Numbered from the stretch's first letter, positions 1 through 64,000 are shown. The stretch is 64,000 nucleotides of DNA from Oscillospiraceae bacterium (GCA_015068655.1 SVKC01000001.1:1-64000); one strand, 5' to 3'. Program-made: numbers and translations. The notes: a model not told the origin generated them from the letters alone.

Positions 1-742
1 CTTTCAAACCTTTTATTAAAGCAAGCTCCGGCTCATATACACTGTAATCATAAGTTCCGCTTACAGGATCGTATGCATCCCTACCGGAACTTGAATATGC
101 AAGTGATGTTATATCACTTTCTACCCACGCTCCCCACTTAACAGGGAACATTATACCGTACTGATTTTTGCTCTTATTGGTAAGCTTCTTTGCCGCCACA
201 CGCAATTCATCATAAGTTTTCGGTGGTTTTGCCTCTCCATTTTCGTCAACAATACCTGCAGCCTTGAACATATCCTTGTTATATATAAGACCTCTTGTCG
301 TGATACCGAATGGAAGAGCATATACTTTTCCTTTTACCTTATGTATATTTTCCTGCATATAAGGCTCATATTTAGCTATTGTTTCTTCCATGCCAGGCAG
401 TTGATCAAATGACAGTACCGCCTCTTTGTCTACAATATTTGTAGCATATCCTGCAAAGAACATTTCAGGAAGTTCACCTGACTGCAAAGCAATTTCAAGC
501 TGCTGATCATAACTTGAATCTGTCTTTGATTCCAACACCAATTTAACACCGAGGTCTTTTCCCTGTGAATCATTAAACTGCTTTACCTTTTCCTCCCAGA
601 ACGATTTTGAATGTCCTGAGTTCATCCACAATTTAACCTCTTTTGTGGAATCGCTTGCTGTCTGTTTGGAGCAAGCTCCAAAACTTAGCACCATTGCAGC
701 AGCAGAAAGTACTGCTATAATTTTTTTTGTTTTACTTTTCAT
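1..742 (-). CDS. ABC transporter extracellular sugar-binding lipoprotein (C-terminus cut by window edge)
   Basis: Open minus-strand frame from ATG at 742 to the window edge: MKSKTKKIIAVLSAAAMVLSFGACSKQTASDSTKEVKLWMNSGHSKSFWEEKV..., lipobox (SFGAC) and solute-binding-protein style sequence. Missing from ORF track because it is open-ended. Confidence 0.85.
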   Translation of the reverse strand, partial: MKSKTKKIIAVLSAAAMVLSFGACSKQTASDSTKEVKLWMNSGHSKSFWEEKVKQFNDSQGKDLGVKLVLESKTDSSYDQQLEIALQSGELPEMFFAGYATNIVDKEAVLSFDQLPGMEETIAKYEPYMQENIHKVKGKVYALPFGITTRGLIYNKDMFKAAGIVDENGEAKPPKTYDELRVAAKKLTNKSKNQYGIMFPVKWGAWVESDITSLAYSSSGRDAYDPVSGTYDYSVYEPELALIKGLK

Positions 743-922
743 ATTAAAAATCTCCCTTCTATTTAGTAGCTGCCTAAACATTACTATTACACATTTACAT
801 TATACCAAACAAACATATCAATGTCACGTTCAAAAATCCTAAACATGCTTTGTCCATCATTCTATTAAAAGATACAACCACAGAAATCCCCTTGTGTAGC
901 ATCCACACAAAAAGTGGGGCTG

Positions 923-1198
923 TTAAGGGTTGCCGCTATTACATCCAGCATAGCCTCTCGCAATAGCATCATCTCTTGTACAATTCATATAATCTTTATT
1001 ATGTTCGCTCATTTGTTTAACACTCCTGCAATCGGGATAGTGGAACTTTTTTGCGTTCTTATTTCCGATATACGATGTTTCAAGCGAAACATTTGTATCA
1101 GTTGTTGTTTCTTGTTTTTGTGGTGTTACAGCCGCAGAACTGCTGTAAGGAGCAGAACCGTCTTGCGCTTTACTTTCTCCTGTTGCATTTAAGTTCAT
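923..1198 (-). pseudogene. Fragment resembling the small Cys/His C-terminal module (YIGNKNxKKFHYPxCxSV) found on secreted nuclease/MBL-type proteins; no signal peptide, degenerate end
   Basis: 91-aa ORF with YIGNKNAKKFHYPDCRSVKQMSEHNKDYMNCTRDDAIARGYAGCNSGNP; low-complexity N-terminus with no secretion signal or catalytic domain. Confidence 0.4.
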
Positions 1199-1215
1199 GG
1201 CAGCCTACAAACCTT

Positions 1216-1240
1216 AATCCGACAGTTCTTAAGTCGGATT
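1216..1240 (+). terminator. Hairpin AATCCGAC...GTCGGATT followed by T-rich tract
   Basis: 8-bp perfect stem 1216-1223/1233-1240 followed by TTTATTATTT on + strand. Confidence 0.35.
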
Positions 1241-1262
1241 TTTATTATTTACAAAAGAAAAA

Positions 1263-1291
1263 CACTACCGTATAGGATAAGAACGGTAGTG
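1263..1291 (-). terminator. Rho-independent terminator downstream of ORF 1339-1725
   Basis: CACTACCGT ... ACGGTAGTG perfect 9-bp stem; minus-strand reading followed by TTTTTCTTTT. Confidence 0.6.
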
Positions 1292-1338
1292 CTTTCGAGA
1301 GAGAAAGTTATATTGAAAAAGTTTATATATGAACAAGC

Positions 1339-1725
1339 TTACTCCACGTAGTTAAATACCTTTTTAAGAGTAAGGCTTAGTTGCATATCGGAATCAGCCG
1401 GCGATTGAAGCAAGTGCCATACAAAGGCTAACCGATGCTTATCAACCCCGTTTATTTTACGATTTAGTGTAGGATAACTGTATGTCTTTAAGAGTTCATC
1501 AATTCCTGCATTTATCTTGTCAATATTTTTATAATCTTTCAATGCTGTAATCAGACAATACAATCCCTTTTCAAATTCATTATAAATAACACCACGACTA
1601 AAAATTCTTTTGCAAGACATCTGATTAAAGACATCTTTGCCGCCACCACCGCAGACCGACACATATTTATTCAATTTATGTTCAACAGCTGTATCATGCA
1701 TTAACACCTTCAAAAAAGGCATCAA
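1339..1725 (-). CDS. Hypothetical protein (128 aa)
   Basis: ORF with plausible amino-acid composition and a following terminator; no family recognised. Confidence 0.45.
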   Translation of the reverse strand: MMPFLKVLMHDTAVEHKLNKYVSVCGGGGKDVFNQMSCKRIFSRGVIYNEFEKGLYCLITALKDYKNIDKINAGIDELLKTYSYPTLNRKINGVDKHRLAFVWHLLQSPADSDMQLSLTLKKVFNYVE

Positions 1726-1963
1726 TTTTGATTTACCGCTTTATAAAAATTGTATCGAATGAGAATAAAAAATCAACAGAACCGTAAACTCTTAATCATA
1801 GAAACAGTGCAGTATGGCGGGTTTCTTTGGCATGAGCTTCAAGGTTGAAGCACTTGACTCAATTCAAAACAAACCAGCAAGTCGAGACACATTCTATATG
1901 GGAATGAAAAAAGAACGATAATATAACAATTATACTAACAAAAAATATTCTCCAAAAAGACAG

Positions 1964-1994
1964 AACCCCAGTCGGCAATGCACCGACTGGGGTT
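1964..1994 (-). terminator. Strong rho-independent terminator of the Gfo/Idh operon
   Basis: AACCCCAGTCGG-caatgca-CCGACTGGGGTT perfect 12-bp stem; minus-strand reading runs into CTGTCTTTTTGG. Confidence 0.7.
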
Positions 1995-2155
1995 GACTAT
2001 CGCTAATCACTTTCTAAAACTATTATGTTTTAACTTTGTTTGTTATTTTGCATCTCTTATTGACGTCACAAACTGCTGTTTTGTTTTTTAAGTATATGCG
2101 CCAATTCCGCCGTCTACAACAATCACGTCATATTTTTAACGTATAACGATTTCTA

Positions 2156-3244
2156 TCATTGGTTCTGCTCCAGCTCCTTGACGCTTATTTCTCTGCCAAG
2201 CTCTGCCGACTTGTAAAACATTTCTATTATACGTGATACATTGAGGGTTTCCTCAGGCTTGACTGTCAGTTCTGCCTCACCCTTCAATACTCTTCTCAGA
2301 TTATCTGCTATATACATATGTCCGGCAAAGGGTGTATCATAAAGACATTTTTCCGTTGTAATTGTCTCTTCACCGTTTTCATCAAAGAAAACCTTACACT
2401 CGGGAAGATATATTCCTCTTTTCTTGCCTATAAGCCGAATATCCGAGCTTTCCCGTATATTTGCCGCCCAGGCAACCTTGAACGCTACCTTTGCACCATT
2501 TTCAAAGGTAATCATACCACAGGAAAAGTCTTCAACATTCATTTCACCAGAGTCAAACTTGCGGGCATTGTCAACACTACCCGTCAAAGCACCGCTTCCT
2601 TTCAGCGAACCAATTTCACTTTTGTGATTCTGCATTGCCGTAGCCGTTACACTTTTTACTTTCGGATTTCCCATAAGCCACACCAAGGCATCAAGCATAT
2701 GCACACCAATATCCACAAAGGCACCACCGCAGCTTATTTCCTTCATATGAAAGGTCCCCCAAGTTGGTATACCGCGTCTGCGTATACGTGCAATCTCACC
2801 ATAATATATATCATCAATACAATTTTCGTCTATATATTTCTTTGCCGCCAATCTATCAGGAGTAAAGCGCATACTTTGACATGCCATAAGAAATTTATTG
2901 TTCTTTTTTGCACATTCAAACATTTCAATTGCATCAGTATATTTGAAAGCAAGAGGTTTTTCGCAAAGAACATTTGTTCCCATATTCAGCGCCATAAGCG
3001 TATATTCCTTGTGAAAACAATTAGGTACACATACCGAAACAATATCCGGTTTCAATTCCTCCAGCATTCGCTTTGCATCAGTATAGTATTTTGAAATCCC
3101 GTGCCTGTTTGCGGTATCCTTTGCCGTTTTTTCGTTTATATCACAAACACCGACAATTTCAAAATCCTCGCAGAAGTTTTTGTATGCAGGAATATGTGCG
3201 GAATTGGCAATCATACCACAGCTTATTATACAAACCTTGAACAC
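2156..3244 (-). CDS. Gfo/Idh/MocA family oxidoreductase
   Basis: Rossmann-type N-terminus, CEKPLAF (E-K-P) motif, GGAFVDIGVHMLDALVWLMG motif. Confidence 0.9.
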   Translation of the reverse strand: MFKVCIISCGMIANSAHIPAYKNFCEDFEIVGVCDINEKTAKDTANRHGISKYYTDAKRMLEELKPDIVSVCVPNCFHKEYTLMALNMGTNVLCEKPLAFKYTDAIEMFECAKKNNKFLMACQSMRFTPDRLAAKKYIDENCIDDIYYGEIARIRRRGIPTWGTFHMKEISCGGAFVDIGVHMLDALVWLMGNPKVKSVTATAMQNHKSEIGSLKGSGALTGSVDNARKFDSGEMNVEDFSCGMITFENGAKVAFKVAWAANIRESSDIRLIGKKRGIYLPECKVFFDENGEETITTEKCLYDTPFAGHMYIADNLRRVLKGEAELTVKPEETLNVSRIIEMFYKSAELGREISVKELEQNQ

Positions 3245-4017
3245 TACTCCACCTCCCTCAGAAAATCAAGAGTTTCACCATCATTTTTTGTAGCTATATA
3301 CTCAAGCCCTATGTATCCGTTGTATGGGAGCTTGCTGATTCCCTTCAATATCTCAACATAATCAACCTTTCCCGTTCCCGGCTCATGTCGTCCGGGTGCA
3401 TCTGCTACATGAAAATGTCCTATAAGAGAAATGTTTTCCCTTATTTCTTCCATATCAAAATCATCCATCATATTTTGATGGTACATATCATAAAGCATTT
3501 TTATATTCGGGCTGTTTATCTTTTTCAGGGTTTCAAGGAGTGGTGTTGCATAGGGCATAGAATACCCCACTCTGTCAATATTGTTAAGTGGCTCTATGAC
3601 CAGCGTTACATTATTTTCCTCTACTATCGGCTTTGCCGCGTTGAGGCATTTCAAAACATTTTCTTCGCTATACTCCTTATGCTCGCCTATTAAAACTATC
3701 ATAGCTTTTGCACCAAGCTTTTTGTATACAGGAATACTCTCGGAAAGAGCTCTTAAAAATTCTTCCTCCCGTCCGTCATTCAGAATACCTCTTGACAAAT
3801 CGTATGACAGTTTTTCATCGCTACTATCAATATTGAATACCGATACCTTCATTTCGCTGTTTATGATTTTTTCAATATCCTTGTCAGACCATTTCCAGAA
3901 TTCAATCGTGTCAATACCGCTTTTTTTTACTTCCCCAAAACGGTCATAAAAATCACAATATGAAAACATCATATCAATGCAAACACTTAGTTTCATAGCT
4001 TTCTTCTCCATATTCAT
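3244..4017 (-). CDS. Sugar phosphate isomerase/epimerase, hydroxypyruvate isomerase-like TIM barrel
   Basis: VIEPLNNIDRVGYSMPYATPLLETLKKINSPNIKMLYDMYHQ, IGHFHVADAPGRHEPGTGKVDY: typical AP-endonuclease family 2/Hyi motifs. Confidence 0.85.
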   Translation of the reverse strand: MNMEKKAMKLSVCIDMMFSYCDFYDRFGEVKKSGIDTIEFWKWSDKDIEKIINSEMKVSVFNIDSSDEKLSYDLSRGILNDGREEEFLRALSESIPVYKKLGAKAMIVLIGEHKEYSEENVLKCLNAAKPIVEENNVTLVIEPLNNIDRVGYSMPYATPLLETLKKINSPNIKMLYDMYHQNMMDDFDMEEIRENISLIGHFHVADAPGRHEPGTGKVDYVEILKGISKLPYNGYIGLEYIATKNDGETLDFLREVE

Positions 4018-5321
4018 TACAAATTCATATAATCATGTGCGTCAACATCATAGAACTTGCTCATATCATCATAATTATCCTTGAATTCATATGTTATCAT
4101 TTCCCAATCCTTTGGTGCACTACCAAGGTCGGGAATATCCATCAACTCTCCGCCCCTGAGTGCAGATTCATGAGCAATAAGTCCGGGAATCATATATCTT
4201 GCTGACTCCCATGCATTGTTGGGTGGCAGTTTTCCGCTCACAACCGCTCTAACGAAATCATCAACAAGGAACGGATGGCTGCTCATATGATTACCTTTAG
4301 TTATGTTTTGCAGTGTCTTGGGTAGTCTTTCTTTGTTCTGAATGGGTGCAAAGCCTGCTATATATTTTGTTGAAATTGGGTCTTTGGTCATATCTATTTT
4401 CCCATTTCTCAAATCCTCATTGTATTCATAAGTGTTTACCAGATGTCCCACGTTTTCAAGATAAGGCTCTTCACCGCTTGAAATTCCCCTCTGGAATGTA
4501 TGTGTTGTAACCGAACATTCATAAGCCCCCTTGTCGCCATACATACAAGTAATGTAAGATGAAGGCTTGTTTATACCTACACGGCGGAATTCATTTATAC
4601 GGGCCACGCCTCCACCCGACATCTGGAAAATGGCTGTTTCATTGCTGAAAGGATTGGACCAGTTGTTCTTGTCCTCGCCATAAATATTATCCGAATGATT
4701 GTCTCTGTAACCCATACATGATACTTTGAGAGCGCGTTCATCAATAGCTGAAAAAAGCATTGATATAGAATGTGTAGGATAAAACATAGGCGGTATACCC
4801 GCAACTCTCCGCCAATTTAATCCACCGGAACGTGAAAAATCACTGTACATTTCGCAAATGTCATGATAGTACTGGGATTCGCCATAAACAAACTTACCCA
4901 TATCACCGCTGCGGTATTTCTCACGGCAGTATATTGCACAAGGATAATAATAGCAAGTCTCCCCCATCATATAGATTAGCCTTGTCTTCTCTGCAATTTC
5001 CGTAATCTCCTGAATTTCCTCCAAAGTACAACCAATAGGAACAGCACTGAACACATTCTTGCCGGCTTTCATTGCCTCCACAGCCATAGGACCATGGAGC
5101 TGACGCTGAACAAATATTCCTATACTGTCCACATCAGGAGCCTCTTTCAAAAGCTCATCAAAGGACAAAAATCCTCTTTTGAGGTTGTGTCTCTCCATAC
5201 ATTTTCTTACTCGTTCTGCGTTCAAATCCGCAATAACTACCTCTTCAACATCTGGATGCATATTGAATAATCTGATAAAATCATCGGAAAAAGCTCCTGC
5301 ACCAACAATTCCTACTTTCAT
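4017..5321 (-). CDS. Gfo/Idh/MocA family oxidoreductase
   Basis: Start reassigned to MKVGIVGAGAFS (ATG 5321), preceded by TTGGAGGTTATG; the 33 extra N-terminal residues in the ORF track overlap the promoter. Confidence 0.85.
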   Translation of the reverse strand: MKVGIVGAGAFSDDFIRLFNMHPDVEEVVIADLNAERVRKCMERHNLKRGFLSFDELLKEAPDVDSIGIFVQRQLHGPMAVEAMKAGKNVFSAVPIGCTLEEIQEITEIAEKTRLIYMMGETCYYYPCAIYCREKYRSGDMGKFVYGESQYYHDICEMYSDFSRSGGLNWRRVAGIPPMFYPTHSISMLFSAIDERALKVSCMGYRDNHSDNIYGEDKNNWSNPFSNETAIFQMSGGGVARINEFRRVGINKPSSYITCMYGDKGAYECSVTTHTFQRGISSGEEPYLENVGHLVNTYEYNEDLRNGKIDMTKDPISTKYIAGFAPIQNKERLPKTLQNITKGNHMSSHPFLVDDFVRAVVSGKLPPNNAWESARYMIPGLIAHESALRGGELMDIPDLGSAPKDWEMITYEFKDNYDDMSKFYDVDAHDYMNL

Positions 5322-5349
5322 AACCCTTTCATAACCTCCAATAGTTTTT

Positions 5350-5369
5350 TTGTTATTATAACATAACAA
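5350..5369. promoter_or_regulatory. Palindromic putative operator TTGTTAT-tataac-ATAACAA in a divergent promoter region
   Basis: Perfect 7-bp inverted repeat; encloses a minus-strand TATAAT (plus 5355-5360) upstream of the 5321 start. Confidence 0.45.
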
Positions 5370-5383
5370 TATTGAAATTCCTA

Positions 5384-5412
5384 TTGATAAAATGATAATT
5401 TTATTGTATAAT
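5384..5412 (+). promoter_or_regulatory. Sigma-A-type promoter of AraC regulator: TTGATA-17-TATAAT
   Basis: TTGATA 5384-5389, TATAAT 5407-5412, 17-bp spacer, AAGGTGG ribosome-binding site and ATG 5436 downstream. Confidence 0.65.
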
Positions 5413-5435
5413 ATGCGCATAAGGTGGTGAAAAAA

Positions 5436-6245
5436 ATGAACAAACCCTTTAATATAAAATTTTCCGATTTGCCCGAAAACAAGCTTAACACTTTCGGAGT
5501 TTTCACAGGACAGGTTTCAGTACCCGACTATTATATCTGTCGCGAAAACGAAAGAATATACAGCCGTTTTTTCTATGTTCTTCAAGGCGAAATTGTATTC
5601 AATAAGGGAACGGATGACATGGTTTCTGCCCCCGCAGGCTCTGTGGTTTACCTTCCAAACAACATTACCTATCATTCGGAATGGCTTGCTCCCCAAGAGG
5701 GAAAGTATATCGCCTTTCACTTCACGCTGGACGATCTTTCTTTGAATCTTCCTCAGTATATCTGCATTGCCGTCAAGGACAAAAACGGTGTATATCTGGA
5801 AATGTTTCAAAACGCTTACGAAATATGGAAAAACGGTGCACCCGGATGCAAACTTGAACTTCTTTCAGAGTTGTACAAAATACTCAACACTATGTTTCTG
5901 GATTCTGTGCGCAGAGAGCTAAAAACCAAACACCATACCATCTATCACGGAATTATTTATCTGGAAAATCACTACCTTGATGAAATCAGCGTTCAGGAGC
6001 TTGCATCAATGTGTAATATAAGTGAAAGCACCTTTCGTCGTTTGTTTCGGGAATACAAAAAAATGTCACCTGTGACCTACAAAAACTATTTGAGAATAAG
6101 AAGAGCCAGAGAACTTCTGCTGACGGGCGAATATAATGTTACCGAAGCTGCCGAAGCCGTAAACCTTTCTGATTTGTGCTACTTCTGCAAGCTTTTCAAG
6201 CGTTTTCTAGGTTGCAGACCAAAGGAATTGCTTGAACATATATAG
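5436..6245 (+). CDS. AraC family transcriptional regulator
   Basis: Cupin-like N-terminus plus two C-terminal HTHs (ISVQELASMCNISESTFRRLFREYKKMSPVTYKNYLRIRRARELL...). ATG 5436 with AAGGTGG ribosome-binding site preferred over GTG 5424. Confidence 0.88.
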   Translation: MNKPFNIKFSDLPENKLNTFGVFTGQVSVPDYYICRENERIYSRFFYVLQGEIVFNKGTDDMVSAPAGSVVYLPNNITYHSEWLAPQEGKYIAFHFTLDDLSLNLPQYICIAVKDKNGVYLEMFQNAYEIWKNGAPGCKLELLSELYKILNTMFLDSVRRELKTKHHTIYHGIIYLENHYLDEISVQELASMCNISESTFRRLFREYKKMSPVTYKNYLRIRRARELLLTGEYNVTEAAEAVNLSDLCYFCKLFKRFLGCRPKELLEHI

Positions 6246-6250
6246 GCAGA

Positions 6251-6284
6251 AAAACACCGTCGCAGGAAGCTGCGGCGGTGTTTT
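6251..6284. terminator. Bidirectional rho-independent terminator
   Basis: AAAACACCGTCGCAG / CTGCGGCGGTGTTTT stem between convergent genes. Confidence 0.8.
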
Positions 6285-6297
6285 GATTATACTTGCG

Positions 6298-8172
6298 TTA
6301 TCCTTTTTTGAATTTGATTACACAAGCATCAAAGGGTTCAACCGATTCTTCATTTCCTTTGTATATTTTTTTCATCTTGTAGCCATCTTTCACCTTTAAG
6401 TCCAAGTTTTGTTTCTCCTCTGAGTGGTTGATAATAACCGCATAACAATCATCTTTCTCCCAATGATTTGTTATGCACAAGTATGGATTTTTTGATGTTA
6501 CGATATGGTCTTTTTTGCACGCCCTCAACAGCTCATCATAAATCAAATATGCTGAATCCGAAAATGCATCAAAACCATCCATCTTGTCTTTTTCCAAAGG
6601 AGCATTCAGGAAATATACCTTTCCTTTTCCGTAAGAATGAGCCGACAGAACAACATTTCCAACCTTGTCATAAGACAACACCTCTGCACCTGCCGCCCGT
6701 GTCTCGTACCTCCTGGAGGTTTTAACTTTGTAATCAACGCCCTTGAAGTTGAACTCTATCGTTTCGGGAGTGTTGGCAGAATCAACAATTTCCACGCCCA
6801 CAAAGTCCTTAAACCCCTGTATAAAAGCACTGTTGTTTGACATATAAAGTACAGCACCATTCTTCACCTTGTCACGAAGTTCATAGAACTTCAAAGTTGG
6901 ATAATCCCTTGCTATACAAGGCAAAATATAGGTTTCAGCATCAGGCAATTCATCATTGCAATAGGCAAATTTAATATTGATTTTTGCCTGCTTCGCCAGA
7001 ATATACGCAGAAAACGCAACTCCCCAGCTGTCCCATTGCTCATAACCGCAAGGAATAATACAAACCGCATCGATTATTGCCGAAGGAAGCCTGAAATCAA
7101 GAGACTTCAAGAACTTCGAAAAATCCTTCATTTTTTTCAGGTATGCCTTTGGCTTTCTGTCAGCAGAAATCATCCCCAGCTCAACCTCAAGCATCTGCCA
7201 CGTGTATGGCGGTGTTTTCAGCTCATTTTGTTCGTTTGCACACCACCACAGCAAGCCCATATTTCCGTTCGCCCAATTCGAATAGAGATTCACATTCATA
7301 TAATCCGCCGCAGTCTCATCATTACAGAGAGAGTTTCCCAAAGTTCCTATTTCCTCCACAAAACACGGCTTTTTTGAAAGATCCCCGTAATACCTTGTCT
7401 CCGCTGTGCCATGAAGGGTGGCACGTATAGATTTGAAATAATCGTTTGAGGAATGAGGATGAAAAAGAGTGTATGGATGGGTTGTCATTATGTCAAGATT
7501 TTCGGCATGTTCCTGCAAATTCCACGCCGTTTTTGTTCTGTCAGGTCCAAGACTTGCCATCCCCGAAATTACAGGTCTTGTGCTGTCCGCCGCCTTAATT
7601 GCATTTGTTATGATATAAGTCCAGTTTGTACTCACATCACAAGGCTCAACACCATCAACAAGCGGAATTTGCGACAAGCAGTTACATTCGTTACCCAGAT
7701 TCCACGCATATATATTTTCCTTTGCCTTGAATCTTGACACAAAGCCCTTGATGAATTTCTGTTCAAACATCAGCGCAACAGGGTCTGTAAACAAATTCTT
7801 GTCATTCAGTGCCTCCGGTATAAAAATTCTACCGCTCATCCAACCTGTTATCAGACCCACAATCAGCTTCATATTATATTCACGGCAAATATCGCAAAAC
7901 TTGTCAAACCTGTCCATCATATCAGTATCAAGATAATACGGATTGTCCGGTAGCTTGTCCTTGTTCACGCGGTATTCCTTGAACACCCCTGCCCAGCCGT
8001 ACATTTTCACCACCGGCTGAAAGTCTCTCCAAATTGGAAAAACACGCAAGTATTCAACACCGTTTTCCGACAATATAGCTAAATCCTCACGGATTGCGGC
8101 TTCGTCAAAATCTATCCACATCTCGGTTCCCGCATTGGATGCCCAGTAATTGCAGCCTAACATAAACTCCAT
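6298..8172 (-). CDS. GH5-like (beta-mannanase/cellulase superfamily) glycoside hydrolase
   Basis: TIM-barrel glycosidase features: GVEYLRVFPIW, YAWNLGNECN (acid/base NE), CFVEEIG (nucleophile-type E). Confidence 0.75.
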   Translation of the reverse strand: MEFMLGCNYWASNAGTEMWIDFDEAAIREDLAILSENGVEYLRVFPIWRDFQPVVKMYGWAGVFKEYRVNKDKLPDNPYYLDTDMMDRFDKFCDICREYNMKLIVGLITGWMSGRIFIPEALNDKNLFTDPVALMFEQKFIKGFVSRFKAKENIYAWNLGNECNCLSQIPLVDGVEPCDVSTNWTYIITNAIKAADSTRPVISGMASLGPDRTKTAWNLQEHAENLDIMTTHPYTLFHPHSSNDYFKSIRATLHGTAETRYYGDLSKKPCFVEEIGTLGNSLCNDETAADYMNVNLYSNWANGNMGLLWWCANEQNELKTPPYTWQMLEVELGMISADRKPKAYLKKMKDFSKFLKSLDFRLPSAIIDAVCIIPCGYEQWDSWGVAFSAYILAKQAKINIKFAYCNDELPDAETYILPCIARDYPTLKFYELRDKVKNGAVLYMSNNSAFIQGFKDFVGVEIVDSANTPETIEFNFKGVDYKVKTSRRYETRAAGAEVLSYDKVGNVVLSAHSYGKGKVYFLNAPLEKDKMDGFDAFSDSAYLIYDELLRACKKDHIVTSKNPYLCITNHWEKDDCYAVIINHSEEKQNLDLKVKDGYKMKKIYKGNEESVEPFDACVIKFKKG

Positions 8173-8195
8173 AAATAACTCCTCCTTTCAACCAC

Positions 8196-9500
8196 TTATT
8201 TCAGGAAAATCTCAATAACCGGCACAAGTGTGTTTGGTTTGAGTACAGGAATATTCATAACAACAGAACCACTGAGGTCTGTATCATACTGGTCAGTAAG
8301 ATACACAGCATCCTCTTCAGAATATAAGATTTCACTTGCATCATGCAGGAACTGTGCATAGTCAATCTTGCCCGCAAGTCCCGGAAGTTCAAGAAAACGG
8401 AAGGGATATTCGAACAGATGAACATAAAGTCTCTTTCCGTCCTCACTCTGTGTATATTTGCAACCGCTTGGAGCCTTGAATTCTGGTTCTGCCATTGTAC
8501 AACCATAGATTGAACGGCTATTGTACTTCATCCATTCGCCAAAAGCTTCAAGAGCTTCTGTTGCTCGATAGTCAAAATAACCTCTTGCCGTCGGTCCTAC
8601 ATTCAGCAGCAGATTTCCGCCGAGAGATACTGTGCTGACAAGCATACGGATAAGCATATCATGAGACTTCCACGAGGTTTCGTCTCTGCTGTAACCCCAC
8701 GAACCCGAAAAAGTCTGGCAGGCTTCCCACACAACAAGCTCGCCTGTTTCTCTGTGAGTTGGCCAAAATGTGGGCTGGAACTGTTCAGGTGTCCACAAAT
8801 CCTGTTCCAGATCCGCTCTATTATCAATTATGATACCGGGTTGAAGTTCTCTCACCCTTTTGATAACTTTTTCAGTCTGCCACACTTCTTTGCCCTTGCC
8901 CTGCCATTTTCCTTCACCGTCATAGGAGAAGTCAAACCACAAAATATCAATTTTTCCGTAATTGGTCATAAGCTCCTCTACCTGATTATAGAGATACTCC
9001 GAATATTTGGTTATATCTCGTGTTTTGTTCAGTTCTTCAGCATTTTCCGCTGTATTATACGGATGAAACTTGTCAATTGTAAAATCAGGATGATGCCAGT
9101 CAATCAGCGAGTAATAAAGCCCGACCTTCAACCCTTCAGCACGGAAAGCATCAACAAATTCTCTCACAAGGTCACGGCCAAATGGAGTGTTTGTTATTTT
9201 GTAATCCGTGTATGCCGAGTCAAACATACAAAACCCCTCATGATGCTTTGTTGTGAGAATTGCATACTTCATACCTGCTTTTTTCGCCTGACGTGCCCAA
9301 TCTTTTGCATCAAACATATCAGGGTTGAAATACTTTATGTACCGCTGATCATAATCCTCATCAGTCATATGCTCTCTGCCCTTTGTCCACTCATGACGTG
9401 CGCACATAGCATACATTCCGTAATGAATAAACATACCAAACCTGTCATGAACAAACCATGCTGTATCTCCAGGTGTTTTTCTTGTTACATAACTTGACAT
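8196..9500 (-). CDS. Alpha-L-fucosidase, GH29
   Basis: FGMFIHYGMYA, AKKAGMKYAILTTKHHEGFCMFDS, KIDILWFDFSYDGEGKW. Confidence 0.9.
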   Translation of the reverse strand: MSSYVTRKTPGDTAWFVHDRFGMFIHYGMYAMCARHEWTKGREHMTDEDYDQRYIKYFNPDMFDAKDWARQAKKAGMKYAILTTKHHEGFCMFDSAYTDYKITNTPFGRDLVREFVDAFRAEGLKVGLYYSLIDWHHPDFTIDKFHPYNTAENAEELNKTRDITKYSEYLYNQVEELMTNYGKIDILWFDFSYDGEGKWQGKGKEVWQTEKVIKRVRELQPGIIIDNRADLEQDLWTPEQFQPTFWPTHRETGELVVWEACQTFSGSWGYSRDETSWKSHDMLIRMLVSTVSLGGNLLLNVGPTARGYFDYRATEALEAFGEWMKYNSRSIYGCTMAEPEFKAPSGCKYTQSEDGKRLYVHLFEYPFRFLELPGLAGKIDYAQFLHDASEILYSEEDAVYLTDQYDTDLSGSVVMNIPVLKPNTLVPVIEIFLK

Positions 9501-9521
9501 AATAAATTCTTCCTTTCTATT

Positions 9522-11978
9522 TTACGCTTCTCCGAGCATATTTGTTTCTTGTAAGCTGCAATTTCTATATATAAATGTCTTCACTTCAAATACACCAAAT
9601 GACAATTCAGCATTAATGTCCTTGAATCTAAGTCTTGTTTTCTGTCCCTTTTCTGTAGCATTGTATAGTCTCAACAAAAATTCCTCATTCCCCATAGGTC
9701 TGCAAGCGGTCATAATAACATTTCTGTTATCAAGTTCCAACATACTCTTGGGTTTTTCACCTTCTCCACCGGTAAAAAATGATAGTGCAACGGGAGGCTG
9801 ATTGAACACCAGTGCATCTGCATCTACACATTCTTGCTTGCTGACCGTAATTCTGAATGAACTTATTCTCTCCCCCATATCAATATGTTCCTTGAATCTT
9901 TCAGGCTCACTCAACTGGCGTCCGGGGATAGTCAATGCCGAATACACGGGCGTACGCAAAAGTGTGAGTTTCACGGAATTATCCTTACAGCTTCCGGCAT
10001 AAGTTCCGTTATTAATCACAGCAACCTCGGTTTCTCCTTCTCTAAGTGAACACCACTGATGGAAAACAACCTCTTCACCATTATCAAGCATTTTTTGCGT
10101 ACCAAAAGCAGTCTGACCGTGGAATCCGCTCTTTTCAAGACAGGTATCCACACAATACTTGTATGCACGGTTAACATCATTGGAGAGCATTGTTATCTTG
10201 ACATCAATGTGTTCATGATTTTTCGGAACAGTATATTCAACCACAGCAAAACTTCTGTCATATTTGAAGAACGACTGAACAACCGCTCTCACCTCGCCGT
10301 TTTCAATAACACGAACACTACCGAATTTCTCGTCGGAATAACCCACAAAAGCATCAGCTTCGTTATCCGGCATAAGCTCCATTTTGCCAATTATATTTTC
10401 ATAGCTCTGGGCATATGTTCCCCACGCATCCTCGTCATCCTGAATAACAAGAATTTTCCCTGAATTTTTCAGAAATTCCTTTCCATCAACCGTATAACTT
10501 TCAATAAGACCGGTTTTCTTGCTTATTTTCACAACACCACAACTGTTTTCAATGGTGATTAGGTTTTCATTCACATCAACGGGTGCAATAAGACTCGTCT
10601 TTTCCTGAAGCTTCAATCTGCAATTGAAACGTGCTATACTACAGGGCGGAATAGATGCCGAAAAAGTTATATGTTTTCGCCAATCGAGATTTATGGAGCT
10701 TTCAGGAGTAATGGTTTGGGACGGAAGTCTTCTTCCATTCTCATCATAAACCTCTGCAACAGTATACTCATTTTCGTTCCAGTTCTGTGATGCAAGGGTG
10801 AATTCTGCATCAAGGTCACATTCTATCGAATAGGGATGGGGATTGTATGCAATAATGGGAATTTCTCCATCCTTTGGCCGCTTCTGTCCTGAACAAAGTG
10901 CAAAAAAGCTCTTTGTTATCAACTTGTCTGCAACAGCAATACCGCCTCCAAGTCTGCGTATTGTATCGTCCTCTGCCTTCTTGATACAGCTTCCGGGAAG
11001 AATATCGTGGAACTGACAAAACATAAGCTCCTTCTTGGCTCTTTCAAGCTCTTTTCCGGGTTCTAATCCATATTCAATGCCTGCATGAGCAGAAATCTTT
11101 TCACAAAAATCAATCTTATTTTCCAGTTCTCTGTGAAGCTTTTTGATGCGTACCATAGATGTATAACATCCCGTCAAAGTGTGTTCAATAGAAGTATCCC
11201 TCTCAGGCAGAGTTTCTTTGCTGATTTCCGATATAAAGCTTTCAGGTGTTGACTGAACAATTTCAAGGTCATCTCTCTCCTTGATTATCTCCGCTACACC
11301 TTCCATATCAGGAATTGATGCACCGCCGCCATGGTTGCCTATACCCCAAAGCACTGCACCTGTTTTTATAGGATTGGTACCTTCAGGCGGATTATCCACG
11401 AACTCATCTATGAAGTTTTTAATTTTGTTCTTTGCTGCACCTCGGAGTGTAGCATAAGCACGGTACAGTATATGTGCTGTAACAGAGCTTCCGTCAAAAC
11501 CAATCCACTTGAAGGTGTGGTGATTTGGACCTATTCTTCTGACCATATAACCATCAAAGCCCGTCTTGTTCAAAATCTGAACAAGCCCCCTTGTGTGACC
11601 GAAAGAGTCAACACTCATAGCAACTGTTGGACGTACTCCAAACTTCTCATCAAAATACTTTCTTCCTTCTTCAATCTGACGCACCAAGGATTCACCGCTG
11701 AGCATCTGGGTATCGGGCTGGAGATACCAGCCACCCATAATATGCCAGTTTTCTTTCTTCACTTGCTCCTGAATTCTCGCAAAAAGTGCAGGTTCATACT
11801 CCTCAATCCATTCATAAAGAAGTGCCTCATTGTGATTAAAGATAAAGCCGTCATATTTTTCACAAAATTCAACCGCCGTTCTGAAGGTGGAAACCGCCTC
11901 TGCAGCCCCTTCGTGCCAAGTCCACAACCACACGGGGTCAATATGAGCATTACATATAAGATGAATTTTCGTTTTCAT
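9522..11978 (-). CDS. Alpha-mannosidase, GH38
   Basis: HIDPVWLWTWHEG and MSVDSFGHTRGLVQIL (GH38 zinc/nucleophile motifs); full-length 818 aa. Confidence 0.92.
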   Translation of the reverse strand: MKTKIHLICNAHIDPVWLWTWHEGAAEAVSTFRTAVEFCEKYDGFIFNHNEALLYEWIEEYEPALFARIQEQVKKENWHIMGGWYLQPDTQMLSGESLVRQIEEGRKYFDEKFGVRPTVAMSVDSFGHTRGLVQILNKTGFDGYMVRRIGPNHHTFKWIGFDGSSVTAHILYRAYATLRGAAKNKIKNFIDEFVDNPPEGTNPIKTGAVLWGIGNHGGGASIPDMEGVAEIIKERDDLEIVQSTPESFISEISKETLPERDTSIEHTLTGCYTSMVRIKKLHRELENKIDFCEKISAHAGIEYGLEPGKELERAKKELMFCQFHDILPGSCIKKAEDDTIRRLGGGIAVADKLITKSFFALCSGQKRPKDGEIPIIAYNPHPYSIECDLDAEFTLASQNWNENEYTVAEVYDENGRRLPSQTITPESSINLDWRKHITFSASIPPCSIARFNCRLKLQEKTSLIAPVDVNENLITIENSCGVVKISKKTGLIESYTVDGKEFLKNSGKILVIQDDEDAWGTYAQSYENIIGKMELMPDNEADAFVGYSDEKFGSVRVIENGEVRAVVQSFFKYDRSFAVVEYTVPKNHEHIDVKITMLSNDVNRAYKYCVDTCLEKSGFHGQTAFGTQKMLDNGEEVVFHQWCSLREGETEVAVINNGTYAGSCKDNSVKLTLLRTPVYSALTIPGRQLSEPERFKEHIDMGERISSFRITVSKQECVDADALVFNQPPVALSFFTGGEGEKPKSMLELDNRNVIMTACRPMGNEEFLLRLYNATEKGQKTRLRFKDINAELSFGVFEVKTFIYRNCSLQETNMLGEA

Positions 11979-11992
11979 TTTTATCTTCCTCT

Positions 11993-13228
11993 CTACACTA
12001 AATCAGCACAAGCAACACGAACACAATAATCCATACCATAATCATAACCCGAAAAGTTCACCCTCATGTTTCCGTTTTCACTTGTGAAATCAAGCTTTTC
12101 ACCGTTATCCATCCAATGAAGATTTTCTATTTTCAGGTCACAGTTTTCAAAAATGAAATCACCTTCGCTTCCCGAAAGATAGGTTACGTTTGCCGAGCCC
12201 TTGCGGAGCAAGTCAAAGCAGAAGATATAAGCCTTCTTGTCGCTCTTCATAATAAAGTTCTTCACATCAAGGCTGTACCAATAGGGTCTTCCTTCATAAA
12301 TTGCTTCTCCGAACAAACCCATCCATTTTCCGATTACTTCAAGCATCGCATTGGGGAAAGAGGGAATATGCCCCATGGCATCAGGACCCACGTTGAACAG
12401 ATAGTTTGCACCTGCACCACGGTTACGGCAAAGAGCCTCAATAATCGTCTTTGGTGATTTGAAGTTTATGTCATCTGCTATACCCCAGTGCATATTCACA
12501 CTGTCGCACACCTCTGCCGCAAGATATTTCTTCTGTCCTTCACGGTCAAGAGGAAATGCCTTGCCTCTTTCAAAGGTAACGGAGTCAATTTCTTCATATG
12601 CGCTTCCTTCACCATGCTTACTGAGCCCCGTGTTGTTTATAATCATTGCATCGGGCTGCAAGCTTCTTATCATTCCGTAGAGCTTGTCTTCCTGCCAAAC
12701 ATCCCCTTGCTTACTCCAGTTTCCGTCAAACCACACACCACCGATTTTTCCGTAATTTGTGCACAGAATTTTCACGCTTTCTCTCAGATATTCAAGGTAC
12801 TTTTCAAAATCCCCCTCAAAGTCCGGATGCCACCAGTCAAAGGTTGTGTGATAAAGGAACGGAACAATATCGTATTTGCGGCACGCATCAACGAACTCAC
12901 GAATCAAATCCCTGCCCGCTGCGCTGTGCATCACGTCAAAATCGCTCAACCCACAGGTGTCATAAAGAGAAAAACCATCGTGATGTCTTGTGGTGAGGGT
13001 TATGTACTTTGCTCCCGACTTGCTTATGTCAGCAACCATTTTTTCCATCGAATCAGGGTTAAACTTTTCTGTCAGTTTCCTATACTCGTCTGTATCTATT
13101 TTATCCTTCAGAATGTGTGCCGCCCATTCGCCTCTCTCCAAAAAGGAATAAAGTCCGAAATGAACAAACACTCCAAAGCCAAGTTTTTCAAAGTCCTTTA
13201 TATATTGTTTTGCTACCGGTATACTCAT
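11993..13228 (-). CDS. Alpha-L-fucosidase, GH29
   Basis: FGVFVHFGLYS, SGAKYITLTTRHHDGFSLYDT, KIGGVWFDGNWSKQGD. Confidence 0.88.
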   Translation of the reverse strand: MSIPVAKQYIKDFEKLGFGVFVHFGLYSFLERGEWAAHILKDKIDTDEYRKLTEKFNPDSMEKMVADISKSGAKYITLTTRHHDGFSLYDTCGLSDFDVMHSAAGRDLIREFVDACRKYDIVPFLYHTTFDWWHPDFEGDFEKYLEYLRESVKILCTNYGKIGGVWFDGNWSKQGDVWQEDKLYGMIRSLQPDAMIINNTGLSKHGEGSAYEEIDSVTFERGKAFPLDREGQKKYLAAEVCDSVNMHWGIADDINFKSPKTIIEALCRNRGAGANYLFNVGPDAMGHIPSFPNAMLEVIGKWMGLFGEAIYEGRPYWYSLDVKNFIMKSDKKAYIFCFDLLRKGSANVTYLSGSEGDFIFENCDLKIENLHWMDNGEKLDFTSENGNMRVNFSGYDYGMDYCVRVACADLV

Positions 13229-13250
13229 ATCTGTTCTCTCCTTTTAAATC

Positions 13251-13277
13251 AAGGCGGTAGTCAAAGACCACCGCCTC
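13251..13277 (-). terminator. Possible terminator/attenuator between SLH-type protein and GH29
   Basis: AGGCGGTAGT...ACCACCGCCT imperfect stem (one mismatch). Confidence 0.3.
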
Positions 13278-13282
13278 TTTTC

Positions 13283-15853
13283 TTAATCTTTTATTATGTA
13301 CATATACAAAATAATTGCATTTCTTGACATATAAACAAATTTATCGCCTTTTTCCACATCTGCAATTGAACCTGATTTTACAGTGATACCGCCTCTGCCA
13401 ACATCAACAACAGCAACTCTTGTTGAGCCGTAAGCTCCAAAAATAATATGCTCTGTTTCGTTGTTGTGACACATCTTCACCTTGATTGAATTGCTCATTT
13501 TCTTTGTGACTTCAGCCGAAATAACCCTGTTTTTTGCAGTAAAGCCTGTTTCAGTATTTGCTTCAACCCGATGCCCCTCGTCAATTGAGGTATCGGGGTT
13601 ATCAGCATAATTGTAGCGCTTTGCAAGAGTTGCCATCTCGCCATTCGGCGACAGGTCAAAGTTGATTATGTCGCCCTCTTTGATTTGACCTGATTCAAAC
13701 ATTTCAACAAGGTCCTCATCCGTCACTGGAATTTCCTGCACAGTTGCAGCCAAAGCAACTTTAACTGTGAATACGTCCTCATCATCTTTAAGAGACTTTG
13801 AAATTTCAAGCACCAAATAGGGAGCATCAGATGAAACAATAGTCTTATCAAGGGATGCCCCCGAATCACGCCATACCCCCGCTGTTGCATAGTCGTAATT
13901 ACTGTCGGTTTTATATGCTGTCAATCCATAGATATTGTTACCGGCTATATACTGAGGTGTTGTAAGGTCAAAATCCTCGTAACAGGTCAGGTCATCAGGA
14001 ATAATAAATATACTTGACGTTGCCTCAAAAGCAAATTTATTTCCCACAGTGTAATGATAAACCGGCTGATAATACATTGCAGCTCCTGCACTTCTGTTGG
14101 GCGTGTGTCCTTCAATAAACAGTCTATCAGTTTCATCATTATCTTCACTTTCAGCAAGAGCAGTCTCATACTCAACAAGCTTGCCGTCATCGTTTGTGCG
14201 GAAACGCACAAGCTGAGCTTCAACCGAACCATCCTCTGCCAAAACAGGCTCAAGAATCTTTTCAGCCGTTTTTTCACTTTCGCCATTTACTCGCACTGCG
14301 TTTGCACAATCAACACGCTTGTGTTCCCCATCAAAAATTGCCACGCTTACTACATCACCGAAAACTCCTGTTTCAGCAGCGGCATAAAGATAACCAAGCT
14401 TCATATCTGTTCTTCCCGTAGCACGGAAACCCGCTATGCTACCCGACGGGTCAAGATAAGCACTTATGTTCATTCCAACAGAAAGCTTGTTTCCGTCAAC
14501 GCACTTGGGAGAAACTCTGTACTCCTTGCCATCCATTTCAACGGCTGTATATTTCTTTCTGTCCCACATTTTCGAGATACGACCGGAAGCTGTATCAGCA
14601 GAAATCAAAACTGTTGCATAGCGTTCATCAAGGCTTTTTGCCACCCAGAGAATACCGCCCGGTATAAGGGAGGTTATCTGCATTGCCTTGTAGTCTGCAT
14701 CATATATATCATATTCATCAGTTTTTTCTGTATCAAGAAGCACATTGCCCTTGCTGTCCAATATTCCCGTATCGGTTGCACCGCCACTTATGGCAGATGC
14801 ATAATCCATTATAATCAATACATCATATCCACTTGTGTCATCATAATCAAGCAGGGTTATTTCCCCCACCTCAGGAACAAGCTGCTTCTCATTCAATTTT
14901 GAAAGACTTGTTGCAACAGAGTTATAAATTACACTTACATTACCACTAAGCTGTGCTTTTTTGCTGTTGCTGTTCCTTGTATAAAAGTATGCCTTGTCCG
15001 AATATTCGTCTATCTCAAAGCTTTCCAGATACAATTCCTTGCATTTGTTGCTTTTTTCAATCCAGACAAGTATATTTTCTCCATCCTTGCTGCGATAATA
15101 GCACTCAACACCATATCCCAGATAGAACTCCGCATCCGTATTGCCGGTTTTCAGAACAAAATCATCATCCAGACGGATTCTTCCTTCACCGACACCTGAT
15201 GCATCATACAGCGAGCTCCGACAGTTTGCTGTTACTCTGCCTGTATAGTTGTACACATCGTGATAAGCTTCAAGCAAGGTTTTACCCTTGGTTATGTCAG
15301 CAGAAACACCGATTGTTGAATATTCAGTAATTTCAACAACGTCTGCCATAAGCATATGGTAAAGCATTTCACCAAACTCATTGCCCGTAACATTGGCATT
15401 TGCAGACTTGTTTATTCCTTTTCCTATTCCCAGAAGATTCGCTTTGTTCATCATTCCCTCAAGGCTTGCCTTTCCGCCTACAATTGTTATATCATATCCG
15501 AGTGTATAAACAATTCCCGAAAGCACCTCGCCATATGTAACCAGAGTGTCAAGACCTGCCTTGCCGTCATCATACACACCAATTAGCTTTGTCTCTCTTG
15601 CCATTTCGGACAAAGAATCATCCGAAACATTTTCATTTGCATCAATATATCTTCCTATGCACAAAAGTGCCTCCGCATACTCACGTCTCGTCACATAACT
15701 GTCCGAAAAGTTATGGAAAAAGCCCAGTGCCTCAACAAGAGACTGACCCTTCGCCCCGGGTACAAAGCTGTCTTCTGCTGATGCTGTGTATATGCCCGAA
15801 AGAATCATTGCCAAACACAGAACCAGACAAGTTATTCTTTTCAAATTTCTCAT
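13283..15853 (-). CDS. Secreted protein with N-terminal SLH-like region
   Basis: Signal peptide (ITCLVLCLAMILSGIYTASA), SLH-like repeats (VTRREYAEALLCIGRYID, LVTYGEVLSGIVYTLGY). Confidence 0.65.
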   Translation of the reverse strand: MRNLKRITCLVLCLAMILSGIYTASAEDSFVPGAKGQSLVEALGFFHNFSDSYVTRREYAEALLCIGRYIDANENVSDDSLSEMARETKLIGVYDDGKAGLDTLVTYGEVLSGIVYTLGYDITIVGGKASLEGMMNKANLLGIGKGINKSANANVTGNEFGEMLYHMLMADVVEITEYSTIGVSADITKGKTLLEAYHDVYNYTGRVTANCRSSLYDASGVGEGRIRLDDDFVLKTGNTDAEFYLGYGVECYYRSKDGENILVWIEKSNKCKELYLESFEIDEYSDKAYFYTRNSNSKKAQLSGNVSVIYNSVATSLSKLNEKQLVPEVGEITLLDYDDTSGYDVLIIMDYASAISGGATDTGILDSKGNVLLDTEKTDEYDIYDADYKAMQITSLIPGGILWVAKSLDERYATVLISADTASGRISKMWDRKKYTAVEMDGKEYRVSPKCVDGNKLSVGMNISAYLDPSGSIAGFRATGRTDMKLGYLYAAAETGVFGDVVSVAIFDGEHKRVDCANAVRVNGESEKTAEKILEPVLAEDGSVEAQLVRFRTNDDGKLVEYETALAESEDNDETDRLFIEGHTPNRSAGAAMYYQPVYHYTVGNKFAFEATSSIFIIPDDLTCYEDFDLTTPQYIAGNNIYGLTAYKTDSNYDYATAGVWRDSGASLDKTIVSSDAPYLVLEISKSLKDDEDVFTVKVALAATVQEIPVTDEDLVEMFESGQIKEGDIINFDLSPNGEMATLAKRYNYADNPDTSIDEGHRVEANTETGFTAKNRVISAEVTKKMSNSIKVKMCHNNETEHIIFGAYGSTRVAVVDVGRGGITVKSGSIADVEKGDKFVYMSRNAIILYMYIIKD

Positions 15854-17478
15854 TGCTTATACCCCCTTGAAAACTCAAGTGCATTGAAGATAATCTGAGC
15901 TGCCTCTGCTCGGTTGCTGTTTGCATAAGGTCTGAAGGTTCCGTCCTCCATCCCCTTTATAATTCCGTTGCTGCTTAGAGCATAAACCGCATCCAGAGCA
16001 TACTCCCCAATTTGTGCCTTATCATCAAAGGTCAGAACGTCACCTTTTTCCATATTCACTCCCGAATGAATCAAATATCTGTAAATAAGAACAACCATAT
16101 CCTGTCTTGTTATCTTTTCACCTATACCGAACTTGTCCATCGTAATACCTTTGATAAGCCCCTTTGAGTATCCGCTCGCAACATATGGATAATACCACGC
16201 ATTTACATCAACATCCACAAAAGAAGCGCCAACACCATTGACATTTTCATCAAAAGCAAGGGTCAGAAGCTTCACAAATTCTTCACGTGTTATACTGTCA
16301 AGGGGTCTGAATGAACCGTTGCCGTCACCGCTCACGATTCCCTCTTTGCCAAGTTCGAGAATCGCTTCCTTTGCCCACAAAACGCTGTCCAAATCCACGA
16401 ATCCTTCACCCTTTGATAAAGGTTCTGTCATTGTTGCAGATATATGTGTAGTACCTCCGCCACCAAAGGAGCCTGAGCCACCGCTTCCGCCGCTGTTACC
16501 GCCACCGCTGGATTTTCCTTCAAGAATGTCGATAATTCTTTTCTCCAGTTTTTCAATGCTGGCAAAACTTATGCCTGCAATGTTGCTGTCAACAGAATAT
16601 GTATTTTTCTTTGAGAAATAATCATCCATATCTTCGCTGAGCAGTTCTTTATATCTGTTCATAACAGAATTTACATCTGCACTGCCGTCAACATTGGCGA
16701 TAGCCGTCAGGAACGCAGCATCCGAAAAAACTTGTCCGAACTTTGCTTTGTCGGTTTGAGGATTGGAAATAATGCGTTCGCACATATCCGCTTTTTCATC
16801 CTCATCAAAGCCTTCATAATCGTCATAACCAAGAAGGTCTGCATCAAGAATACTTTCCTTGTACTTGTCAAGTATAGTTGCAGCTGCCTCGCCATTCTTT
16901 GCATATGACACAGCGATAATCGGAAACTGAGAATCGTACACACTCACATAATCTCCAATTGAAGATATTGCCGCATCCTTAACAGTATTTGCCCACATTT
17001 TTCTTCCTTCAGGGGTAAAAGATACATATGCCGATTCATCAATACCCAGTATTTCCCGTTTCTCTTTTTCATCAAAGGAGTCAAGAAGCTCATCAGCTGT
17101 ACCCGACTTAAGAGTGGCCATAACAGAAGAAAGTGTATCACTACTATAACATTTCAGCTTTGTCTGCCACAGTGCCTCGCTTGTACGACCGTTTACCTTT
17201 ACCGTGTACATATCATCATTTTCAATTTCCACAGGGATTGTTACCTTTCCGTTGTGGGTTTCAAAGAGCATAATATTCACAATATCTGACTTTGTTACAT
17301 CGCTGCCCTCTTCATAATCAGGCTTTAGCACCTGTACAGTCACGGAAGTCTGTTCAAGTCCGCTTATCTCGATATTGCCCGTCTCACGGTTCTGCACTGC
17401 AACAGGCTCAGCAAAGCAAACCGCAGATGCAGAAAGCAAAGCTGCCGAGATTGATGCCGCCAATAAAAATTTCTTCAT
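15850..17478 (-). CDS. S-layer homology (SLH) domain surface protein
   Basis: Signal peptide, Gly/Ser linker GGGNSGGSGGSGSFGGGG, C-terminal SLH repeats (GNGSFRPLDSITREEFVKLL; NGIIKGMEDGTFRPYANSNRAEAAQIIFNAL). Confidence 0.85.
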   Translation of the reverse strand: MKKFLLAASISAALLSASAVCFAEPVAVQNRETGNIEISGLEQTSVTVQVLKPDYEEGSDVTKSDIVNIMLFETHNGKVTIPVEIENDDMYTVKVNGRTSEALWQTKLKCYSSDTLSSVMATLKSGTADELLDSFDEKEKREILGIDESAYVSFTPEGRKMWANTVKDAAISSIGDYVSVYDSQFPIIAVSYAKNGEAAATILDKYKESILDADLLGYDDYEGFDEDEKADMCERIISNPQTDKAKFGQVFSDAAFLTAIANVDGSADVNSVMNRYKELLSEDMDDYFSKKNTYSVDSNIAGISFASIEKLEKRIIDILEGKSSGGGNSGGSGGSGSFGGGGTTHISATMTEPLSKGEGFVDLDSVLWAKEAILELGKEGIVSGDGNGSFRPLDSITREEFVKLLTLAFDENVNGVGASFVDVDVNAWYYPYVASGYSKGLIKGITMDKFGIGEKITRQDMVVLIYRYLIHSGVNMEKGDVLTFDDKAQIGEYALDAVYALSSNGIIKGMEDGTFRPYANSNRAEAAQIIFNALEFSRGYKQ

Positions 17479-17518
17479 AGTTACCTCCGTTTTTTGTCCA
17501 CTTTAATCAAAACTTTTG

Positions 17519-17549
17519 TTTCCGTGGGCGACTGGGTCGCCCACGGAAC
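17519..17549. terminator. GC-rich hairpin (terminator or REP-like)
   Basis: TTCCGTGGGCGAC-tgg-GTCGCCCACGGAA perfect 13-bp stem between two minus-strand genes; flanked by AATCAAAACTTTTG/ACTTTGATTTT. Confidence 0.6.
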
Positions 17550-17561
17550 TTTGATTTTCAC

Positions 17562-20500
17562 TTATTTTGTAATTTTTCCCGACATAGGCTTGATATTTGT
17601 AAGATTGTCTATGAACCAAGCCCCGGCTGTATAGCCTGTAATATCAGAAGGTAATGCCAAATCACTTGTAACAGAGAAATCATGGCTATCTGCCACATCA
17701 TAAAGTGTAACAGTTTCATAATCCACATCATAAAGACGACCTTCATTTGTATAAATAGCAAGAACCAATGTATAATCCTGTTCGCCTGCAACAGCCTGTG
17801 CAAGGGTTGCGTCTGCCGATACTTTGCTTCCTGCAACAAGATTTCCTATTGCAAAATCTGTGATGCTGTAAGGCATTGTTACAAGCACCTTGAAGGTCTT
17901 GTCTGCCTGTGTTGTTGCGCCCGACTGTGCTTCAACGCCCTTCTTTACGGTAATTGTATATTCACCGTCCTTGGGGTCTGCAAGAATAATGCTTAACTGC
18001 TTGCCTGTGTTGATATTGAGCGTTGTGCTGAAGTCAGCTGCGTTTCCGTCAGCATCTGTAATAGTTATAAGTTCATCCCACTTGTTTGTATTTGCCAGAG
18101 CTTCTTCAAATGTAAGTGAAATTGTCTCCTGAACATTCTTGATTTTGTCAGGTGTGAATTCAAGACCAATAGGTATAATCTTGATGTTATCAAATGTATT
18201 CTGTGCATTATTTACAGCAAATACAATCTTACCTGCACTTGGCGTCTGAATATTCTCTGCAACTGCTTTACTGATAAGGTTATCGCCATCATAAATACTG
18301 CTTGTAAGAGTTGTTCCCTTGATTTCAATTACCGCATGACGATTTGCATAATTATCATTCCAGTTGAGGTATTCACTTTCACCATAAGTTATATTTCCCC
18401 AATGATCATATTTAGCCACACCGGCTGTCATTGTGCTGATACCGTTTACCAATTCATAAGTATGTGTTGTACCATTGCCTGCACCAAGCTGAACTTCAAT
18501 ACCGTTGTAGTCTTCATCCATTCTGAGCATTATATAGGAATTCGCAACGGGACCTGTTGTGTAATCAAATTCAAGTCTGAAATCGCTCCAGTTGCTGTCA
18601 ACAATTGCAGCTCTCGGTGCATTTATATCAAATTTATGGCCATTGGCACTGCCTGTGAAGTTGAGAGAAGCACCATCTGTTGCACTTGTTCCCCAGAAAT
18701 CCTTAACATAAAATGTGTCCGTACCTGTGTTTGGACCATACTGTTCAAACTTTGCAAGTGATGCTGTTGCATTGGTAAAGTCTTCTGCGAAAATAACATC
18801 GCCTGACAATGATTCGGTTGTAAAGCTTGCTGTGAAATCACCGTATGTAATTGTATATGTTGTTTCATATTCAAGTGCATCTGTGAAGCAAAGCTTCAAT
18901 GTCTTGCCGTCAATAATCTTTCTAAATGCTGCCGCAGGTGAAATTGACACTGCATCAGCTACCTCTTCTGTTACAGCTTTTGCAAAAGTCAGCGCAACAT
19001 CCGACAATACGCTTACATCTGTGGCTTTGTCTACCGGAGTAATTGAATGTGGCGCGCCTCCCGCAAGGTCAGTAACCACGATATTATCAAAAGTATTTTG
19101 CGCACCATTGTTTGTAGCAAATACTATTTTACCTGCACTTGGTGTCTGAATATTCTCTGCAACTGCTGTGCTAATGAGGTTTTCGCCGTCATAAATGCTG
19201 CTTGTAAGAGTTGTTCCCTTGATTTCAATTACAGCATGACGGTTTGCATAATTATCATTCCAGTTGAGGTATTCACTTTCACCATAAGTTATATTTCCCC
19301 AATGATCATATTTAGCCACACCAGCTGTCATTGTGCTGATACCGTTTACCAATTCATAAGTATGTGTTGTACCATTACCTGCACCAAGCTGAACTTCAAT
19401 ACCGTTGTAGTCTTCATCCATTCTGAGCATTATATAGGAATTCGCAACGGGACCTGTTGTGTAATCAAATTCAAGTCTGAAATCGCTCCAGTTGCTGTCA
19501 ACAATTGCAGCTCTCGGTGCATTTATATCAAATTTATGACCATTGCTACTGCCGGTGAAGTTGAGAGAAGCACCTTCTGTTGCCTTTGTCCCCCAGAATT
19601 CCTTAACCAAAAATGTGTCCGTACCTGTATTGGGACCATACTGTTCAAACTTTGCAAGTGATGCTGTTGCATCAGTAAAGTCTTCATAGAAAAGAACATC
19701 TTCCATATTCATTTCAGTTTTGAAGCTTGATGTAAATTCACCCGAGGTAACTGTATATGTTGTATTGTATTCAAGTCCATCAAAATCAAGTGTAAGAGTA
19801 TTGCCGTCGATGTTGGGAGTATAGCTTGTTTCAGGTGAAACTGTTACAGCATCAGCCATAGCTTCTGTCACGTTCTTGCCATAAGTCAGAACAACATCAG
19901 ATGTTACACTAACATTATTTGTTCCGTTTGCAGGAGTAATTGAAACAGGGTCGTTGCTGGAAAGGTCTGTAACCACAATATTATCAAAAGTATTCTGTTC
20001 GTTATTTACGGCAAATACAATTTTACCTGCGCTTGGTGTCTGAATATTCTCTGCAACCGCTGTGCTGATAAGGTTTTCGCCGTCATAAATGCTGCTTGTG
20101 AGAGTTGTTCCCTTAATTTCAATTACCGCATGACGATTTGCATAATTATCATTCCAGTTTCTGTAAGCAGCTTCCCCGTACGTAATATTTCCCCAATGAT
20201 CATATTTAGCCACACCGGCTGTCATTGTGCTGATACCGTTTACCAATTCATAAGTATATGCTGTACCTGTACCTGCACCAAGCTGAATTTCAATACCATT
20301 ATAGTTTTCATCCATTCTGAGCATTACATATGAATTTGCAACAGGACCTGTTGTATAATCAAATTCAAGTCTGAAATCACTCCAATTGCTATCGGCTATG
20401 GCAGCTCTGGGTGCATTTATATCAAATTTATGACCATTGCTACTGCCGGTAAAGTTGAGAGAAGCACCTTCTGTTGCCTTTGTCCCCCAGAATTCCTTAA

Positions 20501-20681
20501 CCAAAAATGTGTCCGTACCTGTATTGGGACCATACTGTTCAAACCTTGCAATAGCGGCTGTTGCATCCGAAAAATCTTCTTCAAACAAAACTGTTCCTGT
20601 TGCATCCGCCGATACGGGCACAACAACAAGTGTCGCACACATAGCCAAAGCCAACATAATACTTAAAACTTTTTTTAACAT
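17562..20681 (-). CDS. Large secreted protein with three LamG-like repeats separated by Ig-like (SbsA-type) domains
   Basis: Signal peptide; three copies of (V)LFxEDFxxA...FEQYGPNTGTDTF...NWSDFRLEFDYTTGPVANSY...; linkers SITPANGTNNVSVTSDVVLTYGKNVTEAMADAV. Confidence 0.85.
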   Translation of the reverse strand: MLKKVLSIMLALAMCATLVVVPVSADATGTVLFEEDFSDATAAIARFEQYGPNTGTDTFLVKEFWGTKATEGASLNFTGSSNGHKFDINAPRAAIADSNWSDFRLEFDYTTGPVANSYVMLRMDENYNGIEIQLGAGTGTAYTYELVNGISTMTAGVAKYDHWGNITYGEAAYRNWNDNYANRHAVIEIKGTTLTSSIYDGENLISTAVAENIQTPSAGKIVFAVNNEQNTFDNIVVTDLSSNDPVSITPANGTNNVSVTSDVVLTYGKNVTEAMADAVTVSPETSYTPNIDGNTLTLDFDGLEYNTTYTVTSGEFTSSFKTEMNMEDVLFYEDFTDATASLAKFEQYGPNTGTDTFLVKEFWGTKATEGASLNFTGSSNGHKFDINAPRAAIVDSNWSDFRLEFDYTTGPVANSYIMLRMDEDYNGIEVQLGAGNGTTHTYELVNGISTMTAGVAKYDHWGNITYGESEYLNWNDNYANRHAVIEIKGTTLTSSIYDGENLISTAVAENIQTPSAGKIVFATNNGAQNTFDNIVVTDLAGGAPHSITPVDKATDVSVLSDVALTFAKAVTEEVADAVSISPAAAFRKIIDGKTLKLCFTDALEYETTYTITYGDFTASFTTESLSGDVIFAEDFTNATASLAKFEQYGPNTGTDTFYVKDFWGTSATDGASLNFTGSANGHKFDINAPRAAIVDSNWSDFRLEFDYTTGPVANSYIMLRMDEDYNGIEVQLGAGNGTTHTYELVNGISTMTAGVAKYDHWGNITYGESEYLNWNDNYANRHAVIEIKGTTLTSSIYDGDNLISKAVAENIQTPSAGKIVFAVNNAQNTFDNIKIIPIGLEFTPDKIKNVQETISLTFEEALANTNKWDELITITDADGNAADFSTTLNINTGKQLSIILADPKDGEYTITVKKGVEAQSGATTQADKTFKVLVTMPYSITDFAIGNLVAGSKVSADATLAQAVAGEQDYTLVLAIYTNEGRLYDVDYETVTLYDVADSHDFSVTSDLALPSDITGYTAGAWFIDNLTNIKPMSGKITK
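18180..18797 (-). repeat. Repeat unit 3 (LamG-like part only; Ig-like linker diverges)
   Basis: Begins at VIFAEDF; 900-bp register from unit 2; repeat identity ends before IKIIPIGLEFTPDKI. Confidence 0.8.
18798..19697 (-). repeat. Repeat unit 2 (900 bp), chimeric between units 1 and 3
   Basis: Begins at VLFYEDF; near-identical at DNA level to unit 3 over most of its length and to unit 1 at the N-terminal end. Confidence 0.85.
19698..20591 (-). repeat. Repeat unit 1 (894 bp) of exoprotein 17562-20681
   Basis: Begins at VLFEEDF; 894-bp register to unit 2. Confidence 0.85.
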
Positions 20682-20717
20682 TTTTTATTCCTCCTTGATT
20701 TTAAATCGTTTCCGATT

Positions 20718-22073
20718 TTATTTTAACAAATCTTTCAGCTCTGTCTTTTCCTCTGCTGTCAGAGCACCGTCCGATATGAAAACATATCCGTCGAGGTAAT
20801 CTACTGTTTTTCCAACCGATTCCGCAATCACACGCACCGGCACAAACATTCTGTCATATTGAACGGCAGTCTTGCAATTACTCACAAACCAATCGTCATC
20901 AAGCTTATACTCCGCAAATCCCTCGGTGAATTCCATATTACATTCATCAAAGGCAAGAATGGCTTTTTTGTTTTTCTCATCATATGACACAACAGCACCC
21001 AACTGTTCCGAAATGAACCGCAAGGGTACAAGAGTTCTGTCCGACTCGGTGTACGGGGCAACATTTGCATTATTTTCATCAATTGCAATCACCTTTCCGT
21101 CTGCAAATGCCCATGAGCTTCCAAGCTTGAGAACAATTGCCCCCTCTGTAGCCGAAGCTTCACCCTTACCGCCGCTTTGAGCTATTGTGGGCTCAACCGC
21201 ACGCAGGCTGAGTTTTGTTCCGTCCCAGCACAGGAGATTGAAGTAACCTTCATCAAGAATTTCATAACCAAGCTCATCTGTATACGAAAATAATTCTTTT
21301 CCATCAACAGTGGTTGTTATTATTTTTGTGTCGCCATCCTTCACAACATCAATCTTCACTCTGTGCCATTCGCCGGGAGTCATTATTTCAGTTTCCGCTG
21401 TACTGACAATCGACTGACCGTCCGAACCGTAACGCTGGAATTCATAGTTTGTTCCTCTGAACAGAACCATATATCCTCCCACGCCCGTCTGCCAGTTGGG
21501 TGCCTGAGTCATTGTTGTAAGCATACTGAAGGCTATGAACCCTGTACTCCATTTTTCAGGAGCTTCGATTTTGAAGTCAAACTCATATGTTTCACAGCCA
21601 AACTTTCTTGTGGCATAACCAAAGGTTTTCTCACTTGCAATCGAGGAGCTCGACACCTCAAAATCAATGCTCTTTTCTTCAGCATTATATGCTGTTGCAC
21701 CAAGCACCGCATCCCAGCCGCGATAATCCACAATTGCATCCGACATATTTGTTATCTGCTCTGCCTTGAAGCTGTCATAGAGGTCATAGTTTGGCGGGTC
21801 AATCTGTTCACCGTTGAAGGTATAGCCCTCAAAAAGCTCCTTGTTTGAACCCGGAAGTTCTGTATTGAAATACATATTTCCCCAGTCCTGCTGGTCGTCA
21901 AAGGGAAGCTTTGCCGAAATATCTTCCTTTTTGTCAACTTCATCTGTCGCCTCTGTTGTCGCATCAACATTGTTTTGCTTTGTCTGCATATACCGTGTAG
22001 CAAACGCTGTCTGTGAAATAAAACACAAACACAATCCGCACACCAGAAGTCTTTTTAATTTTTTCACCAACAT
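20718..22073 (-). CDS. Secreted protein with LamG-like domain and copper-amine-oxidase-N-terminal-type (stalk) domain
   Basis: RTLVPLRFISEQLGAVVSYDEKNKKAIL and RMFVPVRVIAESVGKTVDYLDGYVFI are typical Cu-amine oxidase N-domain repeats; signal peptide. Confidence 0.8.
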   Translation of the reverse strand: MLVKKLKRLLVCGLCLCFISQTAFATRYMQTKQNNVDATTEATDEVDKKEDISAKLPFDDQQDWGNMYFNTELPGSNKELFEGYTFNGEQIDPPNYDLYDSFKAEQITNMSDAIVDYRGWDAVLGATAYNAEEKSIDFEVSSSSIASEKTFGYATRKFGCETYEFDFKIEAPEKWSTGFIAFSMLTTMTQAPNWQTGVGGYMVLFRGTNYEFQRYGSDGQSIVSTAETEIMTPGEWHRVKIDVVKDGDTKIITTTVDGKELFSYTDELGYEILDEGYFNLLCWDGTKLSLRAVEPTIAQSGGKGEASATEGAIVLKLGSSWAFADGKVIAIDENNANVAPYTESDRTLVPLRFISEQLGAVVSYDEKNKKAILAFDECNMEFTEGFAEYKLDDDWFVSNCKTAVQYDRMFVPVRVIAESVGKTVDYLDGYVFISDGALTAEEKTELKDLLK

Positions 22074-22117
22074 TTCTCCTTTCCTGATTTTATTTATATA
22101 ACTTTAATAATTTTTCA

Positions 22118-24763
22118 TTATTTGCGGTAATTGTCCTTATATGTACCAATGCTGTCATAATCAATTGGCTCAAATCCGCTGATTTCACTGTAAATCGGCG
22201 AATCTGTTCTGAGATTGTAATTACCCTTTGTTTCATCAACAAATCCAAGGTCGCTGTTTATCACCTTATTGCTAATGAATTTGATATTAAGGCTCTTTCC
22301 GCTGCTGTCAACTGGATTGTCAACATATATTCCTTTTGCATATTTCGCAGTTTTATCCTCTGACCATCTGTCAAAGAAGCTCACCCCGTGATTGTGAATT
22401 ACGTTGTTTTTGTAGCTTATATCCGCAGGGTATCTCGCATTGTCACTTTCAATATCAAGAGCATCAAGCTCAGGATATATCTCCTTGTACGGCTCGGAAT
22501 GAATGGGGAATAGCTCTATAAACGAAAGTGTATTGTTCCACGCCGTATCGCCCGCATACTGGTGAACTCCGCAAGGATACATATATGTGTAATAGCCCGT
22601 ATTCTTTTCAGGAATATCCATCAGAATATTGTTCTCAAACTTGATTCTCCGTCCGCCGTTGCTGAGCAAGGGCACATCCACATTTCGGAATATATTTCCC
22701 GTAATCTCAAAGCCCGAAGACAACTCATCAAGGTAAACCCCGACTGTACTGCCGCTTATGGGTGCGTCCTTTCCTTCCAGATTATAGAATTCATTATTCC
22801 TGATGATGTTTCCTGCACCTGTATACCAATGATAGGAATAAATTGCTCCATAGTCCGAGGCATCAAGACAAACATCATGGAACTTGTTGTTCTCAATCAA
22901 TGTTGTGAAACCAACGCTTCCGACTGCAACAGTGGTTGCATCAAAGAACTCGTTGTTTCTGATATATGCACCCACACTCCAATCAAGGTCAATGGCTGGA
23001 CTGTATGCTCTTGCCTGCTTTGCGTAATTGAAGATTTTATTGTTTTCAATCACCGTCTTGCTGTCCTCAAGGGTGTTCCAATTCTTATTACTTACTCTGA
23101 TTGCCTTCTGTGCCACATCATGAATGTCCGATGAATATATTCCGCAATCCGAAGTATTCAGGAACTCAACAGCATTATCTCCGAAATCGGTGATTTCGCA
23201 TCCTTTGATTTCACAGCCTGTTGAATTTGATACAACAACGCCACGTCCGAGACCGCTGCGGATTTTGATTCCGTCAATCACAACATTTTGGCATTTTTCA
23301 AGGGTTATAAGAGCATTTTCATTAAAACTCACATATGCATCCTCTATGCTGTCACCCTTTGGCGGATAAACATAGAGCTTGTCGGTATTTTTGTCAATGA
23401 ACCATTCTCCCGGTGCATCAAGCTCTTCAAGAAGGTTATAAACAAAATACCATGCATCGTCTACCGCATTATATGTGGGTGTATTGTTTGACACAACAGT
23501 ATTACCACTCACTGAGCTTATTTTCAAGGTATCCTCATGCCAGTTATATTTCCAGTAACCAAACAGATGTGCATTATCTGCCGTTGCCCAGTTTGCTGTA
23601 CCGTCATAATCTGTGGTGAAGCTCAATCCGCTGTCGGTTTTGTTGATGCTCACAACCTTCGCAAACTCATCATTGTTGGGCCATCTTGCGTTTGTGCACA
23701 TTTCACCGTTGATGTTGAAGCTCACTCTTGGTGTATGTTTTCCGCTTCCCGAACGCAGAACCTCTTCGCCATAGCCTTTGTATCCGTCTGCTCCAAGGTT
23801 GTATTCATATACCTTGCCCTGTGCTGTCGCCGGAATTCTGCTGTCTGTTGAAATACTGAATTTTTCTGCCGGCAGATTTGTCTCACCTGTTATAACAGCA
23901 TTGTCACCAAGAGCTGTTATGCGGATGTTGTTATATCCCTTCAAGGTCAAGCCCGAATTTTCCACGGCATATTCACCATCCGCAAGGCATATCACGGCAT
24001 TTTCAATCCCGCCGTAATATACACGGTTGAGTGCCACCTGAATTGTCTTGAGAGGCTTTTCTGCACTGCCGTCACCGTTCTCGTCATTTCCCTTTGGTGA
24101 TACGTATATCGCATCACCTTTTTTAATGTCATAACTAAGTGTTTCAAAATACGGCTGCATATTCTCATCAAAAACAAAAATTTTCATTTCCTGTGCCGTG
24201 ATTTCTTCAGGGGCATACAGCTTTATACTCAGGCTCTCCCTGTCCTCCGTATCTGCCTCAGGTACGTAACTTTTTGCTTCAAGAAGCACTCCGTTTTCGT
24301 CATACACAGCGGTCAATACTGCATATATTTTTGCTCTTGTGTCGTTATCATTAAGCTCCAGCTTGAGAACATCTCCAAAGCCGATTTCTGTACCGCCGTC
24401 CGATACATACATTCCTGTCAGTATGTGTTCACCAACCACATTGCCGGGTCTTGGTGCATCCACAGTTTTTTCCGCAATGCCCGTTCCGTCATTGACCAGA
24501 ATTTCCATATTCTGACCATAATCATCAATGGGAGTCTTCTGCACGAAAGCATTGTCTATATCCTCTATAAGATTGATATATTCAATATTTCCGTCAGCAT
24601 CCTTGACTACCACAGATGCCTTACTGCCCTCAGCCGTACCCTGAACCGACATTTGATTATCCTCAGAATCGGGATAAATTCGGTCAATGGAAACAGCATG
24701 AGCACTTGTTGGAATCAGCATCGCCAGCAACAATGCCACGGCTCTTATACTCTTTATTTTCAT
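22118..24763 (-). CDS. Secreted right-handed parallel beta-helix protein (GH141-like candidate)
   Basis: IYVSPKGNDENGDGSAEKPLKTIQVAL; repeated NN/EF beta-helix rungs (IRNNEFFDATTVAV, ENNKFHDVCLDASDYGAIYSY). Confidence 0.75.
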   Translation of the reverse strand: MKIKSIRAVALLLAMLIPTSAHAVSIDRIYPDSEDNQMSVQGTAEGSKASVVVKDADGNIEYINLIEDIDNAFVQKTPIDDYGQNMEILVNDGTGIAEKTVDAPRPGNVVGEHILTGMYVSDGGTEIGFGDVLKLELNDNDTRAKIYAVLTAVYDENGVLLEAKSYVPEADTEDRESLSIKLYAPEEITAQEMKIFVFDENMQPYFETLSYDIKKGDAIYVSPKGNDENGDGSAEKPLKTIQVALNRVYYGGIENAVICLADGEYAVENSGLTLKGYNNIRITALGDNAVITGETNLPAEKFSISTDSRIPATAQGKVYEYNLGADGYKGYGEEVLRSGSGKHTPRVSFNINGEMCTNARWPNNDEFAKVVSINKTDSGLSFTTDYDGTANWATADNAHLFGYWKYNWHEDTLKISSVSGNTVVSNNTPTYNAVDDAWYFVYNLLEELDAPGEWFIDKNTDKLYVYPPKGDSIEDAYVSFNENALITLEKCQNVVIDGIKIRSGLGRGVVVSNSTGCEIKGCEITDFGDNAVEFLNTSDCGIYSSDIHDVAQKAIRVSNKNWNTLEDSKTVIENNKIFNYAKQARAYSPAIDLDWSVGAYIRNNEFFDATTVAVGSVGFTTLIENNKFHDVCLDASDYGAIYSYHWYTGAGNIIRNNEFYNLEGKDAPISGSTVGVYLDELSSGFEITGNIFRNVDVPLLSNGGRRIKFENNILMDIPEKNTGYYTYMYPCGVHQYAGDTAWNNTLSFIELFPIHSEPYKEIYPELDALDIESDNARYPADISYKNNVIHNHGVSFFDRWSEDKTAKYAKGIYVDNPVDSSGKSLNIKFISNKVINSDLGFVDETKGNYNLRTDSPIYSEISGFEPIDYDSIGTYKDNYRK

Positions 24764-24769
24764 CTCGCT

Positions 24770-26938
24770 TTACCTCCTGATTTCCGTACGGTATTCATCC
24801 GTATAAAGACCAATATCTTCAAATGGAATAGGCTTAAATTCAGGAATATCCCTAAACACAACCGAATCCTCTTTCAACGTAAAGTTTTTGTTTTCCATAT
24901 CAACAAAGCCTATATCCTCACCTGCCTGATATTCAACATTGTTTTCAATGGTAACATGTTTTTTTGTTTCCTCATCAAAGATAAAATACATACCGTTATA
25001 GAAAACATTATTATCAAAATAGCTGTTATAAGGATAAAGATACACATCATCCTCGTTCACATGATACAGTTCGGGATACTTCTTCTGATAAGCCTCTGAC
25101 TGCACAGGGAATAAACCTCTCCAGCTTTCTTTTGAAGCCCAGTCGCCCCAGTTATATGCATGAGAATACAACGACATTGGTTCTTTCACATCCGTTGGAG
25201 TGTTCAGAACTATATTGTTTCTGAAAATGTTTCTGTGACCGCCATTCATCAGAAGTGCTCCGTTAACATTGTCAATAATATTTCCGTAAGCTGTATTTCC
25301 GCTGGACAGCTCATCAAAGTATATTGCCGGAGTCCAGCCCGAAAGCCCTGTACCCTTTGTATCGTGCAGATAATTATATCGAATAATTACGCCAGCCATA
25401 TTATACTCCCAGTAAGAATACATCATTCCCATATCCGCCGCCGTCTGGCACACGTCATAAATCTCGTTGTATTCATAAATCCCCGTATGTCCGCCAAAGC
25501 CTATTGCATTACAAGGTCCGTCATGAATAACATTGTGGGCAACATAAATACCCGTACTGTAGCCCGTCTCTATTGCACCGTTATATATTGTGTTATACTG
25601 TGCATACTTTTCGATGTAGTTGTTGACAGCATAACAATTTCGGTTTTCAAGGTTTTGCCAGTCGTTACAGTCAAATTCTATACAGGTTGAACCCATATTG
25701 TAAAAATCACTCGACAGCACGCCTGAATAGTCGCAGTCGCTGAACATAACACCAACAAGCTGAATCCCTTCAAAATCACAGCCAAACATCTGCACATAAT
25801 CACAGCCGTTTGCGTCAACAACACCGCCCAGGCTGTTTTTGAAGCTCAAGTTTTCAAAGGTCACATAATTACAGTTGTCAAGGTCAAACATCAAATCCGC
25901 ATATGTCAGGATTTCCATATGAGAATCTTCCGTTATCTTTTCCGTGGGATAGAAATACAGTATATCCGTATCATCATCCACGTACCACTCACCGGGGGCA
26001 TCCATTTCCTGAAGAAGATTGAATACGTAATACATACCGTCTCTCACAACACTGAACGATGCGGGGCTTTCGGTAAACACCATATTTCCCTGAACGGTTT
26101 TGATACGGGTTGAATCAACAGCCCAGCCATACCTCCAGTATCCATATAGCCATGCATCCTTTGCATCGCCCCACGCTTCAACCCTCGGAGCATCAGAGCT
26201 GAACACAAAGCCCGGCAGCCCTTCAAGGCTGGGAACCATTCCCGAACCGTTGTTATACTTTGAGCCATACCACTCTATCCCGGGATAATAAACCGTTCCC
26301 ACTTTGGCAAATTCATCGCCATTGGGCCATCTTGCACACACCAAGTCCTGACCGTCAAAAACAATCTTTGCCTGTGGCTTGGAATCGTACACGCCATAGT
26401 ACGTCTGAGGAACATAACCTGTTCCGTAAATTCCCTGCTCTCCCAAATCAATCTCGTATATCTCGTTGCGAGCTTCTTTTGGAATCTGTTTTAAAATGTC
26501 CTTGTTCTTCACCTTTGTTGCCTTTGAGACATCAACATTTTCTGCGCCTACAAAGACCGGTTTTTCTCCCTCAAAAGCTGTGATTACCAACGGAGTTTCC
26601 GCAGTACCCGAATCCTTCGCCGTCATTACCACAGGCTCCGTAAACATATAGTTGCCACCGCGCATAACAATCTTTACGCAGGAATAAGTTCCGTCCTTGG
26701 GGATTGTTTCAGCCTTTGCCAATGCCTTTGCCACAGTTCCGTATGGTCTTTCAAAGCTTCCGTCACCCTTGCCGTCAGGTGCAACAAAAATTGTATAGGC
26801 ATTGCTGTCATCATACCTTGACGGCTTTACCCACTTTGAACTTCCACCTTCGTCTGACGCAAAGCTCTGCATTGGAGCAAATACCGAAGCAAGGCAAAGA
26901 ATCATGCTCAATATTATTGAAGTTTTTTTGATGCGCAC
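24770..26938 (-). CDS. Secreted right-handed parallel beta-helix protein (GH141-like candidate), paralog of 22118-24763
   Basis: IFVAPDGKGDGSFERPYGTVAKAL; YVFNLLQEMDAPGEWYVDDDTDILYFYP parallels YFVYNLLEELDAPGEWFIDKNTDKLYVYP in the neighbour. Confidence 0.75.
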   Translation of the reverse strand: MRIKKTSIILSMILCLASVFAPMQSFASDEGGSSKWVKPSRYDDSNAYTIFVAPDGKGDGSFERPYGTVAKALAKAETIPKDGTYSCVKIVMRGGNYMFTEPVVMTAKDSGTAETPLVITAFEGEKPVFVGAENVDVSKATKVKNKDILKQIPKEARNEIYEIDLGEQGIYGTGYVPQTYYGVYDSKPQAKIVFDGQDLVCARWPNGDEFAKVGTVYYPGIEWYGSKYNNGSGMVPSLEGLPGFVFSSDAPRVEAWGDAKDAWLYGYWRYGWAVDSTRIKTVQGNMVFTESPASFSVVRDGMYYVFNLLQEMDAPGEWYVDDDTDILYFYPTEKITEDSHMEILTYADLMFDLDNCNYVTFENLSFKNSLGGVVDANGCDYVQMFGCDFEGIQLVGVMFSDCDYSGVLSSDFYNMGSTCIEFDCNDWQNLENRNCYAVNNYIEKYAQYNTIYNGAIETGYSTGIYVAHNVIHDGPCNAIGFGGHTGIYEYNEIYDVCQTAADMGMMYSYWEYNMAGVIIRYNYLHDTKGTGLSGWTPAIYFDELSSGNTAYGNIIDNVNGALLMNGGHRNIFRNNIVLNTPTDVKEPMSLYSHAYNWGDWASKESWRGLFPVQSEAYQKKYPELYHVNEDDVYLYPYNSYFDNNVFYNGMYFIFDEETKKHVTIENNVEYQAGEDIGFVDMENKNFTLKEDSVVFRDIPEFKPIPFEDIGLYTDEYRTEIRR

Positions 26939-26952
26939 TCACATCACCTCAC

Positions 26953-28395
26953 TTACTTATTTTTGTTAGCAATAAATTCATCAATCTGTTTCTGTACCTC
27001 TGCCATAACTTTTTCAAGCCCAGCGCTCTTGAGCTTTTCCACAAACTCTTTGTGCAGCTTCTCATAATCCTCAGCACCATAAACAAGATAATCAAATTCC
27101 TTTTCAACAGCCGATAGGTTTGCAATTTCAGTCTTGATATTATCTGTGTTAAGTTCAAATCCGTCAAGGAACATAACCTTTGCCCTTCTGTTCAGTTCAT
27201 CAGCCTGCTGCCAAAGACCCTTTTCCTGTCCTTCGATGTAGTAAGAATTGAACTGGCTACCGAAAGCAAAACCGTTTGTTGTAGCGTATCCGCCGTCGGG
27301 TATAATTCTTACAGTTTCATCATCTATCTTCTCATAGTGCTTTCCTTCGATACCGAAGTAAATAAGATTGTAAAGGTCTTTGTCTTCATTGAGTAACTTC
27401 ACAAGCTGCAAAGCTTCCTTTGGATGCTTGCTTGTTCTTGAAACAGCTGTCATTGTTGCTCTTGCGCCATTATTGCTGAGTACAGGCTCTTTAAGAAGAG
27501 GAATTTCAATAATTTCTTCACCGTATTGGTCTTTGAGATTTGCAGCTGTACCTGCACCTGCCTGAACTCTCCAGCATCCGTATTTGATTGTATTTGTCTG
27601 TTCTTCTCCTGCCGCACTTACAACGTCGGGACGGATATAGCCTTTTTTGTAGTAATCACGAACCAATGCCAGCTTCTGCTCATATTCGTCTGTTTCATAA
27701 ATTGAATAAACCTTTCCGTCAGCATCAGCATCTATTACGCCAACAGCAGGAGCACCTGTTCCAAAATAAATCCATGTCTGGAGGTTGAATCCAATTGGAT
27801 TGAGAGGATAAAGATTAGGTTCGTTCTTCTTTATCTGTTCAAAATACGGCTCCAAATCCTGAAGCTCTTCAACCGCTTCAACATCAACATTGTATTTTTC
27901 CGCAAGGCGCTTCGGAATTGCCGCAGCCTCATAGTATGTATAGCTCTGGTAATTTGGAACAGCCATAACTTTTCCGTTTATACGGGCAGAATTCCATGTA
28001 TACTCAGGAATCGAGTTGTAAAAATCCTGTTCTTCTGCCAAAAGGTCATCCAAAGCATAGAAAGCACCGTTTTTTGCATTCTTCAGAAAATCGTTTGACC
28101 AGCTTGATGTAAAGCACAGATCAAATTCCTCACCCGATGAAATAATCATATTCATTTTTTCTGCATATACACCTGTGTCAATAACCTGAATATCTACAGT
28201 GAAACCAAGCTTTTCCTTCACACGCTTGTTGAACTCCGTCATCACTGTTTCCATATCTCTCTGCTTATTTCCGAGAACGTACCAAAGAAGCTTCGTTTCA
28301 CCTGCTTCTTCCTTCTTTTCACCTCCGCAGCCTGCCAGTGACAGCATCAAAACAACCGCCAATACTGTCGCCAATAATCTCTTACCAAATTTCAT
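26953..28395 (-). CDS. ABC transporter solute-binding lipoprotein (oligosaccharide)
   Basis: Lipobox LSLAGC, SBP-type sequence, followed operon-style after two permeases. Confidence 0.88.
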   Translation of the reverse strand: MKFGKRLLATVLAVVLMLSLAGCGGEKKEEAGETKLLWYVLGNKQRDMETVMTEFNKRVKEKLGFTVDIQVIDTGVYAEKMNMIISSGEEFDLCFTSSWSNDFLKNAKNGAFYALDDLLAEEQDFYNSIPEYTWNSARINGKVMAVPNYQSYTYYEAAAIPKRLAEKYNVDVEAVEELQDLEPYFEQIKKNEPNLYPLNPIGFNLQTWIYFGTGAPAVGVIDADADGKVYSIYETDEYEQKLALVRDYYKKGYIRPDVVSAAGEEQTNTIKYGCWRVQAGAGTAANLKDQYGEEIIEIPLLKEPVLSNNGARATMTAVSRTSKHPKEALQLVKLLNEDKDLYNLIYFGIEGKHYEKIDDETVRIIPDGGYATTNGFAFGSQFNSYYIEGQEKGLWQQADELNRRAKVMFLDGFELNTDNIKTEIANLSAVEKEFDYLVYGAEDYEKLHKEFVEKLKSAGLEKVMAEVQKQIDEFIANKNK

Positions 28396-28436
28396 TTTTC
28401 ATTCCGTCCTTTCGTATATATATTATTTTTTATTAT

Positions 28437-29309
28437 TTACCCTTTTACCGAACCAACCGTAAGTCCCTTTGCAAAATACTTCTGGAAGAAGGGGAATACC
28501 AGTATCATAGGTCCTGACACAACAACCGCCAAAGCCATTCGCACTGACTCGGTGGGAACATCCACATTCATCATCTGCATTGGCATATTGCTCATCTGTG
28601 TCTTTATGAGCTCAACATTCTTCATAATTCTCTGGAGCTGATATTGAAGAGTTACCAGGTTCTCGTCATTGATATAAAGAAGACAGGTGTACCAGTCATT
28701 CCATCTGGTAAGTGCCCCCAAAAGCGCAACCGTCGCAAAAACCGGTTTGGAAAGGGGAAGCACAACCTGAAAAATCATTCTCACATCGCTGCATCCGTCA
28801 ATCTTCGCTGCATCAAACAGCTCACCCGGAAGCTGTTGAAAGAAGGTTCTGAACAAAATTACGTGGAATGGTGTCACAAGCCCCGGAAGAACAAGCACCC
28901 AGAAGTTGTCCTTGAGATACAGATACTGAGTAATAAGCATATAGCTCGGAACAAGACCTCCCGAAAAAAGCATAGTGAAAAATACGTAAAATGAAACTAC
29001 TGACTTAAACTTGAAATCCTGTCTTGACAAGGGATATGCCAGGAACGACATAACCAACACCGCAAGAACTGTTCCAACGACCGTACTTGCAATAGTCACA
29101 CCATATGAGCGTATAATCGGTTCCGGATCCAAAAATATGTATTTGTAAGCATCAAGACTGAAGGTTTTTGGAAAAATACTGTATCCGAATTCATTGAGTG
29201 TTGCCTCATCCGTAAGGGAAACAGAAACAACAACTATGAACGGTATCAAACAAAGAATCGATGCCAGAATTAGCCAAATATGTGAGATAATACTTTTTTC
29301 TTTTTTCAT
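28437..29309 (-). CDS. Carbohydrate ABC transporter permease (LplC/YtcP-like)
   Basis: EAA-loop type GCSDVRMIFQVVLPLSKPVFATVALL, PFFQKYFAKGLTVGSVKG C-terminus. Confidence 0.9.
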   Translation of the reverse strand: MKKEKSIISHIWLILASILCLIPFIVVVSVSLTDEATLNEFGYSIFPKTFSLDAYKYIFLDPEPIIRSYGVTIASTVVGTVLAVLVMSFLAYPLSRQDFKFKSVVSFYVFFTMLFSGGLVPSYMLITQYLYLKDNFWVLVLPGLVTPFHVILFRTFFQQLPGELFDAAKIDGCSDVRMIFQVVLPLSKPVFATVALLGALTRWNDWYTCLLYINDENLVTLQYQLQRIMKNVELIKTQMSNMPMQMMNVDVPTESVRMALAVVVSGPMILVFPFFQKYFAKGLTVGSVKG

Positions 29310-29326
29310 AGCTTTTACTCCCTCCG

Positions 29327-30232
29327 TTAGAATAATGCGTTGTCCTTCTCTATTCTTCTTACAATCCAGTTCACCAAAACGATAGTAATGAAACCTACAA
29401 TAGACTGGAAGAATCCAACCGCTGCCGACATACCTATTTCACCGTTTGTGTTCAATGCTCTGAATATGTAAGTATCAATAACATCTGTGGTCTCATAAAG
29501 CTTTCCTATATCTCTTGTGACCTGATAGAACAAACCAAAATCAGAACGGAAAACATTGCCCAATGCCAACAATGTCATTGTTATTATCAAAGGAATAATC
29601 GACGGAATTGAAATATGCCATATTTTCTGTAACCTTGATGCTCCGTCAAGATCTGCCGCTTCGAAAAGCGAATCATCAATACCCATAAGTCCGGCATAAT
29701 AAATTATGCAGTTTATTCCCACGTTCTTCCACACAGAAAAGAAGCCAAGTATAAAGGGCCAGTACTTTGGCTTTGCGTACCAGTCAATCATATCAACACC
29801 GAATTTTTCCAAAATTCCGTTTATAATACCTGCTGTCGGGTTCAAAAAGCCATAAGCCATACAGCCAACAACAACCCATGACAAGAAGTAAGGAAGCATC
29901 ATTGTGGTTTGATATGCTTTTATCATAATCCGTTGTCTTATGTTGTAGAGCATAAGAGCAAACAGAACAGCTACCACTATGCCCAAAATTATGTATGACA
30001 GGTTGAGTGTAATGGTGTTAAAAAGAATTCGCTTTGCATCCTGTCCTGCAAAGAAAAACTCAAAATTTTTGAACCCTACCCACGGGCTTTTCAGAATTCC
30101 CAGGTCATATCGGTAATCTTTGAACGCAATAACCAGGCCTCCTATGGGAATATAACAAAATACAAACAACAACAGAACCCCCGGCAATGCCATGAGGCAA
30201 TACATCAACTGTGTTTTGTTAAACTTCTTCAT
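29327..30232 (-). CDS. Carbohydrate ABC transporter permease (LplB/YteP-like)
   Basis: MALPGVLLLFVFCYIPIGGLVIAFKDY, AADLDGASRLQKIWHISIPSIIPLI. Confidence 0.9.
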   Translation of the reverse strand: MKKFNKTQLMYCLMALPGVLLLFVFCYIPIGGLVIAFKDYRYDLGILKSPWVGFKNFEFFFAGQDAKRILFNTITLNLSYIILGIVVAVLFALMLYNIRQRIMIKAYQTTMMLPYFLSWVVVGCMAYGFLNPTAGIINGILEKFGVDMIDWYAKPKYWPFILGFFSVWKNVGINCIIYYAGLMGIDDSLFEAADLDGASRLQKIWHISIPSIIPLIITMTLLALGNVFRSDFGLFYQVTRDIGKLYETTDVIDTYIFRALNTNGEIGMSAAVGFFQSIVGFITIVLVNWIVRRIEKDNALF

Positions 30233-30272
30233 TTTTTGCTGACACTCCTATCTTATATTTAGATGTAATAAT

Positions 30273-30315
30273 ATTTTATCAAAAAAATAACAACGCAACA
30301 ATTTGCTGCGTTGTC
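30273..30315 (-). promoter_or_regulatory. Terminator/promoter fusion element upstream of lplB-like gene
   Basis: Minus strand: hairpin ACAACGCA...TGCGTTGT + ATTTTTTT; TTGTTG (plus 30296-30301)-17 bp-TAAAAT (plus 30273-30278). Confidence 0.55.
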
Positions 30316-30337
30316 TCAATATTATAATTTTTTGTCC

Positions 30338-31975
30338 TTAGTCTACTGATATTTTCACCTGTATCTTTGTACGTCCCTCTTCATCATATCCAATCTTCAA
30401 GCCATAGCCGTCACCGTATATGAGGTGAAGCCTCTGATTTACGTTGTTCAGACCTATATTGACATCTTCGGTAAACTCATGATTCAGGAACTTTTTGTTG
30501 AGTTCCTCTGCCAGTTTTTTCTCAATTGGTTTTCCGTCATTTGTGATTTCAAAGTATGCATTGCCGCCGTCCATATAGCCCTTTATGTACACTCTTCCGT
30601 CTACGGGCTGGCAACATCTCACCGCATTTTCAACTATGGGCTGAAAAGTCACTTTGGGCACCTTTATGGACATCATATTCTCAGGGATTTCAATAACACA
30701 ATCAAAGGAATCGAAAAGACGTTCCTTCTGTATATCCACATACATTTTCAGGTATTCAATTTCCTCATTCAAAGCAACGGTATGGGTCTTTGTGGAGAAC
30801 GAAAACCTCAGAATTGTTGAAAGCTTCACAAGCATCTCCGCAACCTTTTCCCCATCCTTGCCAAGTCTCTCGGCATACAGACCTATAATCTGCAGAGTGT
30901 TTGAAATAAAATGCGGATTTATCTGGCTTTGAAGTGCAACCATTTGCATCTTGTTCATATTTTCAAGGCTTTTGTCAAGACGTCTTGCGCGGAATACGTG
31001 TCGCGCATTTCCCCTTATATTGTTTCCGATAATTCTTTCATATTCATCAATTCTGGATATTGCGTCTTCCTCATTCATTATGTTCATAACACGTTCAAAG
31101 GGAACATAAATTTTCAGGCACGCAACTGCAGTAAGCACAATCAGGAGAATGAATATAACCAGAACCAGCAAAGCCACACTGGGTGAGAATATGTTCGTTA
31201 TTTTCAGTTCATCGCTTATGTCGGTATAACACACAAGGATATAGCTTTTTTCATTTGTCTTTTCTGTTTTGACAAATCTTTTTCCTTCTGTATCGGACGG
31301 CAAAGTGTCAATCACGGTGTAGCCCAACTCATCTGTCAATTTGAGCCCCAGAAGATTTGCCTGTTTTGCATCAAGAAAGCTCATCAGGTCATCGTAATAA
31401 AGCCCATACACAACAGTTCCGAGAAAAGTCTCGTTGTCCCATATGCCTTCTGTCACAATGAGATATTCTATTCCATTTATTATGTCACGCCTATACATAC
31501 GGTAAGCTTTGTCTGCCCTGACAGCGTCAGAAAGTTCTTCAACATACTGTTTTTCCTCATCTAAGGAGCATTGAAGAACATAATCACTTTGAGCTGCATA
31601 GGTCGCAATAAACGCTCCCATAGAGGATGCCGCAAGAAGCTTGTCTGCCGTGCCGTAAAACTCCGTTACCATATTCCGAAAGGCTGTCATATCCTCGTAT
31701 AACTCTTTTGTGGCAAAAAGATTCTGCACCGCCATGCTTTTTTGAATTTCCTCCATCTGTCTGTCAACGTCAAAAAAGACCTTGTCGGCAAGCACAAGCC
31801 TGTGCGCTGTCGTATCATTTGCCTCAAAGGTTACTCTGTCTATATTCTTTTCCGCAGACAGATTGTATATCAGGAAAATTATTATTATGAACACAATTAC
31901 TGCAGGAACAACAATCATTGCTATATTCGCAAAAAACAGTTTCCTGACTTTTCTGTTCGTTTGATTCATAACCAT
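30338..31975 (-). CDS. YesM-like sensor histidine kinase
   Basis: His_kinase motif MVALQSQINPHFISNTLQIIGLYAE; C-terminal HATPase NVNQRLHLIYGDGYGLKI. Confidence 0.9.
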   Translation of the reverse strand: MVMNQTNRKVRKLFFANIAMIVVPAVIVFIIIIFLIYNLSAEKNIDRVTFEANDTTAHRLVLADKVFFDVDRQMEEIQKSMAVQNLFATKELYEDMTAFRNMVTEFYGTADKLLAASSMGAFIATYAAQSDYVLQCSLDEEKQYVEELSDAVRADKAYRMYRRDIINGIEYLIVTEGIWDNETFLGTVVYGLYYDDLMSFLDAKQANLLGLKLTDELGYTVIDTLPSDTEGKRFVKTEKTNEKSYILVCYTDISDELKITNIFSPSVALLVLVIFILLIVLTAVACLKIYVPFERVMNIMNEEDAISRIDEYERIIGNNIRGNARHVFRARRLDKSLENMNKMQMVALQSQINPHFISNTLQIIGLYAERLGKDGEKVAEMLVKLSTILRFSFSTKTHTVALNEEIEYLKMYVDIQKERLFDSFDCVIEIPENMMSIKVPKVTFQPIVENAVRCCQPVDGRVYIKGYMDGGNAYFEITNDGKPIEKKLAEELNKKFLNHEFTEDVNIGLNNVNQRLHLIYGDGYGLKIGYDEEGRTKIQVKISVD

Positions 31976-31983
31976 ACACCACT

Positions 31984-33108
31984 TTATCGTCTTTTCTTCA
32001 TTCTGTACTCCTTTGGAGTCATTCCTGTATCCTTTTTCAAAATGGAATAAAAATACGGCAAATTTCTCATTCCTACTCTCTCTGCAATTTCGTGTGCAGT
32101 CATATCTGTTCTAACAAGCAAATCCTTTGCCATATCAATACGTTTTTGGAGAATATATGTGCTTATGTTCTCGCCCATGTGCCACTTGAAAAGCCTTGAC
32201 AGCCAAGAGGTTGAAACAAAGCACTCCTTTGCCACCATTTCGAGACTCAAAGGCTCGGAAAGATTGTTTTCTATAAAGTTAACTGCATTGGTAACAACTG
32301 CATTCTCTGCTTTGAACGTACCTTCCGACACCGCAACTTTTTCCGTCTTGTAATACTCTTCGAGCATTCCGATATTATCAAACTGTCTCACGTTCTTGAT
32401 TTCTATGTCCATCCCAAGACAATCCTTCACGCTTGCGATATACTCTTCTGTCCAATTCTCCGCTATTTCTTCCCGGGAAAAAATCAACACCTCATACGCA
32501 ACACCAATGTTTCCAAGAATACAAAACTTCACTTTTTTGTATATGAGTGAGAAAATACTGTACAAGGCACGAAGAAGCTTTTCAGAAGCAATCGTGTCGC
32601 AAATATTCAGTTCAAAAAGGAAGAAGCTGCAGTCATCAAAATCATACATTTCACTACTTATACACTTTCCTGCAAGACCGTTGAAATAACCCTTGTAAAT
32701 AGACGTCTCAGCAAAATTGTTCTTCACCTTCTCAACGTCAAGGTATTCCCTGATTTCCGCAAATTCCTGTTTGAGCTGTTTTATGGTAAGAGGCTTGTTC
32801 AGATAAAAACGTACATTGTAACGCATTCCTTCTTTTGCATAATCAATCTCGTTGAATGCACTCAGGAAAACAATCATCACCGATGACCAGTTTTCATATA
32901 TATACCGACTCAGCTCAATACCGCTCATATCTGGCATTGATATATCAGTTACAACCATATCAACCTGATTTTTCTCTAAAAAGGAAATAGCATCTTTTCC
33001 CGAATAAAAGCTTCCTACACATTCAAAGCCCAATTCTTCCCACTTTATTAATTCACGAAATCCGTCTGCTATTGCCCTTTCATCATCAACCAAAATAAAT
33101 TTATACAT
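31984..33108 (-). CDS. YesN-like AraC-type response regulator
   Basis: REC domain MYKFILVDDERAIADGFRELI...DMVVTDISMPDMSG + C-terminal AraC HTH; start reassigned to MYKF (33108). Confidence 0.9.
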   Translation of the reverse strand: MYKFILVDDERAIADGFRELIKWEELGFECVGSFYSGKDAISFLEKNQVDMVVTDISMPDMSGIELSRYIYENWSSVMIVFLSAFNEIDYAKEGMRYNVRFYLNKPLTIKQLKQEFAEIREYLDVEKVKNNFAETSIYKGYFNGLAGKCISSEMYDFDDCSFFLFELNICDTIASEKLLRALYSIFSLIYKKVKFCILGNIGVAYEVLIFSREEIAENWTEEYIASVKDCLGMDIEIKNVRQFDNIGMLEEYYKTEKVAVSEGTFKAENAVVTNAVNFIENNLSEPLSLEMVAKECFVSTSWLSRLFKWHMGENISTYILQKRIDMAKDLLVRTDMTAHEIAERVGMRNLPYFYSILKKDTGMTPKEYRMKKRR

Positions 33109-33228
33109 TATTATCCCACCAATGTCCTGTTCTTTTCTGCACAGTGTCATTTTATAATAATCATATTCTAAAAACAATATGCTTTCTTGTCTTTATTCTT
33201 CCTTATAGTTGCTGTTTTAAACTGTATA

Positions 33229-35496
33229 TTAGATAATTACGTCCGTCTCTTTGCCATCAAAGGAAATGAACTTCTTTTCATTTTTTGTAATCGTAATATT
33301 ATAAGTCTTTCCCCTGAAAACTCTCGTAACCTTTGCAGGAAGCATCTCCTTTGGCAAGCACGGGTCAATTTCAAGTCCGTCCCACTTTGCACGGATACCG
33401 AGCATATACTGGGTTACAGCAACATACATCCAAGCCGCAGTTCCCGTAAGCCATGATACATTTGCAAGACCGAACTTGTCACTTTCAGGCCCAAAAATGT
33501 TTGAACAATAAACATAAGGCTCTGCCTTGTATCTCCACTCTCCCGCCTGTGCTTGTGCAACCATAGGGAGAAGCTGATGATAATACTTGTACGCATTTTC
33601 GGGGCGTTTAAGCAAGCACTCTGCAATTACAGCCCATGTGTTTGCATGGCAGAACACACTTCCGTTTTCTCCACAGCCCTTGTTGTACATAGTCAGGTTG
33701 CCGTCTTTTGTTGGATAGTCGGTTGTCATTGAGGGATGTATTTTCTTGATTCCCAAATCGGTATCAAGATACTTTTTCACATTATCCATTGCCTGGGTGC
33801 CGTTGTCACCCATTCCCGAAATAACAGACCAGCTTTGAGTATTGAGCCAGATTTTTGCTTGAGGTTCTTTTTCGCTGCCGATAAATGTACCTTCATCTGT
33901 AATACATCTTCTGTACCATTCGCCATCCCATGCAATTTCGTTTACGAGTTTTTTTTGCTGTTCATATGTTTCAAGATATTTGCTGCCGTCCTCACCTTTA
34001 AGGTCAGCTATTTCCGCAATCTGTCTGAGAACAGTTCCAAACTGCATACTTGTCCAAATGCTTTCGCCCTTGCCCTCACGGCATACCTTGTAGAGCATAT
34101 CGTTCCAGTCCGATGAAAGCATAAGGGGAAATCCGCATTCACCTAGGTTTGCAAGACAGAAATCTATTGACTTCTTTATGTGTTCCCATACAGTTGCACT
34201 TCCTCCGTCATAAAATTCCACAACCTCATCAAGATAGTCAAGCTTTCCTTCTTCAATCACTATATGATAGCAAGCCATAACAAGCCACAAATGATTGTCA
34301 CTGTGGATTCTTGTAACAGGCTCCCACCCTTCGGTAGGGAAGCAATAGTGATTACAATGTCCGTCATTATACTGCTGAGTAAATAAAAGATTTAACTTGT
34401 CCTTTGCACGTCTCAAATCAAATGGTACCATTGCAAGGATGTCCTGCGCCGTATCCCTCACACCCACACCACGGAATGTTCCCGTTGCATAATATGAGAT
34501 ATTTCTCGAAAACTGGAAGTTTCGTTCCGCCTGATAAGGATTCCATATATTTATCATTGTTTCTGCATCCTTATCGGGAATTTTGCATTGGAATTTGCTT
34601 AAATGAGCATCCCATTTTTCTGCGAGACCTTTGAATGATTTTTCAACAAAATCAGTCTTTCTGCAGTTTTCAACACTTTTCCTTATGTCCTCTTCGGTCA
34701 TTGCTGTACCGAGGAAGATATTAACTTCTTTTTCTTCGTTTGCTTTGAGTTCAATTTCAAGCTGAAGTGCAAAGCAAGGGTCACCGCCGTACATGGTTGA
34801 CTTTGAGCAATTTCCCAATTCTACTCTCTGTGGATTTTCCTCACTTCTGTATGCACCCACAAACTCGTCCCTATCGCAATCAAATGCCGTAACCGGAACA
34901 TTTGCCGCAAAATAAACAAGAGGTGTTTCATCGGGCTTTGGCTGTGTTTCAACTCCGTATTTATACACCAGAACATCTTCCATGTTATAGCAGGAAAGCT
35001 GATGCTTGTTATAGCACTGCCATTGAAGTTCACGCATAAACTCCATCATTCCAAGCTCAACATACGGAAACAGCGTTATATGTTTGTCGCTATCCGATTT
35101 CAGCTTTAAATTCCATATAAGTGCGTTTTCATATTCACCCACAAAGTATGTGGCAGTTACCGATACGCCCTTTCGCTCTGCCTCAAAGCGAGTATATCCC
35201 ATACCATGAGTTGACTGCCATTTTTCAGGCTTTGTCTTGCAGGGCTCGTTTGTGGGACACCAGTATTCACCACCGTCCTTTATGTAGGTATAAAATCCGC
35301 TTCTGTCTGTGGGAACATGAAAGAATTTATAATGGTTTATTCTCCATATCTGCGGAGATTTATAAAATGCAACACCGCCCCCTGCCTGCGACATCATTGT
35401 GTGGAATGTGCCGTTTGACAGATAATTCATCCACGGGGTTGGTGTGTTGTATTTTTTAAATGTTATTTCTCGTTTTTGGTTGTTAAAGCTATACAT
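33229..35496 (-). CDS. GH94-family glycoside phosphorylase (cellobiose/chitobiose phosphorylase-like)
   Basis: GVRDTAQDILAMVPFDLRRAKDKL, GWEPVTRIHSDNHLWLVMACYHIV, MYNKGCGENGSVFCHANTWAVIAECLL. Confidence 0.88.
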   Translation of the reverse strand: MYSFNNQKREITFKKYNTPTPWMNYLSNGTFHTMMSQAGGGVAFYKSPQIWRINHYKFFHVPTDRSGFYTYIKDGGEYWCPTNEPCKTKPEKWQSTHGMGYTRFEAERKGVSVTATYFVGEYENALIWNLKLKSDSDKHITLFPYVELGMMEFMRELQWQCYNKHQLSCYNMEDVLVYKYGVETQPKPDETPLVYFAANVPVTAFDCDRDEFVGAYRSEENPQRVELGNCSKSTMYGGDPCFALQLEIELKANEEKEVNIFLGTAMTEEDIRKSVENCRKTDFVEKSFKGLAEKWDAHLSKFQCKIPDKDAETMINIWNPYQAERNFQFSRNISYYATGTFRGVGVRDTAQDILAMVPFDLRRAKDKLNLLFTQQYNDGHCNHYCFPTEGWEPVTRIHSDNHLWLVMACYHIVIEEGKLDYLDEVVEFYDGGSATVWEHIKKSIDFCLANLGECGFPLMLSSDWNDMLYKVCREGKGESIWTSMQFGTVLRQIAEIADLKGEDGSKYLETYEQQKKLVNEIAWDGEWYRRCITDEGTFIGSEKEPQAKIWLNTQSWSVISGMGDNGTQAMDNVKKYLDTDLGIKKIHPSMTTDYPTKDGNLTMYNKGCGENGSVFCHANTWAVIAECLLKRPENAYKYYHQLLPMVAQAQAGEWRYKAEPYVYCSNIFGPESDKFGLANVSWLTGTAAWMYVAVTQYMLGIRAKWDGLEIDPCLPKEMLPAKVTRVFRGKTYNITITKNEKKFISFDGKETDVII

Positions 35497-35507
35497 AGCA
35501 GAACTCC

Positions 35508-37055
35508 TTATATTTTTGTAAGAACAGGCTTTCCTTCAAATTTCATATCCCCCAAAAGCCCGTCAACAAGCAGTTTCACAGTTTCAGGTGTTGGCTGACA
35601 GTTCATTTCTATAAACGTTGGGTCTTCTGGGAAGTAATCAACCGCAAAGTATGGCGAGCCGTAATTCACAATTACTTTCTTATCCTTGTCAAACAAATGG
35701 GATGCCCAGATAAGCATATGAGGAACGCTCCACTGTGCAACAAAGAAGGCGTTAACATTAAATATCACAAGGTCATACTCCGCCTGAAGCTTATCTATAT
35801 CCGCCTGCCAACATACTCTTGATGGTACGTCATAAATATCACGTTTGACCTCCGTCTCTATTCCTCTGCTTTCAAGTTCTTTCCGAAGCAGCTCCGAAGA
35901 GAAATTATCCTCGTCTGTCACATCAACAACAAGAACCTTCTTGTACTTTTCTTTGCTTATTGGAATAATGCTCTTTTCGTTTCGCAAAAGACACATTCCG
36001 TTCTTTGCAATATCAAGCAAAGTCTTGTCAACATATTCAGCATCAGGCTTGTCAAATTTCTTTTCTTCAAGCGCCTTATTACGGAAGTTTTCCATTTTTT
36101 CAATTCTTTCAAGGGCATCATCAAGACGGCTCATAGGTATCTCACCACTCAAAAGCTGCTTTTCTATTTCCTCTGCGGCTTCAACAGGCGGCCACAAAAG
36201 CAAATCCGCCCCTGCCTTGAATGACTGAACAGTTTCAGCAACCAAATCACCCGTTGCCATTCCACCCATAATGAGAGCATCTGTAACCACAGCCCCTTCA
36301 AAGCCAAGGTCATTTTTCAACAAATCGGTTGTAAGCTTTTTGGAAAAAGTTGCGATTGGGTAATAGCCATCTGTAAACTCATCATCATAGGATTTCAGGG
36401 ATATATGGGTTGTCATAACCGACATAACGCCTTCCTTGAACATTTCCTTGTATGTATAGCCATAGGTCTCCATCCACTCATCAAAAGGCAGATTATTAGC
36501 ACCCGGAGCCATATGCATATTCACAAAATACGTTCCAAGTCCCGGAAAGTGCTTAACCGTTGAGCATACACCCTGATCCTGAATACCTCTCACCACCTGA
36601 CGGTATATCTCGCCAATAACTTTGGGGTCATCACTGATTGCTGTAAGGTACATAAGGTGGTCAAAGCACATATCAATGCTCGGGCTGAGCACCCAGTCTA
36701 TTCCCTTGTCGTTCATCTGCATACCAATACATTTGCCCCAATTGTATGCATCCTCAAGGCTTTTGGAACCTCCCAAAGAGGATTGTGGATAAATATTCAC
36801 CTTCTGCCCTCTCACAAATGCTCCGTCTGCACACACAAGAAGCTTCTTTTTGGATGCTTTTTTGCATTTGTTCAAGGTTTCAAAATCGAACTGTGTTCCA
36901 ATCTCCAAACCATTTTCGTCCTTAAGAACATTTGCCTCACCATAATATAATCCACCTACGGGATAATTCTCAAAGAACTTTTCAGGACCTCCGTGTGTGT
37001 TTATCTCACGAATTGTCACGATAAAAGTCTTCAAAATTTTTTCTCTTAATGTCAT
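35508..37055 (-). CDS. GH3-family beta-glycosidase/beta-N-acetylhexosaminidase-like
   Basis: STVKHFPGLGTYFVNMHMAPG, GFEGAVVTDALIMGGMA. Confidence 0.82.
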   Translation of the reverse strand: MTLREKILKTFIVTIREINTHGGPEKFFENYPVGGLYYGEANVLKDENGLEIGTQFDFETLNKCKKASKKKLLVCADGAFVRGQKVNIYPQSSLGGSKSLEDAYNWGKCIGMQMNDKGIDWVLSPSIDMCFDHLMYLTAISDDPKVIGEIYRQVVRGIQDQGVCSTVKHFPGLGTYFVNMHMAPGANNLPFDEWMETYGYTYKEMFKEGVMSVMTTHISLKSYDDEFTDGYYPIATFSKKLTTDLLKNDLGFEGAVVTDALIMGGMATGDLVAETVQSFKAGADLLLWPPVEAAEEIEKQLLSGEIPMSRLDDALERIEKMENFRNKALEEKKFDKPDAEYVDKTLLDIAKNGMCLLRNEKSIIPISKEKYKKVLVVDVTDEDNFSSELLRKELESRGIETEVKRDIYDVPSRVCWQADIDKLQAEYDLVIFNVNAFFVAQWSVPHMLIWASHLFDKDKKVIVNYGSPYFAVDYFPEDPTFIEMNCQPTPETVKLLVDGLLGDMKFEGKPVLTKI

Positions 37056-37087
37056 AATAACCCGCCTTATTATTTAAATTATGTATT

Positions 37088-37132
37088 ATTATACCAAAAA
37101 ACGGACAACTCAACAATGTGTTGAGTTGTCCG
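37088..37132 (-). promoter_or_regulatory. Terminator/promoter fusion element upstream of GH3 gene
   Basis: Perfect 13-bp stem CGGACAACTCAAC/GTTGAGTTGTCCG + TTTTTT on minus strand; TTGTTG (plus 37111-37116)-17 bp-TATAAT (plus 37088-37093). Confidence 0.65.
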
Positions 37133-37262
37133 CAAATTATAATTTGTTGTCTTTTCACCATTTAAATCCCGACTTCAACGGTTGCATAACCATTGTAATT
37201 GTCCAATATCCTTACGTTATGCAGCAAATATTGCAACTCATATGCTCCTTCCTCATATTCTG

Positions 37263-39029
37263 CTATATAGCATATTTTTCTTTGTATGTCTGATACATTT
37301 CCTCAAATGAATGGTCGTGACTTTCTTTGACATTTTTGAGGTATTCATGAGTTTCAAATGAATCAAGTGAAATCTCAATAATACACACAGCAATATTTGA
37401 ACAATGGTCTGAAACTCTCTCGTAATTGGTAAGAAGGTCTGAAAGAATGAACCCCAGCTCCATTGTGCAGTCACCCTGTTTGAGCCGTGAGATGTGGTTT
37501 GCTTTGATTTTGCGCTTCAAACGGTCAATAACCTGTTCAAGCGGTTCAACCTTTGCGGCAATAGAAATATCCTCTTCTGTGAGTGCCGATGTAGCAAGCT
37601 CAAGAATTTCAGCTGATGCCTCTGTAATAATTTTTATATCCTTTTGTGCCTGAGTTGAGAAGGATATGCCCTTGTCGTGCATTTCCTGTGCAACCTCTGC
37701 AATATTCACAGCATGGTCTGAAATTCTTTCAATATCTCCAATACAATGAAGAAGCTCAGTTACTATTTTACTGTCCTTTGCAGACATATTGTTTGCCGCA
37801 ATTTTGACAAGATAAGAGCTTGTTTTGTCCTCGTATTTGTCAACCAGCTTTTCGTGCTCCATAATTTCTTTAAATTTTGCATCGCTGTAATCGGACATCA
37901 ACTCTGTTGCCGCATTAAATGAATAAGCGGAGAGCTTCGCCATATCACAAACAAGCTCACGACACTTTTCAACAGCAAACGACGGAATATTAAGAAATCT
38001 TTCATCCAATGTGTCAAAGGTATTGTTTTTCTTTTCGTCCTTCTTTGCGCCTCTTATGGTGCTGATTGCGAGCTTTTCAATAAGAGCACAGAAGGGCATA
38101 AGAATTATTGTAGAAATTATATTAAAAACTGTATGAGTTATTGCAATCGAGAAGAAAGACGCATCGGATAACATAAAGTTCACAATTGGCTTTATTCCGA
38201 AATAATACAGCAGATAATATATAGCAGTAACCACTATTACACCTATCATTTTTATATAGAGACAGGATGCAGCAACACGCTTGGCTTCAGTATTTCCGCT
38301 TATAGCCGAAATTATCGGAGTAATCGTGGTACCGATGTTCATTCCCAAAAGAACAGGCAACGCAACTGCGTGCTGGATAGAGATTGAGCCTACAAGCACC
38401 TGCAAAATACCAACAGACGCAGATGAGCTCTGAATTATTGCCGTAAAGATTGTACCAACAATGATTCCCATAAGAGGATTTGAGAACATAACAAGCAAGT
38501 TTTTGAAGCGTTCGTTGTCCTTGAAGGTTTCCGCAGCATCACTCATAGCCTCCATACCGAAAATCAGTACCGAAAACCCAAGAAGAATTGTCGCAATGTT
38601 TCGCTTTGAATCGCTTTTGGTGGTCATAGTAATAATCACACCAATGGCAGCAAGAACAGGTGTAAAATTCTCCGGTTTCAGAAGATTGATGAACGCAGCC
38701 CCCTCAATATCCTTGAGTGCGAGAAGCCACGCCGTAACTGTTGTGCCTATGTTGGCACCCATAATAATACTGATTGTCTGACCCAGATTCATTATACCCG
38801 AGTTTACAAAGCCTACAAGCATAACCGTCGTCGCAGATGAGCTTTGAATAACAGCCGTAACAACAAATCCCAGAAGCAGCCCTGTCCATCTGTTTGACGT
38901 AAGCCGTGCCAAAATAGATTCAAGCTTGCCGCCCGCCAGCTTTTTCAGACCGTCACCCATAAGATCCATACCAAACAGAAACAGCGCCAATCCGCCTATC
39001 AGCCCCAAAATTACAAAAACCATATCCAT
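37263..39029 (-). CDS. Na/Pi cotransporter family protein with C-terminal PhoU-like domain
   Basis: GLALFLFGMDLMGDGLKKLAGGKLESILARLTSNRWTGLLLGFVVTAVIQSSSATTVMLVGFVNSG; PhoU helices. Start reassigned to MDMVFV (39029). Confidence 0.92.
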   Translation of the reverse strand: MDMVFVILGLIGGLALFLFGMDLMGDGLKKLAGGKLESILARLTSNRWTGLLLGFVVTAVIQSSSATTVMLVGFVNSGIMNLGQTISIIMGANIGTTVTAWLLALKDIEGAAFINLLKPENFTPVLAAIGVIITMTTKSDSKRNIATILLGFSVLIFGMEAMSDAAETFKDNERFKNLLVMFSNPLMGIIVGTIFTAIIQSSSASVGILQVLVGSISIQHAVALPVLLGMNIGTTITPIISAISGNTEAKRVAASCLYIKMIGVIVVTAIYYLLYYFGIKPIVNFMLSDASFFSIAITHTVFNIISTIILMPFCALIEKLAISTIRGAKKDEKKNNTFDTLDERFLNIPSFAVEKCRELVCDMAKLSAYSFNAATELMSDYSDAKFKEIMEHEKLVDKYEDKTSSYLVKIAANNMSAKDSKIVTELLHCIGDIERISDHAVNIAEVAQEMHDKGISFSTQAQKDIKIITEASAEILELATSALTEEDISIAAKVEPLEQVIDRLKRKIKANHISRLKQGDCTMELGFILSDLLTNYERVSDHCSNIAVCIIEISLDSFETHEYLKNVKESHDHSFEEMYQTYKEKYAI

Positions 39030-39205
39030 AATTACCGCTCTCCTTATCTCCGTGATAATAATCTTTGGATAAAATATTGTTTTGGACATTGTGAAAATGC
39101 AACTTTTCACAAATATATGTTATCACAAAGTTTTGAAAAAATAAAGACTTTTTGTTGAATTTTTGTTTTTTTGTTAAAACTGACCATTCAGATTGTTGTT
39201 TTTCC

Positions 39206-39234
39206 TTGACTGAAATGAGCCGTTGGGGTATAAT
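39206..39234 (+). promoter_or_regulatory. Sigma-A-type promoter TTGACT-17-TATAAT
   Basis: TTGACT 39206-39211; TATAAT 39229-39234; upstream of first M42 gene. Confidence 0.75.
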
Positions 39235-39267
39235 ATACAATATATTACGCTAAAAGGAATTTGATTT

Positions 39268-40296
39268 ATGAGTATTCTGGAAACAACAAAGGAACTGCTG
39301 AAATACCCCGGTATTTCAGGTTTTGAAAAAGATTTTTCTCTCACACTTTGTGAAAAGCTGAAAAAATACTGTCCCGATGCATCGGTTTCAAAAACGAACT
39401 GCGTTCTGGGAAATATTTATTCAGAAAATTCGGATGCACCCACAGTTATGCTTGAGGCACATCTTGACCGTATCGGTCTTATTGTTTCATCCGTTGACGA
39501 AAACGGATTTGTAGGCTTTGATACAGTGGGCGGTGTTGACGAACGTATTCTTCCCGGTGCAGAGGTATGGATTCTCGGACAGGAAAAGGTTCTCGGCATT
39601 ATTGGCGCAAAACCACCCCATATTACCGACAAGGACGAAGCAAAGAAAGGTATCAGCGCATCTAATATGCTTATTGATACAGGTCTAGGAGAAAAGGCAA
39701 CAGAGATTATTAGAGTAGGCGACCCCATTTTGCTTGACTCAAAGCTATGTGAGCTAATCGGAGGAAAAATTTCTTCAGCGGCTCTGGATAATCGTGTGTC
39801 CATTGCCGCAATTTTTGAAGTATTGGAAGAACTGAACGAAAAAATACTTCCGGTGAACCTATCCGTTGCCTTCACAAGCGGTGAGGAATCAGGGCTTCTC
39901 GGTGCATATACGGTTGCAGGCGAAAATGCACCCGACCTTGCGGTGGTGCTGGACGTAACTTATGGAAGAACACCCGATGCTGACGGATGCGAAACCTTTC
40001 CTCTCGGCAGCGGTGCAGCAATCCTCCGAGGACCCAATGTCCATTATGATTATACAAAAAAACTTATGTCTGTCGCAAAGAAAAATAGTATTCCCTTTGA
40101 AATTGAGGTAGCTCCTCGAAGCTCAGGCACAACCGCCTGGGCAATACAGACTTCAGGAAACGGTGTTCCTTGCGTTATCATTTCAATTCCCCTCAGGTAT
40201 ATGCATACAACAGTTGAAACGGTGGATTTGCTTGATGTTCAGTGTGTTTGCAGACTTTTGAAGGAAATTATCTGCGGAGGTGAGGTCATTGCTTAA
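39268..40296 (+). CDS. M42 family metallopeptidase (glutamyl/deblocking aminopeptidase type)
   Basis: EAHLDRIG, AALDNRVS, TSGEESGLLGA, VLDVT, YMHTTVE: complete metal/catalytic set. Confidence 0.9.
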   Translation: MSILETTKELLKYPGISGFEKDFSLTLCEKLKKYCPDASVSKTNCVLGNIYSENSDAPTVMLEAHLDRIGLIVSSVDENGFVGFDTVGGVDERILPGAEVWILGQEKVLGIIGAKPPHITDKDEAKKGISASNMLIDTGLGEKATEIIRVGDPILLDSKLCELIGGKISSAALDNRVSIAAIFEVLEELNEKILPVNLSVAFTSGEESGLLGAYTVAGENAPDLAVVLDVTYGRTPDADGCETFPLGSGAAILRGPNVHYDYTKKLMSVAKKNSIPFEIEVAPRSSGTTAWAIQTSGNGVPCVIISIPLRYMHTTVETVDLLDVQCVCRLLKEIICGGEVIA

Positions 40297-41302
40297 AAAG
40301 CTTACGAATGCTTTCGGGGTTTCGGGAAACGAAAGAGAAGTACGTGAAATTATTATTGAAGAGCTCAAGGATTGTGATGTCGACCTTTCCGTTGACAGTA
40401 TGGGAAATCTGGTAGTTTTCAAGCTTGCCGAAGACAAGTCCGATGCAAAGACAATTCTTTTTGCAGCACATATGGATGAGGTCGGTTTTATTGTAACCGA
40501 CATTACAGAAGATGGCTATATAAAGTTTGAAGCAATCGGAGGTATTGACCCAAAGGTTTTGATTTCAAAAAGAGTGATTATAAATGGTTGCCCCGGTGTT
40601 ATCGGCTTGAAGCCCATACATCTGACAACAAAGGAAGAACGACAGACCACCCCCTCTATCGACGAGTTATTTGCGGACATTGGTGCAAACAGCCGTGAAG
40701 AAGCGAAAAAGCTGGTAGAAAAAGGCGATTATTTCGGTTTTGACAGCGAATACCGAGAATTTGGCAATCAGATAAAGGCAAAAGCTATTGACGACCGTCT
40801 CGGCTGTGCAGTTATGATTGAATTACTCAGAAAAAAATGGAATGTAAATCTGGTATGTGCCTTCACAGTTCAGGAAGAGGTCGGACTTCGAGGTGCAAAA
40901 ACTGCTGTCCGCGGAATTAACCCCGACTTTGCGGTTGTGCTTGAAGTAACAACCTGCAACGATATGACCGGAGTTCCAAAGCACCTGAGAGTTACGGAAA
41001 TGGGCAAGGGACCTGCAATTACAGTTCTTGATTCTGCTTGCAAAACAAACCGTGAAACAGTGGAGCTTTTGTGCAATGCCGCAAAAAAAAGAGGAATTCC
41101 ATATCAACTCAAAGGATCCACGGCCGGCGGAAATGATTCAGGGATAATACATCTTCTCGACGGCGGCATAAAAACAGCTTCGATTTCTGTGCCATGCAGA
41201 TACTTTCATTCTGCTTCCTGTGTAGTAAGCAAGAATGACATTGAAAACTGCCGGAAGCTTGCAGAGGGATTTCTTGAAGACTTGGGAAGGAGTGAGAATT
41301 AA
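40289..41302 (+). CDS. M42 family metallopeptidase
   Basis: AAHMDEVG, AIDDRLG, VQEEVGLRGA, VLEVT, YFHSASCV. TTG start at 40289 with GGAGG ribosome-binding site (or GTG 40280). Confidence 0.9.
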   Translation: MLKKLTNAFGVSGNEREVREIIIEELKDCDVDLSVDSMGNLVVFKLAEDKSDAKTILFAAHMDEVGFIVTDITEDGYIKFEAIGGIDPKVLISKRVIINGCPGVIGLKPIHLTTKEERQTTPSIDELFADIGANSREEAKKLVEKGDYFGFDSEYREFGNQIKAKAIDDRLGCAVMIELLRKKWNVNLVCAFTVQEEVGLRGAKTAVRGINPDFAVVLEVTTCNDMTGVPKHLRVTEMGKGPAITVLDSACKTNRETVELLCNAAKKRGIPYQLKGSTAGGNDSGIIHLLDGGIKTASISVPCRYFHSASCVVSKNDIENCRKLAEGFLEDLGRSEN

Positions 41303-42204
41303 TGCAAAATATCGTTGAGGCTTTTGCTCCTTCGGGATGTGAAGAACCGCTTTGTGAACTTTTGAAAAACAGGATTCAGTCCAAGTTCGAAAAGGTATTT
41401 GTTGATAATCTGGGAAACCTTGCGGCAAGCTCAGGAGACGGAAGACTTTGTATTGAGTGCGGGATGGACAGCACGGGAGTTATGGTAATCACGCCAAATG
41501 ATGAACAGATACGTTTTTCTGCTGTGGGAAATATAAAGCCAAAGGACATAATCGGTCGCAAAGTTGTTTTCGAAAACGCATCTTGCGGCAAGGTATTTTG
41601 TGATAATGAAAAAGATACCGAAGACGCAAAGCTTTCTGATTTATATATTCTGCTTGATGAAGGCTCGGTAAAAAAAGGCGATTTCGGGGCAATTGTCCCT
41701 GATTTCAGTGAAGAAGATGGCGGTTATACAGCTTACGGGCTCAAAAATCGCATTGCGGCAGCGGCTGTCTGCAAGGCACTGGAAAATACCGATTGTGCAG
41801 AAAACGTAACTATCTTGTTTTCCGCTCAAAAAAGACTTGGGGCAAGGGGACTGCGAGCCTTCTTCGGTGTTCATTCCTTTGAACAGATTATTACAGTTGA
41901 CGGATGCACAGATGACGGATGTGTAATTATAGCAAAGGACGAGAAAATTGTTGCAAATCCTGATTTAAGAAAAAAAATTGAAACGTTGGCACAAGAAAAG
42001 AATCTCGATGCAGAAACTGTTGTCAGCGAAAATAACTTTCATTTGGAGCAGATTGCAGTTTCCTGTGGAGCCCCCTGTGCGGCAATAGGCATTTCGGTTC
42101 TTTGTGAGGATGGTGAGCCCGAGAGGGTAAGCAAAGCAGATTTTGACACGTCAGTTTTGCTGATTGAAGAAATATTGAAGGGTTGTGAAAAAAAATGTTT
42201 GTAA
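41302..42204 (+). CDS. M42 peptidase paralog, apparent pseudoenzyme
   Basis: Same fold outline (LGNLAA, GARGLRAFFG) but metal/catalytic residues replaced; overlaps stop codon of previous gene. Confidence 0.8.
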   Translation: MQNIVEAFAPSGCEEPLCELLKNRIQSKFEKVFVDNLGNLAASSGDGRLCIECGMDSTGVMVITPNDEQIRFSAVGNIKPKDIIGRKVVFENASCGKVFCDNEKDTEDAKLSDLYILLDEGSVKKGDFGAIVPDFSEEDGGYTAYGLKNRIAAAAVCKALENTDCAENVTILFSAQKRLGARGLRAFFGVHSFEQIITVDGCTDDGCVIIAKDEKIVANPDLRKKIETLAQEKNLDAETVVSENNFHLEQIAVSCGAPCAAIGISVLCEDGEPERVSKADFDTSVLLIEEILKGCEKKCL

Positions 42205-42617
42205 AACAAATTTCGGTTTTTGTGGAGAACAAGCCCGGACAGCTTGGGAAAATAACAAAAATTCTTGCTGAAGAGAAAATCGATATACGTGCTTTCAGCG
42301 TTGCGGACACGGTGGAGTTCGGTATACTCAGGCTTATAGTGAAGGAGCCTGACCGCGCGGCAGAGCTGTTGCGAAATGCCGGCTTTACGGCACAAATGAA
42401 CGAAGTCATTGTTGCTGTTATGAAAGACAAACTGGGTGCATTTGATGAAATTGTTATGCAGCTGGCATCAAAAAACATTGATGTGCAATATGTCTATTCC
42501 TTCATTGGCGAAGTTGCCGCAACAGGCAGAGTGGCAATAAGAACAGACAATATGAACGAAGCTTTTGAAACCTTGGAAAAAAGCGGAATAACACTTTCAA
42601 CACAAGAGGATATTTGA
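42195..42617 (+). CDS. Tandem ACT-domain protein
   Basis: QISVFVENKPGQLGKITKILAEEKIDIRAFSVAD, two ACT-like halves. Confidence 0.85.
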   Translation: MFVKQISVFVENKPGQLGKITKILAEEKIDIRAFSVADTVEFGILRLIVKEPDRAAELLRNAGFTAQMNEVIVAVMKDKLGAFDEIVMQLASKNIDVQYVYSFIGEVAATGRVAIRTDNMNEAFETLEKSGITLSTQEDI

Positions 42618-42618
42618 C

Positions 42619-43017
42619 ATGGAAAAGAAAATGTGTATTTTGTATGATAACAGAATTTGTGACAATTGCGGTGAATGCAATATGTGTGACCTTGACCCCA
42701 AAAAGGTTTGCGACAGCTGCGGTGCTTGTCTCGAAACGGACGAGGACTACAATACTCTTGATGTGGATTTGGTATACGAAAACGCAGACGACCCTGAAAT
42801 GTTGAGCTTTGAAGAGCTTTTCCCCGATGAGGCATTTGGCGGCGACCGAAATTGGGATGATGAGGAAGACGAGGACGAGAACGTTATCGAAGACTATGAT
42901 GACTATGACGGGGATTTTGACAATAATGACGGATTTTATGACGAGAATGAGTTTTATTCCGAGGACGACGAAGATGACCTGAGACGTGATTTTGGTGATT
43001 TTTTTGGTCGTGGATAA
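42619..43017 (+). CDS. Cys-rich N-terminus / extremely acidic C-terminus protein
   Basis: ICDNCGECNMCDLDPKKVCDSCGACLET followed by D/E-rich tail; follows ACT gene directly. Confidence 0.75.
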   Translation: MEKKMCILYDNRICDNCGECNMCDLDPKKVCDSCGACLETDEDYNTLDVDLVYENADDPEMLSFEELFPDEAFGGDRNWDDEEDEDENVIEDYDDYDGDFDNNDGFYDENEFYSEDDEDDLRRDFGDFFGRG

Positions 43018-43024
43018 GGTTGGC

Positions 43025-43074
43025 AAAACAAAATGGCGATTTTCAAAATTAGAAAATCGCCATTTTGTTTTTTT
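43025..43074. terminator. Strong bidirectional terminator
   Basis: AAAACAAAATGGCGATTTTC-aaaatta-GAAAATCGCCATTTTGTTTT, 20-bp stem, T-tract; between convergent genes. Confidence 0.9.
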
Positions 43075-44737
43075 ATCTAATTTTGTAAGAAAGTGTGTTG
43101 TAATCAACAATTACTTTTGTGCCATCCGAATATGTAACCGCAAAAATATTTTCCTCAACTTCCTTGTGCTCCAATATAAATTCAGTTTGAAGATGCTTAA
43201 TAGTTTTATATTCTTCATAAGCCTCCTTGATTTTTGACACGCTAAATCTCAGTTGCTCATCTGTATCAATAATCAAATCTTCTTTTCCCAACCAATCATC
43301 ATTATCGCTTCCCTCCAAAAATTTTGAATAGATATAAAACGAAGGTCTTGTTCCATCCTCAAGAACAAGCAAGTGATTTTTAACATCCTTTATGGGATAA
43401 TTCACCGTATCGGTTGTGGAGTTGTAAAGCATTATGCCGTGATAGGCAATTTGCCAGAATGGAACGACCTTGTCAGCCATAACATCCTCAACTACCGGTC
43501 TCGACACATACAGTCCGTAATCAAGATATTCTGCGCCAAAGTCAAAACATCCTTCCGATGAAAAACCGCCAAAGAGCTCATGGCAAAGTGCCATTATCTT
43601 ATGATACATTTCAAGAGTTTCTTTTGAATTCACAGGGTGGTTTTTATCATAACACCATCTTAAAGGAACAACTGTTAACACATCAATGTAATGCAGGCCT
43701 TCGAATCCCAGCTCCCTCACCTTTGGCAGATAGCTTTTTGCATATGCAAGCGCCTTGACGGGACAAAGATCATACGGTCTTCCGCCGCTCCAGCCAAAGT
43801 CATTCATACCAATCGAACCGTCTTCATTCTTGACTACAATATCCTCAGAAAAGGTATCGGCAATGCTATAACAATCCGTACTGTTTGTATGACATACAAT
43901 CTGATAGCCGTTTTTCTGTGCATAAGAAATTAGGTGTCGGAGTCCTTTTTCGCCGCCAAGCTTTTCTTCCACCGGGAAAATTTGCGGCCATCTTCCGTCG
44001 TGTCCGCTTTTATTCCACCCAACCAAACAAAGCTGTGCCTTATCAATACCCTGTGCTTTCATCTCGTCAATCAGGTCGCACACTCTGTCAAATGTGCATG
44101 CAACCTTCATTTCAGGTTCATTTTCAAGTGTTTGTTCAAGCACTGTTGGCGGTGCAGGCTTCCAGCCCATTCTGATACGTATTTCAGGGGCAGCAATTGC
44201 GTATGCCAGTGCTTTACGTTCTTTTATCTTTTCCGAAAGGGGCAAACAAACACCTTTTCCCAGCTGATAGTTTCGGTATGCAACAGCCATATCGCTGTAA
44301 GTTGCATCATTTTCCAAGGTTATCAGCTTGATACAAATATCTTCGTAAGGCACATTTCCATTCAAGAAGAACCGAGGATAAATATAATATTCACCATTCT
44401 TAACGCCAAAAACAAGGCTGAACTCATATTTAAAACCTTCAACTATCACAAGTGCACAGCTGCCGTCTTTTTTTACACCAAAGAGCGGCATAAGGTCCTG
44501 CTTCAAAATTCGTTCATCATCCGGCTTGTCATTGAAGAAACAAAGCCTGCTTCCCTTTTTGTCAAAATCTGCAATTACATAATATCCGTTTTCTCCGGTT
44601 TTGGCAAAGAGAGCTTCATTTACAAGGTCAATATACTCGAGGTTCTCCGGTATATCTGACCTTTTCACAACAAACACATCATTATTTACCGAAACATTAT
44701 ACTTTTTTCCTGCGTTATCTGAAGCTATCCACATCAA
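43073..44737 (-). CDS. Glycosidase-like TIM-barrel protein (DUF5696-like)
   Basis: LIDEMKAQGIDKAQLCLVGWNKSGHDGRWPQIFPVEEKLGGEKGLRHLISYAQKNGYQIVCHTN..., GFEGLHYIDVLTVVPLRWCYDKNHP. Confidence 0.6.
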   Translation of the reverse strand: MMWIASDNAGKKYNVSVNNDVFVVKRSDIPENLEYIDLVNEALFAKTGENGYYVIADFDKKGSRLCFFNDKPDDERILKQDLMPLFGVKKDGSCALVIVEGFKYEFSLVFGVKNGEYYIYPRFFLNGNVPYEDICIKLITLENDATYSDMAVAYRNYQLGKGVCLPLSEKIKERKALAYAIAAPEIRIRMGWKPAPPTVLEQTLENEPEMKVACTFDRVCDLIDEMKAQGIDKAQLCLVGWNKSGHDGRWPQIFPVEEKLGGEKGLRHLISYAQKNGYQIVCHTNSTDCYSIADTFSEDIVVKNEDGSIGMNDFGWSGGRPYDLCPVKALAYAKSYLPKVRELGFEGLHYIDVLTVVPLRWCYDKNHPVNSKETLEMYHKIMALCHELFGGFSSEGCFDFGAEYLDYGLYVSRPVVEDVMADKVVPFWQIAYHGIMLYNSTTDTVNYPIKDVKNHLLVLEDGTRPSFYIYSKFLEGSDNDDWLGKEDLIIDTDEQLRFSVSKIKEAYEEYKTIKHLQTEFILEHKEVEENIFAVTYSDGTKVIVDYNTLSYKIR

Positions 44738-45656
44738 AGCTCCACTCCTCTCTCTTTCTGAAAGGTGTCTTAAATTTCTTTGTCAACACACCTTTTTCTT
44801 CAAGATGGATATAACACGCCACATCGCAGGCACGACCACAGATTGAACATTGATATGCGTGTTGTGCCGGCGGATAAAAATATATGTTATCAAGAATCTT
44901 TCTTGCGGTTTCAGGTGTTACTTTCGCCTCTCCTGCAATTATTTCAATACGGTTATCAAAATCAGCAAATGCCTCAGGTGACATAAAAGGATTCTTTGTA
45001 CCATTTGCGCCGTTATAATAAACCGCACATTGCCATGCATCCACATTTCCGTCATTGTCTATGGCTTTGCCGGGGCAGGCATCCTTACATTTTCCGCACT
45101 TGTCACATAGGTGAGGCTCAACAATGTCACTCTCTTCAAGCTCTGCATCGGTAAGTATAAAACAATATCTCACCATAGGTCCGAATTCATCAGTGAGAAG
45201 AGTATTATGAAAACCCTTTTCGCCAAGTCCGCATTTTATGGCAGTATCAAGAAAATCCATTTGAGTTTCAGCAGTTCTGCCTCTGTATACCGCATCATAT
45301 GCAACTTCAGGATTTGTACTGTTTTCTTCTGCCATAATCTGCTGATGACGGCGTTGGGGGAGTGCAATATATCCTTCCTCTTCAATCATCATGGCAACTT
45401 TCAGCTGTGCCATTGGCATAACGGTTTCTTCCATATTTTCAACCGCCATAGTTGTGTACTGATAATATGTACTGCCTTCCTCAATCCCTCTGTAAATTCC
45501 ACGAAGCACACGGAATGCAAGACCAATCACTGTCTTTGTGTCAGGCATAATTTTGAAGATAGGATTGTCTTTTTCAAAACGGCTGCTTGGCGCAAAGCCC
45601 ACAATATCCGCACCGTTTGCTTTTGCAAGCTCTATAATTCTTTCTCTCATAATCAA
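44715..45656 (-). CDS. Epoxyqueuosine-reductase (QueG)-like iron-sulfur protein, paralog A
   Basis: LCDKCGKCKDACPGKAIDNDGNVDAWQC, CSICGRACDVACYIHLE. Confidence 0.75.
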   Translation of the reverse strand: MIMRERIIELAKANGADIVGFAPSSRFEKDNPIFKIMPDTKTVIGLAFRVLRGIYRGIEEGSTYYQYTTMAVENMEETVMPMAQLKVAMMIEEEGYIALPQRRHQQIMAEENSTNPEVAYDAVYRGRTAETQMDFLDTAIKCGLGEKGFHNTLLTDEFGPMVRYCFILTDAELEESDIVEPHLCDKCGKCKDACPGKAIDNDGNVDAWQCAVYYNGANGTKNPFMSPEAFADFDNRIEIIAGEAKVTPETARKILDNIYFYPPAQHAYQCSICGRACDVACYIHLEEKGVLTKKFKTPFRKREEWSFDVDSFR

Positions 45657-46543
45657 AGCTCTCCTTTCAGATGCTTATAACAGGCAATATCACACTTTCT
45701 GCCGCATAAGCATGGTGCATATCCCCACTGAGTATTGGGCAAAAAATCCATTTCTTTGTATATCTCACGGGCAGATTCTGCATCAAATCGCTTTTCACCA
45801 TTGAGAATCGCTTCTCGTTCAGGATTATCCTTCAAGAATTCCTCTGTAATAAAAGGATTTGACTTGTGTGCTCCCTTGTAATAAACACTGCACTGCCACG
45901 TATCAAGCCCCTTTTCGTCTATTGCATTGCCGGGGCAAGCCTTTATGCACGCACCGCACTTGTCACAAACACTTTCGGTCAATTCTTCATCAAATTCAAG
46001 TGGCATATCTGTTATGATAAAACAGTATCGCATAAAAGGTCCGTATTTCTTGTTTATTATCTTTCCGCTCAGACCCATTTCGCCAAGTCCGCAAGCCTTT
46101 GCTGCTTTTCCGAAGTCAATAATAACATCAGGAGCAGGTTTTCCGTCTTCAACCGCTTCGGCGTGAATAAGCTCATATGTATCAAACACTTCAGGATTTG
46201 TGTTTTTGTCACCCTTTATTCTGAGGTTAGGAACAGATTTCTGAAGACAAGCATCATAGCCTTCGTTCTCAATCATTCCACCAATTTTGAGAAGAAATAT
46301 TTCCGCCATTTCCTCATCAAAATATTTTACTCCAAGTGTTGTATATGTATAATACTGACTTCCTCTGTCCATTGCCATATACATCCCCTTTGGTACTGCA
46401 AAACCAAAGCCGATAATAGATTTTGCATTGGGGAGAATCATCCTAGGGTCTCTTTGAGGATTCTCTTCTCCATACACTCTGCCTATTCCACAAACTGTTG
46501 CACCAAGCTCTTTTGCTTTTTGTTTTATAAATTCAGCTGTCAT
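45653..46543 (-). CDS. Epoxyqueuosine-reductase (QueG)-like iron-sulfur protein, paralog B
   Basis: VCDKCGACIKACPGNAIDEKGLDTWQC, CLCGRKCDIACYKHLK. Confidence 0.75.
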   Translation of the reverse strand: MTAEFIKQKAKELGATVCGIGRVYGEENPQRDPRMILPNAKSIIGFGFAVPKGMYMAMDRGSQYYTYTTLGVKYFDEEMAEIFLLKIGGMIENEGYDACLQKSVPNLRIKGDKNTNPEVFDTYELIHAEAVEDGKPAPDVIIDFGKAAKACGLGEMGLSGKIINKKYGPFMRYCFIITDMPLEFDEELTESVCDKCGACIKACPGNAIDEKGLDTWQCSVYYKGAHKSNPFITEEFLKDNPEREAILNGEKRFDAESAREIYKEMDFLPNTQWGYAPCLCGRKCDIACYKHLKGEL

Positions 46544-46866
46544 TTTACCAACCTTCTTTCTGAGTTTTCTCTGGCAGTGCTGCTGTTTTCCACCACAAGT
46601 ACCTCTGCATCTTCAGACAACACAATATGATGCCAAAGTCCCTTTTTCACATTATAAACTTTATACAGCTCCATTATATATTCCTTATCCTCTTCGTATA
46701 TAACAGCATTTCCTTTAAGCAGCACAAAGGCTTCATCCGTCAAAAGATGCCGTTCATCTTCAACTCTTTTTGAAAACCTTTCATCGTAATGTATCATCCC
46801 GATTCTCCAGCCCTCAAAGTCAAATAGCGGTTTCCAGCCCTCGCCCTTATGTTCAAAAATCTCCAT
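46540..46866 (-). CDS. Small cupin-like protein
   Basis: 108 aa; HLLTDEAFVLLKGNAVIY...YNVKKGLWHHIVLSEDAEVLVVENSST: single cupin barrel pattern. Confidence 0.65.
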   Translation of the reverse strand: MEIFEHKGEGWKPLFDFEGWRIGMIHYDERFSKRVEDERHLLTDEAFVLLKGNAVIYEEDKEYIMELYKVYNVKKGLWHHIVLSEDAEVLVVENSSTARENSERRLVK

Positions 46867-47948
46867 TATCTGTCAAGCCTCCATGCTTTCTTTGTTCTTA
46901 AGGGTTCTTTGAATCTGTCTTCCATACAGCCGCCTTTCTTCTCAAGGACAGAAACACATGCTCTTATACAGCCGCCGCATTTTGCCATGTTGTAGCCGAC
47001 CCAACTGGGGAAATATTTTGCCAGTGCACCGTAGACCTTCATAATTTCCTTTTCGTCAGCAACATCTGTTACCCCTTCCATAAGGTCAAGGTCACCATTT
47101 TCATTTTTGTCCCATACGTCCTTTGGCACAAAGGGATTATAATATCTGCCCGCATGGGTATAGAACGCATAGCAACGCCACATATCAATGTCGCCCCACT
47201 CTAAAACTTTGCCATCCAGATTAACTGTTATTGTTTTTCCTGAATTTATAGCAGGAATACATCCGCCGGGACATTCTCTCACACAAGCACCGCACTTACG
47301 GCACAAGGGCTTGCCGTTATACATTTGGTCATACTCATCAAATTCTGCATCGGTGAATATGAACGCTACTCTCTGGAGAGGTCCGAATTCAGGAGTAAGC
47401 AGCATTTTGCTCCAGCCAATCTCACCAAGACCGCAAGCAACTGCCGCAATTCTGAACTGAAACTGCAAATCAGGTGCAACACCGCCTTCACGAGCCGGTC
47501 TTGTAAACTGTACACTTCTGTGGTGTGCCGTGTTGGTTTTTGCATATTCATTTACCTCAATCTGTTCTTCGGGTGAAAGAGTATTGCCGGGGCTTCCGTC
47601 CATATCCGACACAACACCTCTTGCGCCTGTATTACGGTAAACAAATGCCTCATACCCCTCATCTTCAATTACCTTGCCCACCTGATAAAGTACAGCAGGA
47701 GCGTATATTTCATTTATGCCGCCATATGCCATTGACGGATACTGATAAAACTGTGTTCCCTCTTCAATTCCACGCTGAACACCTCTGGGTATTCTGAAAA
47801 CAAAGCCTATACAGCTTTTTGCCTCAGGAAACAAAAACTGCGGATTCATTTCATCAGGTGCTCCATCGAATCTTGACATTGGCGAAATTCCACAAGCGTC
47901 TGCACCTGCCGCAAGTGCCGCTTCTTTAATCACTTTACTGCTTAACAT
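46866..47948 (-). CDS. Epoxyqueuosine-reductase (QueG)-like iron-sulfur protein, paralog C
   Basis: LCRKCGACVRECPGGCIP...WRCYAFY, CGGCIRACVSVLEKKG. Confidence 0.75.
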   Translation of the reverse strand: MLSSKVIKEAALAAGADACGISPMSRFDGAPDEMNPQFLFPEAKSCIGFVFRIPRGVQRGIEEGTQFYQYPSMAYGGINEIYAPAVLYQVGKVIEDEGYEAFVYRNTGARGVVSDMDGSPGNTLSPEEQIEVNEYAKTNTAHHRSVQFTRPAREGGVAPDLQFQFRIAAVACGLGEIGWSKMLLTPEFGPLQRVAFIFTDAEFDEYDQMYNGKPLCRKCGACVRECPGGCIPAINSGKTITVNLDGKVLEWGDIDMWRCYAFYTHAGRYYNPFVPKDVWDKNENGDLDLMEGVTDVADEKEIMKVYGALAKYFPSWVGYNMAKCGGCIRACVSVLEKKGGCMEDRFKEPLRTKKAWRLDR

Positions 47949-48100
47949 TATTTTACCTCCTGTTATATAATAGAATCAAAATTTTCACAAAAAATACCTA
48001 AAGATGAAACTTAATATCTTGATTTTATCATATTATTGTGGTAATATAAACATAAAAAACAAACTACAATTTTAACAAAACAAACTTTTTGGAGATAAAA

Positions 48101-48946
48101 ATGAAAATTGCAGATATAAATCCTCATATCCGTTTTGCAGAACAACTCACTTACTCCGTAAAACACAGCAATGTATACGTAAAGGATTGCAGATTATTTT
48201 ACATAATAAGCGGTAATGCAAAAATCTTCGTAGACAATTCCGAAATGCCCTTGACCAAAAACACTCTATTTTATTGCTGTGGGGGAACAAAATATACCAT
48301 CGAAACAGGCGAAACACTTCAGCTATACTCACTGAATTTTGACCTTTCGCAACATCAGTCCGAAATTATCAGACCTATCCCTATGGAATTCAATCACACA
48401 AAAAATTACAGCCCCATAGATAAATGTAATATCAAAGACAGTGATTTTTTGAATTCTTTTCTGTTACTGAAAAACGCTACGGAATTCAAACCTACAATTT
48501 CTGATATTACAAAAGAATACTCAATTCAAAAGGCATATTTCAGAGAAAACTGCAGTTCAATACTCAAATTACTTCTCATCAAGCTACACAAACAAAATAG
48601 CGATACAACAACTAATTCTTCTGATGCAATCAACAAAATCATTGCTTATGTTACCTCAAATTTTGCCAAAGAAATAAAGAATAGTGAGCTAGCTGAAATA
48701 GCCGGCTATCACGAATATTATTTGAACAGACTTTTCATACGACATACAGGCACAAGTATGCACAAGTACATTTTGAATTTGAGAATAAATGAAAGCAAAC
48801 GCCTTTTGCTCAATACAAATTTATCAATATCGGATATTGCTTCCCGAATAGGGTTTAACAGCCATACTCATTTTTCTACATACTTTAAAAAAGAAACCGG
48901 TCTATCACCTTTTGAATATAAAAATAATTTTAAAAATAATATTTGA
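48101..48946 (+). CDS. AraC family transcriptional regulator
   Basis: C-terminal AraC HTH pair (ELAEIAGYHEYYLNRLFIRHTGTSMHKYILNLRINESKRLLLNTNLSISDIASRIGFNSHTHFSTYFKKETGLSPFEYK). ATG 48101 with GGAGA ribosome-binding site. Confidence 0.9.
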   Translation: MKIADINPHIRFAEQLTYSVKHSNVYVKDCRLFYIISGNAKIFVDNSEMPLTKNTLFYCCGGTKYTIETGETLQLYSLNFDLSQHQSEIIRPIPMEFNHTKNYSPIDKCNIKDSDFLNSFLLLKNATEFKPTISDITKEYSIQKAYFRENCSSILKLLLIKLHKQNSDTTTNSSDAINKIIAYVTSNFAKEIKNSELAEIAGYHEYYLNRLFIRHTGTSMHKYILNLRINESKRLLLNTNLSISDIASRIGFNSHTHFSTYFKKETGLSPFEYKNNFKNNI

Positions 48947-49081
48947 TTTAACGAAAATCTATGATTTTCCTTCAATGGATACTTTTTTCCAACAACCTCA
49001 TTCTAATAAAAAAAATTAAAAAGCAATATTTCTTTCAATAATAAAAATCCTTTTTGGGGTTAAAATCTTACTAAAAGTGTA

Positions 49082-49110
49082 TTGCAAAATTTTCTTAATA
49101 GTGTTAAAAT
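49082..49110 (+). promoter_or_regulatory. Sigma-A-type promoter of gatCAB: TTGCAA-17-TAAAAT
   Basis: TTGCAA 49082-49087; TAAAAT 49105-49110. Confidence 0.6.
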
Positions 49111-49142
49111 AAAAGATAATGTATTTTAAAGGAAGTGACTAT

Positions 49143-49427
49143 ATGTTATCAATGGACAACCTGAAGCTTCTTTGTGAGCTTTCAAAGCTTCATCTTTCGG
49201 AAGACGAGATGAAGGAATATCAGAAGGAAATGACCGATATTATCAATCTTATGGACACTATCGGCGATTCCGACTTTGAATATAATCCCATAGATATGAC
49301 AAACGCAATACCCTTTGGGGAACTGCGTGCGGACAATATTACCGAATTTGACAATATGGACGGAATCGTGAAAAATGGTCCTGAAGTTATTGAAAATCAG
49401 TTTGTTGTTCCCAAAATTGTTGATTAA
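49143..49427 (+). CDS. gatC: Asp-tRNA(Asn)/Glu-tRNA(Gln) amidotransferase subunit C
   Basis: LCELSKLHLSEDEMKEYQKEMTDIINLMDTI; start at MLSMDN with AAGGAAG ribosome-binding site. Confidence 0.92.
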   Translation: MLSMDNLKLLCELSKLHLSEDEMKEYQKEMTDIINLMDTIGDSDFEYNPIDMTNAIPFGELRADNITEFDNMDGIVKNGPEVIENQFVVPKIVD

Positions 49428-49439
49428 GGAGGTGCTGAT

Positions 49440-50873
49440 ATGACAACTTTAACCATGCTCAGAAAAAAACTTGATGCAAAGGAAATTTCCTCTGTTGAGC
49501 TTACAAAAGAATATCTCAAAAAGATAAGTGAAAATCAATCTCTTGGTGCATTCAACACAGTATGCGAAGACGAGGCTCTCAAAATGGCAGAAGCTGCCGA
49601 CAAAAAAATTGCAGAAGGAAGCATTTCACCCCTTACGGGTGTTCCCCTTGCAATAAAGGACAATATCTGCACAAAGGACATCAAGACCACCTGTTCTTCA
49701 AAGATGCTTGCAGACTATGCACCTCCCTACAATGCAACCGTTATGGAAAAGCTGAATGCTCAAGGCATTGTAACATTGGGCAAAACCTCAATGGACGAAT
49801 TTGCAATGGGCGGTTCTTCACAGACTTCTGCCCTTGCAAAGCCAAAAAATCCCTTCAACACAAGCTGTGTTCCCGGTGGTTCTTCAGGTGGAAGTGCTGT
49901 TGCCGTTGCGGCAGGTCTTTGTGCGGCAGCTCTCGGCTCAGACACGGGTGGTTCGGTTCGTCAACCAGCGTCTTTCTGTGGTATTACTGGTATGAAACCC
50001 ACATATGGAACAGTTTCACGTTATGGGCTTATTGCCTTCGGAAGCTCCCTCGACCAGATTGGTCCTATGGCAAACTCTGCCGAAGACTGTGGAATTATCC
50101 TCAACGCCATTGCAGGTCAGGACGTACACGACGGCACATCCAGACGTCACAATATTGATTTCAACGCACTTCTCGGTCAGGACATAAAGGGTATGAAAAT
50201 CGGTATTCCCAAAGAATTCTACGGTGATGGTATTGACGAAGAGGTAAAGAACGCCGTAATCAAGGTTGCGGACTTTTATAAGTCTCTTGGTGCAGAGCTT
50301 GTTGAAGTTTCAATGCCCACACTCAAATATGCAGTTTCGGCATATTACCTCCTTGCCTGTGCAGAAGCAAGCACAAACCTTTCACGTTATGACGGTGTAA
50401 AATACGGTTATCGCACAGACTCACCCGAAAGCTATGACGAGCTTATCAAGAAATCCAGGGCAGAAGGCTTTGGAACAGAAGTAAAGAGAAGAATTCTTCT
50501 TGGAACATACGCTCTTTCAAGCGGTTATTATGATGCATACTACAAGAAGGCTCTCGCAGTACGTCAACAGTTCCGTCTGGAGCATGACCTGATTTTTGAA
50601 AAGTGCGACCTTATGCTGACACCTTCAGCACCAACTGTTGCATACGGAATCGATTCAAACATCGACGACCCCGTAAAAATGTATCTGGCAGATGTTTGTA
50701 CAGTTACGGCAAACATCGCAGGAATCCCTGCAATTTCAGTGCCCTGCGGAGTTAATTCAGAGAATATGCCCATCGGTTTTTCACTCTCTGCCAAAAGATT
50801 TGACGATGCAAGAATAATCCAGTTTGCGGATGTATACGAAAAAAGCTTCGCACATCCCACAGCAAATATATAA
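49440..50873 (+). CDS. gatA: Asp-tRNA(Asn)/Glu-tRNA(Gln) amidotransferase subunit A
   Basis: Amidase signature GGSSGGSAVAVAAGLCAAALGSDTGGSVRQPASFCG. Confidence 0.97.
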   Translation: MTTLTMLRKKLDAKEISSVELTKEYLKKISENQSLGAFNTVCEDEALKMAEAADKKIAEGSISPLTGVPLAIKDNICTKDIKTTCSSKMLADYAPPYNATVMEKLNAQGIVTLGKTSMDEFAMGGSSQTSALAKPKNPFNTSCVPGGSSGGSAVAVAAGLCAAALGSDTGGSVRQPASFCGITGMKPTYGTVSRYGLIAFGSSLDQIGPMANSAEDCGIILNAIAGQDVHDGTSRRHNIDFNALLGQDIKGMKIGIPKEFYGDGIDEEVKNAVIKVADFYKSLGAELVEVSMPTLKYAVSAYYLLACAEASTNLSRYDGVKYGYRTDSPESYDELIKKSRAEGFGTEVKRRILLGTYALSSGYYDAYYKKALAVRQQFRLEHDLIFEKCDLMLTPSAPTVAYGIDSNIDDPVKMYLADVCTVTANIAGIPAISVPCGVNSENMPIGFSLSAKRFDDARIIQFADVYEKSFAHPTANI

Positions 50874-50887
50874 GGAGGTAACTGACA

Positions 50888-52312
50888 ATGTGCGCAAAAT
50901 ACGATACAGTCATCGGTCTTGAAGTTCATGCCGAGCTTTCAACAAAAACGAAAGCATTCTGCACCTGTGACGCCTCCTTCGGCGGCGACCCCAATACTCA
51001 CATCTGCCCTGTATGTACAGGTCAGCCCGGTGCACTTCCCATTATCAACCACGAAGCCGTGAATTATGCAATCCGTGCCGGACTTGCGTTTGGTTGTGAC
51101 ATCAACCGTTATTCACGATTTGACAGAAAGAACTACTTCTACCCCGACCTTCCCAAGGCTTTCCAGATTTCACAGCTTGACCTTCCATTGTGCGTAAACG
51201 GGAAAATTGAGCTTTCAACGGGAACAACCGTCAGAATTCACCAGATTCACCTTGAAGAGGATGCGGGAAAGATGGTTCATGACGACTATCACGGACAGAG
51301 CTGGGCGGATTACAACCGTTGCAGCGTGCCGCTGATTGAAATAGTTTCTGAGCCCGACATCACATCTGCTGAGGAAGCGGCAGAGTTTGTTTCAAAGATT
51401 GCCCTCTATCTCAAGTATCTCAACGTATGTGATGCAAAAATGCAAGAGGGTTCAATCCGTGCCGATGTAAATGTTTCTTTGAAACCTGCAGGCTCGCCTG
51501 TTTTGGGAGACAGAGCGGAAATAAAGAACCTCAACTCCTTCCGTTCAATCCAGAGAGCAATTGAATGTGAAATCGAAAGACAGACAAAGATTCTCGACGA
51601 CGGCGGCAAGGTTGTTCAGGAAACAAGACGTTTCGACGATGCAACAGGAACAACATCTTCCCTGAGAAGCAAGGAAAACGCCAACGACTACCGTTATTTC
51701 CCAGAGCCTGATATTATGGCAATTTCTTTCACCGATGAAGATATAGAAAAGGCAAAGAGTGAAATCCCGCTCCTTCCCCACGAAAGAGTAAGCAAATATG
51801 TGAACGAATACAAGCTCACCGACGAGGACGCAAGAGTTCTCACTCTTGAAAAATACATCTCGGATTTCTACGATGAAACTGTTGCAATCTACCCCGAATA
51901 CAAAAGCGTTGCAAATATGTTTCTGACAGAAGTTATGAGAAGAGTGAAAGAAACTGATGACGAGGAAATTCCCGTTACAGCCGCAGATTTTGCAAAAGTT
52001 TGTGAAATGGCTGACAAAAACACCGTCAACCGAAACGATGCAAAGACAATAATCCGTTATATGTTTGAAGAAGGCGGCGACCCTATGGAAATCGCAAAGA
52101 AAAATAACTTTATTGTCGAAGAGGACTTGTCCGCAATCAATGATTTCATTGACAAGCTTTTTGCAGAACGACAGGACCTTGTGGAGGACTACAAAAACGG
52201 AAAAACCTCTGTATTCGGCTTCTTTATGGGACAGACAACAAGAGGTCTTCAAGGAAAAGCTACTCCCAAATCAATCAAGGAGTGTCTTGAAGCAAAGCTA
52301 AAGAATTTGTAA
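50888..52312 (+). CDS. gatB: Asp-tRNA(Asn)/Glu-tRNA(Gln) amidotransferase subunit B
   Basis: GLEVHAELSTKTKAFC, HICPVCTGQPGALPIIN, RKNYFYPDLPKAFQISQ. Confidence 0.97.
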   Translation: MCAKYDTVIGLEVHAELSTKTKAFCTCDASFGGDPNTHICPVCTGQPGALPIINHEAVNYAIRAGLAFGCDINRYSRFDRKNYFYPDLPKAFQISQLDLPLCVNGKIELSTGTTVRIHQIHLEEDAGKMVHDDYHGQSWADYNRCSVPLIEIVSEPDITSAEEAAEFVSKIALYLKYLNVCDAKMQEGSIRADVNVSLKPAGSPVLGDRAEIKNLNSFRSIQRAIECEIERQTKILDDGGKVVQETRRFDDATGTTSSLRSKENANDYRYFPEPDIMAISFTDEDIEKAKSEIPLLPHERVSKYVNEYKLTDEDARVLTLEKYISDFYDETVAIYPEYKSVANMFLTEVMRRVKETDDEEIPVTAADFAKVCEMADKNTVNRNDAKTIIRYMFEEGGDPMEIAKKNNFIVEEDLSAINDFIDKLFAERQDLVEDYKNGKTSVFGFFMGQTTRGLQGKATPKSIKECLEAKLKNL

Positions 52313-52317
52313 AACAA

Positions 52318-52458
52318 AAAGACCTGTAACGAAATGAAAAAAACGGTTCGGTGTGGAAATCGAACCCTACAAATTGTGTCACAAAAAAACGAGTGTGCAA
52401 TATATGTAGGGGACGGGTTTCATCCCGTCCCGAAAATTTCATTTTGTTACAGGTCTTA
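52318..52458. mobile_element. MITE/REP-like nested palindromic element
   Basis: About 20-bp terminal inverted repeats AAGACCTGTAACgAAATGAAA / TTTCATTTtGTTACAGGTCTT (1 mismatch); two internal GTAGGG-type hairpins in inverted orientation. Confidence 0.65.
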
Positions 52459-52471
52459 ATTCTAAGATTTT

Positions 52472-53302
52472 TTATCTTTTTTTCACCGCAACAGCAACCT
52501 TTATTTCTGCTGTTTTGTTTATAAGTTCAATGCATTTTTTCGGACATTTTTCAACACATATGCCGCATCCGACACATTTTGAACCATCAATCCTAGCAAC
52601 ATTATTTTCTACTGTTATTGCCTCTTTCGGACAGTTTTTCGCACAGATTCCGCAACCGAGACAACCAACATCACACACCGCACGAACTTCCTTTCCGGAT
52701 GCCTTTGAGTTGCAGAACACAGCCGCCCGTGTGGAATATGGAATACGTATAATCACCCCTCTGGGACACTCCTCAATACAAGCACCACAGTTTGTACAAA
52801 GATTGCGATTGACAACAGCTACGCCATTCACAACGCTTATTCCCCCGAAAGAGCACTTCTCAACGCACGAACCACAACCAAGACAACCGTACGTACAACC
52901 CTTTATACCACCTGCAAGGCGATTTGCAGTATGACAATCGATATCTTGATTGTTGAGAAACCTGTTTTTTGCCACTTCAGGAGTTCCTGCACAGGCAACA
53001 AAGGCTACCATTCTTTCGTCCTCTTCTGCCTCAACACCCATAATCTCCGCAATTTTGGCAGCAGCCTTAGGTCCGCCAACGGGACAAAGATTTACCTTTG
53101 CCTCACCATTGCAAATTGCTTCCGCATAAGCCGCACATCCTGCAAATCCGCAACCGCCACAGTTTGCACCGGGTAGACATTCTGTAATAAGGGGAATACG
53201 TTCGTCCTTCTTTACTTCAAAAATCTTTGCCGCAACAGCCAACAGGGCACCAAAAATCAGACCCATGCCGCCAATTGCAAGAACAGCCTTCAAAATTTCC
53301 AT
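52472..53302 (-). CDS. rnfB: Rnf electron transport complex subunit B
   Basis: CLPGANCGGCGFAGCAAYAEAIC plus further CxxCxxCxxxCP ferredoxin motifs. Confidence 0.95.
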   Translation of the reverse strand: MEILKAVLAIGGMGLIFGALLAVAAKIFEVKKDERIPLITECLPGANCGGCGFAGCAAYAEAICNGEAKVNLCPVGGPKAAAKIAEIMGVEAEEDERMVAFVACAGTPEVAKNRFLNNQDIDCHTANRLAGGIKGCTYGCLGCGSCVEKCSFGGISVVNGVAVVNRNLCTNCGACIEECPRGVIIRIPYSTRAAVFCNSKASGKEVRAVCDVGCLGCGICAKNCPKEAITVENNVARIDGSKCVGCGICVEKCPKKCIELINKTAEIKVAVAVKKR

Positions 53303-53313
53303 ATTTGCACCCC

Positions 53314-53904
53314 CTAAAAGCTCAAGCCTGAAAAGCCCATGAAAGCAATGGACAAAAGGCTTGCAGTAATAAGTGTAATAGGCATTCCCTTCAAGAATTC
53401 GGGAATATTTGAGCTTTCAAGACGTTCACGAACACCTGCAAACAAAACAATAGCAAGCGTAAAGCCAATTCCTGCAGTTGTGCCGTAAACAACAGACTTT
53501 ATAAAGCTGTATTCCAATCCTCCGAACTTGGTTATGTTCTGAATAGCAACACCCAAAACAGCACAGTTGGTGGTAATCAACGGAAGATAAATTCCGAGAG
53601 AGTTGTAAAGTGACGGAACAGACTTTTGAAGAAACATCTCAACAAACTGAACCAATACGGCAATAACCAGAATAAAGGCAATTGTTTGGAGATATTCAAT
53701 TCCGAGAGCAATCAGAAGCTCCTGAACCACCCAGGTAATTGCCGAAGCACACGCCATAACAAAAACAACCGCAAAGCCCATACCCGTTGCCGTTTCAACC
53801 TTTTTTGAGACACCAAGAAAAGGACAGATTCCGAGGAACTGAACAAGTACAAAATTCTGTACAAGAATTGCGCCGATACTGATAATAAGCAAATCTCTAA
53901 ACAA
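53314..53904 (-). CDS. rnfA: Rnf electron transport complex subunit A
   Basis: NFVLVQFLGICPFLGVSKKVETATGMGFAVVFVMACASAITW. Confidence 0.95.
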   Translation of the reverse strand: MFRDLLIISIGAILVQNFVLVQFLGICPFLGVSKKVETATGMGFAVVFVMACASAITWVVQELLIALGIEYLQTIAFILVIAVLVQFVEMFLQKSVPSLYNSLGIYLPLITTNCAVLGVAIQNITKFGGLEYSFIKSVVYGTTAGIGFTLAIVLFAGVRERLESSNIPEFLKGMPITLITASLLSIAFMGFSGLSF

Positions 53905-54505
53905 TTTTACTCTCCCCCTTCTTCTTTTTCTGTGAAATAATGTTAATCACCATAACAATAATTCCCAGGGTTAGAAAAGCTCCTGGAGGCAAAATCATAA
54001 TTGTCATAGGCTGAAAGCTTTCTCCGAACAGTGAAAAGCCAAATATTGAGCCTGCACCGAGTATTTCACGAATACTTCCGATTATTGTCAGCGCGCAAGT
54101 AAAGCCAAGACCCATACCAAGCCCATCAAAAGCTGACTTGAGCGGACCATTTTTTGAAGCAAAAGCTTCCGCACGTCCGAGAATAATGCAGTTTACAACA
54201 ATAAGCGGAATATAAAGTCCCAAAGACTTTGAAAGAGCGGGAACATATGCGTTCATAAGCATCTCAACAACGGTAACAAAGCTTGCAATAACAACCACAT
54301 ATGCCGCAATTCTCACCTTTTCGGGGATAAAGCTGCGAAGAAGTGATATAAAAATATTTGAACAAACCAGAACCGCCATTGTTGAAAGTCCCATTCCAAT
54401 ACCGTTAATCGCTGCAGTAGTCACCGCAAGGGTCGGACACATACCCAAAAACAATACAAATGTAGGATTTTCCTTGAAGATACCGTTTAAAAATGTATTT
54501 TTCAT
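53897..54505 (-). CDS. rnfE: Rnf electron transport complex subunit E
   Basis: NPTFVLFLGMCPTLAVTTAAINGIGMGLSTM; GLGMGLGFTCALTIIGSIREILG. Confidence 0.95.
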   Translation of the reverse strand: MKNTFLNGIFKENPTFVLFLGMCPTLAVTTAAINGIGMGLSTMAVLVCSNIFISLLRSFIPEKVRIAAYVVVIASFVTVVEMLMNAYVPALSKSLGLYIPLIVVNCIILGRAEAFASKNGPLKSAFDGLGMGLGFTCALTIIGSIREILGAGSIFGFSLFGESFQPMTIMILPPGAFLTLGIIVMVINIISQKKKKGESKIV

Positions 54506-55137
54506 TATTCCTCCGTACCTCCTTCTCCATTATTTGTGTTCACAAAGGCATCAGCCGGATTAAGTGCTTTTGCATCCTGTGCCGCCAGCATAGCCGCATT
54601 TACACATCCCGTAACAGCCTTTGATGTGATTGTCGCACTGGCAATAGCGGAAATTTCGTTTTCCTTTGCCTCACCCTTCACAACAGTGAGAGCAGCATTC
54701 TTGCCTTCAAACTGTCCCGCAAATGCAGGCTTTGATGCATTTGCACCAAGACCTGCGGTTTCGGAGGACTCCAAAATTTCAATTCTCGTTACCGCAAGGT
54801 TTCCGTCAAGTCCGACCATAACCTTCACATCACCGCCATAGCCTTCCTTTGAAACGGCAGTAACAACATAACCTACAGGATTTTCGCCATCAAAACCCAC
54901 ATTGAGCTTTTCGATAGCAACGCCATCAACCTTTGATTGAGGAAGAAATTCCGCCTTGACTTCCATGAAAGTCTTCGCCGTACCAAGAACCTCCTGCATA
55001 GCTTCAGCTTCGGCTTTTTTTGCATTATCAGCAATCACCTGCTTTGTAAGTCCGTTCACAAAGGCAAGACAAAGAGCCGCAACAGCAGTAATTACAAATA
55101 GCTTAAGAGATATAACAATCGTATCTTTTCCAAACAT
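54505..55137 (-). CDS. rnfG: Rnf electron transport complex subunit G
   Basis: FMN-binding domain; SAIASATITSKAVTGCVNAA (covalent FMN SATxT motif). Confidence 0.93.
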   Translation of the reverse strand: MFGKDTIVISLKLFVITAVAALCLAFVNGLTKQVIADNAKKAEAEAMQEVLGTAKTFMEVKAEFLPQSKVDGVAIEKLNVGFDGENPVGYVVTAVSKEGYGGDVKVMVGLDGNLAVTRIEILESSETAGLGANASKPAFAGQFEGKNAALTVVKGEAKENEISAIASATITSKAVTGCVNAAMLAAQDAKALNPADAFVNTNNGEGGTEE

Positions 55138-56132
55138 CAGTTCCTACCTCCTTTTGCTAGTTTGAACTTTTTCTCCTTCGGAGCACCGAAGCGTTTCGGC
55201 ACACATTTTTTGTCAATAAGAGGAGCAACCACATTCATAAGAAGAATTGCATAAGATGTTCCTTCCGGATAACCGCCGTAAATTCTTATGACTGACGTGA
55301 GTATACCGCAACCCAGTCCGAAAATAATCTGTCCGGTCTTTGTATAAGGAGTGGTAACATAGTCTGTTGCCATAAAGAAAGCACCAAGCATAAGACCGCC
55401 AGACAGAATATGCATAAGAGCATCACCCTTAAAAAATCCGTCCTTGCCGCCAAAAATGAAGGTCAATACTGCAACAGTAATTATGTAAGTTGCAGGAATC
55501 CTGATGCTGATAACTCTCCTGAAAAGCAGATAAGCTGCACCCAGAAGAATCGCAAGAGTTGATACTTCACCGATACATCCCGGTGTATTTCCGAGGAACA
55601 TTTCAAGATAGGTCGGAAGCTTTTCCTCAAGTCCGCCCTTCATTATCGCAAGAGGAGTTGCAGACGAAATCGCATCTGCGTAAGGCTGTTGCCAGGTTGT
55701 CATTGCCTGAGCCCATGAGGTCAGCAAAAACGCACGTGCCGCAAGAGCGGGATTCATAAAGTTGTGACCTATGCCGCCGAAGAACTGTTTTACAACAATT
55801 ATCGCAAAGACCGAACCGATTGCCGCTATCCAAAGCGGAATAGTAACCGGAAGATTTAGTGCCAGCAAAAGTCCGGTAACCACAGCACTGAAGTCACCCA
55901 CAGTAATCGGCTGTTTAAGAAGCTTCTGCCATATCCATTCAGAAGCAACAGCCGCAAGGACACATACAAGAGTCACAAAAATGGCACGAAAGCCAAAAAT
56001 AACCGTACCTGCCGCAAGTGCAGGCGTAAGTGCAATAACAACATCAAGCATTACCTGTGCCGTAGAGTTTCCCGATCTCACATGAGGTGATTCAGAAACA
56101 ACAAGTTTTTCATTTATATTTTCAAGAGCCAT
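55137..56132 (-). CDS. rnfD: Rnf electron transport complex subunit D
   Basis: SSATPLAIMKGG (SxTPL covalent flavin site), DYVTTPYTKTGQIIFGLGCGILTSVIR. Confidence 0.95.
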   Translation of the reverse strand: MALENINEKLVVSESPHVRSGNSTAQVMLDVVIALTPALAAGTVIFGFRAIFVTLVCVLAAVASEWIWQKLLKQPITVGDFSAVVTGLLLALNLPVTIPLWIAAIGSVFAIIVVKQFFGGIGHNFMNPALAARAFLLTSWAQAMTTWQQPYADAISSATPLAIMKGGLEEKLPTYLEMFLGNTPGCIGEVSTLAILLGAAYLLFRRVISIRIPATYIITVAVLTFIFGGKDGFFKGDALMHILSGGLMLGAFFMATDYVTTPYTKTGQIIFGLGCGILTSVIRIYGGYPEGTSYAILLMNVVAPLIDKKCVPKRFGAPKEKKFKLAKGGRN

Positions 56133-57508
56133 TACTTCTTCACCTCCTGTTTCGCCTTTGCCGCAAGCTTAGCTCTGCCTGTTCTCACAAACTGCAAAGG
56201 ATTCTGTTCAGCGGGACAAACATATGTACATGAACCGCACTGAATACAATCCATAACATTGAGCTTTTCAACTTTTTCAATATCACCTGCCACAACAGCC
56301 TCTTTGATTATGTTCGGGAGAAGATTCATAGGACAACCTTCAACGCATTTTCCGCACCTTAAGCAGTTTTGTCTGGGTCTTTCATAGAGCATATCCTCGC
56401 TGAAAGCAAGAATACCTGCCGAGCTTTTCACTATGGGTACATCGGTTGAAACCATAGCAACACCCATCATAGGGCCGCCCATAATAACCTTCGCCGCAGT
56501 TTTTTTGAAGCCGCCGCAGTTTCTGATTACATCTTCAACATTTGTACCTACACGAACTCTGAAATTTGCAGGATTTTCTATACAATCACCACTCACAGTA
56601 ACAATACGCTTGATAACGGGAACACCGTACAAAAATGCTCTGCCGATAGCGGCACAGGTATCAATATTGTCAACGATACATCCCACGTCCATCGGAAGCT
56701 TTCCGGGAGGCACCAACCTTCCCGTAACAGCCTTGATAAGATGTTTTTCCGAGCCCTGAGGGTATTTTGTTTTCACCCTCACAACCTCAATTGTACAATC
56801 CTTTTCATTGGCCGCACATTCTTCCATTACGGCAATGGCGTCGGGTTTGTTTGTTTCGATAGCAATATATCCCTTTTCAAGACCGAAAACTGCCATTACA
56901 ACCTTCAAGCCTTCAATAATCTCATAAGGTGTCTCCAGCATAGCACGATGGTCGGAGGTGAGATAAGGTTCACATTCCGCACCGTTGACAATTATGTATT
57001 CAATCTTCTTGTCGGGAGGAGGGCTCATCTTCACATGAGTGGGGAAGGTAGCACCGCCCATACCCACAATGCCTGCATCCCGTATAACATCAACAATCTC
57101 CTTTGCAGACATTTTTTTCCAATCCTTTGTCTGCATTTCGGGGCAAAGCTCATCAAGACCGTCATTTTCAATTATGATTGAGTTGATTTTCACTCCCGAA
57201 TGATGCATTCTGGGTTCAACAGCCTTCACCGTTCCCGAAACGGACGAATGAATGTGTGCAGACACAAAGCCGCCTGCCTCTGCAATTCTCTGTCCCATGA
57301 GGACACGATCTCCGACCTCAACACAAGGAACTGCAGGAGCTCCTATATGCTGTTGAAGAGGAAAAACCATTTCCTGCGACGGTTCAAGCTCAACAATTTC
57401 CTTTCCTTCGGTATCCGCCTTCATATCTGCGGGATGAATACCGCCCTTGAAGGTTTTTGCACCAAATCCTGTGAACTTCATTCTTCCGAGTATTTCTGAC
57501 ATATTCAT
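56132..57508 (-). CDS. rnfC: Rnf electron transport complex subunit C
   Basis: GMGGATFPTHVKMSPP, two CxxCxxCxxxCP motifs (CLRCGKCVEGCPM, CIQCGSCTYVCPA). Confidence 0.95.
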   Translation of the reverse strand: MNMSEILGRMKFTGFGAKTFKGGIHPADMKADTEGKEIVELEPSQEMVFPLQQHIGAPAVPCVEVGDRVLMGQRIAEAGGFVSAHIHSSVSGTVKAVEPRMHHSGVKINSIIIENDGLDELCPEMQTKDWKKMSAKEIVDVIRDAGIVGMGGATFPTHVKMSPPPDKKIEYIIVNGAECEPYLTSDHRAMLETPYEIIEGLKVVMAVFGLEKGYIAIETNKPDAIAVMEECAANEKDCTIEVVRVKTKYPQGSEKHLIKAVTGRLVPPGKLPMDVGCIVDNIDTCAAIGRAFLYGVPVIKRIVTVSGDCIENPANFRVRVGTNVEDVIRNCGGFKKTAAKVIMGGPMMGVAMVSTDVPIVKSSAGILAFSEDMLYERPRQNCLRCGKCVEGCPMNLLPNIIKEAVVAGDIEKVEKLNVMDCIQCGSCTYVCPAEQNPLQFVRTGRAKLAAKAKQEVKK

Positions 57509-57538
57509 AACAACGCCTCCTTGCCAAATGTCAAATTT

Positions 57539-58501
57539 TTATCTTACCCGTTTGATTTTTCTTATATCCTCACCAAGGGTCTGGAGAATTTTGTATTCAC
57601 CCAAAAACCTTGATGTGATTCGCTGACTATACATCTCAGAAAGAGTTTCAAAACTGAGGTTAGTGGAAATAACCGTGCTTTTTCCTGCGGTTATTCTCGA
57701 ATTAATTATATCAAAAAGTGTTGCCGACGTGAATTGAGTAACAAACTCTGTTCCCAAATCATCAATAATCAAAAGGTCAACATCATAAACATACTTCACA
57801 ATTTCAGGAGCTTCCTCATCGCCCTTTCCGAATTTTGCATTCTCAAAGGTTTCGAAAAGTCTGTATGCTGTCTGGTAATAAACCGTTTTGCCTCTTTCCA
57901 GAGCCCTGTTTGCTATACAGCTTGAAACAAAGGTTTTTCCGGTTCCGGCATTTCCCAGCAGAAGAAGGTTTTCATGATTTGTGTCAAAGCTTTCAGCAAA
58001 GGTAACAGCCGTATCACAAACCACCCGCATAACCTTCAACACTCTGCCGCCGTTTTCAGTCTGGTTCGCAAAAATTGACATATCAAATTTCTCAAAAGTT
58101 TGCTCACGCATAAACTCTGTCAGGTTTGAGTTGGCACCGATATTCTTTGCAATAAGATTTTTGAGGCATACACAACGACTGCCCTCTACAAAGCCCGTAT
58201 CACGACAGCTTTCGCAGCTGTAAATCTCGTCTGTATAATCAGCAGAAAAGCCATTTGCAACAAGTAATTCTGCCTTCTTTTTTTGAAGCTCCTTTATGCT
58301 TTTCTTCACATCCTCAAAGCAATTGCTCCTGTCCAGAATACAGCTGAGAAGTCTTGTCCCGTTCTTCATCAGTTGAGTTTCTATCTCCGGATACTGCGGT
58401 ATCTTTTCGCAGACCTCCATATGCCGTCTGCTTTCCTCTGCCTTGTTTGCAAGACGGATTTCTTCAAGCTCACGGCTTGCCAGAACATAAGCCGATTCCA
58501 T
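57539..58501 (-). CDS. DnaC/DnaI-family replicative helicase loader ATPase
   Basis: Walker A LLLGNAGTGKTF, Walker B DLLIIDDLGTE, N-terminal CESCRDTGFVEGSRCVC zinc-type motif; ATG 58501 or 58510. Confidence 0.88.
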   Translation of the reverse strand: MESAYVLASRELEEIRLANKAEESRRHMEVCEKIPQYPEIETQLMKNGTRLLSCILDRSNCFEDVKKSIKELQKKKAELLVANGFSADYTDEIYSCESCRDTGFVEGSRCVCLKNLIAKNIGANSNLTEFMREQTFEKFDMSIFANQTENGGRVLKVMRVVCDTAVTFAESFDTNHENLLLLGNAGTGKTFVSSCIANRALERGKTVYYQTAYRLFETFENAKFGKGDEEAPEIVKYVYDVDLLIIDDLGTEFVTQFTSATLFDIINSRITAGKSTVISTNLSFETLSEMYSQRITSRFLGEYKILQTLGEDIRKIKRVR

Positions 58502-58506
58502 AACTA

Positions 58507-59523
58507 TCACTCCTCCAGCATATCACTAAGTATTTCTTCAGCAAAATTCGAATAATCAGGCTTATTTGTGTCCTCGTAATTATTGAATTTGCTCTTTTTC
58601 CCATTTTCCTTTTTCTTTGTAGGCGAGTTTTTGATTTTGAACATTTCCTCGTTTGCTCTCACCTGCTCAACAGTTTCAAAGCACTGTTCCTTCCAGCTTT
58701 CAAGAATCTTGTTCATATACGCCCAGCTGAGCTTTCCCGTTGCCGCAACCGTTCTGTCATAAGCTGCCGCAATAAGCTCAGGAGAGATTTTCTTTTCGCC
58801 CACCCAAAGTCCGATATACTTCTTTTCAGTCTGGGTCAGAGCACGATCATAAATCCCAAGAATTCCCCGCACCTTTCCTTCGTTGGAAAGCTTAAGTTCA
58901 ATCTCCCGTATATATTCCTCTGCACTTTCATAGGTATCAATTCCCTTGTCTGCCCAGTCAATTGCCACAGTTTCAAGGTATCTTTTGCCCGTTTTTCCCT
59001 GTCTTGCTCCAAACTGAAGAAGCATAATAACAACTTCAACAGGAAGTCCGAGCCAGTCCACAAAGGAATAAATCATTTCAAAATCCGAAGGGCTGAGAAT
59101 CTTGTCCAGAATAATCTCTGCCTGCTTGAAAAGATAATCAACGCTGTCATTGACCGAAGCCGCTGCATCAATCTCTGCCGAGGCATAAGATGGTCTGGTT
59201 CTGAGCCGCTCCGAAGTCTGAGACTTCTTGCTCCCTTTTTTCGGTTTTTCCAAATCAACTATCTTTGAAGAACTGTCCATATCCGGAAAACAATATCCGC
59301 ATCCGTCTTTTTCAAGAACCTCTGCCGTAATCCAGAAATCAATAGCATCCGCCACCGCATCAGGACTGATTCTGAGCTTCTTTGCAATTTCTTCCTCCTT
59401 CAGGATTTTTCCGTTTTTCCTGAAGCAACTCAATATGTAAATATAAATCCGGAAATCCTCGGCACTTGCCAATCTTCCCCATTTTTCAACAAAGCTGAAT
59501 TCCAGCTCAAAAGCTTTACTCAT
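58507..59523 (-). CDS. DnaD/DnaB-domain primosomal protein
   Basis: Winged-helix N-terminus; DnaD-type modules (LSPSDFEMIYSFVDWLGLPVEVVIMLLQFG; LTQTEKKYIGLWVGEKKISPELIAAAYD). Confidence 0.85.
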   Translation of the reverse strand: MSKAFELEFSFVEKWGRLASAEDFRIYIYILSCFRKNGKILKEEEIAKKLRISPDAVADAIDFWITAEVLEKDGCGYCFPDMDSSSKIVDLEKPKKGSKKSQTSERLRTRPSYASAEIDAAASVNDSVDYLFKQAEIILDKILSPSDFEMIYSFVDWLGLPVEVVIMLLQFGARQGKTGKRYLETVAIDWADKGIDTYESAEEYIREIELKLSNEGKVRGILGIYDRALTQTEKKYIGLWVGEKKISPELIAAAYDRTVAATGKLSWAYMNKILESWKEQCFETVEQVRANEEMFKIKNSPTKKKENGKKSKFNNYEDTNKPDYSNFAEEILSDMLEE

Positions 59524-59639
59524 TTCTACTCTATCCTTATCTGACGAAAGAAAATTTTATCTATTATATATATATTACCACAAAACTTCCGATTTGTCTT
59601 CAAAAATTTTTTTATTTTTTTGTCTATTTTTTAACAAAA

Positions 59640-59667
59640 AAAGTAACTCCATTACCAGAGTTACTTT
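59640..59667 (-). terminator. Rho-independent terminator overlapping mnmE stop
   Basis: AAAGTAACTC/GAGTTACTTT stem; minus strand continues TTTTTTGTT. Confidence 0.75.
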
Positions 59668-61055
59668 CCTACGCAAAACCGTTCAAAAACACGGTCTATT
59701 ATTTCATCCTGAACCGTTTGTCCCGTAACCTCACCTAATGCCGCAATAACCTCTTCAAGGTCAACATAGAGCATATCGGCAGGCATACCGCTTCGGAGAC
59801 TTCCGAGCATACCATCCGCCACAGCCTTCGCCTTTATGAGAGCATTCTTCTGGCGGTCATTGGAGATGAATACATCATCGGAACTTATTCCACCGCTCAG
59901 GAACATTCTCATTATCTTTTCTTCAAGATTGTCAATTCCCGAAATCTCGCCATTTTCAGGGGTTGCGGTAAGAACAATCGACTGTTCATCAATATGGAGC
60001 TTCTTTCCAAGCTCTTCCGTGCTCAAAATTGCTCCTTTGTCGGTTTTGTTCAGTATAACTATTATATTCTTATTCTGCATATAGCCGAAGATTTCCATAT
60101 CCTCGTCCGAAAGCTCCTTTGAGCTATCCAGAACAAACAAGCATAGGTCAGCATCCTCGATATTCTTTTTTGCTCTGTCGATTCCTATTTTCTCAACAGA
60201 ATTATCGCTTTCACGTATCCCTGCCGTATCCACAAGCCGAAGTGCAACACCGCTGAGATTAACGTATTCCTCAATGGTATCTCTCGTTGTTCCGGGAATA
60301 TCTGTTACAATAGCCCTTTCGGTACGACTGAGAGCGTTGAGTAAAGACGATTTGCCCACATTGGGACGTCCGGCTATAACCGTCATAATTCCGTCACGCA
60401 TAAGCTTTCCCTTGCTGAATCCGGAAAGCATAACTTCTATATCATTTGAAATTTCAGAAATTTTTTCTTCAAGCTCTTCATCCGACAAAGGTTCAATTTC
60501 GTCGGGAAAATCCGCAACGGCAGAAATATTTGCCGCAAAGGCAACCGCCTTGTTTCGGATTTCATCGACCTGAGCTGAAAGCTTTCCCGAAAGGGCCTTT
60601 GCCGCATTTGACTGTCCCAGAGAAGAATTGGAGTGAATAAGGTCAACAACAGCCTCTGCGCCAATCAAGTCCATTTTTCCGTTCACAAAAGCACGTCTAG
60701 TGAACTCGCCTGCCTCCGCCTGCCTCATTCCGCACCTGAAAAGCTCCTCCAGAACCGACTCTGCCGCAAAAAAACCGCCGTGACAGTTTATTTCCACCAC
60801 ATTTTCACCCGTGTAAGAGTTGGGTCCACGCATCACAGCAACCAAAGCTTCATCCAGTACCGAGCCGTCGGAAGCTCTCCTGATTTCCGAAAGGGTAAGC
60901 TTGTGACTTTCAAGGTTTTCAAGACTCTTTCCGTTTTTCGGAAACGCAACTGCAGAGGCAATTGCTTCTGCTTCAGTACCGCTTATTCTTATTATTGCAA
61001 TACCTCCAACACCTATTGGTGTGGCAATTGCGCCGATTGTATCAAATTCCTTCAT
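59661..61055 (-). CDS. mnmE: tRNA-5-carboxymethylaminomethyl-2-thiouridine GTPase MnmE
   Basis: DTIGAIATPIGVGGIAIIRISG N-terminus; GRPNVGKSSLLNAL, DIPGTTRDTIEE, DTAGIRE; C-terminal FCVGK. Confidence 0.97.
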   Translation of the reverse strand: MKEFDTIGAIATPIGVGGIAIIRISGTEAEAIASAVAFPKNGKSLENLESHKLTLSEIRRASDGSVLDEALVAVMRGPNSYTGENVVEINCHGGFFAAESVLEELFRCGMRQAEAGEFTRRAFVNGKMDLIGAEAVVDLIHSNSSLGQSNAAKALSGKLSAQVDEIRNKAVAFAANISAVADFPDEIEPLSDEELEEKISEISNDIEVMLSGFSKGKLMRDGIMTVIAGRPNVGKSSLLNALSRTERAIVTDIPGTTRDTIEEYVNLSGVALRLVDTAGIRESDNSVEKIGIDRAKKNIEDADLCLFVLDSSKELSDEDMEIFGYMQNKNIIVILNKTDKGAILSTEELGKKLHIDEQSIVLTATPENGEISGIDNLEEKIMRMFLSGGISSDDVFISNDRQKNALIKAKAVADGMLGSLRSGMPADMLYVDLEEVIAALGEVTGQTVQDEIIDRVFERFCVGK

Positions 61056-61093
61056 TTTTCTTCTCTTCTATTATATAATTTATTTGGGCATTA

Positions 61094-62419
61094 TCAACCC
61101 TTCTTTATATTGGAGATAATCTCCCTCACAGCCTTTGCAACTTCCGCATCTGTATCAATGTCTGATGAAATTTTTCTGACATTGTGAAGAACCGTTGTGT
61201 GGTCACGTCCTCCAAATGCCTCACCGATTTTGGGAAACGATGGGTCATCAAGAATCTCTCTGCATATGTACATAGCAATCTGTCTTGGAAGGGCAATATC
61301 TGCACTGCGCTTTTTGGAAACAAGAGAGCCTTTTGAGAGACTATAATATCTTTCAACCTCATCAATAACAAGCTTTGTTGTTATTGCACGTCTGGGTTGA
61401 ACCGAAAGAATATCTCTAAGTGCTTCTGTTGCAAGGTCCATAGAAATTTCGTTTGTACGCTTTATACCGGCATAAACCAGTATACGCTTTACCGCCCCCT
61501 CAAGGTCACGGACATTGGACTTGATGCTGTCTGCAATAAACTCAACAATCTCATCATCCACCGTCAGATATTCGCTCTGGATTTTGTTTTTGAGAATAGC
61601 CATACGTGTTTCAAAGTCAGGAGGCTGAACATCTGCAAGCAAGCCGCTGTTGAAACGTCCCACCAGTCTTTCCTCAAGCTGAGGTATTTCCGACGGAAGA
61701 CGATCCGATGTGAGAACAATCAGCTTGTCCGCTTCAAAAAGCGCATTGAAGGTATGGAAGAATTCTTCCTGAGCTCTTTCCTTTCCCGCAAAAAACTGAA
61801 CGTCATCAATAAGAAGAAGGTCAACGTGTCTATACTTGTTTCGAAAATCCTGATTGGTCTTTTTTTGAATGGCATTAACAAGCTCATAGGTAAACTTTTC
61901 ACTTGTAGTATAAAGCACCTTTTTCGTCGGATAGTTCTCGATAAAGTAGTTGCCTATCGCCTGCATAAGATGTGTTTTTCCAAGTCCGCTGCCACCATAG
62001 AGGAACAGAGGATTTGAATTTTTCGCAGCATCAGCAGGTCTTTCCGCCAGAGCAAGTGATGCAACATAAGCGATGTCATTGTTGTTGCCCACAACGAAAG
62101 ATGAAAATGTATACTTCGGATTGAGGGTATTTTCCACAGTAATCGGGTCAACATTCTCAATCTCTCTGCTTTTTTCATCAACCACAACATCAATATCAAA
62201 CTTGTGTGACGTAACCGACTCAAGACTGCTTTCAATAAGCGAAAAATATTTGGTCATAATCATATTTTTGTTCACGGCAAAGGGTACCTTGAGTATAATC
62301 TTTGTATCGTCAATAGACACAGCCTCAATAGGTTTTATCCAAGTATCAAAGGACACCGCAGAAATCTCATCCGCAAGATCTCCCTGAACCCTTTCCCATA
62401 TTCTTTTCAATTCTTCCAC
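61094..62419 (-). CDS. dnaA: Chromosomal replication initiator protein DnaA
   Basis: NPLFLYGGSGLGKTHLMQAIGN, LLIDDVQFFAGKERAQEEFFHTFN, FGGRDHTTVLHNVRKI. Confidence 0.98.
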   Translation of the reverse strand: MEELKRIWERVQGDLADEISAVSFDTWIKPIEAVSIDDTKIILKVPFAVNKNMIMTKYFSLIESSLESVTSHKFDIDVVVDEKSREIENVDPITVENTLNPKYTFSSFVVGNNNDIAYVASLALAERPADAAKNSNPLFLYGGSGLGKTHLMQAIGNYFIENYPTKKVLYTTSEKFTYELVNAIQKKTNQDFRNKYRHVDLLLIDDVQFFAGKERAQEEFFHTFNALFEADKLIVLTSDRLPSEIPQLEERLVGRFNSGLLADVQPPDFETRMAILKNKIQSEYLTVDDEIVEFIADSIKSNVRDLEGAVKRILVYAGIKRTNEISMDLATEALRDILSVQPRRAITTKLVIDEVERYYSLSKGSLVSKKRSADIALPRQIAMYICREILDDPSFPKIGEAFGGRDHTTVLHNVRKISSDIDTDAEVAKAVREIISNIKKG

Positions 62420-62700
62420 AACTGCTACTCCTTTTTAAAACTACTGTATATACACGGCAAAAGCCGATGTCTACCTATATAATGTAATATCCCGACTTAA
62501 TAACTCTTTTAAAGTCATACTAGAACATAATAACAGATTTTCAAATCTTTTTCAATAGCAAAAAAAGCCTTTTTTTGAGACATTTCTTTTCAAAAACTCG
62601 AAAAAACACAAAATATAGATTTCTGTGTTTATGAATTTCGCAATATCTTCGGTTTTTTGCCTTCAAAAAAATTTTTTAAAATTTTTCCGTGCCGAAACTC
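62420..62700. other. Candidate origin (oriC-type) intergenic region between divergent dnaA and rpmH
   Basis: dnaA/rpmH divergence, AT-rich tract CAAAAAAATTTTTTAAAATTTTT near 62661-62685; no perfect TTATNCACA boxes seen. Confidence 0.5.
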
Positions 62701-62729
62701 TTGACAAGCGAATGAACTTGTGCTACAAT
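62701..62729 (+). promoter_or_regulatory. Sigma-A-type promoter of rpmH operon: TTGACA-17-TACAAT
   Basis: TTGACA 62701-62706; TACAAT 62724-62729. Confidence 0.85.
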
Positions 62730-62796
62730 AAGAAGGCTGTTTTACAGATATTTATTAATTTTCAATATTTAATGATTTTGCATTGGAGGGATACAG

Positions 62797-62931
62797 ATGC
62801 TTAGAACATTCCAACCTAAAAAGAGACACAGAGCCAAAGAGCATGGTTTCAGAAAAAGAATGTCGACCAGCAATGGACGCAAAGTTTTAGCAAGAAGAAG
62901 ACTTAAAGGCAGAAAAAAATTGTCAGCCTAA
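62797..62931 (+). CDS. rpmH: 50S ribosomal protein L34
   Basis: [49 protein letters not shown] ribosome-binding site; below ORF-track size cut-off. Confidence 0.98.
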
Positions 62932-62953
62932 AGACGCCTTTGTGCGTCTTTTT
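62930..62953 (+). terminator. Terminator/attenuator between rpmH and rnpA
   Basis: AAAGACGC-ctttgt-GCGTCTTTTT directly after rpmH stop. Confidence 0.7.
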
Positions 62954-63048
62954 GACTATTAAGGGATTTTTTCCCTGTCTTTCGCAGAAAGATGCACCGA
63001 AAAACACCGACCGGGAGAAACGCTATGAGAAAATCTATCGGAGGGGCA

Positions 63049-63378
63049 ATGAGCCTCACACTGAACAACCAGTTCAAAAAGCTCTACCAAAAGGGCGACT
63101 CTCAGGTTTATCCCTCGGTTGTGGTCTACGCAAAACGCAACGGTCAAAAAAACAACCGTTTGGGTATTACTGTTAGCAAAAAAATTGGAAAGGCGGTTAC
63201 AAGAAACCGTGCAAAGCGCAGGCTCCGTGAGGTTTACCGCACGAACTCCGCACAACTTTCCACAGGCTTTGATTTTGTTCTGGTTGCACGCGGGCGCACG
63301 GCCACCGTGCCCTTTTCAAAGCTCAATGCAGATTTTCTGCATGCGGCAGACAAGCTTGGAGTACTGAAAAATGAATAA
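63049..63378 (+). CDS. rnpA: Ribonuclease P protein component
   Basis: [28 protein letters not shown] RNase P protein signature; start at 63049 (GGAGG upstream) or 63025. Confidence 0.93.
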
Positions 63379-63589
63379 ACTTCTGTCTTTTCTACTCACA
63401 AAACCCATCGAATTTTACAGACGTTTTATTTCACCCATCAAGCCACCGTGCTGCCGATTTTATCCTACGTGCTCGGAATATGCCTTGCTGGCAATCAGAA
63501 AACACGGACCGCTCAAAGGCTTTTTGAAAGCTCTGTGGCGGATACTGAGATGTCATCCTTTTTCAAAGGGTGGCATAGATATGCCATAG
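63371..63589 (+). CDS. yidD: Membrane protein insertion efficiency factor YidD
   Basis: [57 protein letters not shown]. Confidence 0.95.
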
Positions 63590-63653
63590 CATTTGAATAC
63601 GGTATTACATTTTCCGATGTCACCAATTACTACTTACAACCGGAGGATATCAG

Positions 63654-64000
63654 ATGTTATCATACATTATGATGGGTCTGGGATGGATACTCAACCTTTT
63701 TTATGAGCTAATAGGAAACTATGGTGTTACAATTATACTTTTCACCATTTTTATCAAGCTCGCACTCTTCCCCCTGGACCTGAAGCAAAGGCGTTCAATG
63801 GCAAGAACGCAGAAAATCCAGCCTCTTTTGATGGAGGTTCAAAAAAAATATGCCAACGACAAAGAACGTTTGAATCAGGAAACAATGAAGCTGTACCAGA
63901 AATACGGAATCAATCCTATGGGCGGTTGTCTTCCAATGCTTATACAGTTTCCAATAATTATAGCCCTTTATTGGGTGGTGAGAAAGCCTATCGTTTATAT
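63654..64000 (+). CDS. yidC: Membrane protein insertase YidC/Oxa1 family (C-terminus beyond window)
   Basis: MLSYIMMGLGWILNLFYELIGNYGVTIILFTIFIKLALFPLDLKQRRSMARTQKIQPLLMEVQKKYANDKERLNQETMKLYQKYGINPMGGCLPMLIQFPIIIALYWVV; open at window edge. Confidence 0.95.
   Translation, partial: MLSYIMMGLGWILNLFYELIGNYGVTIILFTIFIKLALFPLDLKQRRSMARTQKIQPLLMEVQKKYANDKERLNQETMKLYQKYGINPMGGCLPMLIQFPIIIALYWVVRKPIVY

Follow-up and report, generated by a model that had tools for sequence, protein, structure and literature searches.

The gene array between positions 6298 and 37055 of the window, the whole 64,000-nucleotide stretch of Oscillospiraceae DNA analysed here, is read as a Gram-positive PUL of a gut Clostridia bacterium serving a fucosylated, probably mannose-containing glycan, a reading to which we give a probability of roughly 0.6. 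Fucose is the best-supported component of the substrate and mannose comes next. The locus itself is real and mostly of an ordinary kind, made of known gene families with a few new parts. The reading draws on the family assignments, on the split between proteins with a signal peptide and glycoside hydrolases (GH) without one, and on the arrangement of the genes in one direction, separated by short gaps and with a terminator-like hairpin between the two halves of the array. Additionally, it is supported by the GH141 fold predicted for the secreted protein BH1, by the SLH-U856-GH29b-GH38 gene order kept in another genus, by fucose-related genes in 12 of 77 loci of the GH94 clade and by an L-fucose isomerase found elsewhere in the window's own genome.

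Organization and conservation of the locus

The original prediction of a glycan-utilization locus of about 31 kb, with genes almost all on the minus strand, agrees in families, layout, gene order and coordinates with our analysis: all 17 genes are on the minus strand, with intergenic gaps of -4 to about 120 bp. Profile searches with Pfam bore out all the enzyme families of that prediction but GH141, placing two GH29 enzymes, GH38, GH5, GH94 and GH3 above the curated cut-offs, and also recovered the transporter and two-component system that had been attributed to the locus. These are a YesN-type response regulator with receiver and AraC HTH domains (31984-33108; Response_reg and HTH_18; the ORF as listed starts at 33177, and its likely start is MYKFILVDDE near 33108), a YesM-type sensor histidine kinase (30338-31975; His_kinase, 4e-21), LplB-type (29327-30232; BPD_transp_1, 6e-14) and LplC-type (28437-29309; BPD_transp_1, 5.4e-10) ABC permeases, and a solute-binding lipoprotein, SBP (26953-28395), with a LAGCGG lipobox, an SBP match (1.6e-9) and a DUF3502 domain. 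The locus thus brings together carbohydrate-active enzymes, an importer for oligosaccharides and a regulator, as a Gram-positive PUL does.

A Na/Pi symporter gene forms the upstream boundary of the array, and a strong terminator-like hairpin (37133-37101) comes after it. The downstream boundary is an AraC gene (5424-6245) convergent with the array, and a hairpin at 6251-6284 lies between the two. A further terminator-like hairpin, a 12-bp stem followed by ATTTTTTT, is found on the minus strand in the gap between the YesM and LplB genes (30289-30315). Two of these hairpins (37133-37101 and 30315-30289) would mark off two putative transcription units, GH3-GH94-YesN-YesM and LplB-LplC-SBP-BH2-BH1-CuAO-Big5-SLH-U856-GH29b-GH38-GH29a-GH5; since the terminator scan overall was not above chance, with a hairpin count no higher than in shuffled sequence, this split is a suggestion based on hairpin positions. 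A 13-bp G+C-rich minus-strand hairpin (17520-17548) separating the triple-repeat gene from the SLH gene is possibly an internal terminator or an mRNA-stabilising element. Scanning the window for tRNAs and Rfam families gave no matches.

Beyond the array, two Gfo/Idh/MocA oxidoreductases and a xylose-isomerase-like TIM-barrel protein (2156-5420) are encoded divergently from the AraC regulator and likely form a separate sugar-catabolism unit. The window also contains a tandem of two M42 peptidase genes with a 17-bp overlap (39268-41302) and a gene for a 554-aa DUF5696 protein with weak GH101 similarity (43073-44737).

A complete orthologous locus was not found among the genomes compared, so the whole gene set has been seen once. 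In a genome of another genus of the same family (G035) the order SLH-U856-GH29b-GH38 is kept, with GH29b 62-63% and GH38 78% identical, the latter cut by the contig end. Ructibacterium gallinarum keeps two GH141-like proteins, SLH, U856, YesN/YesM and GH94 (74%), the last adjoined by a GH31 gene, and the stretch examined there contains no GH38 or GH29. Together, these gene sets make the locus look like modules reshuffled between species. Relatives of GH38 that are 46-50% identical have different surroundings, and this, together with a gene set seen once, counts against the fucosylated-glycan reading.

Secreted proteins and the S-layer pair

Inspection of N-termini indicated signal peptides in U856, SLH, Big5, CuAO, BH1 and BH2, in addition to the lipobox of SBP, and none in GH5, GH29a, GH38, GH29b, GH94 or GH3. 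Two of the secreted proteins, BH1 (22118-24763, 881 aa) and BH2 (24770-26938, 722 aa; Beta_helix, 3.3e-12), are 32% identical and had been predicted to be GH141-like beta-helix proteins. Both look GH141-like and show weak sequence matches to the GH141 alpha-L-fucosidase BT_1002 (5.2e-9 for BH2). For BH1 this judgement comes from the predicted fold and not from a profile score: Pfam GH141_M matched BH1 only and below its cut-off (21.4 versus 27 bits), whereas the BH1 model (mean pLDDT 70) gave BT_1002 as best Foldseek match (E 5e-21; next family 7.6e-11), a fold result obtained for BH1 only. BH1 also has two invariant aspartates, Asp637 and Asp679, 42 residues apart, which may correspond to D523 and D564 of BT_1002. 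BH1 resembles BT_1002 in its predicted fold and perhaps in its two invariant Asp residues, but differs from it in sequence, with 13-15% identity in structural alignment.

The LamG repeats of the original prediction proved to be matches to PF06439 (DUF1080 / 3-keto-disaccharide hydrolase) and not to a LamG model. The Big5 gene encodes a secreted triple-repeat protein of 1039 aa (17562-20681) that combines DUF1080-like sequence with Big_5 (6.5e-16); its three near-identical repeats of about 300 aa are spaced by 894-900 bp and are 89-94% identical at the DNA level in 300-nt blocks, pointing to recent duplication or homogenisation. CuAO (20718-22073) is a secreted protein of 451 aa with a Cu-amine-oxidase-N domain (Cu_amine_oxidN1, 3.3e-18) and a weak DUF1080-like part (PF06439 below cut-off). 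A DUF1080 protein acts as an endo-xanthanase in Thermogutta (PMC10881899), and GH5, two GH38 and GH94 occur together in the xanthan locus of R. UCG13, a gut bacterium (review PMC10881899), so that GH5, GH38, GH94 and the PF06439 repeats could be taken as tools for a xanthan-like bacterial exopolysaccharide. We consider such a substrate improbable: PL8, GH88 and carbohydrate esterases were not found in the locus with Pfam, GH5 has no signal peptide, the fucosidases are left unexplained, and GH94 is unlike cellobiose phosphorylases in the region near the acceptor site.

The S-layer pair begins with the SLH gene (15850-17478), whose secreted product carries three SLH domains at its C-terminus (Pfam, 1.2e-29). 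This gene overlaps by 4 bp the gene of U856 (13283-15853), a secreted protein of 856 aa with no Pfam match. An alignment of 18 members of the U856 family has an SLH consensus at the N-terminus. The AlphaFold model (mean pLDDT 77, pTM 0.51) has a helical N-terminus, matched by Foldseek to SLH structures (target-length-normalised TM 0.57-0.69), and an extended beta-rich part that matches chains of OB folds weakly. By predicted fold and relatives' consensus, U856 is an S-layer protein in which SLH domains are joined to many OB-like beta modules in a row.

The pair is widespread. A same-strand gene containing SLH directly precedes 52 of the 67 U856 relatives with a visible neighbour, usually at -8 to +30 bp, and in a few of these 52 the preceding gene is another U856 copy. 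Members of the family were found in 46 of the 160 Clostridia genera sampled, which rules out restriction to this order. GH42, CBM9, CBM4_9, F5/8C, GDSL, GH29, GH3, GH4 and transporter genes are found around SLH/U856 pairs, giving an impression, read from these neighbours, of a possible link to glycan loci. Among the papers listed in our literature search, none was seen to describe an SLH pair in glycan loci; a description may exist elsewhere. As for the surface scaffold of the original prediction, the secreted SLH, Big_5 and Cu-amine-oxidase-N proteins are present and the SLH/U856 pair recurs, and it is their working as a scaffold that we infer.

Cytoplasmic enzymes and the GH94 clade

The signal-less enzymes encoded downstream of U856 belong to three families. 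GH29b (11993-13228; Pfam 1.2e-54) and GH29a (8196-9500; Pfam 2e-85) are of the alpha-L-fucosidase family, with 8ozu (3e-105) and 6gn6 (1e-112) as closest solved relatives; GH29 sequence clusters have been treated previously (PMC11189522). GH38 (9522-11978) is an Ams1-like member of the alpha-mannosidase family, with GH38N (6e-50), mid and C domains and Ams1 as closest solved relative (2e-40). GH5 (6298-8172; Pfam 1.5e-10; LGNE and VEEIG motifs) has only remote solved relatives, the endo-beta-mannanase 7bob as best match and GH5_18 beta-mannosidases. The expected catalytic motifs were found in GH5, GH29a, GH29b, GH38 and GH94, and with one change in GH3. In the same genome there are two more GH29b paralogues (G000:C6 3150-4382 and G000:C23 4730-5962; 54-57% identical) in contexts unlike this locus, and a second cluster (G000:C25, L134 7478-14506) that encodes a large GH38 of 1033 aa together with a GH94-like protein that has diverged to about 25% identity.

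This enzyme set also bears on a (fucosylated) N-glycan core as substrate, in which GH38 and a GH5_18-type beta-mannosidase would act on the mannoses, GH29b/a on the core fucose, and GH3/GH94 would split GlcNAc-GlcNAc. Cytoplasmic GH38 and GH5_18 are the N-glycan gene pair of Cutibacterium and Bifidobacterium (PMC6160142), pneumococcus uses GH38 and GH29 along with an SBP importer for N-glycans (PMC5215778), and here GH5 matches GH5_18 structures and GH3 is NagZ-like. However, the resemblance of GH5 to GH5_18 beta-mannosidases, which act on Man-beta-1,4-GlcNAc, is remote and its best match is an endo-beta-mannanase, and the GH141-like and DUF1080 proteins play no part in the N-glycan loci compared. 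Furthermore, the partners of such loci, an endo-glycosidase (GH85 or GH18) and GH125, do not accompany the array: the own genome has neither GH85 nor GH125, although at 82% completeness this is not proof of absence, and its one GH18 and one GH20 are both on other contigs. We regard the N-glycan core as unlikely, and the fucosylated-glycan reading is preferred.

GH94 (33229-35496, 755 aa) is assigned to the glycoside phosphorylase family by Pfam (1.2e-108, plus the supersandwich domain), and its closest solved relative is the cellobiose phosphorylase 3qde. A scan of genome contigs placed it in a clade of 80 loci at 58-85% identity, most of which come from gut Clostridia and Lachnospiraceae and from Paenibacillus and Saccharibacillus. 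The catalytic Asp and phosphate-binding His, in DWND and FCHANTW motifs, are kept across the clade and shared with the cellobiose, chitobiose and solabiose phosphorylases of the family. The clade is separate from these, and its uniform YNKGCGENG (with close variants) next to the acceptor site stands where cellobiose phosphorylase has YPPGYKENA. The clade probably shares one conserved specificity; our search met with no characterised member. Known GH94 specificities (PMC8741936, PMC8950772, PMC5309861) include a 4-O-beta-glucosyl-galactose phosphorylase, as cited in PMC8950772. Solabiose phosphorylase was tentatively set aside as a candidate, as the acceptor-site positions Thr337 and Trp603 of PBOR_28850 (PMC8741936) are seemingly unmatched by the motifs here, in a comparison by description and not by alignment.

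Within 10 kb of GH94 in 77 loci we found genes for GH141-like proteins (up to 18), GH28 (16), GDSL (12), GH3 homologous to that of the window (11), GH88/105 (10), GH151 (9), L-fucose isomerase (4), GH29 (2) and GH95 (1). GH151, GH29, GH95 or L-fucose isomerase was present in 12 of these 77 loci versus 1 of 60 loci around U856 copies that served for comparison (Fisher p = 0.004, indicative only, because most of the latter belong to different genomes and because related species, each counted separately, do not give independent loci). The predicted fucose- and mannose-containing glycan is accordingly better grounded in its fucose half, with two GH29 in the locus and fucosidases and fucose isomerase beside GH94 relatives, than in its mannose half, which is suggested by family membership of GH38 and GH5 only.

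Other neighbours of GH94 in these loci count against this reading, since GH28, GH88/105 and GDSL genes point to uronic-acid glycans. A plant pectic or mucilage-type polysaccharide with fucose and uronic acids, for which GH141-like enzymes and GH94 would be common tools, is a possible though doubtful substrate; it would fit the GH141 enzyme BT_1002 being the best fold match of BH1 and the many GH94 relatives that originate from herbivore guts, but GH28, GH88/105, polysaccharide lyases and esterases were not found within the locus, and GH38 and GH5 would be left unexplained. The pectic, N-glycan-core and xanthan-like readings are weaker rivals to the fucosylated-glycan one.

The adjoining GH3 (35508-37055, 515 aa; Pfam 1.3e-43) is of NagZ/BglX type, with the BglX beta-glucoside phosphorylase 5vqd as best solved relative (1.2e-35). 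It shares with BglX and NagZ the GH3 N-terminal domain, the KHFPG motif and an intact nucleophile motif (VTDA), but in its acid/base region, KHFPGLGTYFVNMH, Asn179 replaces the Asp of the NagZ-type Asp-x-His dyad and the His is present. KHFPG(L/I)GTxxxNMH is common to 10 of the 11 GH3 relatives beside or near GH94; the eleventh, more distant, has Asp in the dyad, like NagZ-type enzymes and BglX.

Proposed pathway and comparison with known systems

In the fucosylated-glycan reading, YesM/YesN would sense the substrate, and the S-layer-anchored SLH protein and U856, together with the DUF1080/Big_5/Cu-amine-oxidase-N proteins, could hold the glycan at the wall while BH1 and BH2 trim it outside, as the predicted fold would allow. 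The resulting oligosaccharides may be imported through SBP-LplB-LplC, a system whose family is clear and whose substrate is presumed. In the cytoplasm, alpha-fucose would be taken off by GH29a and GH29b and alpha-mannose by GH38, and GH5 would release beta-mannose or a residue like it, the families being assigned and the linkages putative. GH3 and GH94, encoded by adjoining genes, could then break down the beta-linked di- or oligosaccharide that is left, with at least GH94 expected, from its family mechanism, to act by phosphorolysis and release a sugar 1-phosphate.

A bolder proposal, which we put forward very tentatively, is that SLH and U856 make up a two-protein S-layer system general to Clostridia, copied and adapted for each glycan locus so as to capture its glycan at the wall, as a wall-anchored SusCD counterpart, and at the same time that GH94 and the Asn-bearing GH3 both complete the breakdown by phosphorolysis, with a new disaccharide specificity. 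It is poorly understood how complex glycans are kept at the thick wall of Gram-positive gut bacteria, and a recurring S-layer pair next to glycan genes could serve as a marker with which to locate such loci and would offer a concrete test of binding. As the GH94 clade of gut Clostridia and Paenibacillus, probably of a single specificity, is repeatedly found near fucosidases, one assay could annotate many genomes.

The SLH/U856 pair resembles the SusC/SusD pairs of Bacteroidota as a recurring surface protein pair, here apparently beside glycan genes, but consists of wall-anchored SLH proteins with no outer membrane or transporter, so the likeness is an analogy only. With the N-glycan loci of Cutibacterium acnes (GH38/GH5_18/GH20; PMC6160142) and Streptococcus pneumoniae (GH38/GH29/GH92/GH125/GH20 with the NgtS-P1-P2 importer; PMC5215778) the locus shares signal-less GH38, GH29 and GH5 and an SBP importer; unlike them, it is without GH85, GH125, GH92 and GH20, and has GH94 and GH3 instead, as well as GH141-like secreted proteins. 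Lastly, it is like other Gram-positive PULs with YesM/YesN and LplB/LplC/SBP in its co-directional CAZymes, two-component system, cytoplasmic exo-enzymes and ABC importer without an ATPase gene of its own in the locus, and differs from them by the S-layer protein pair and the two GH141-like proteins.
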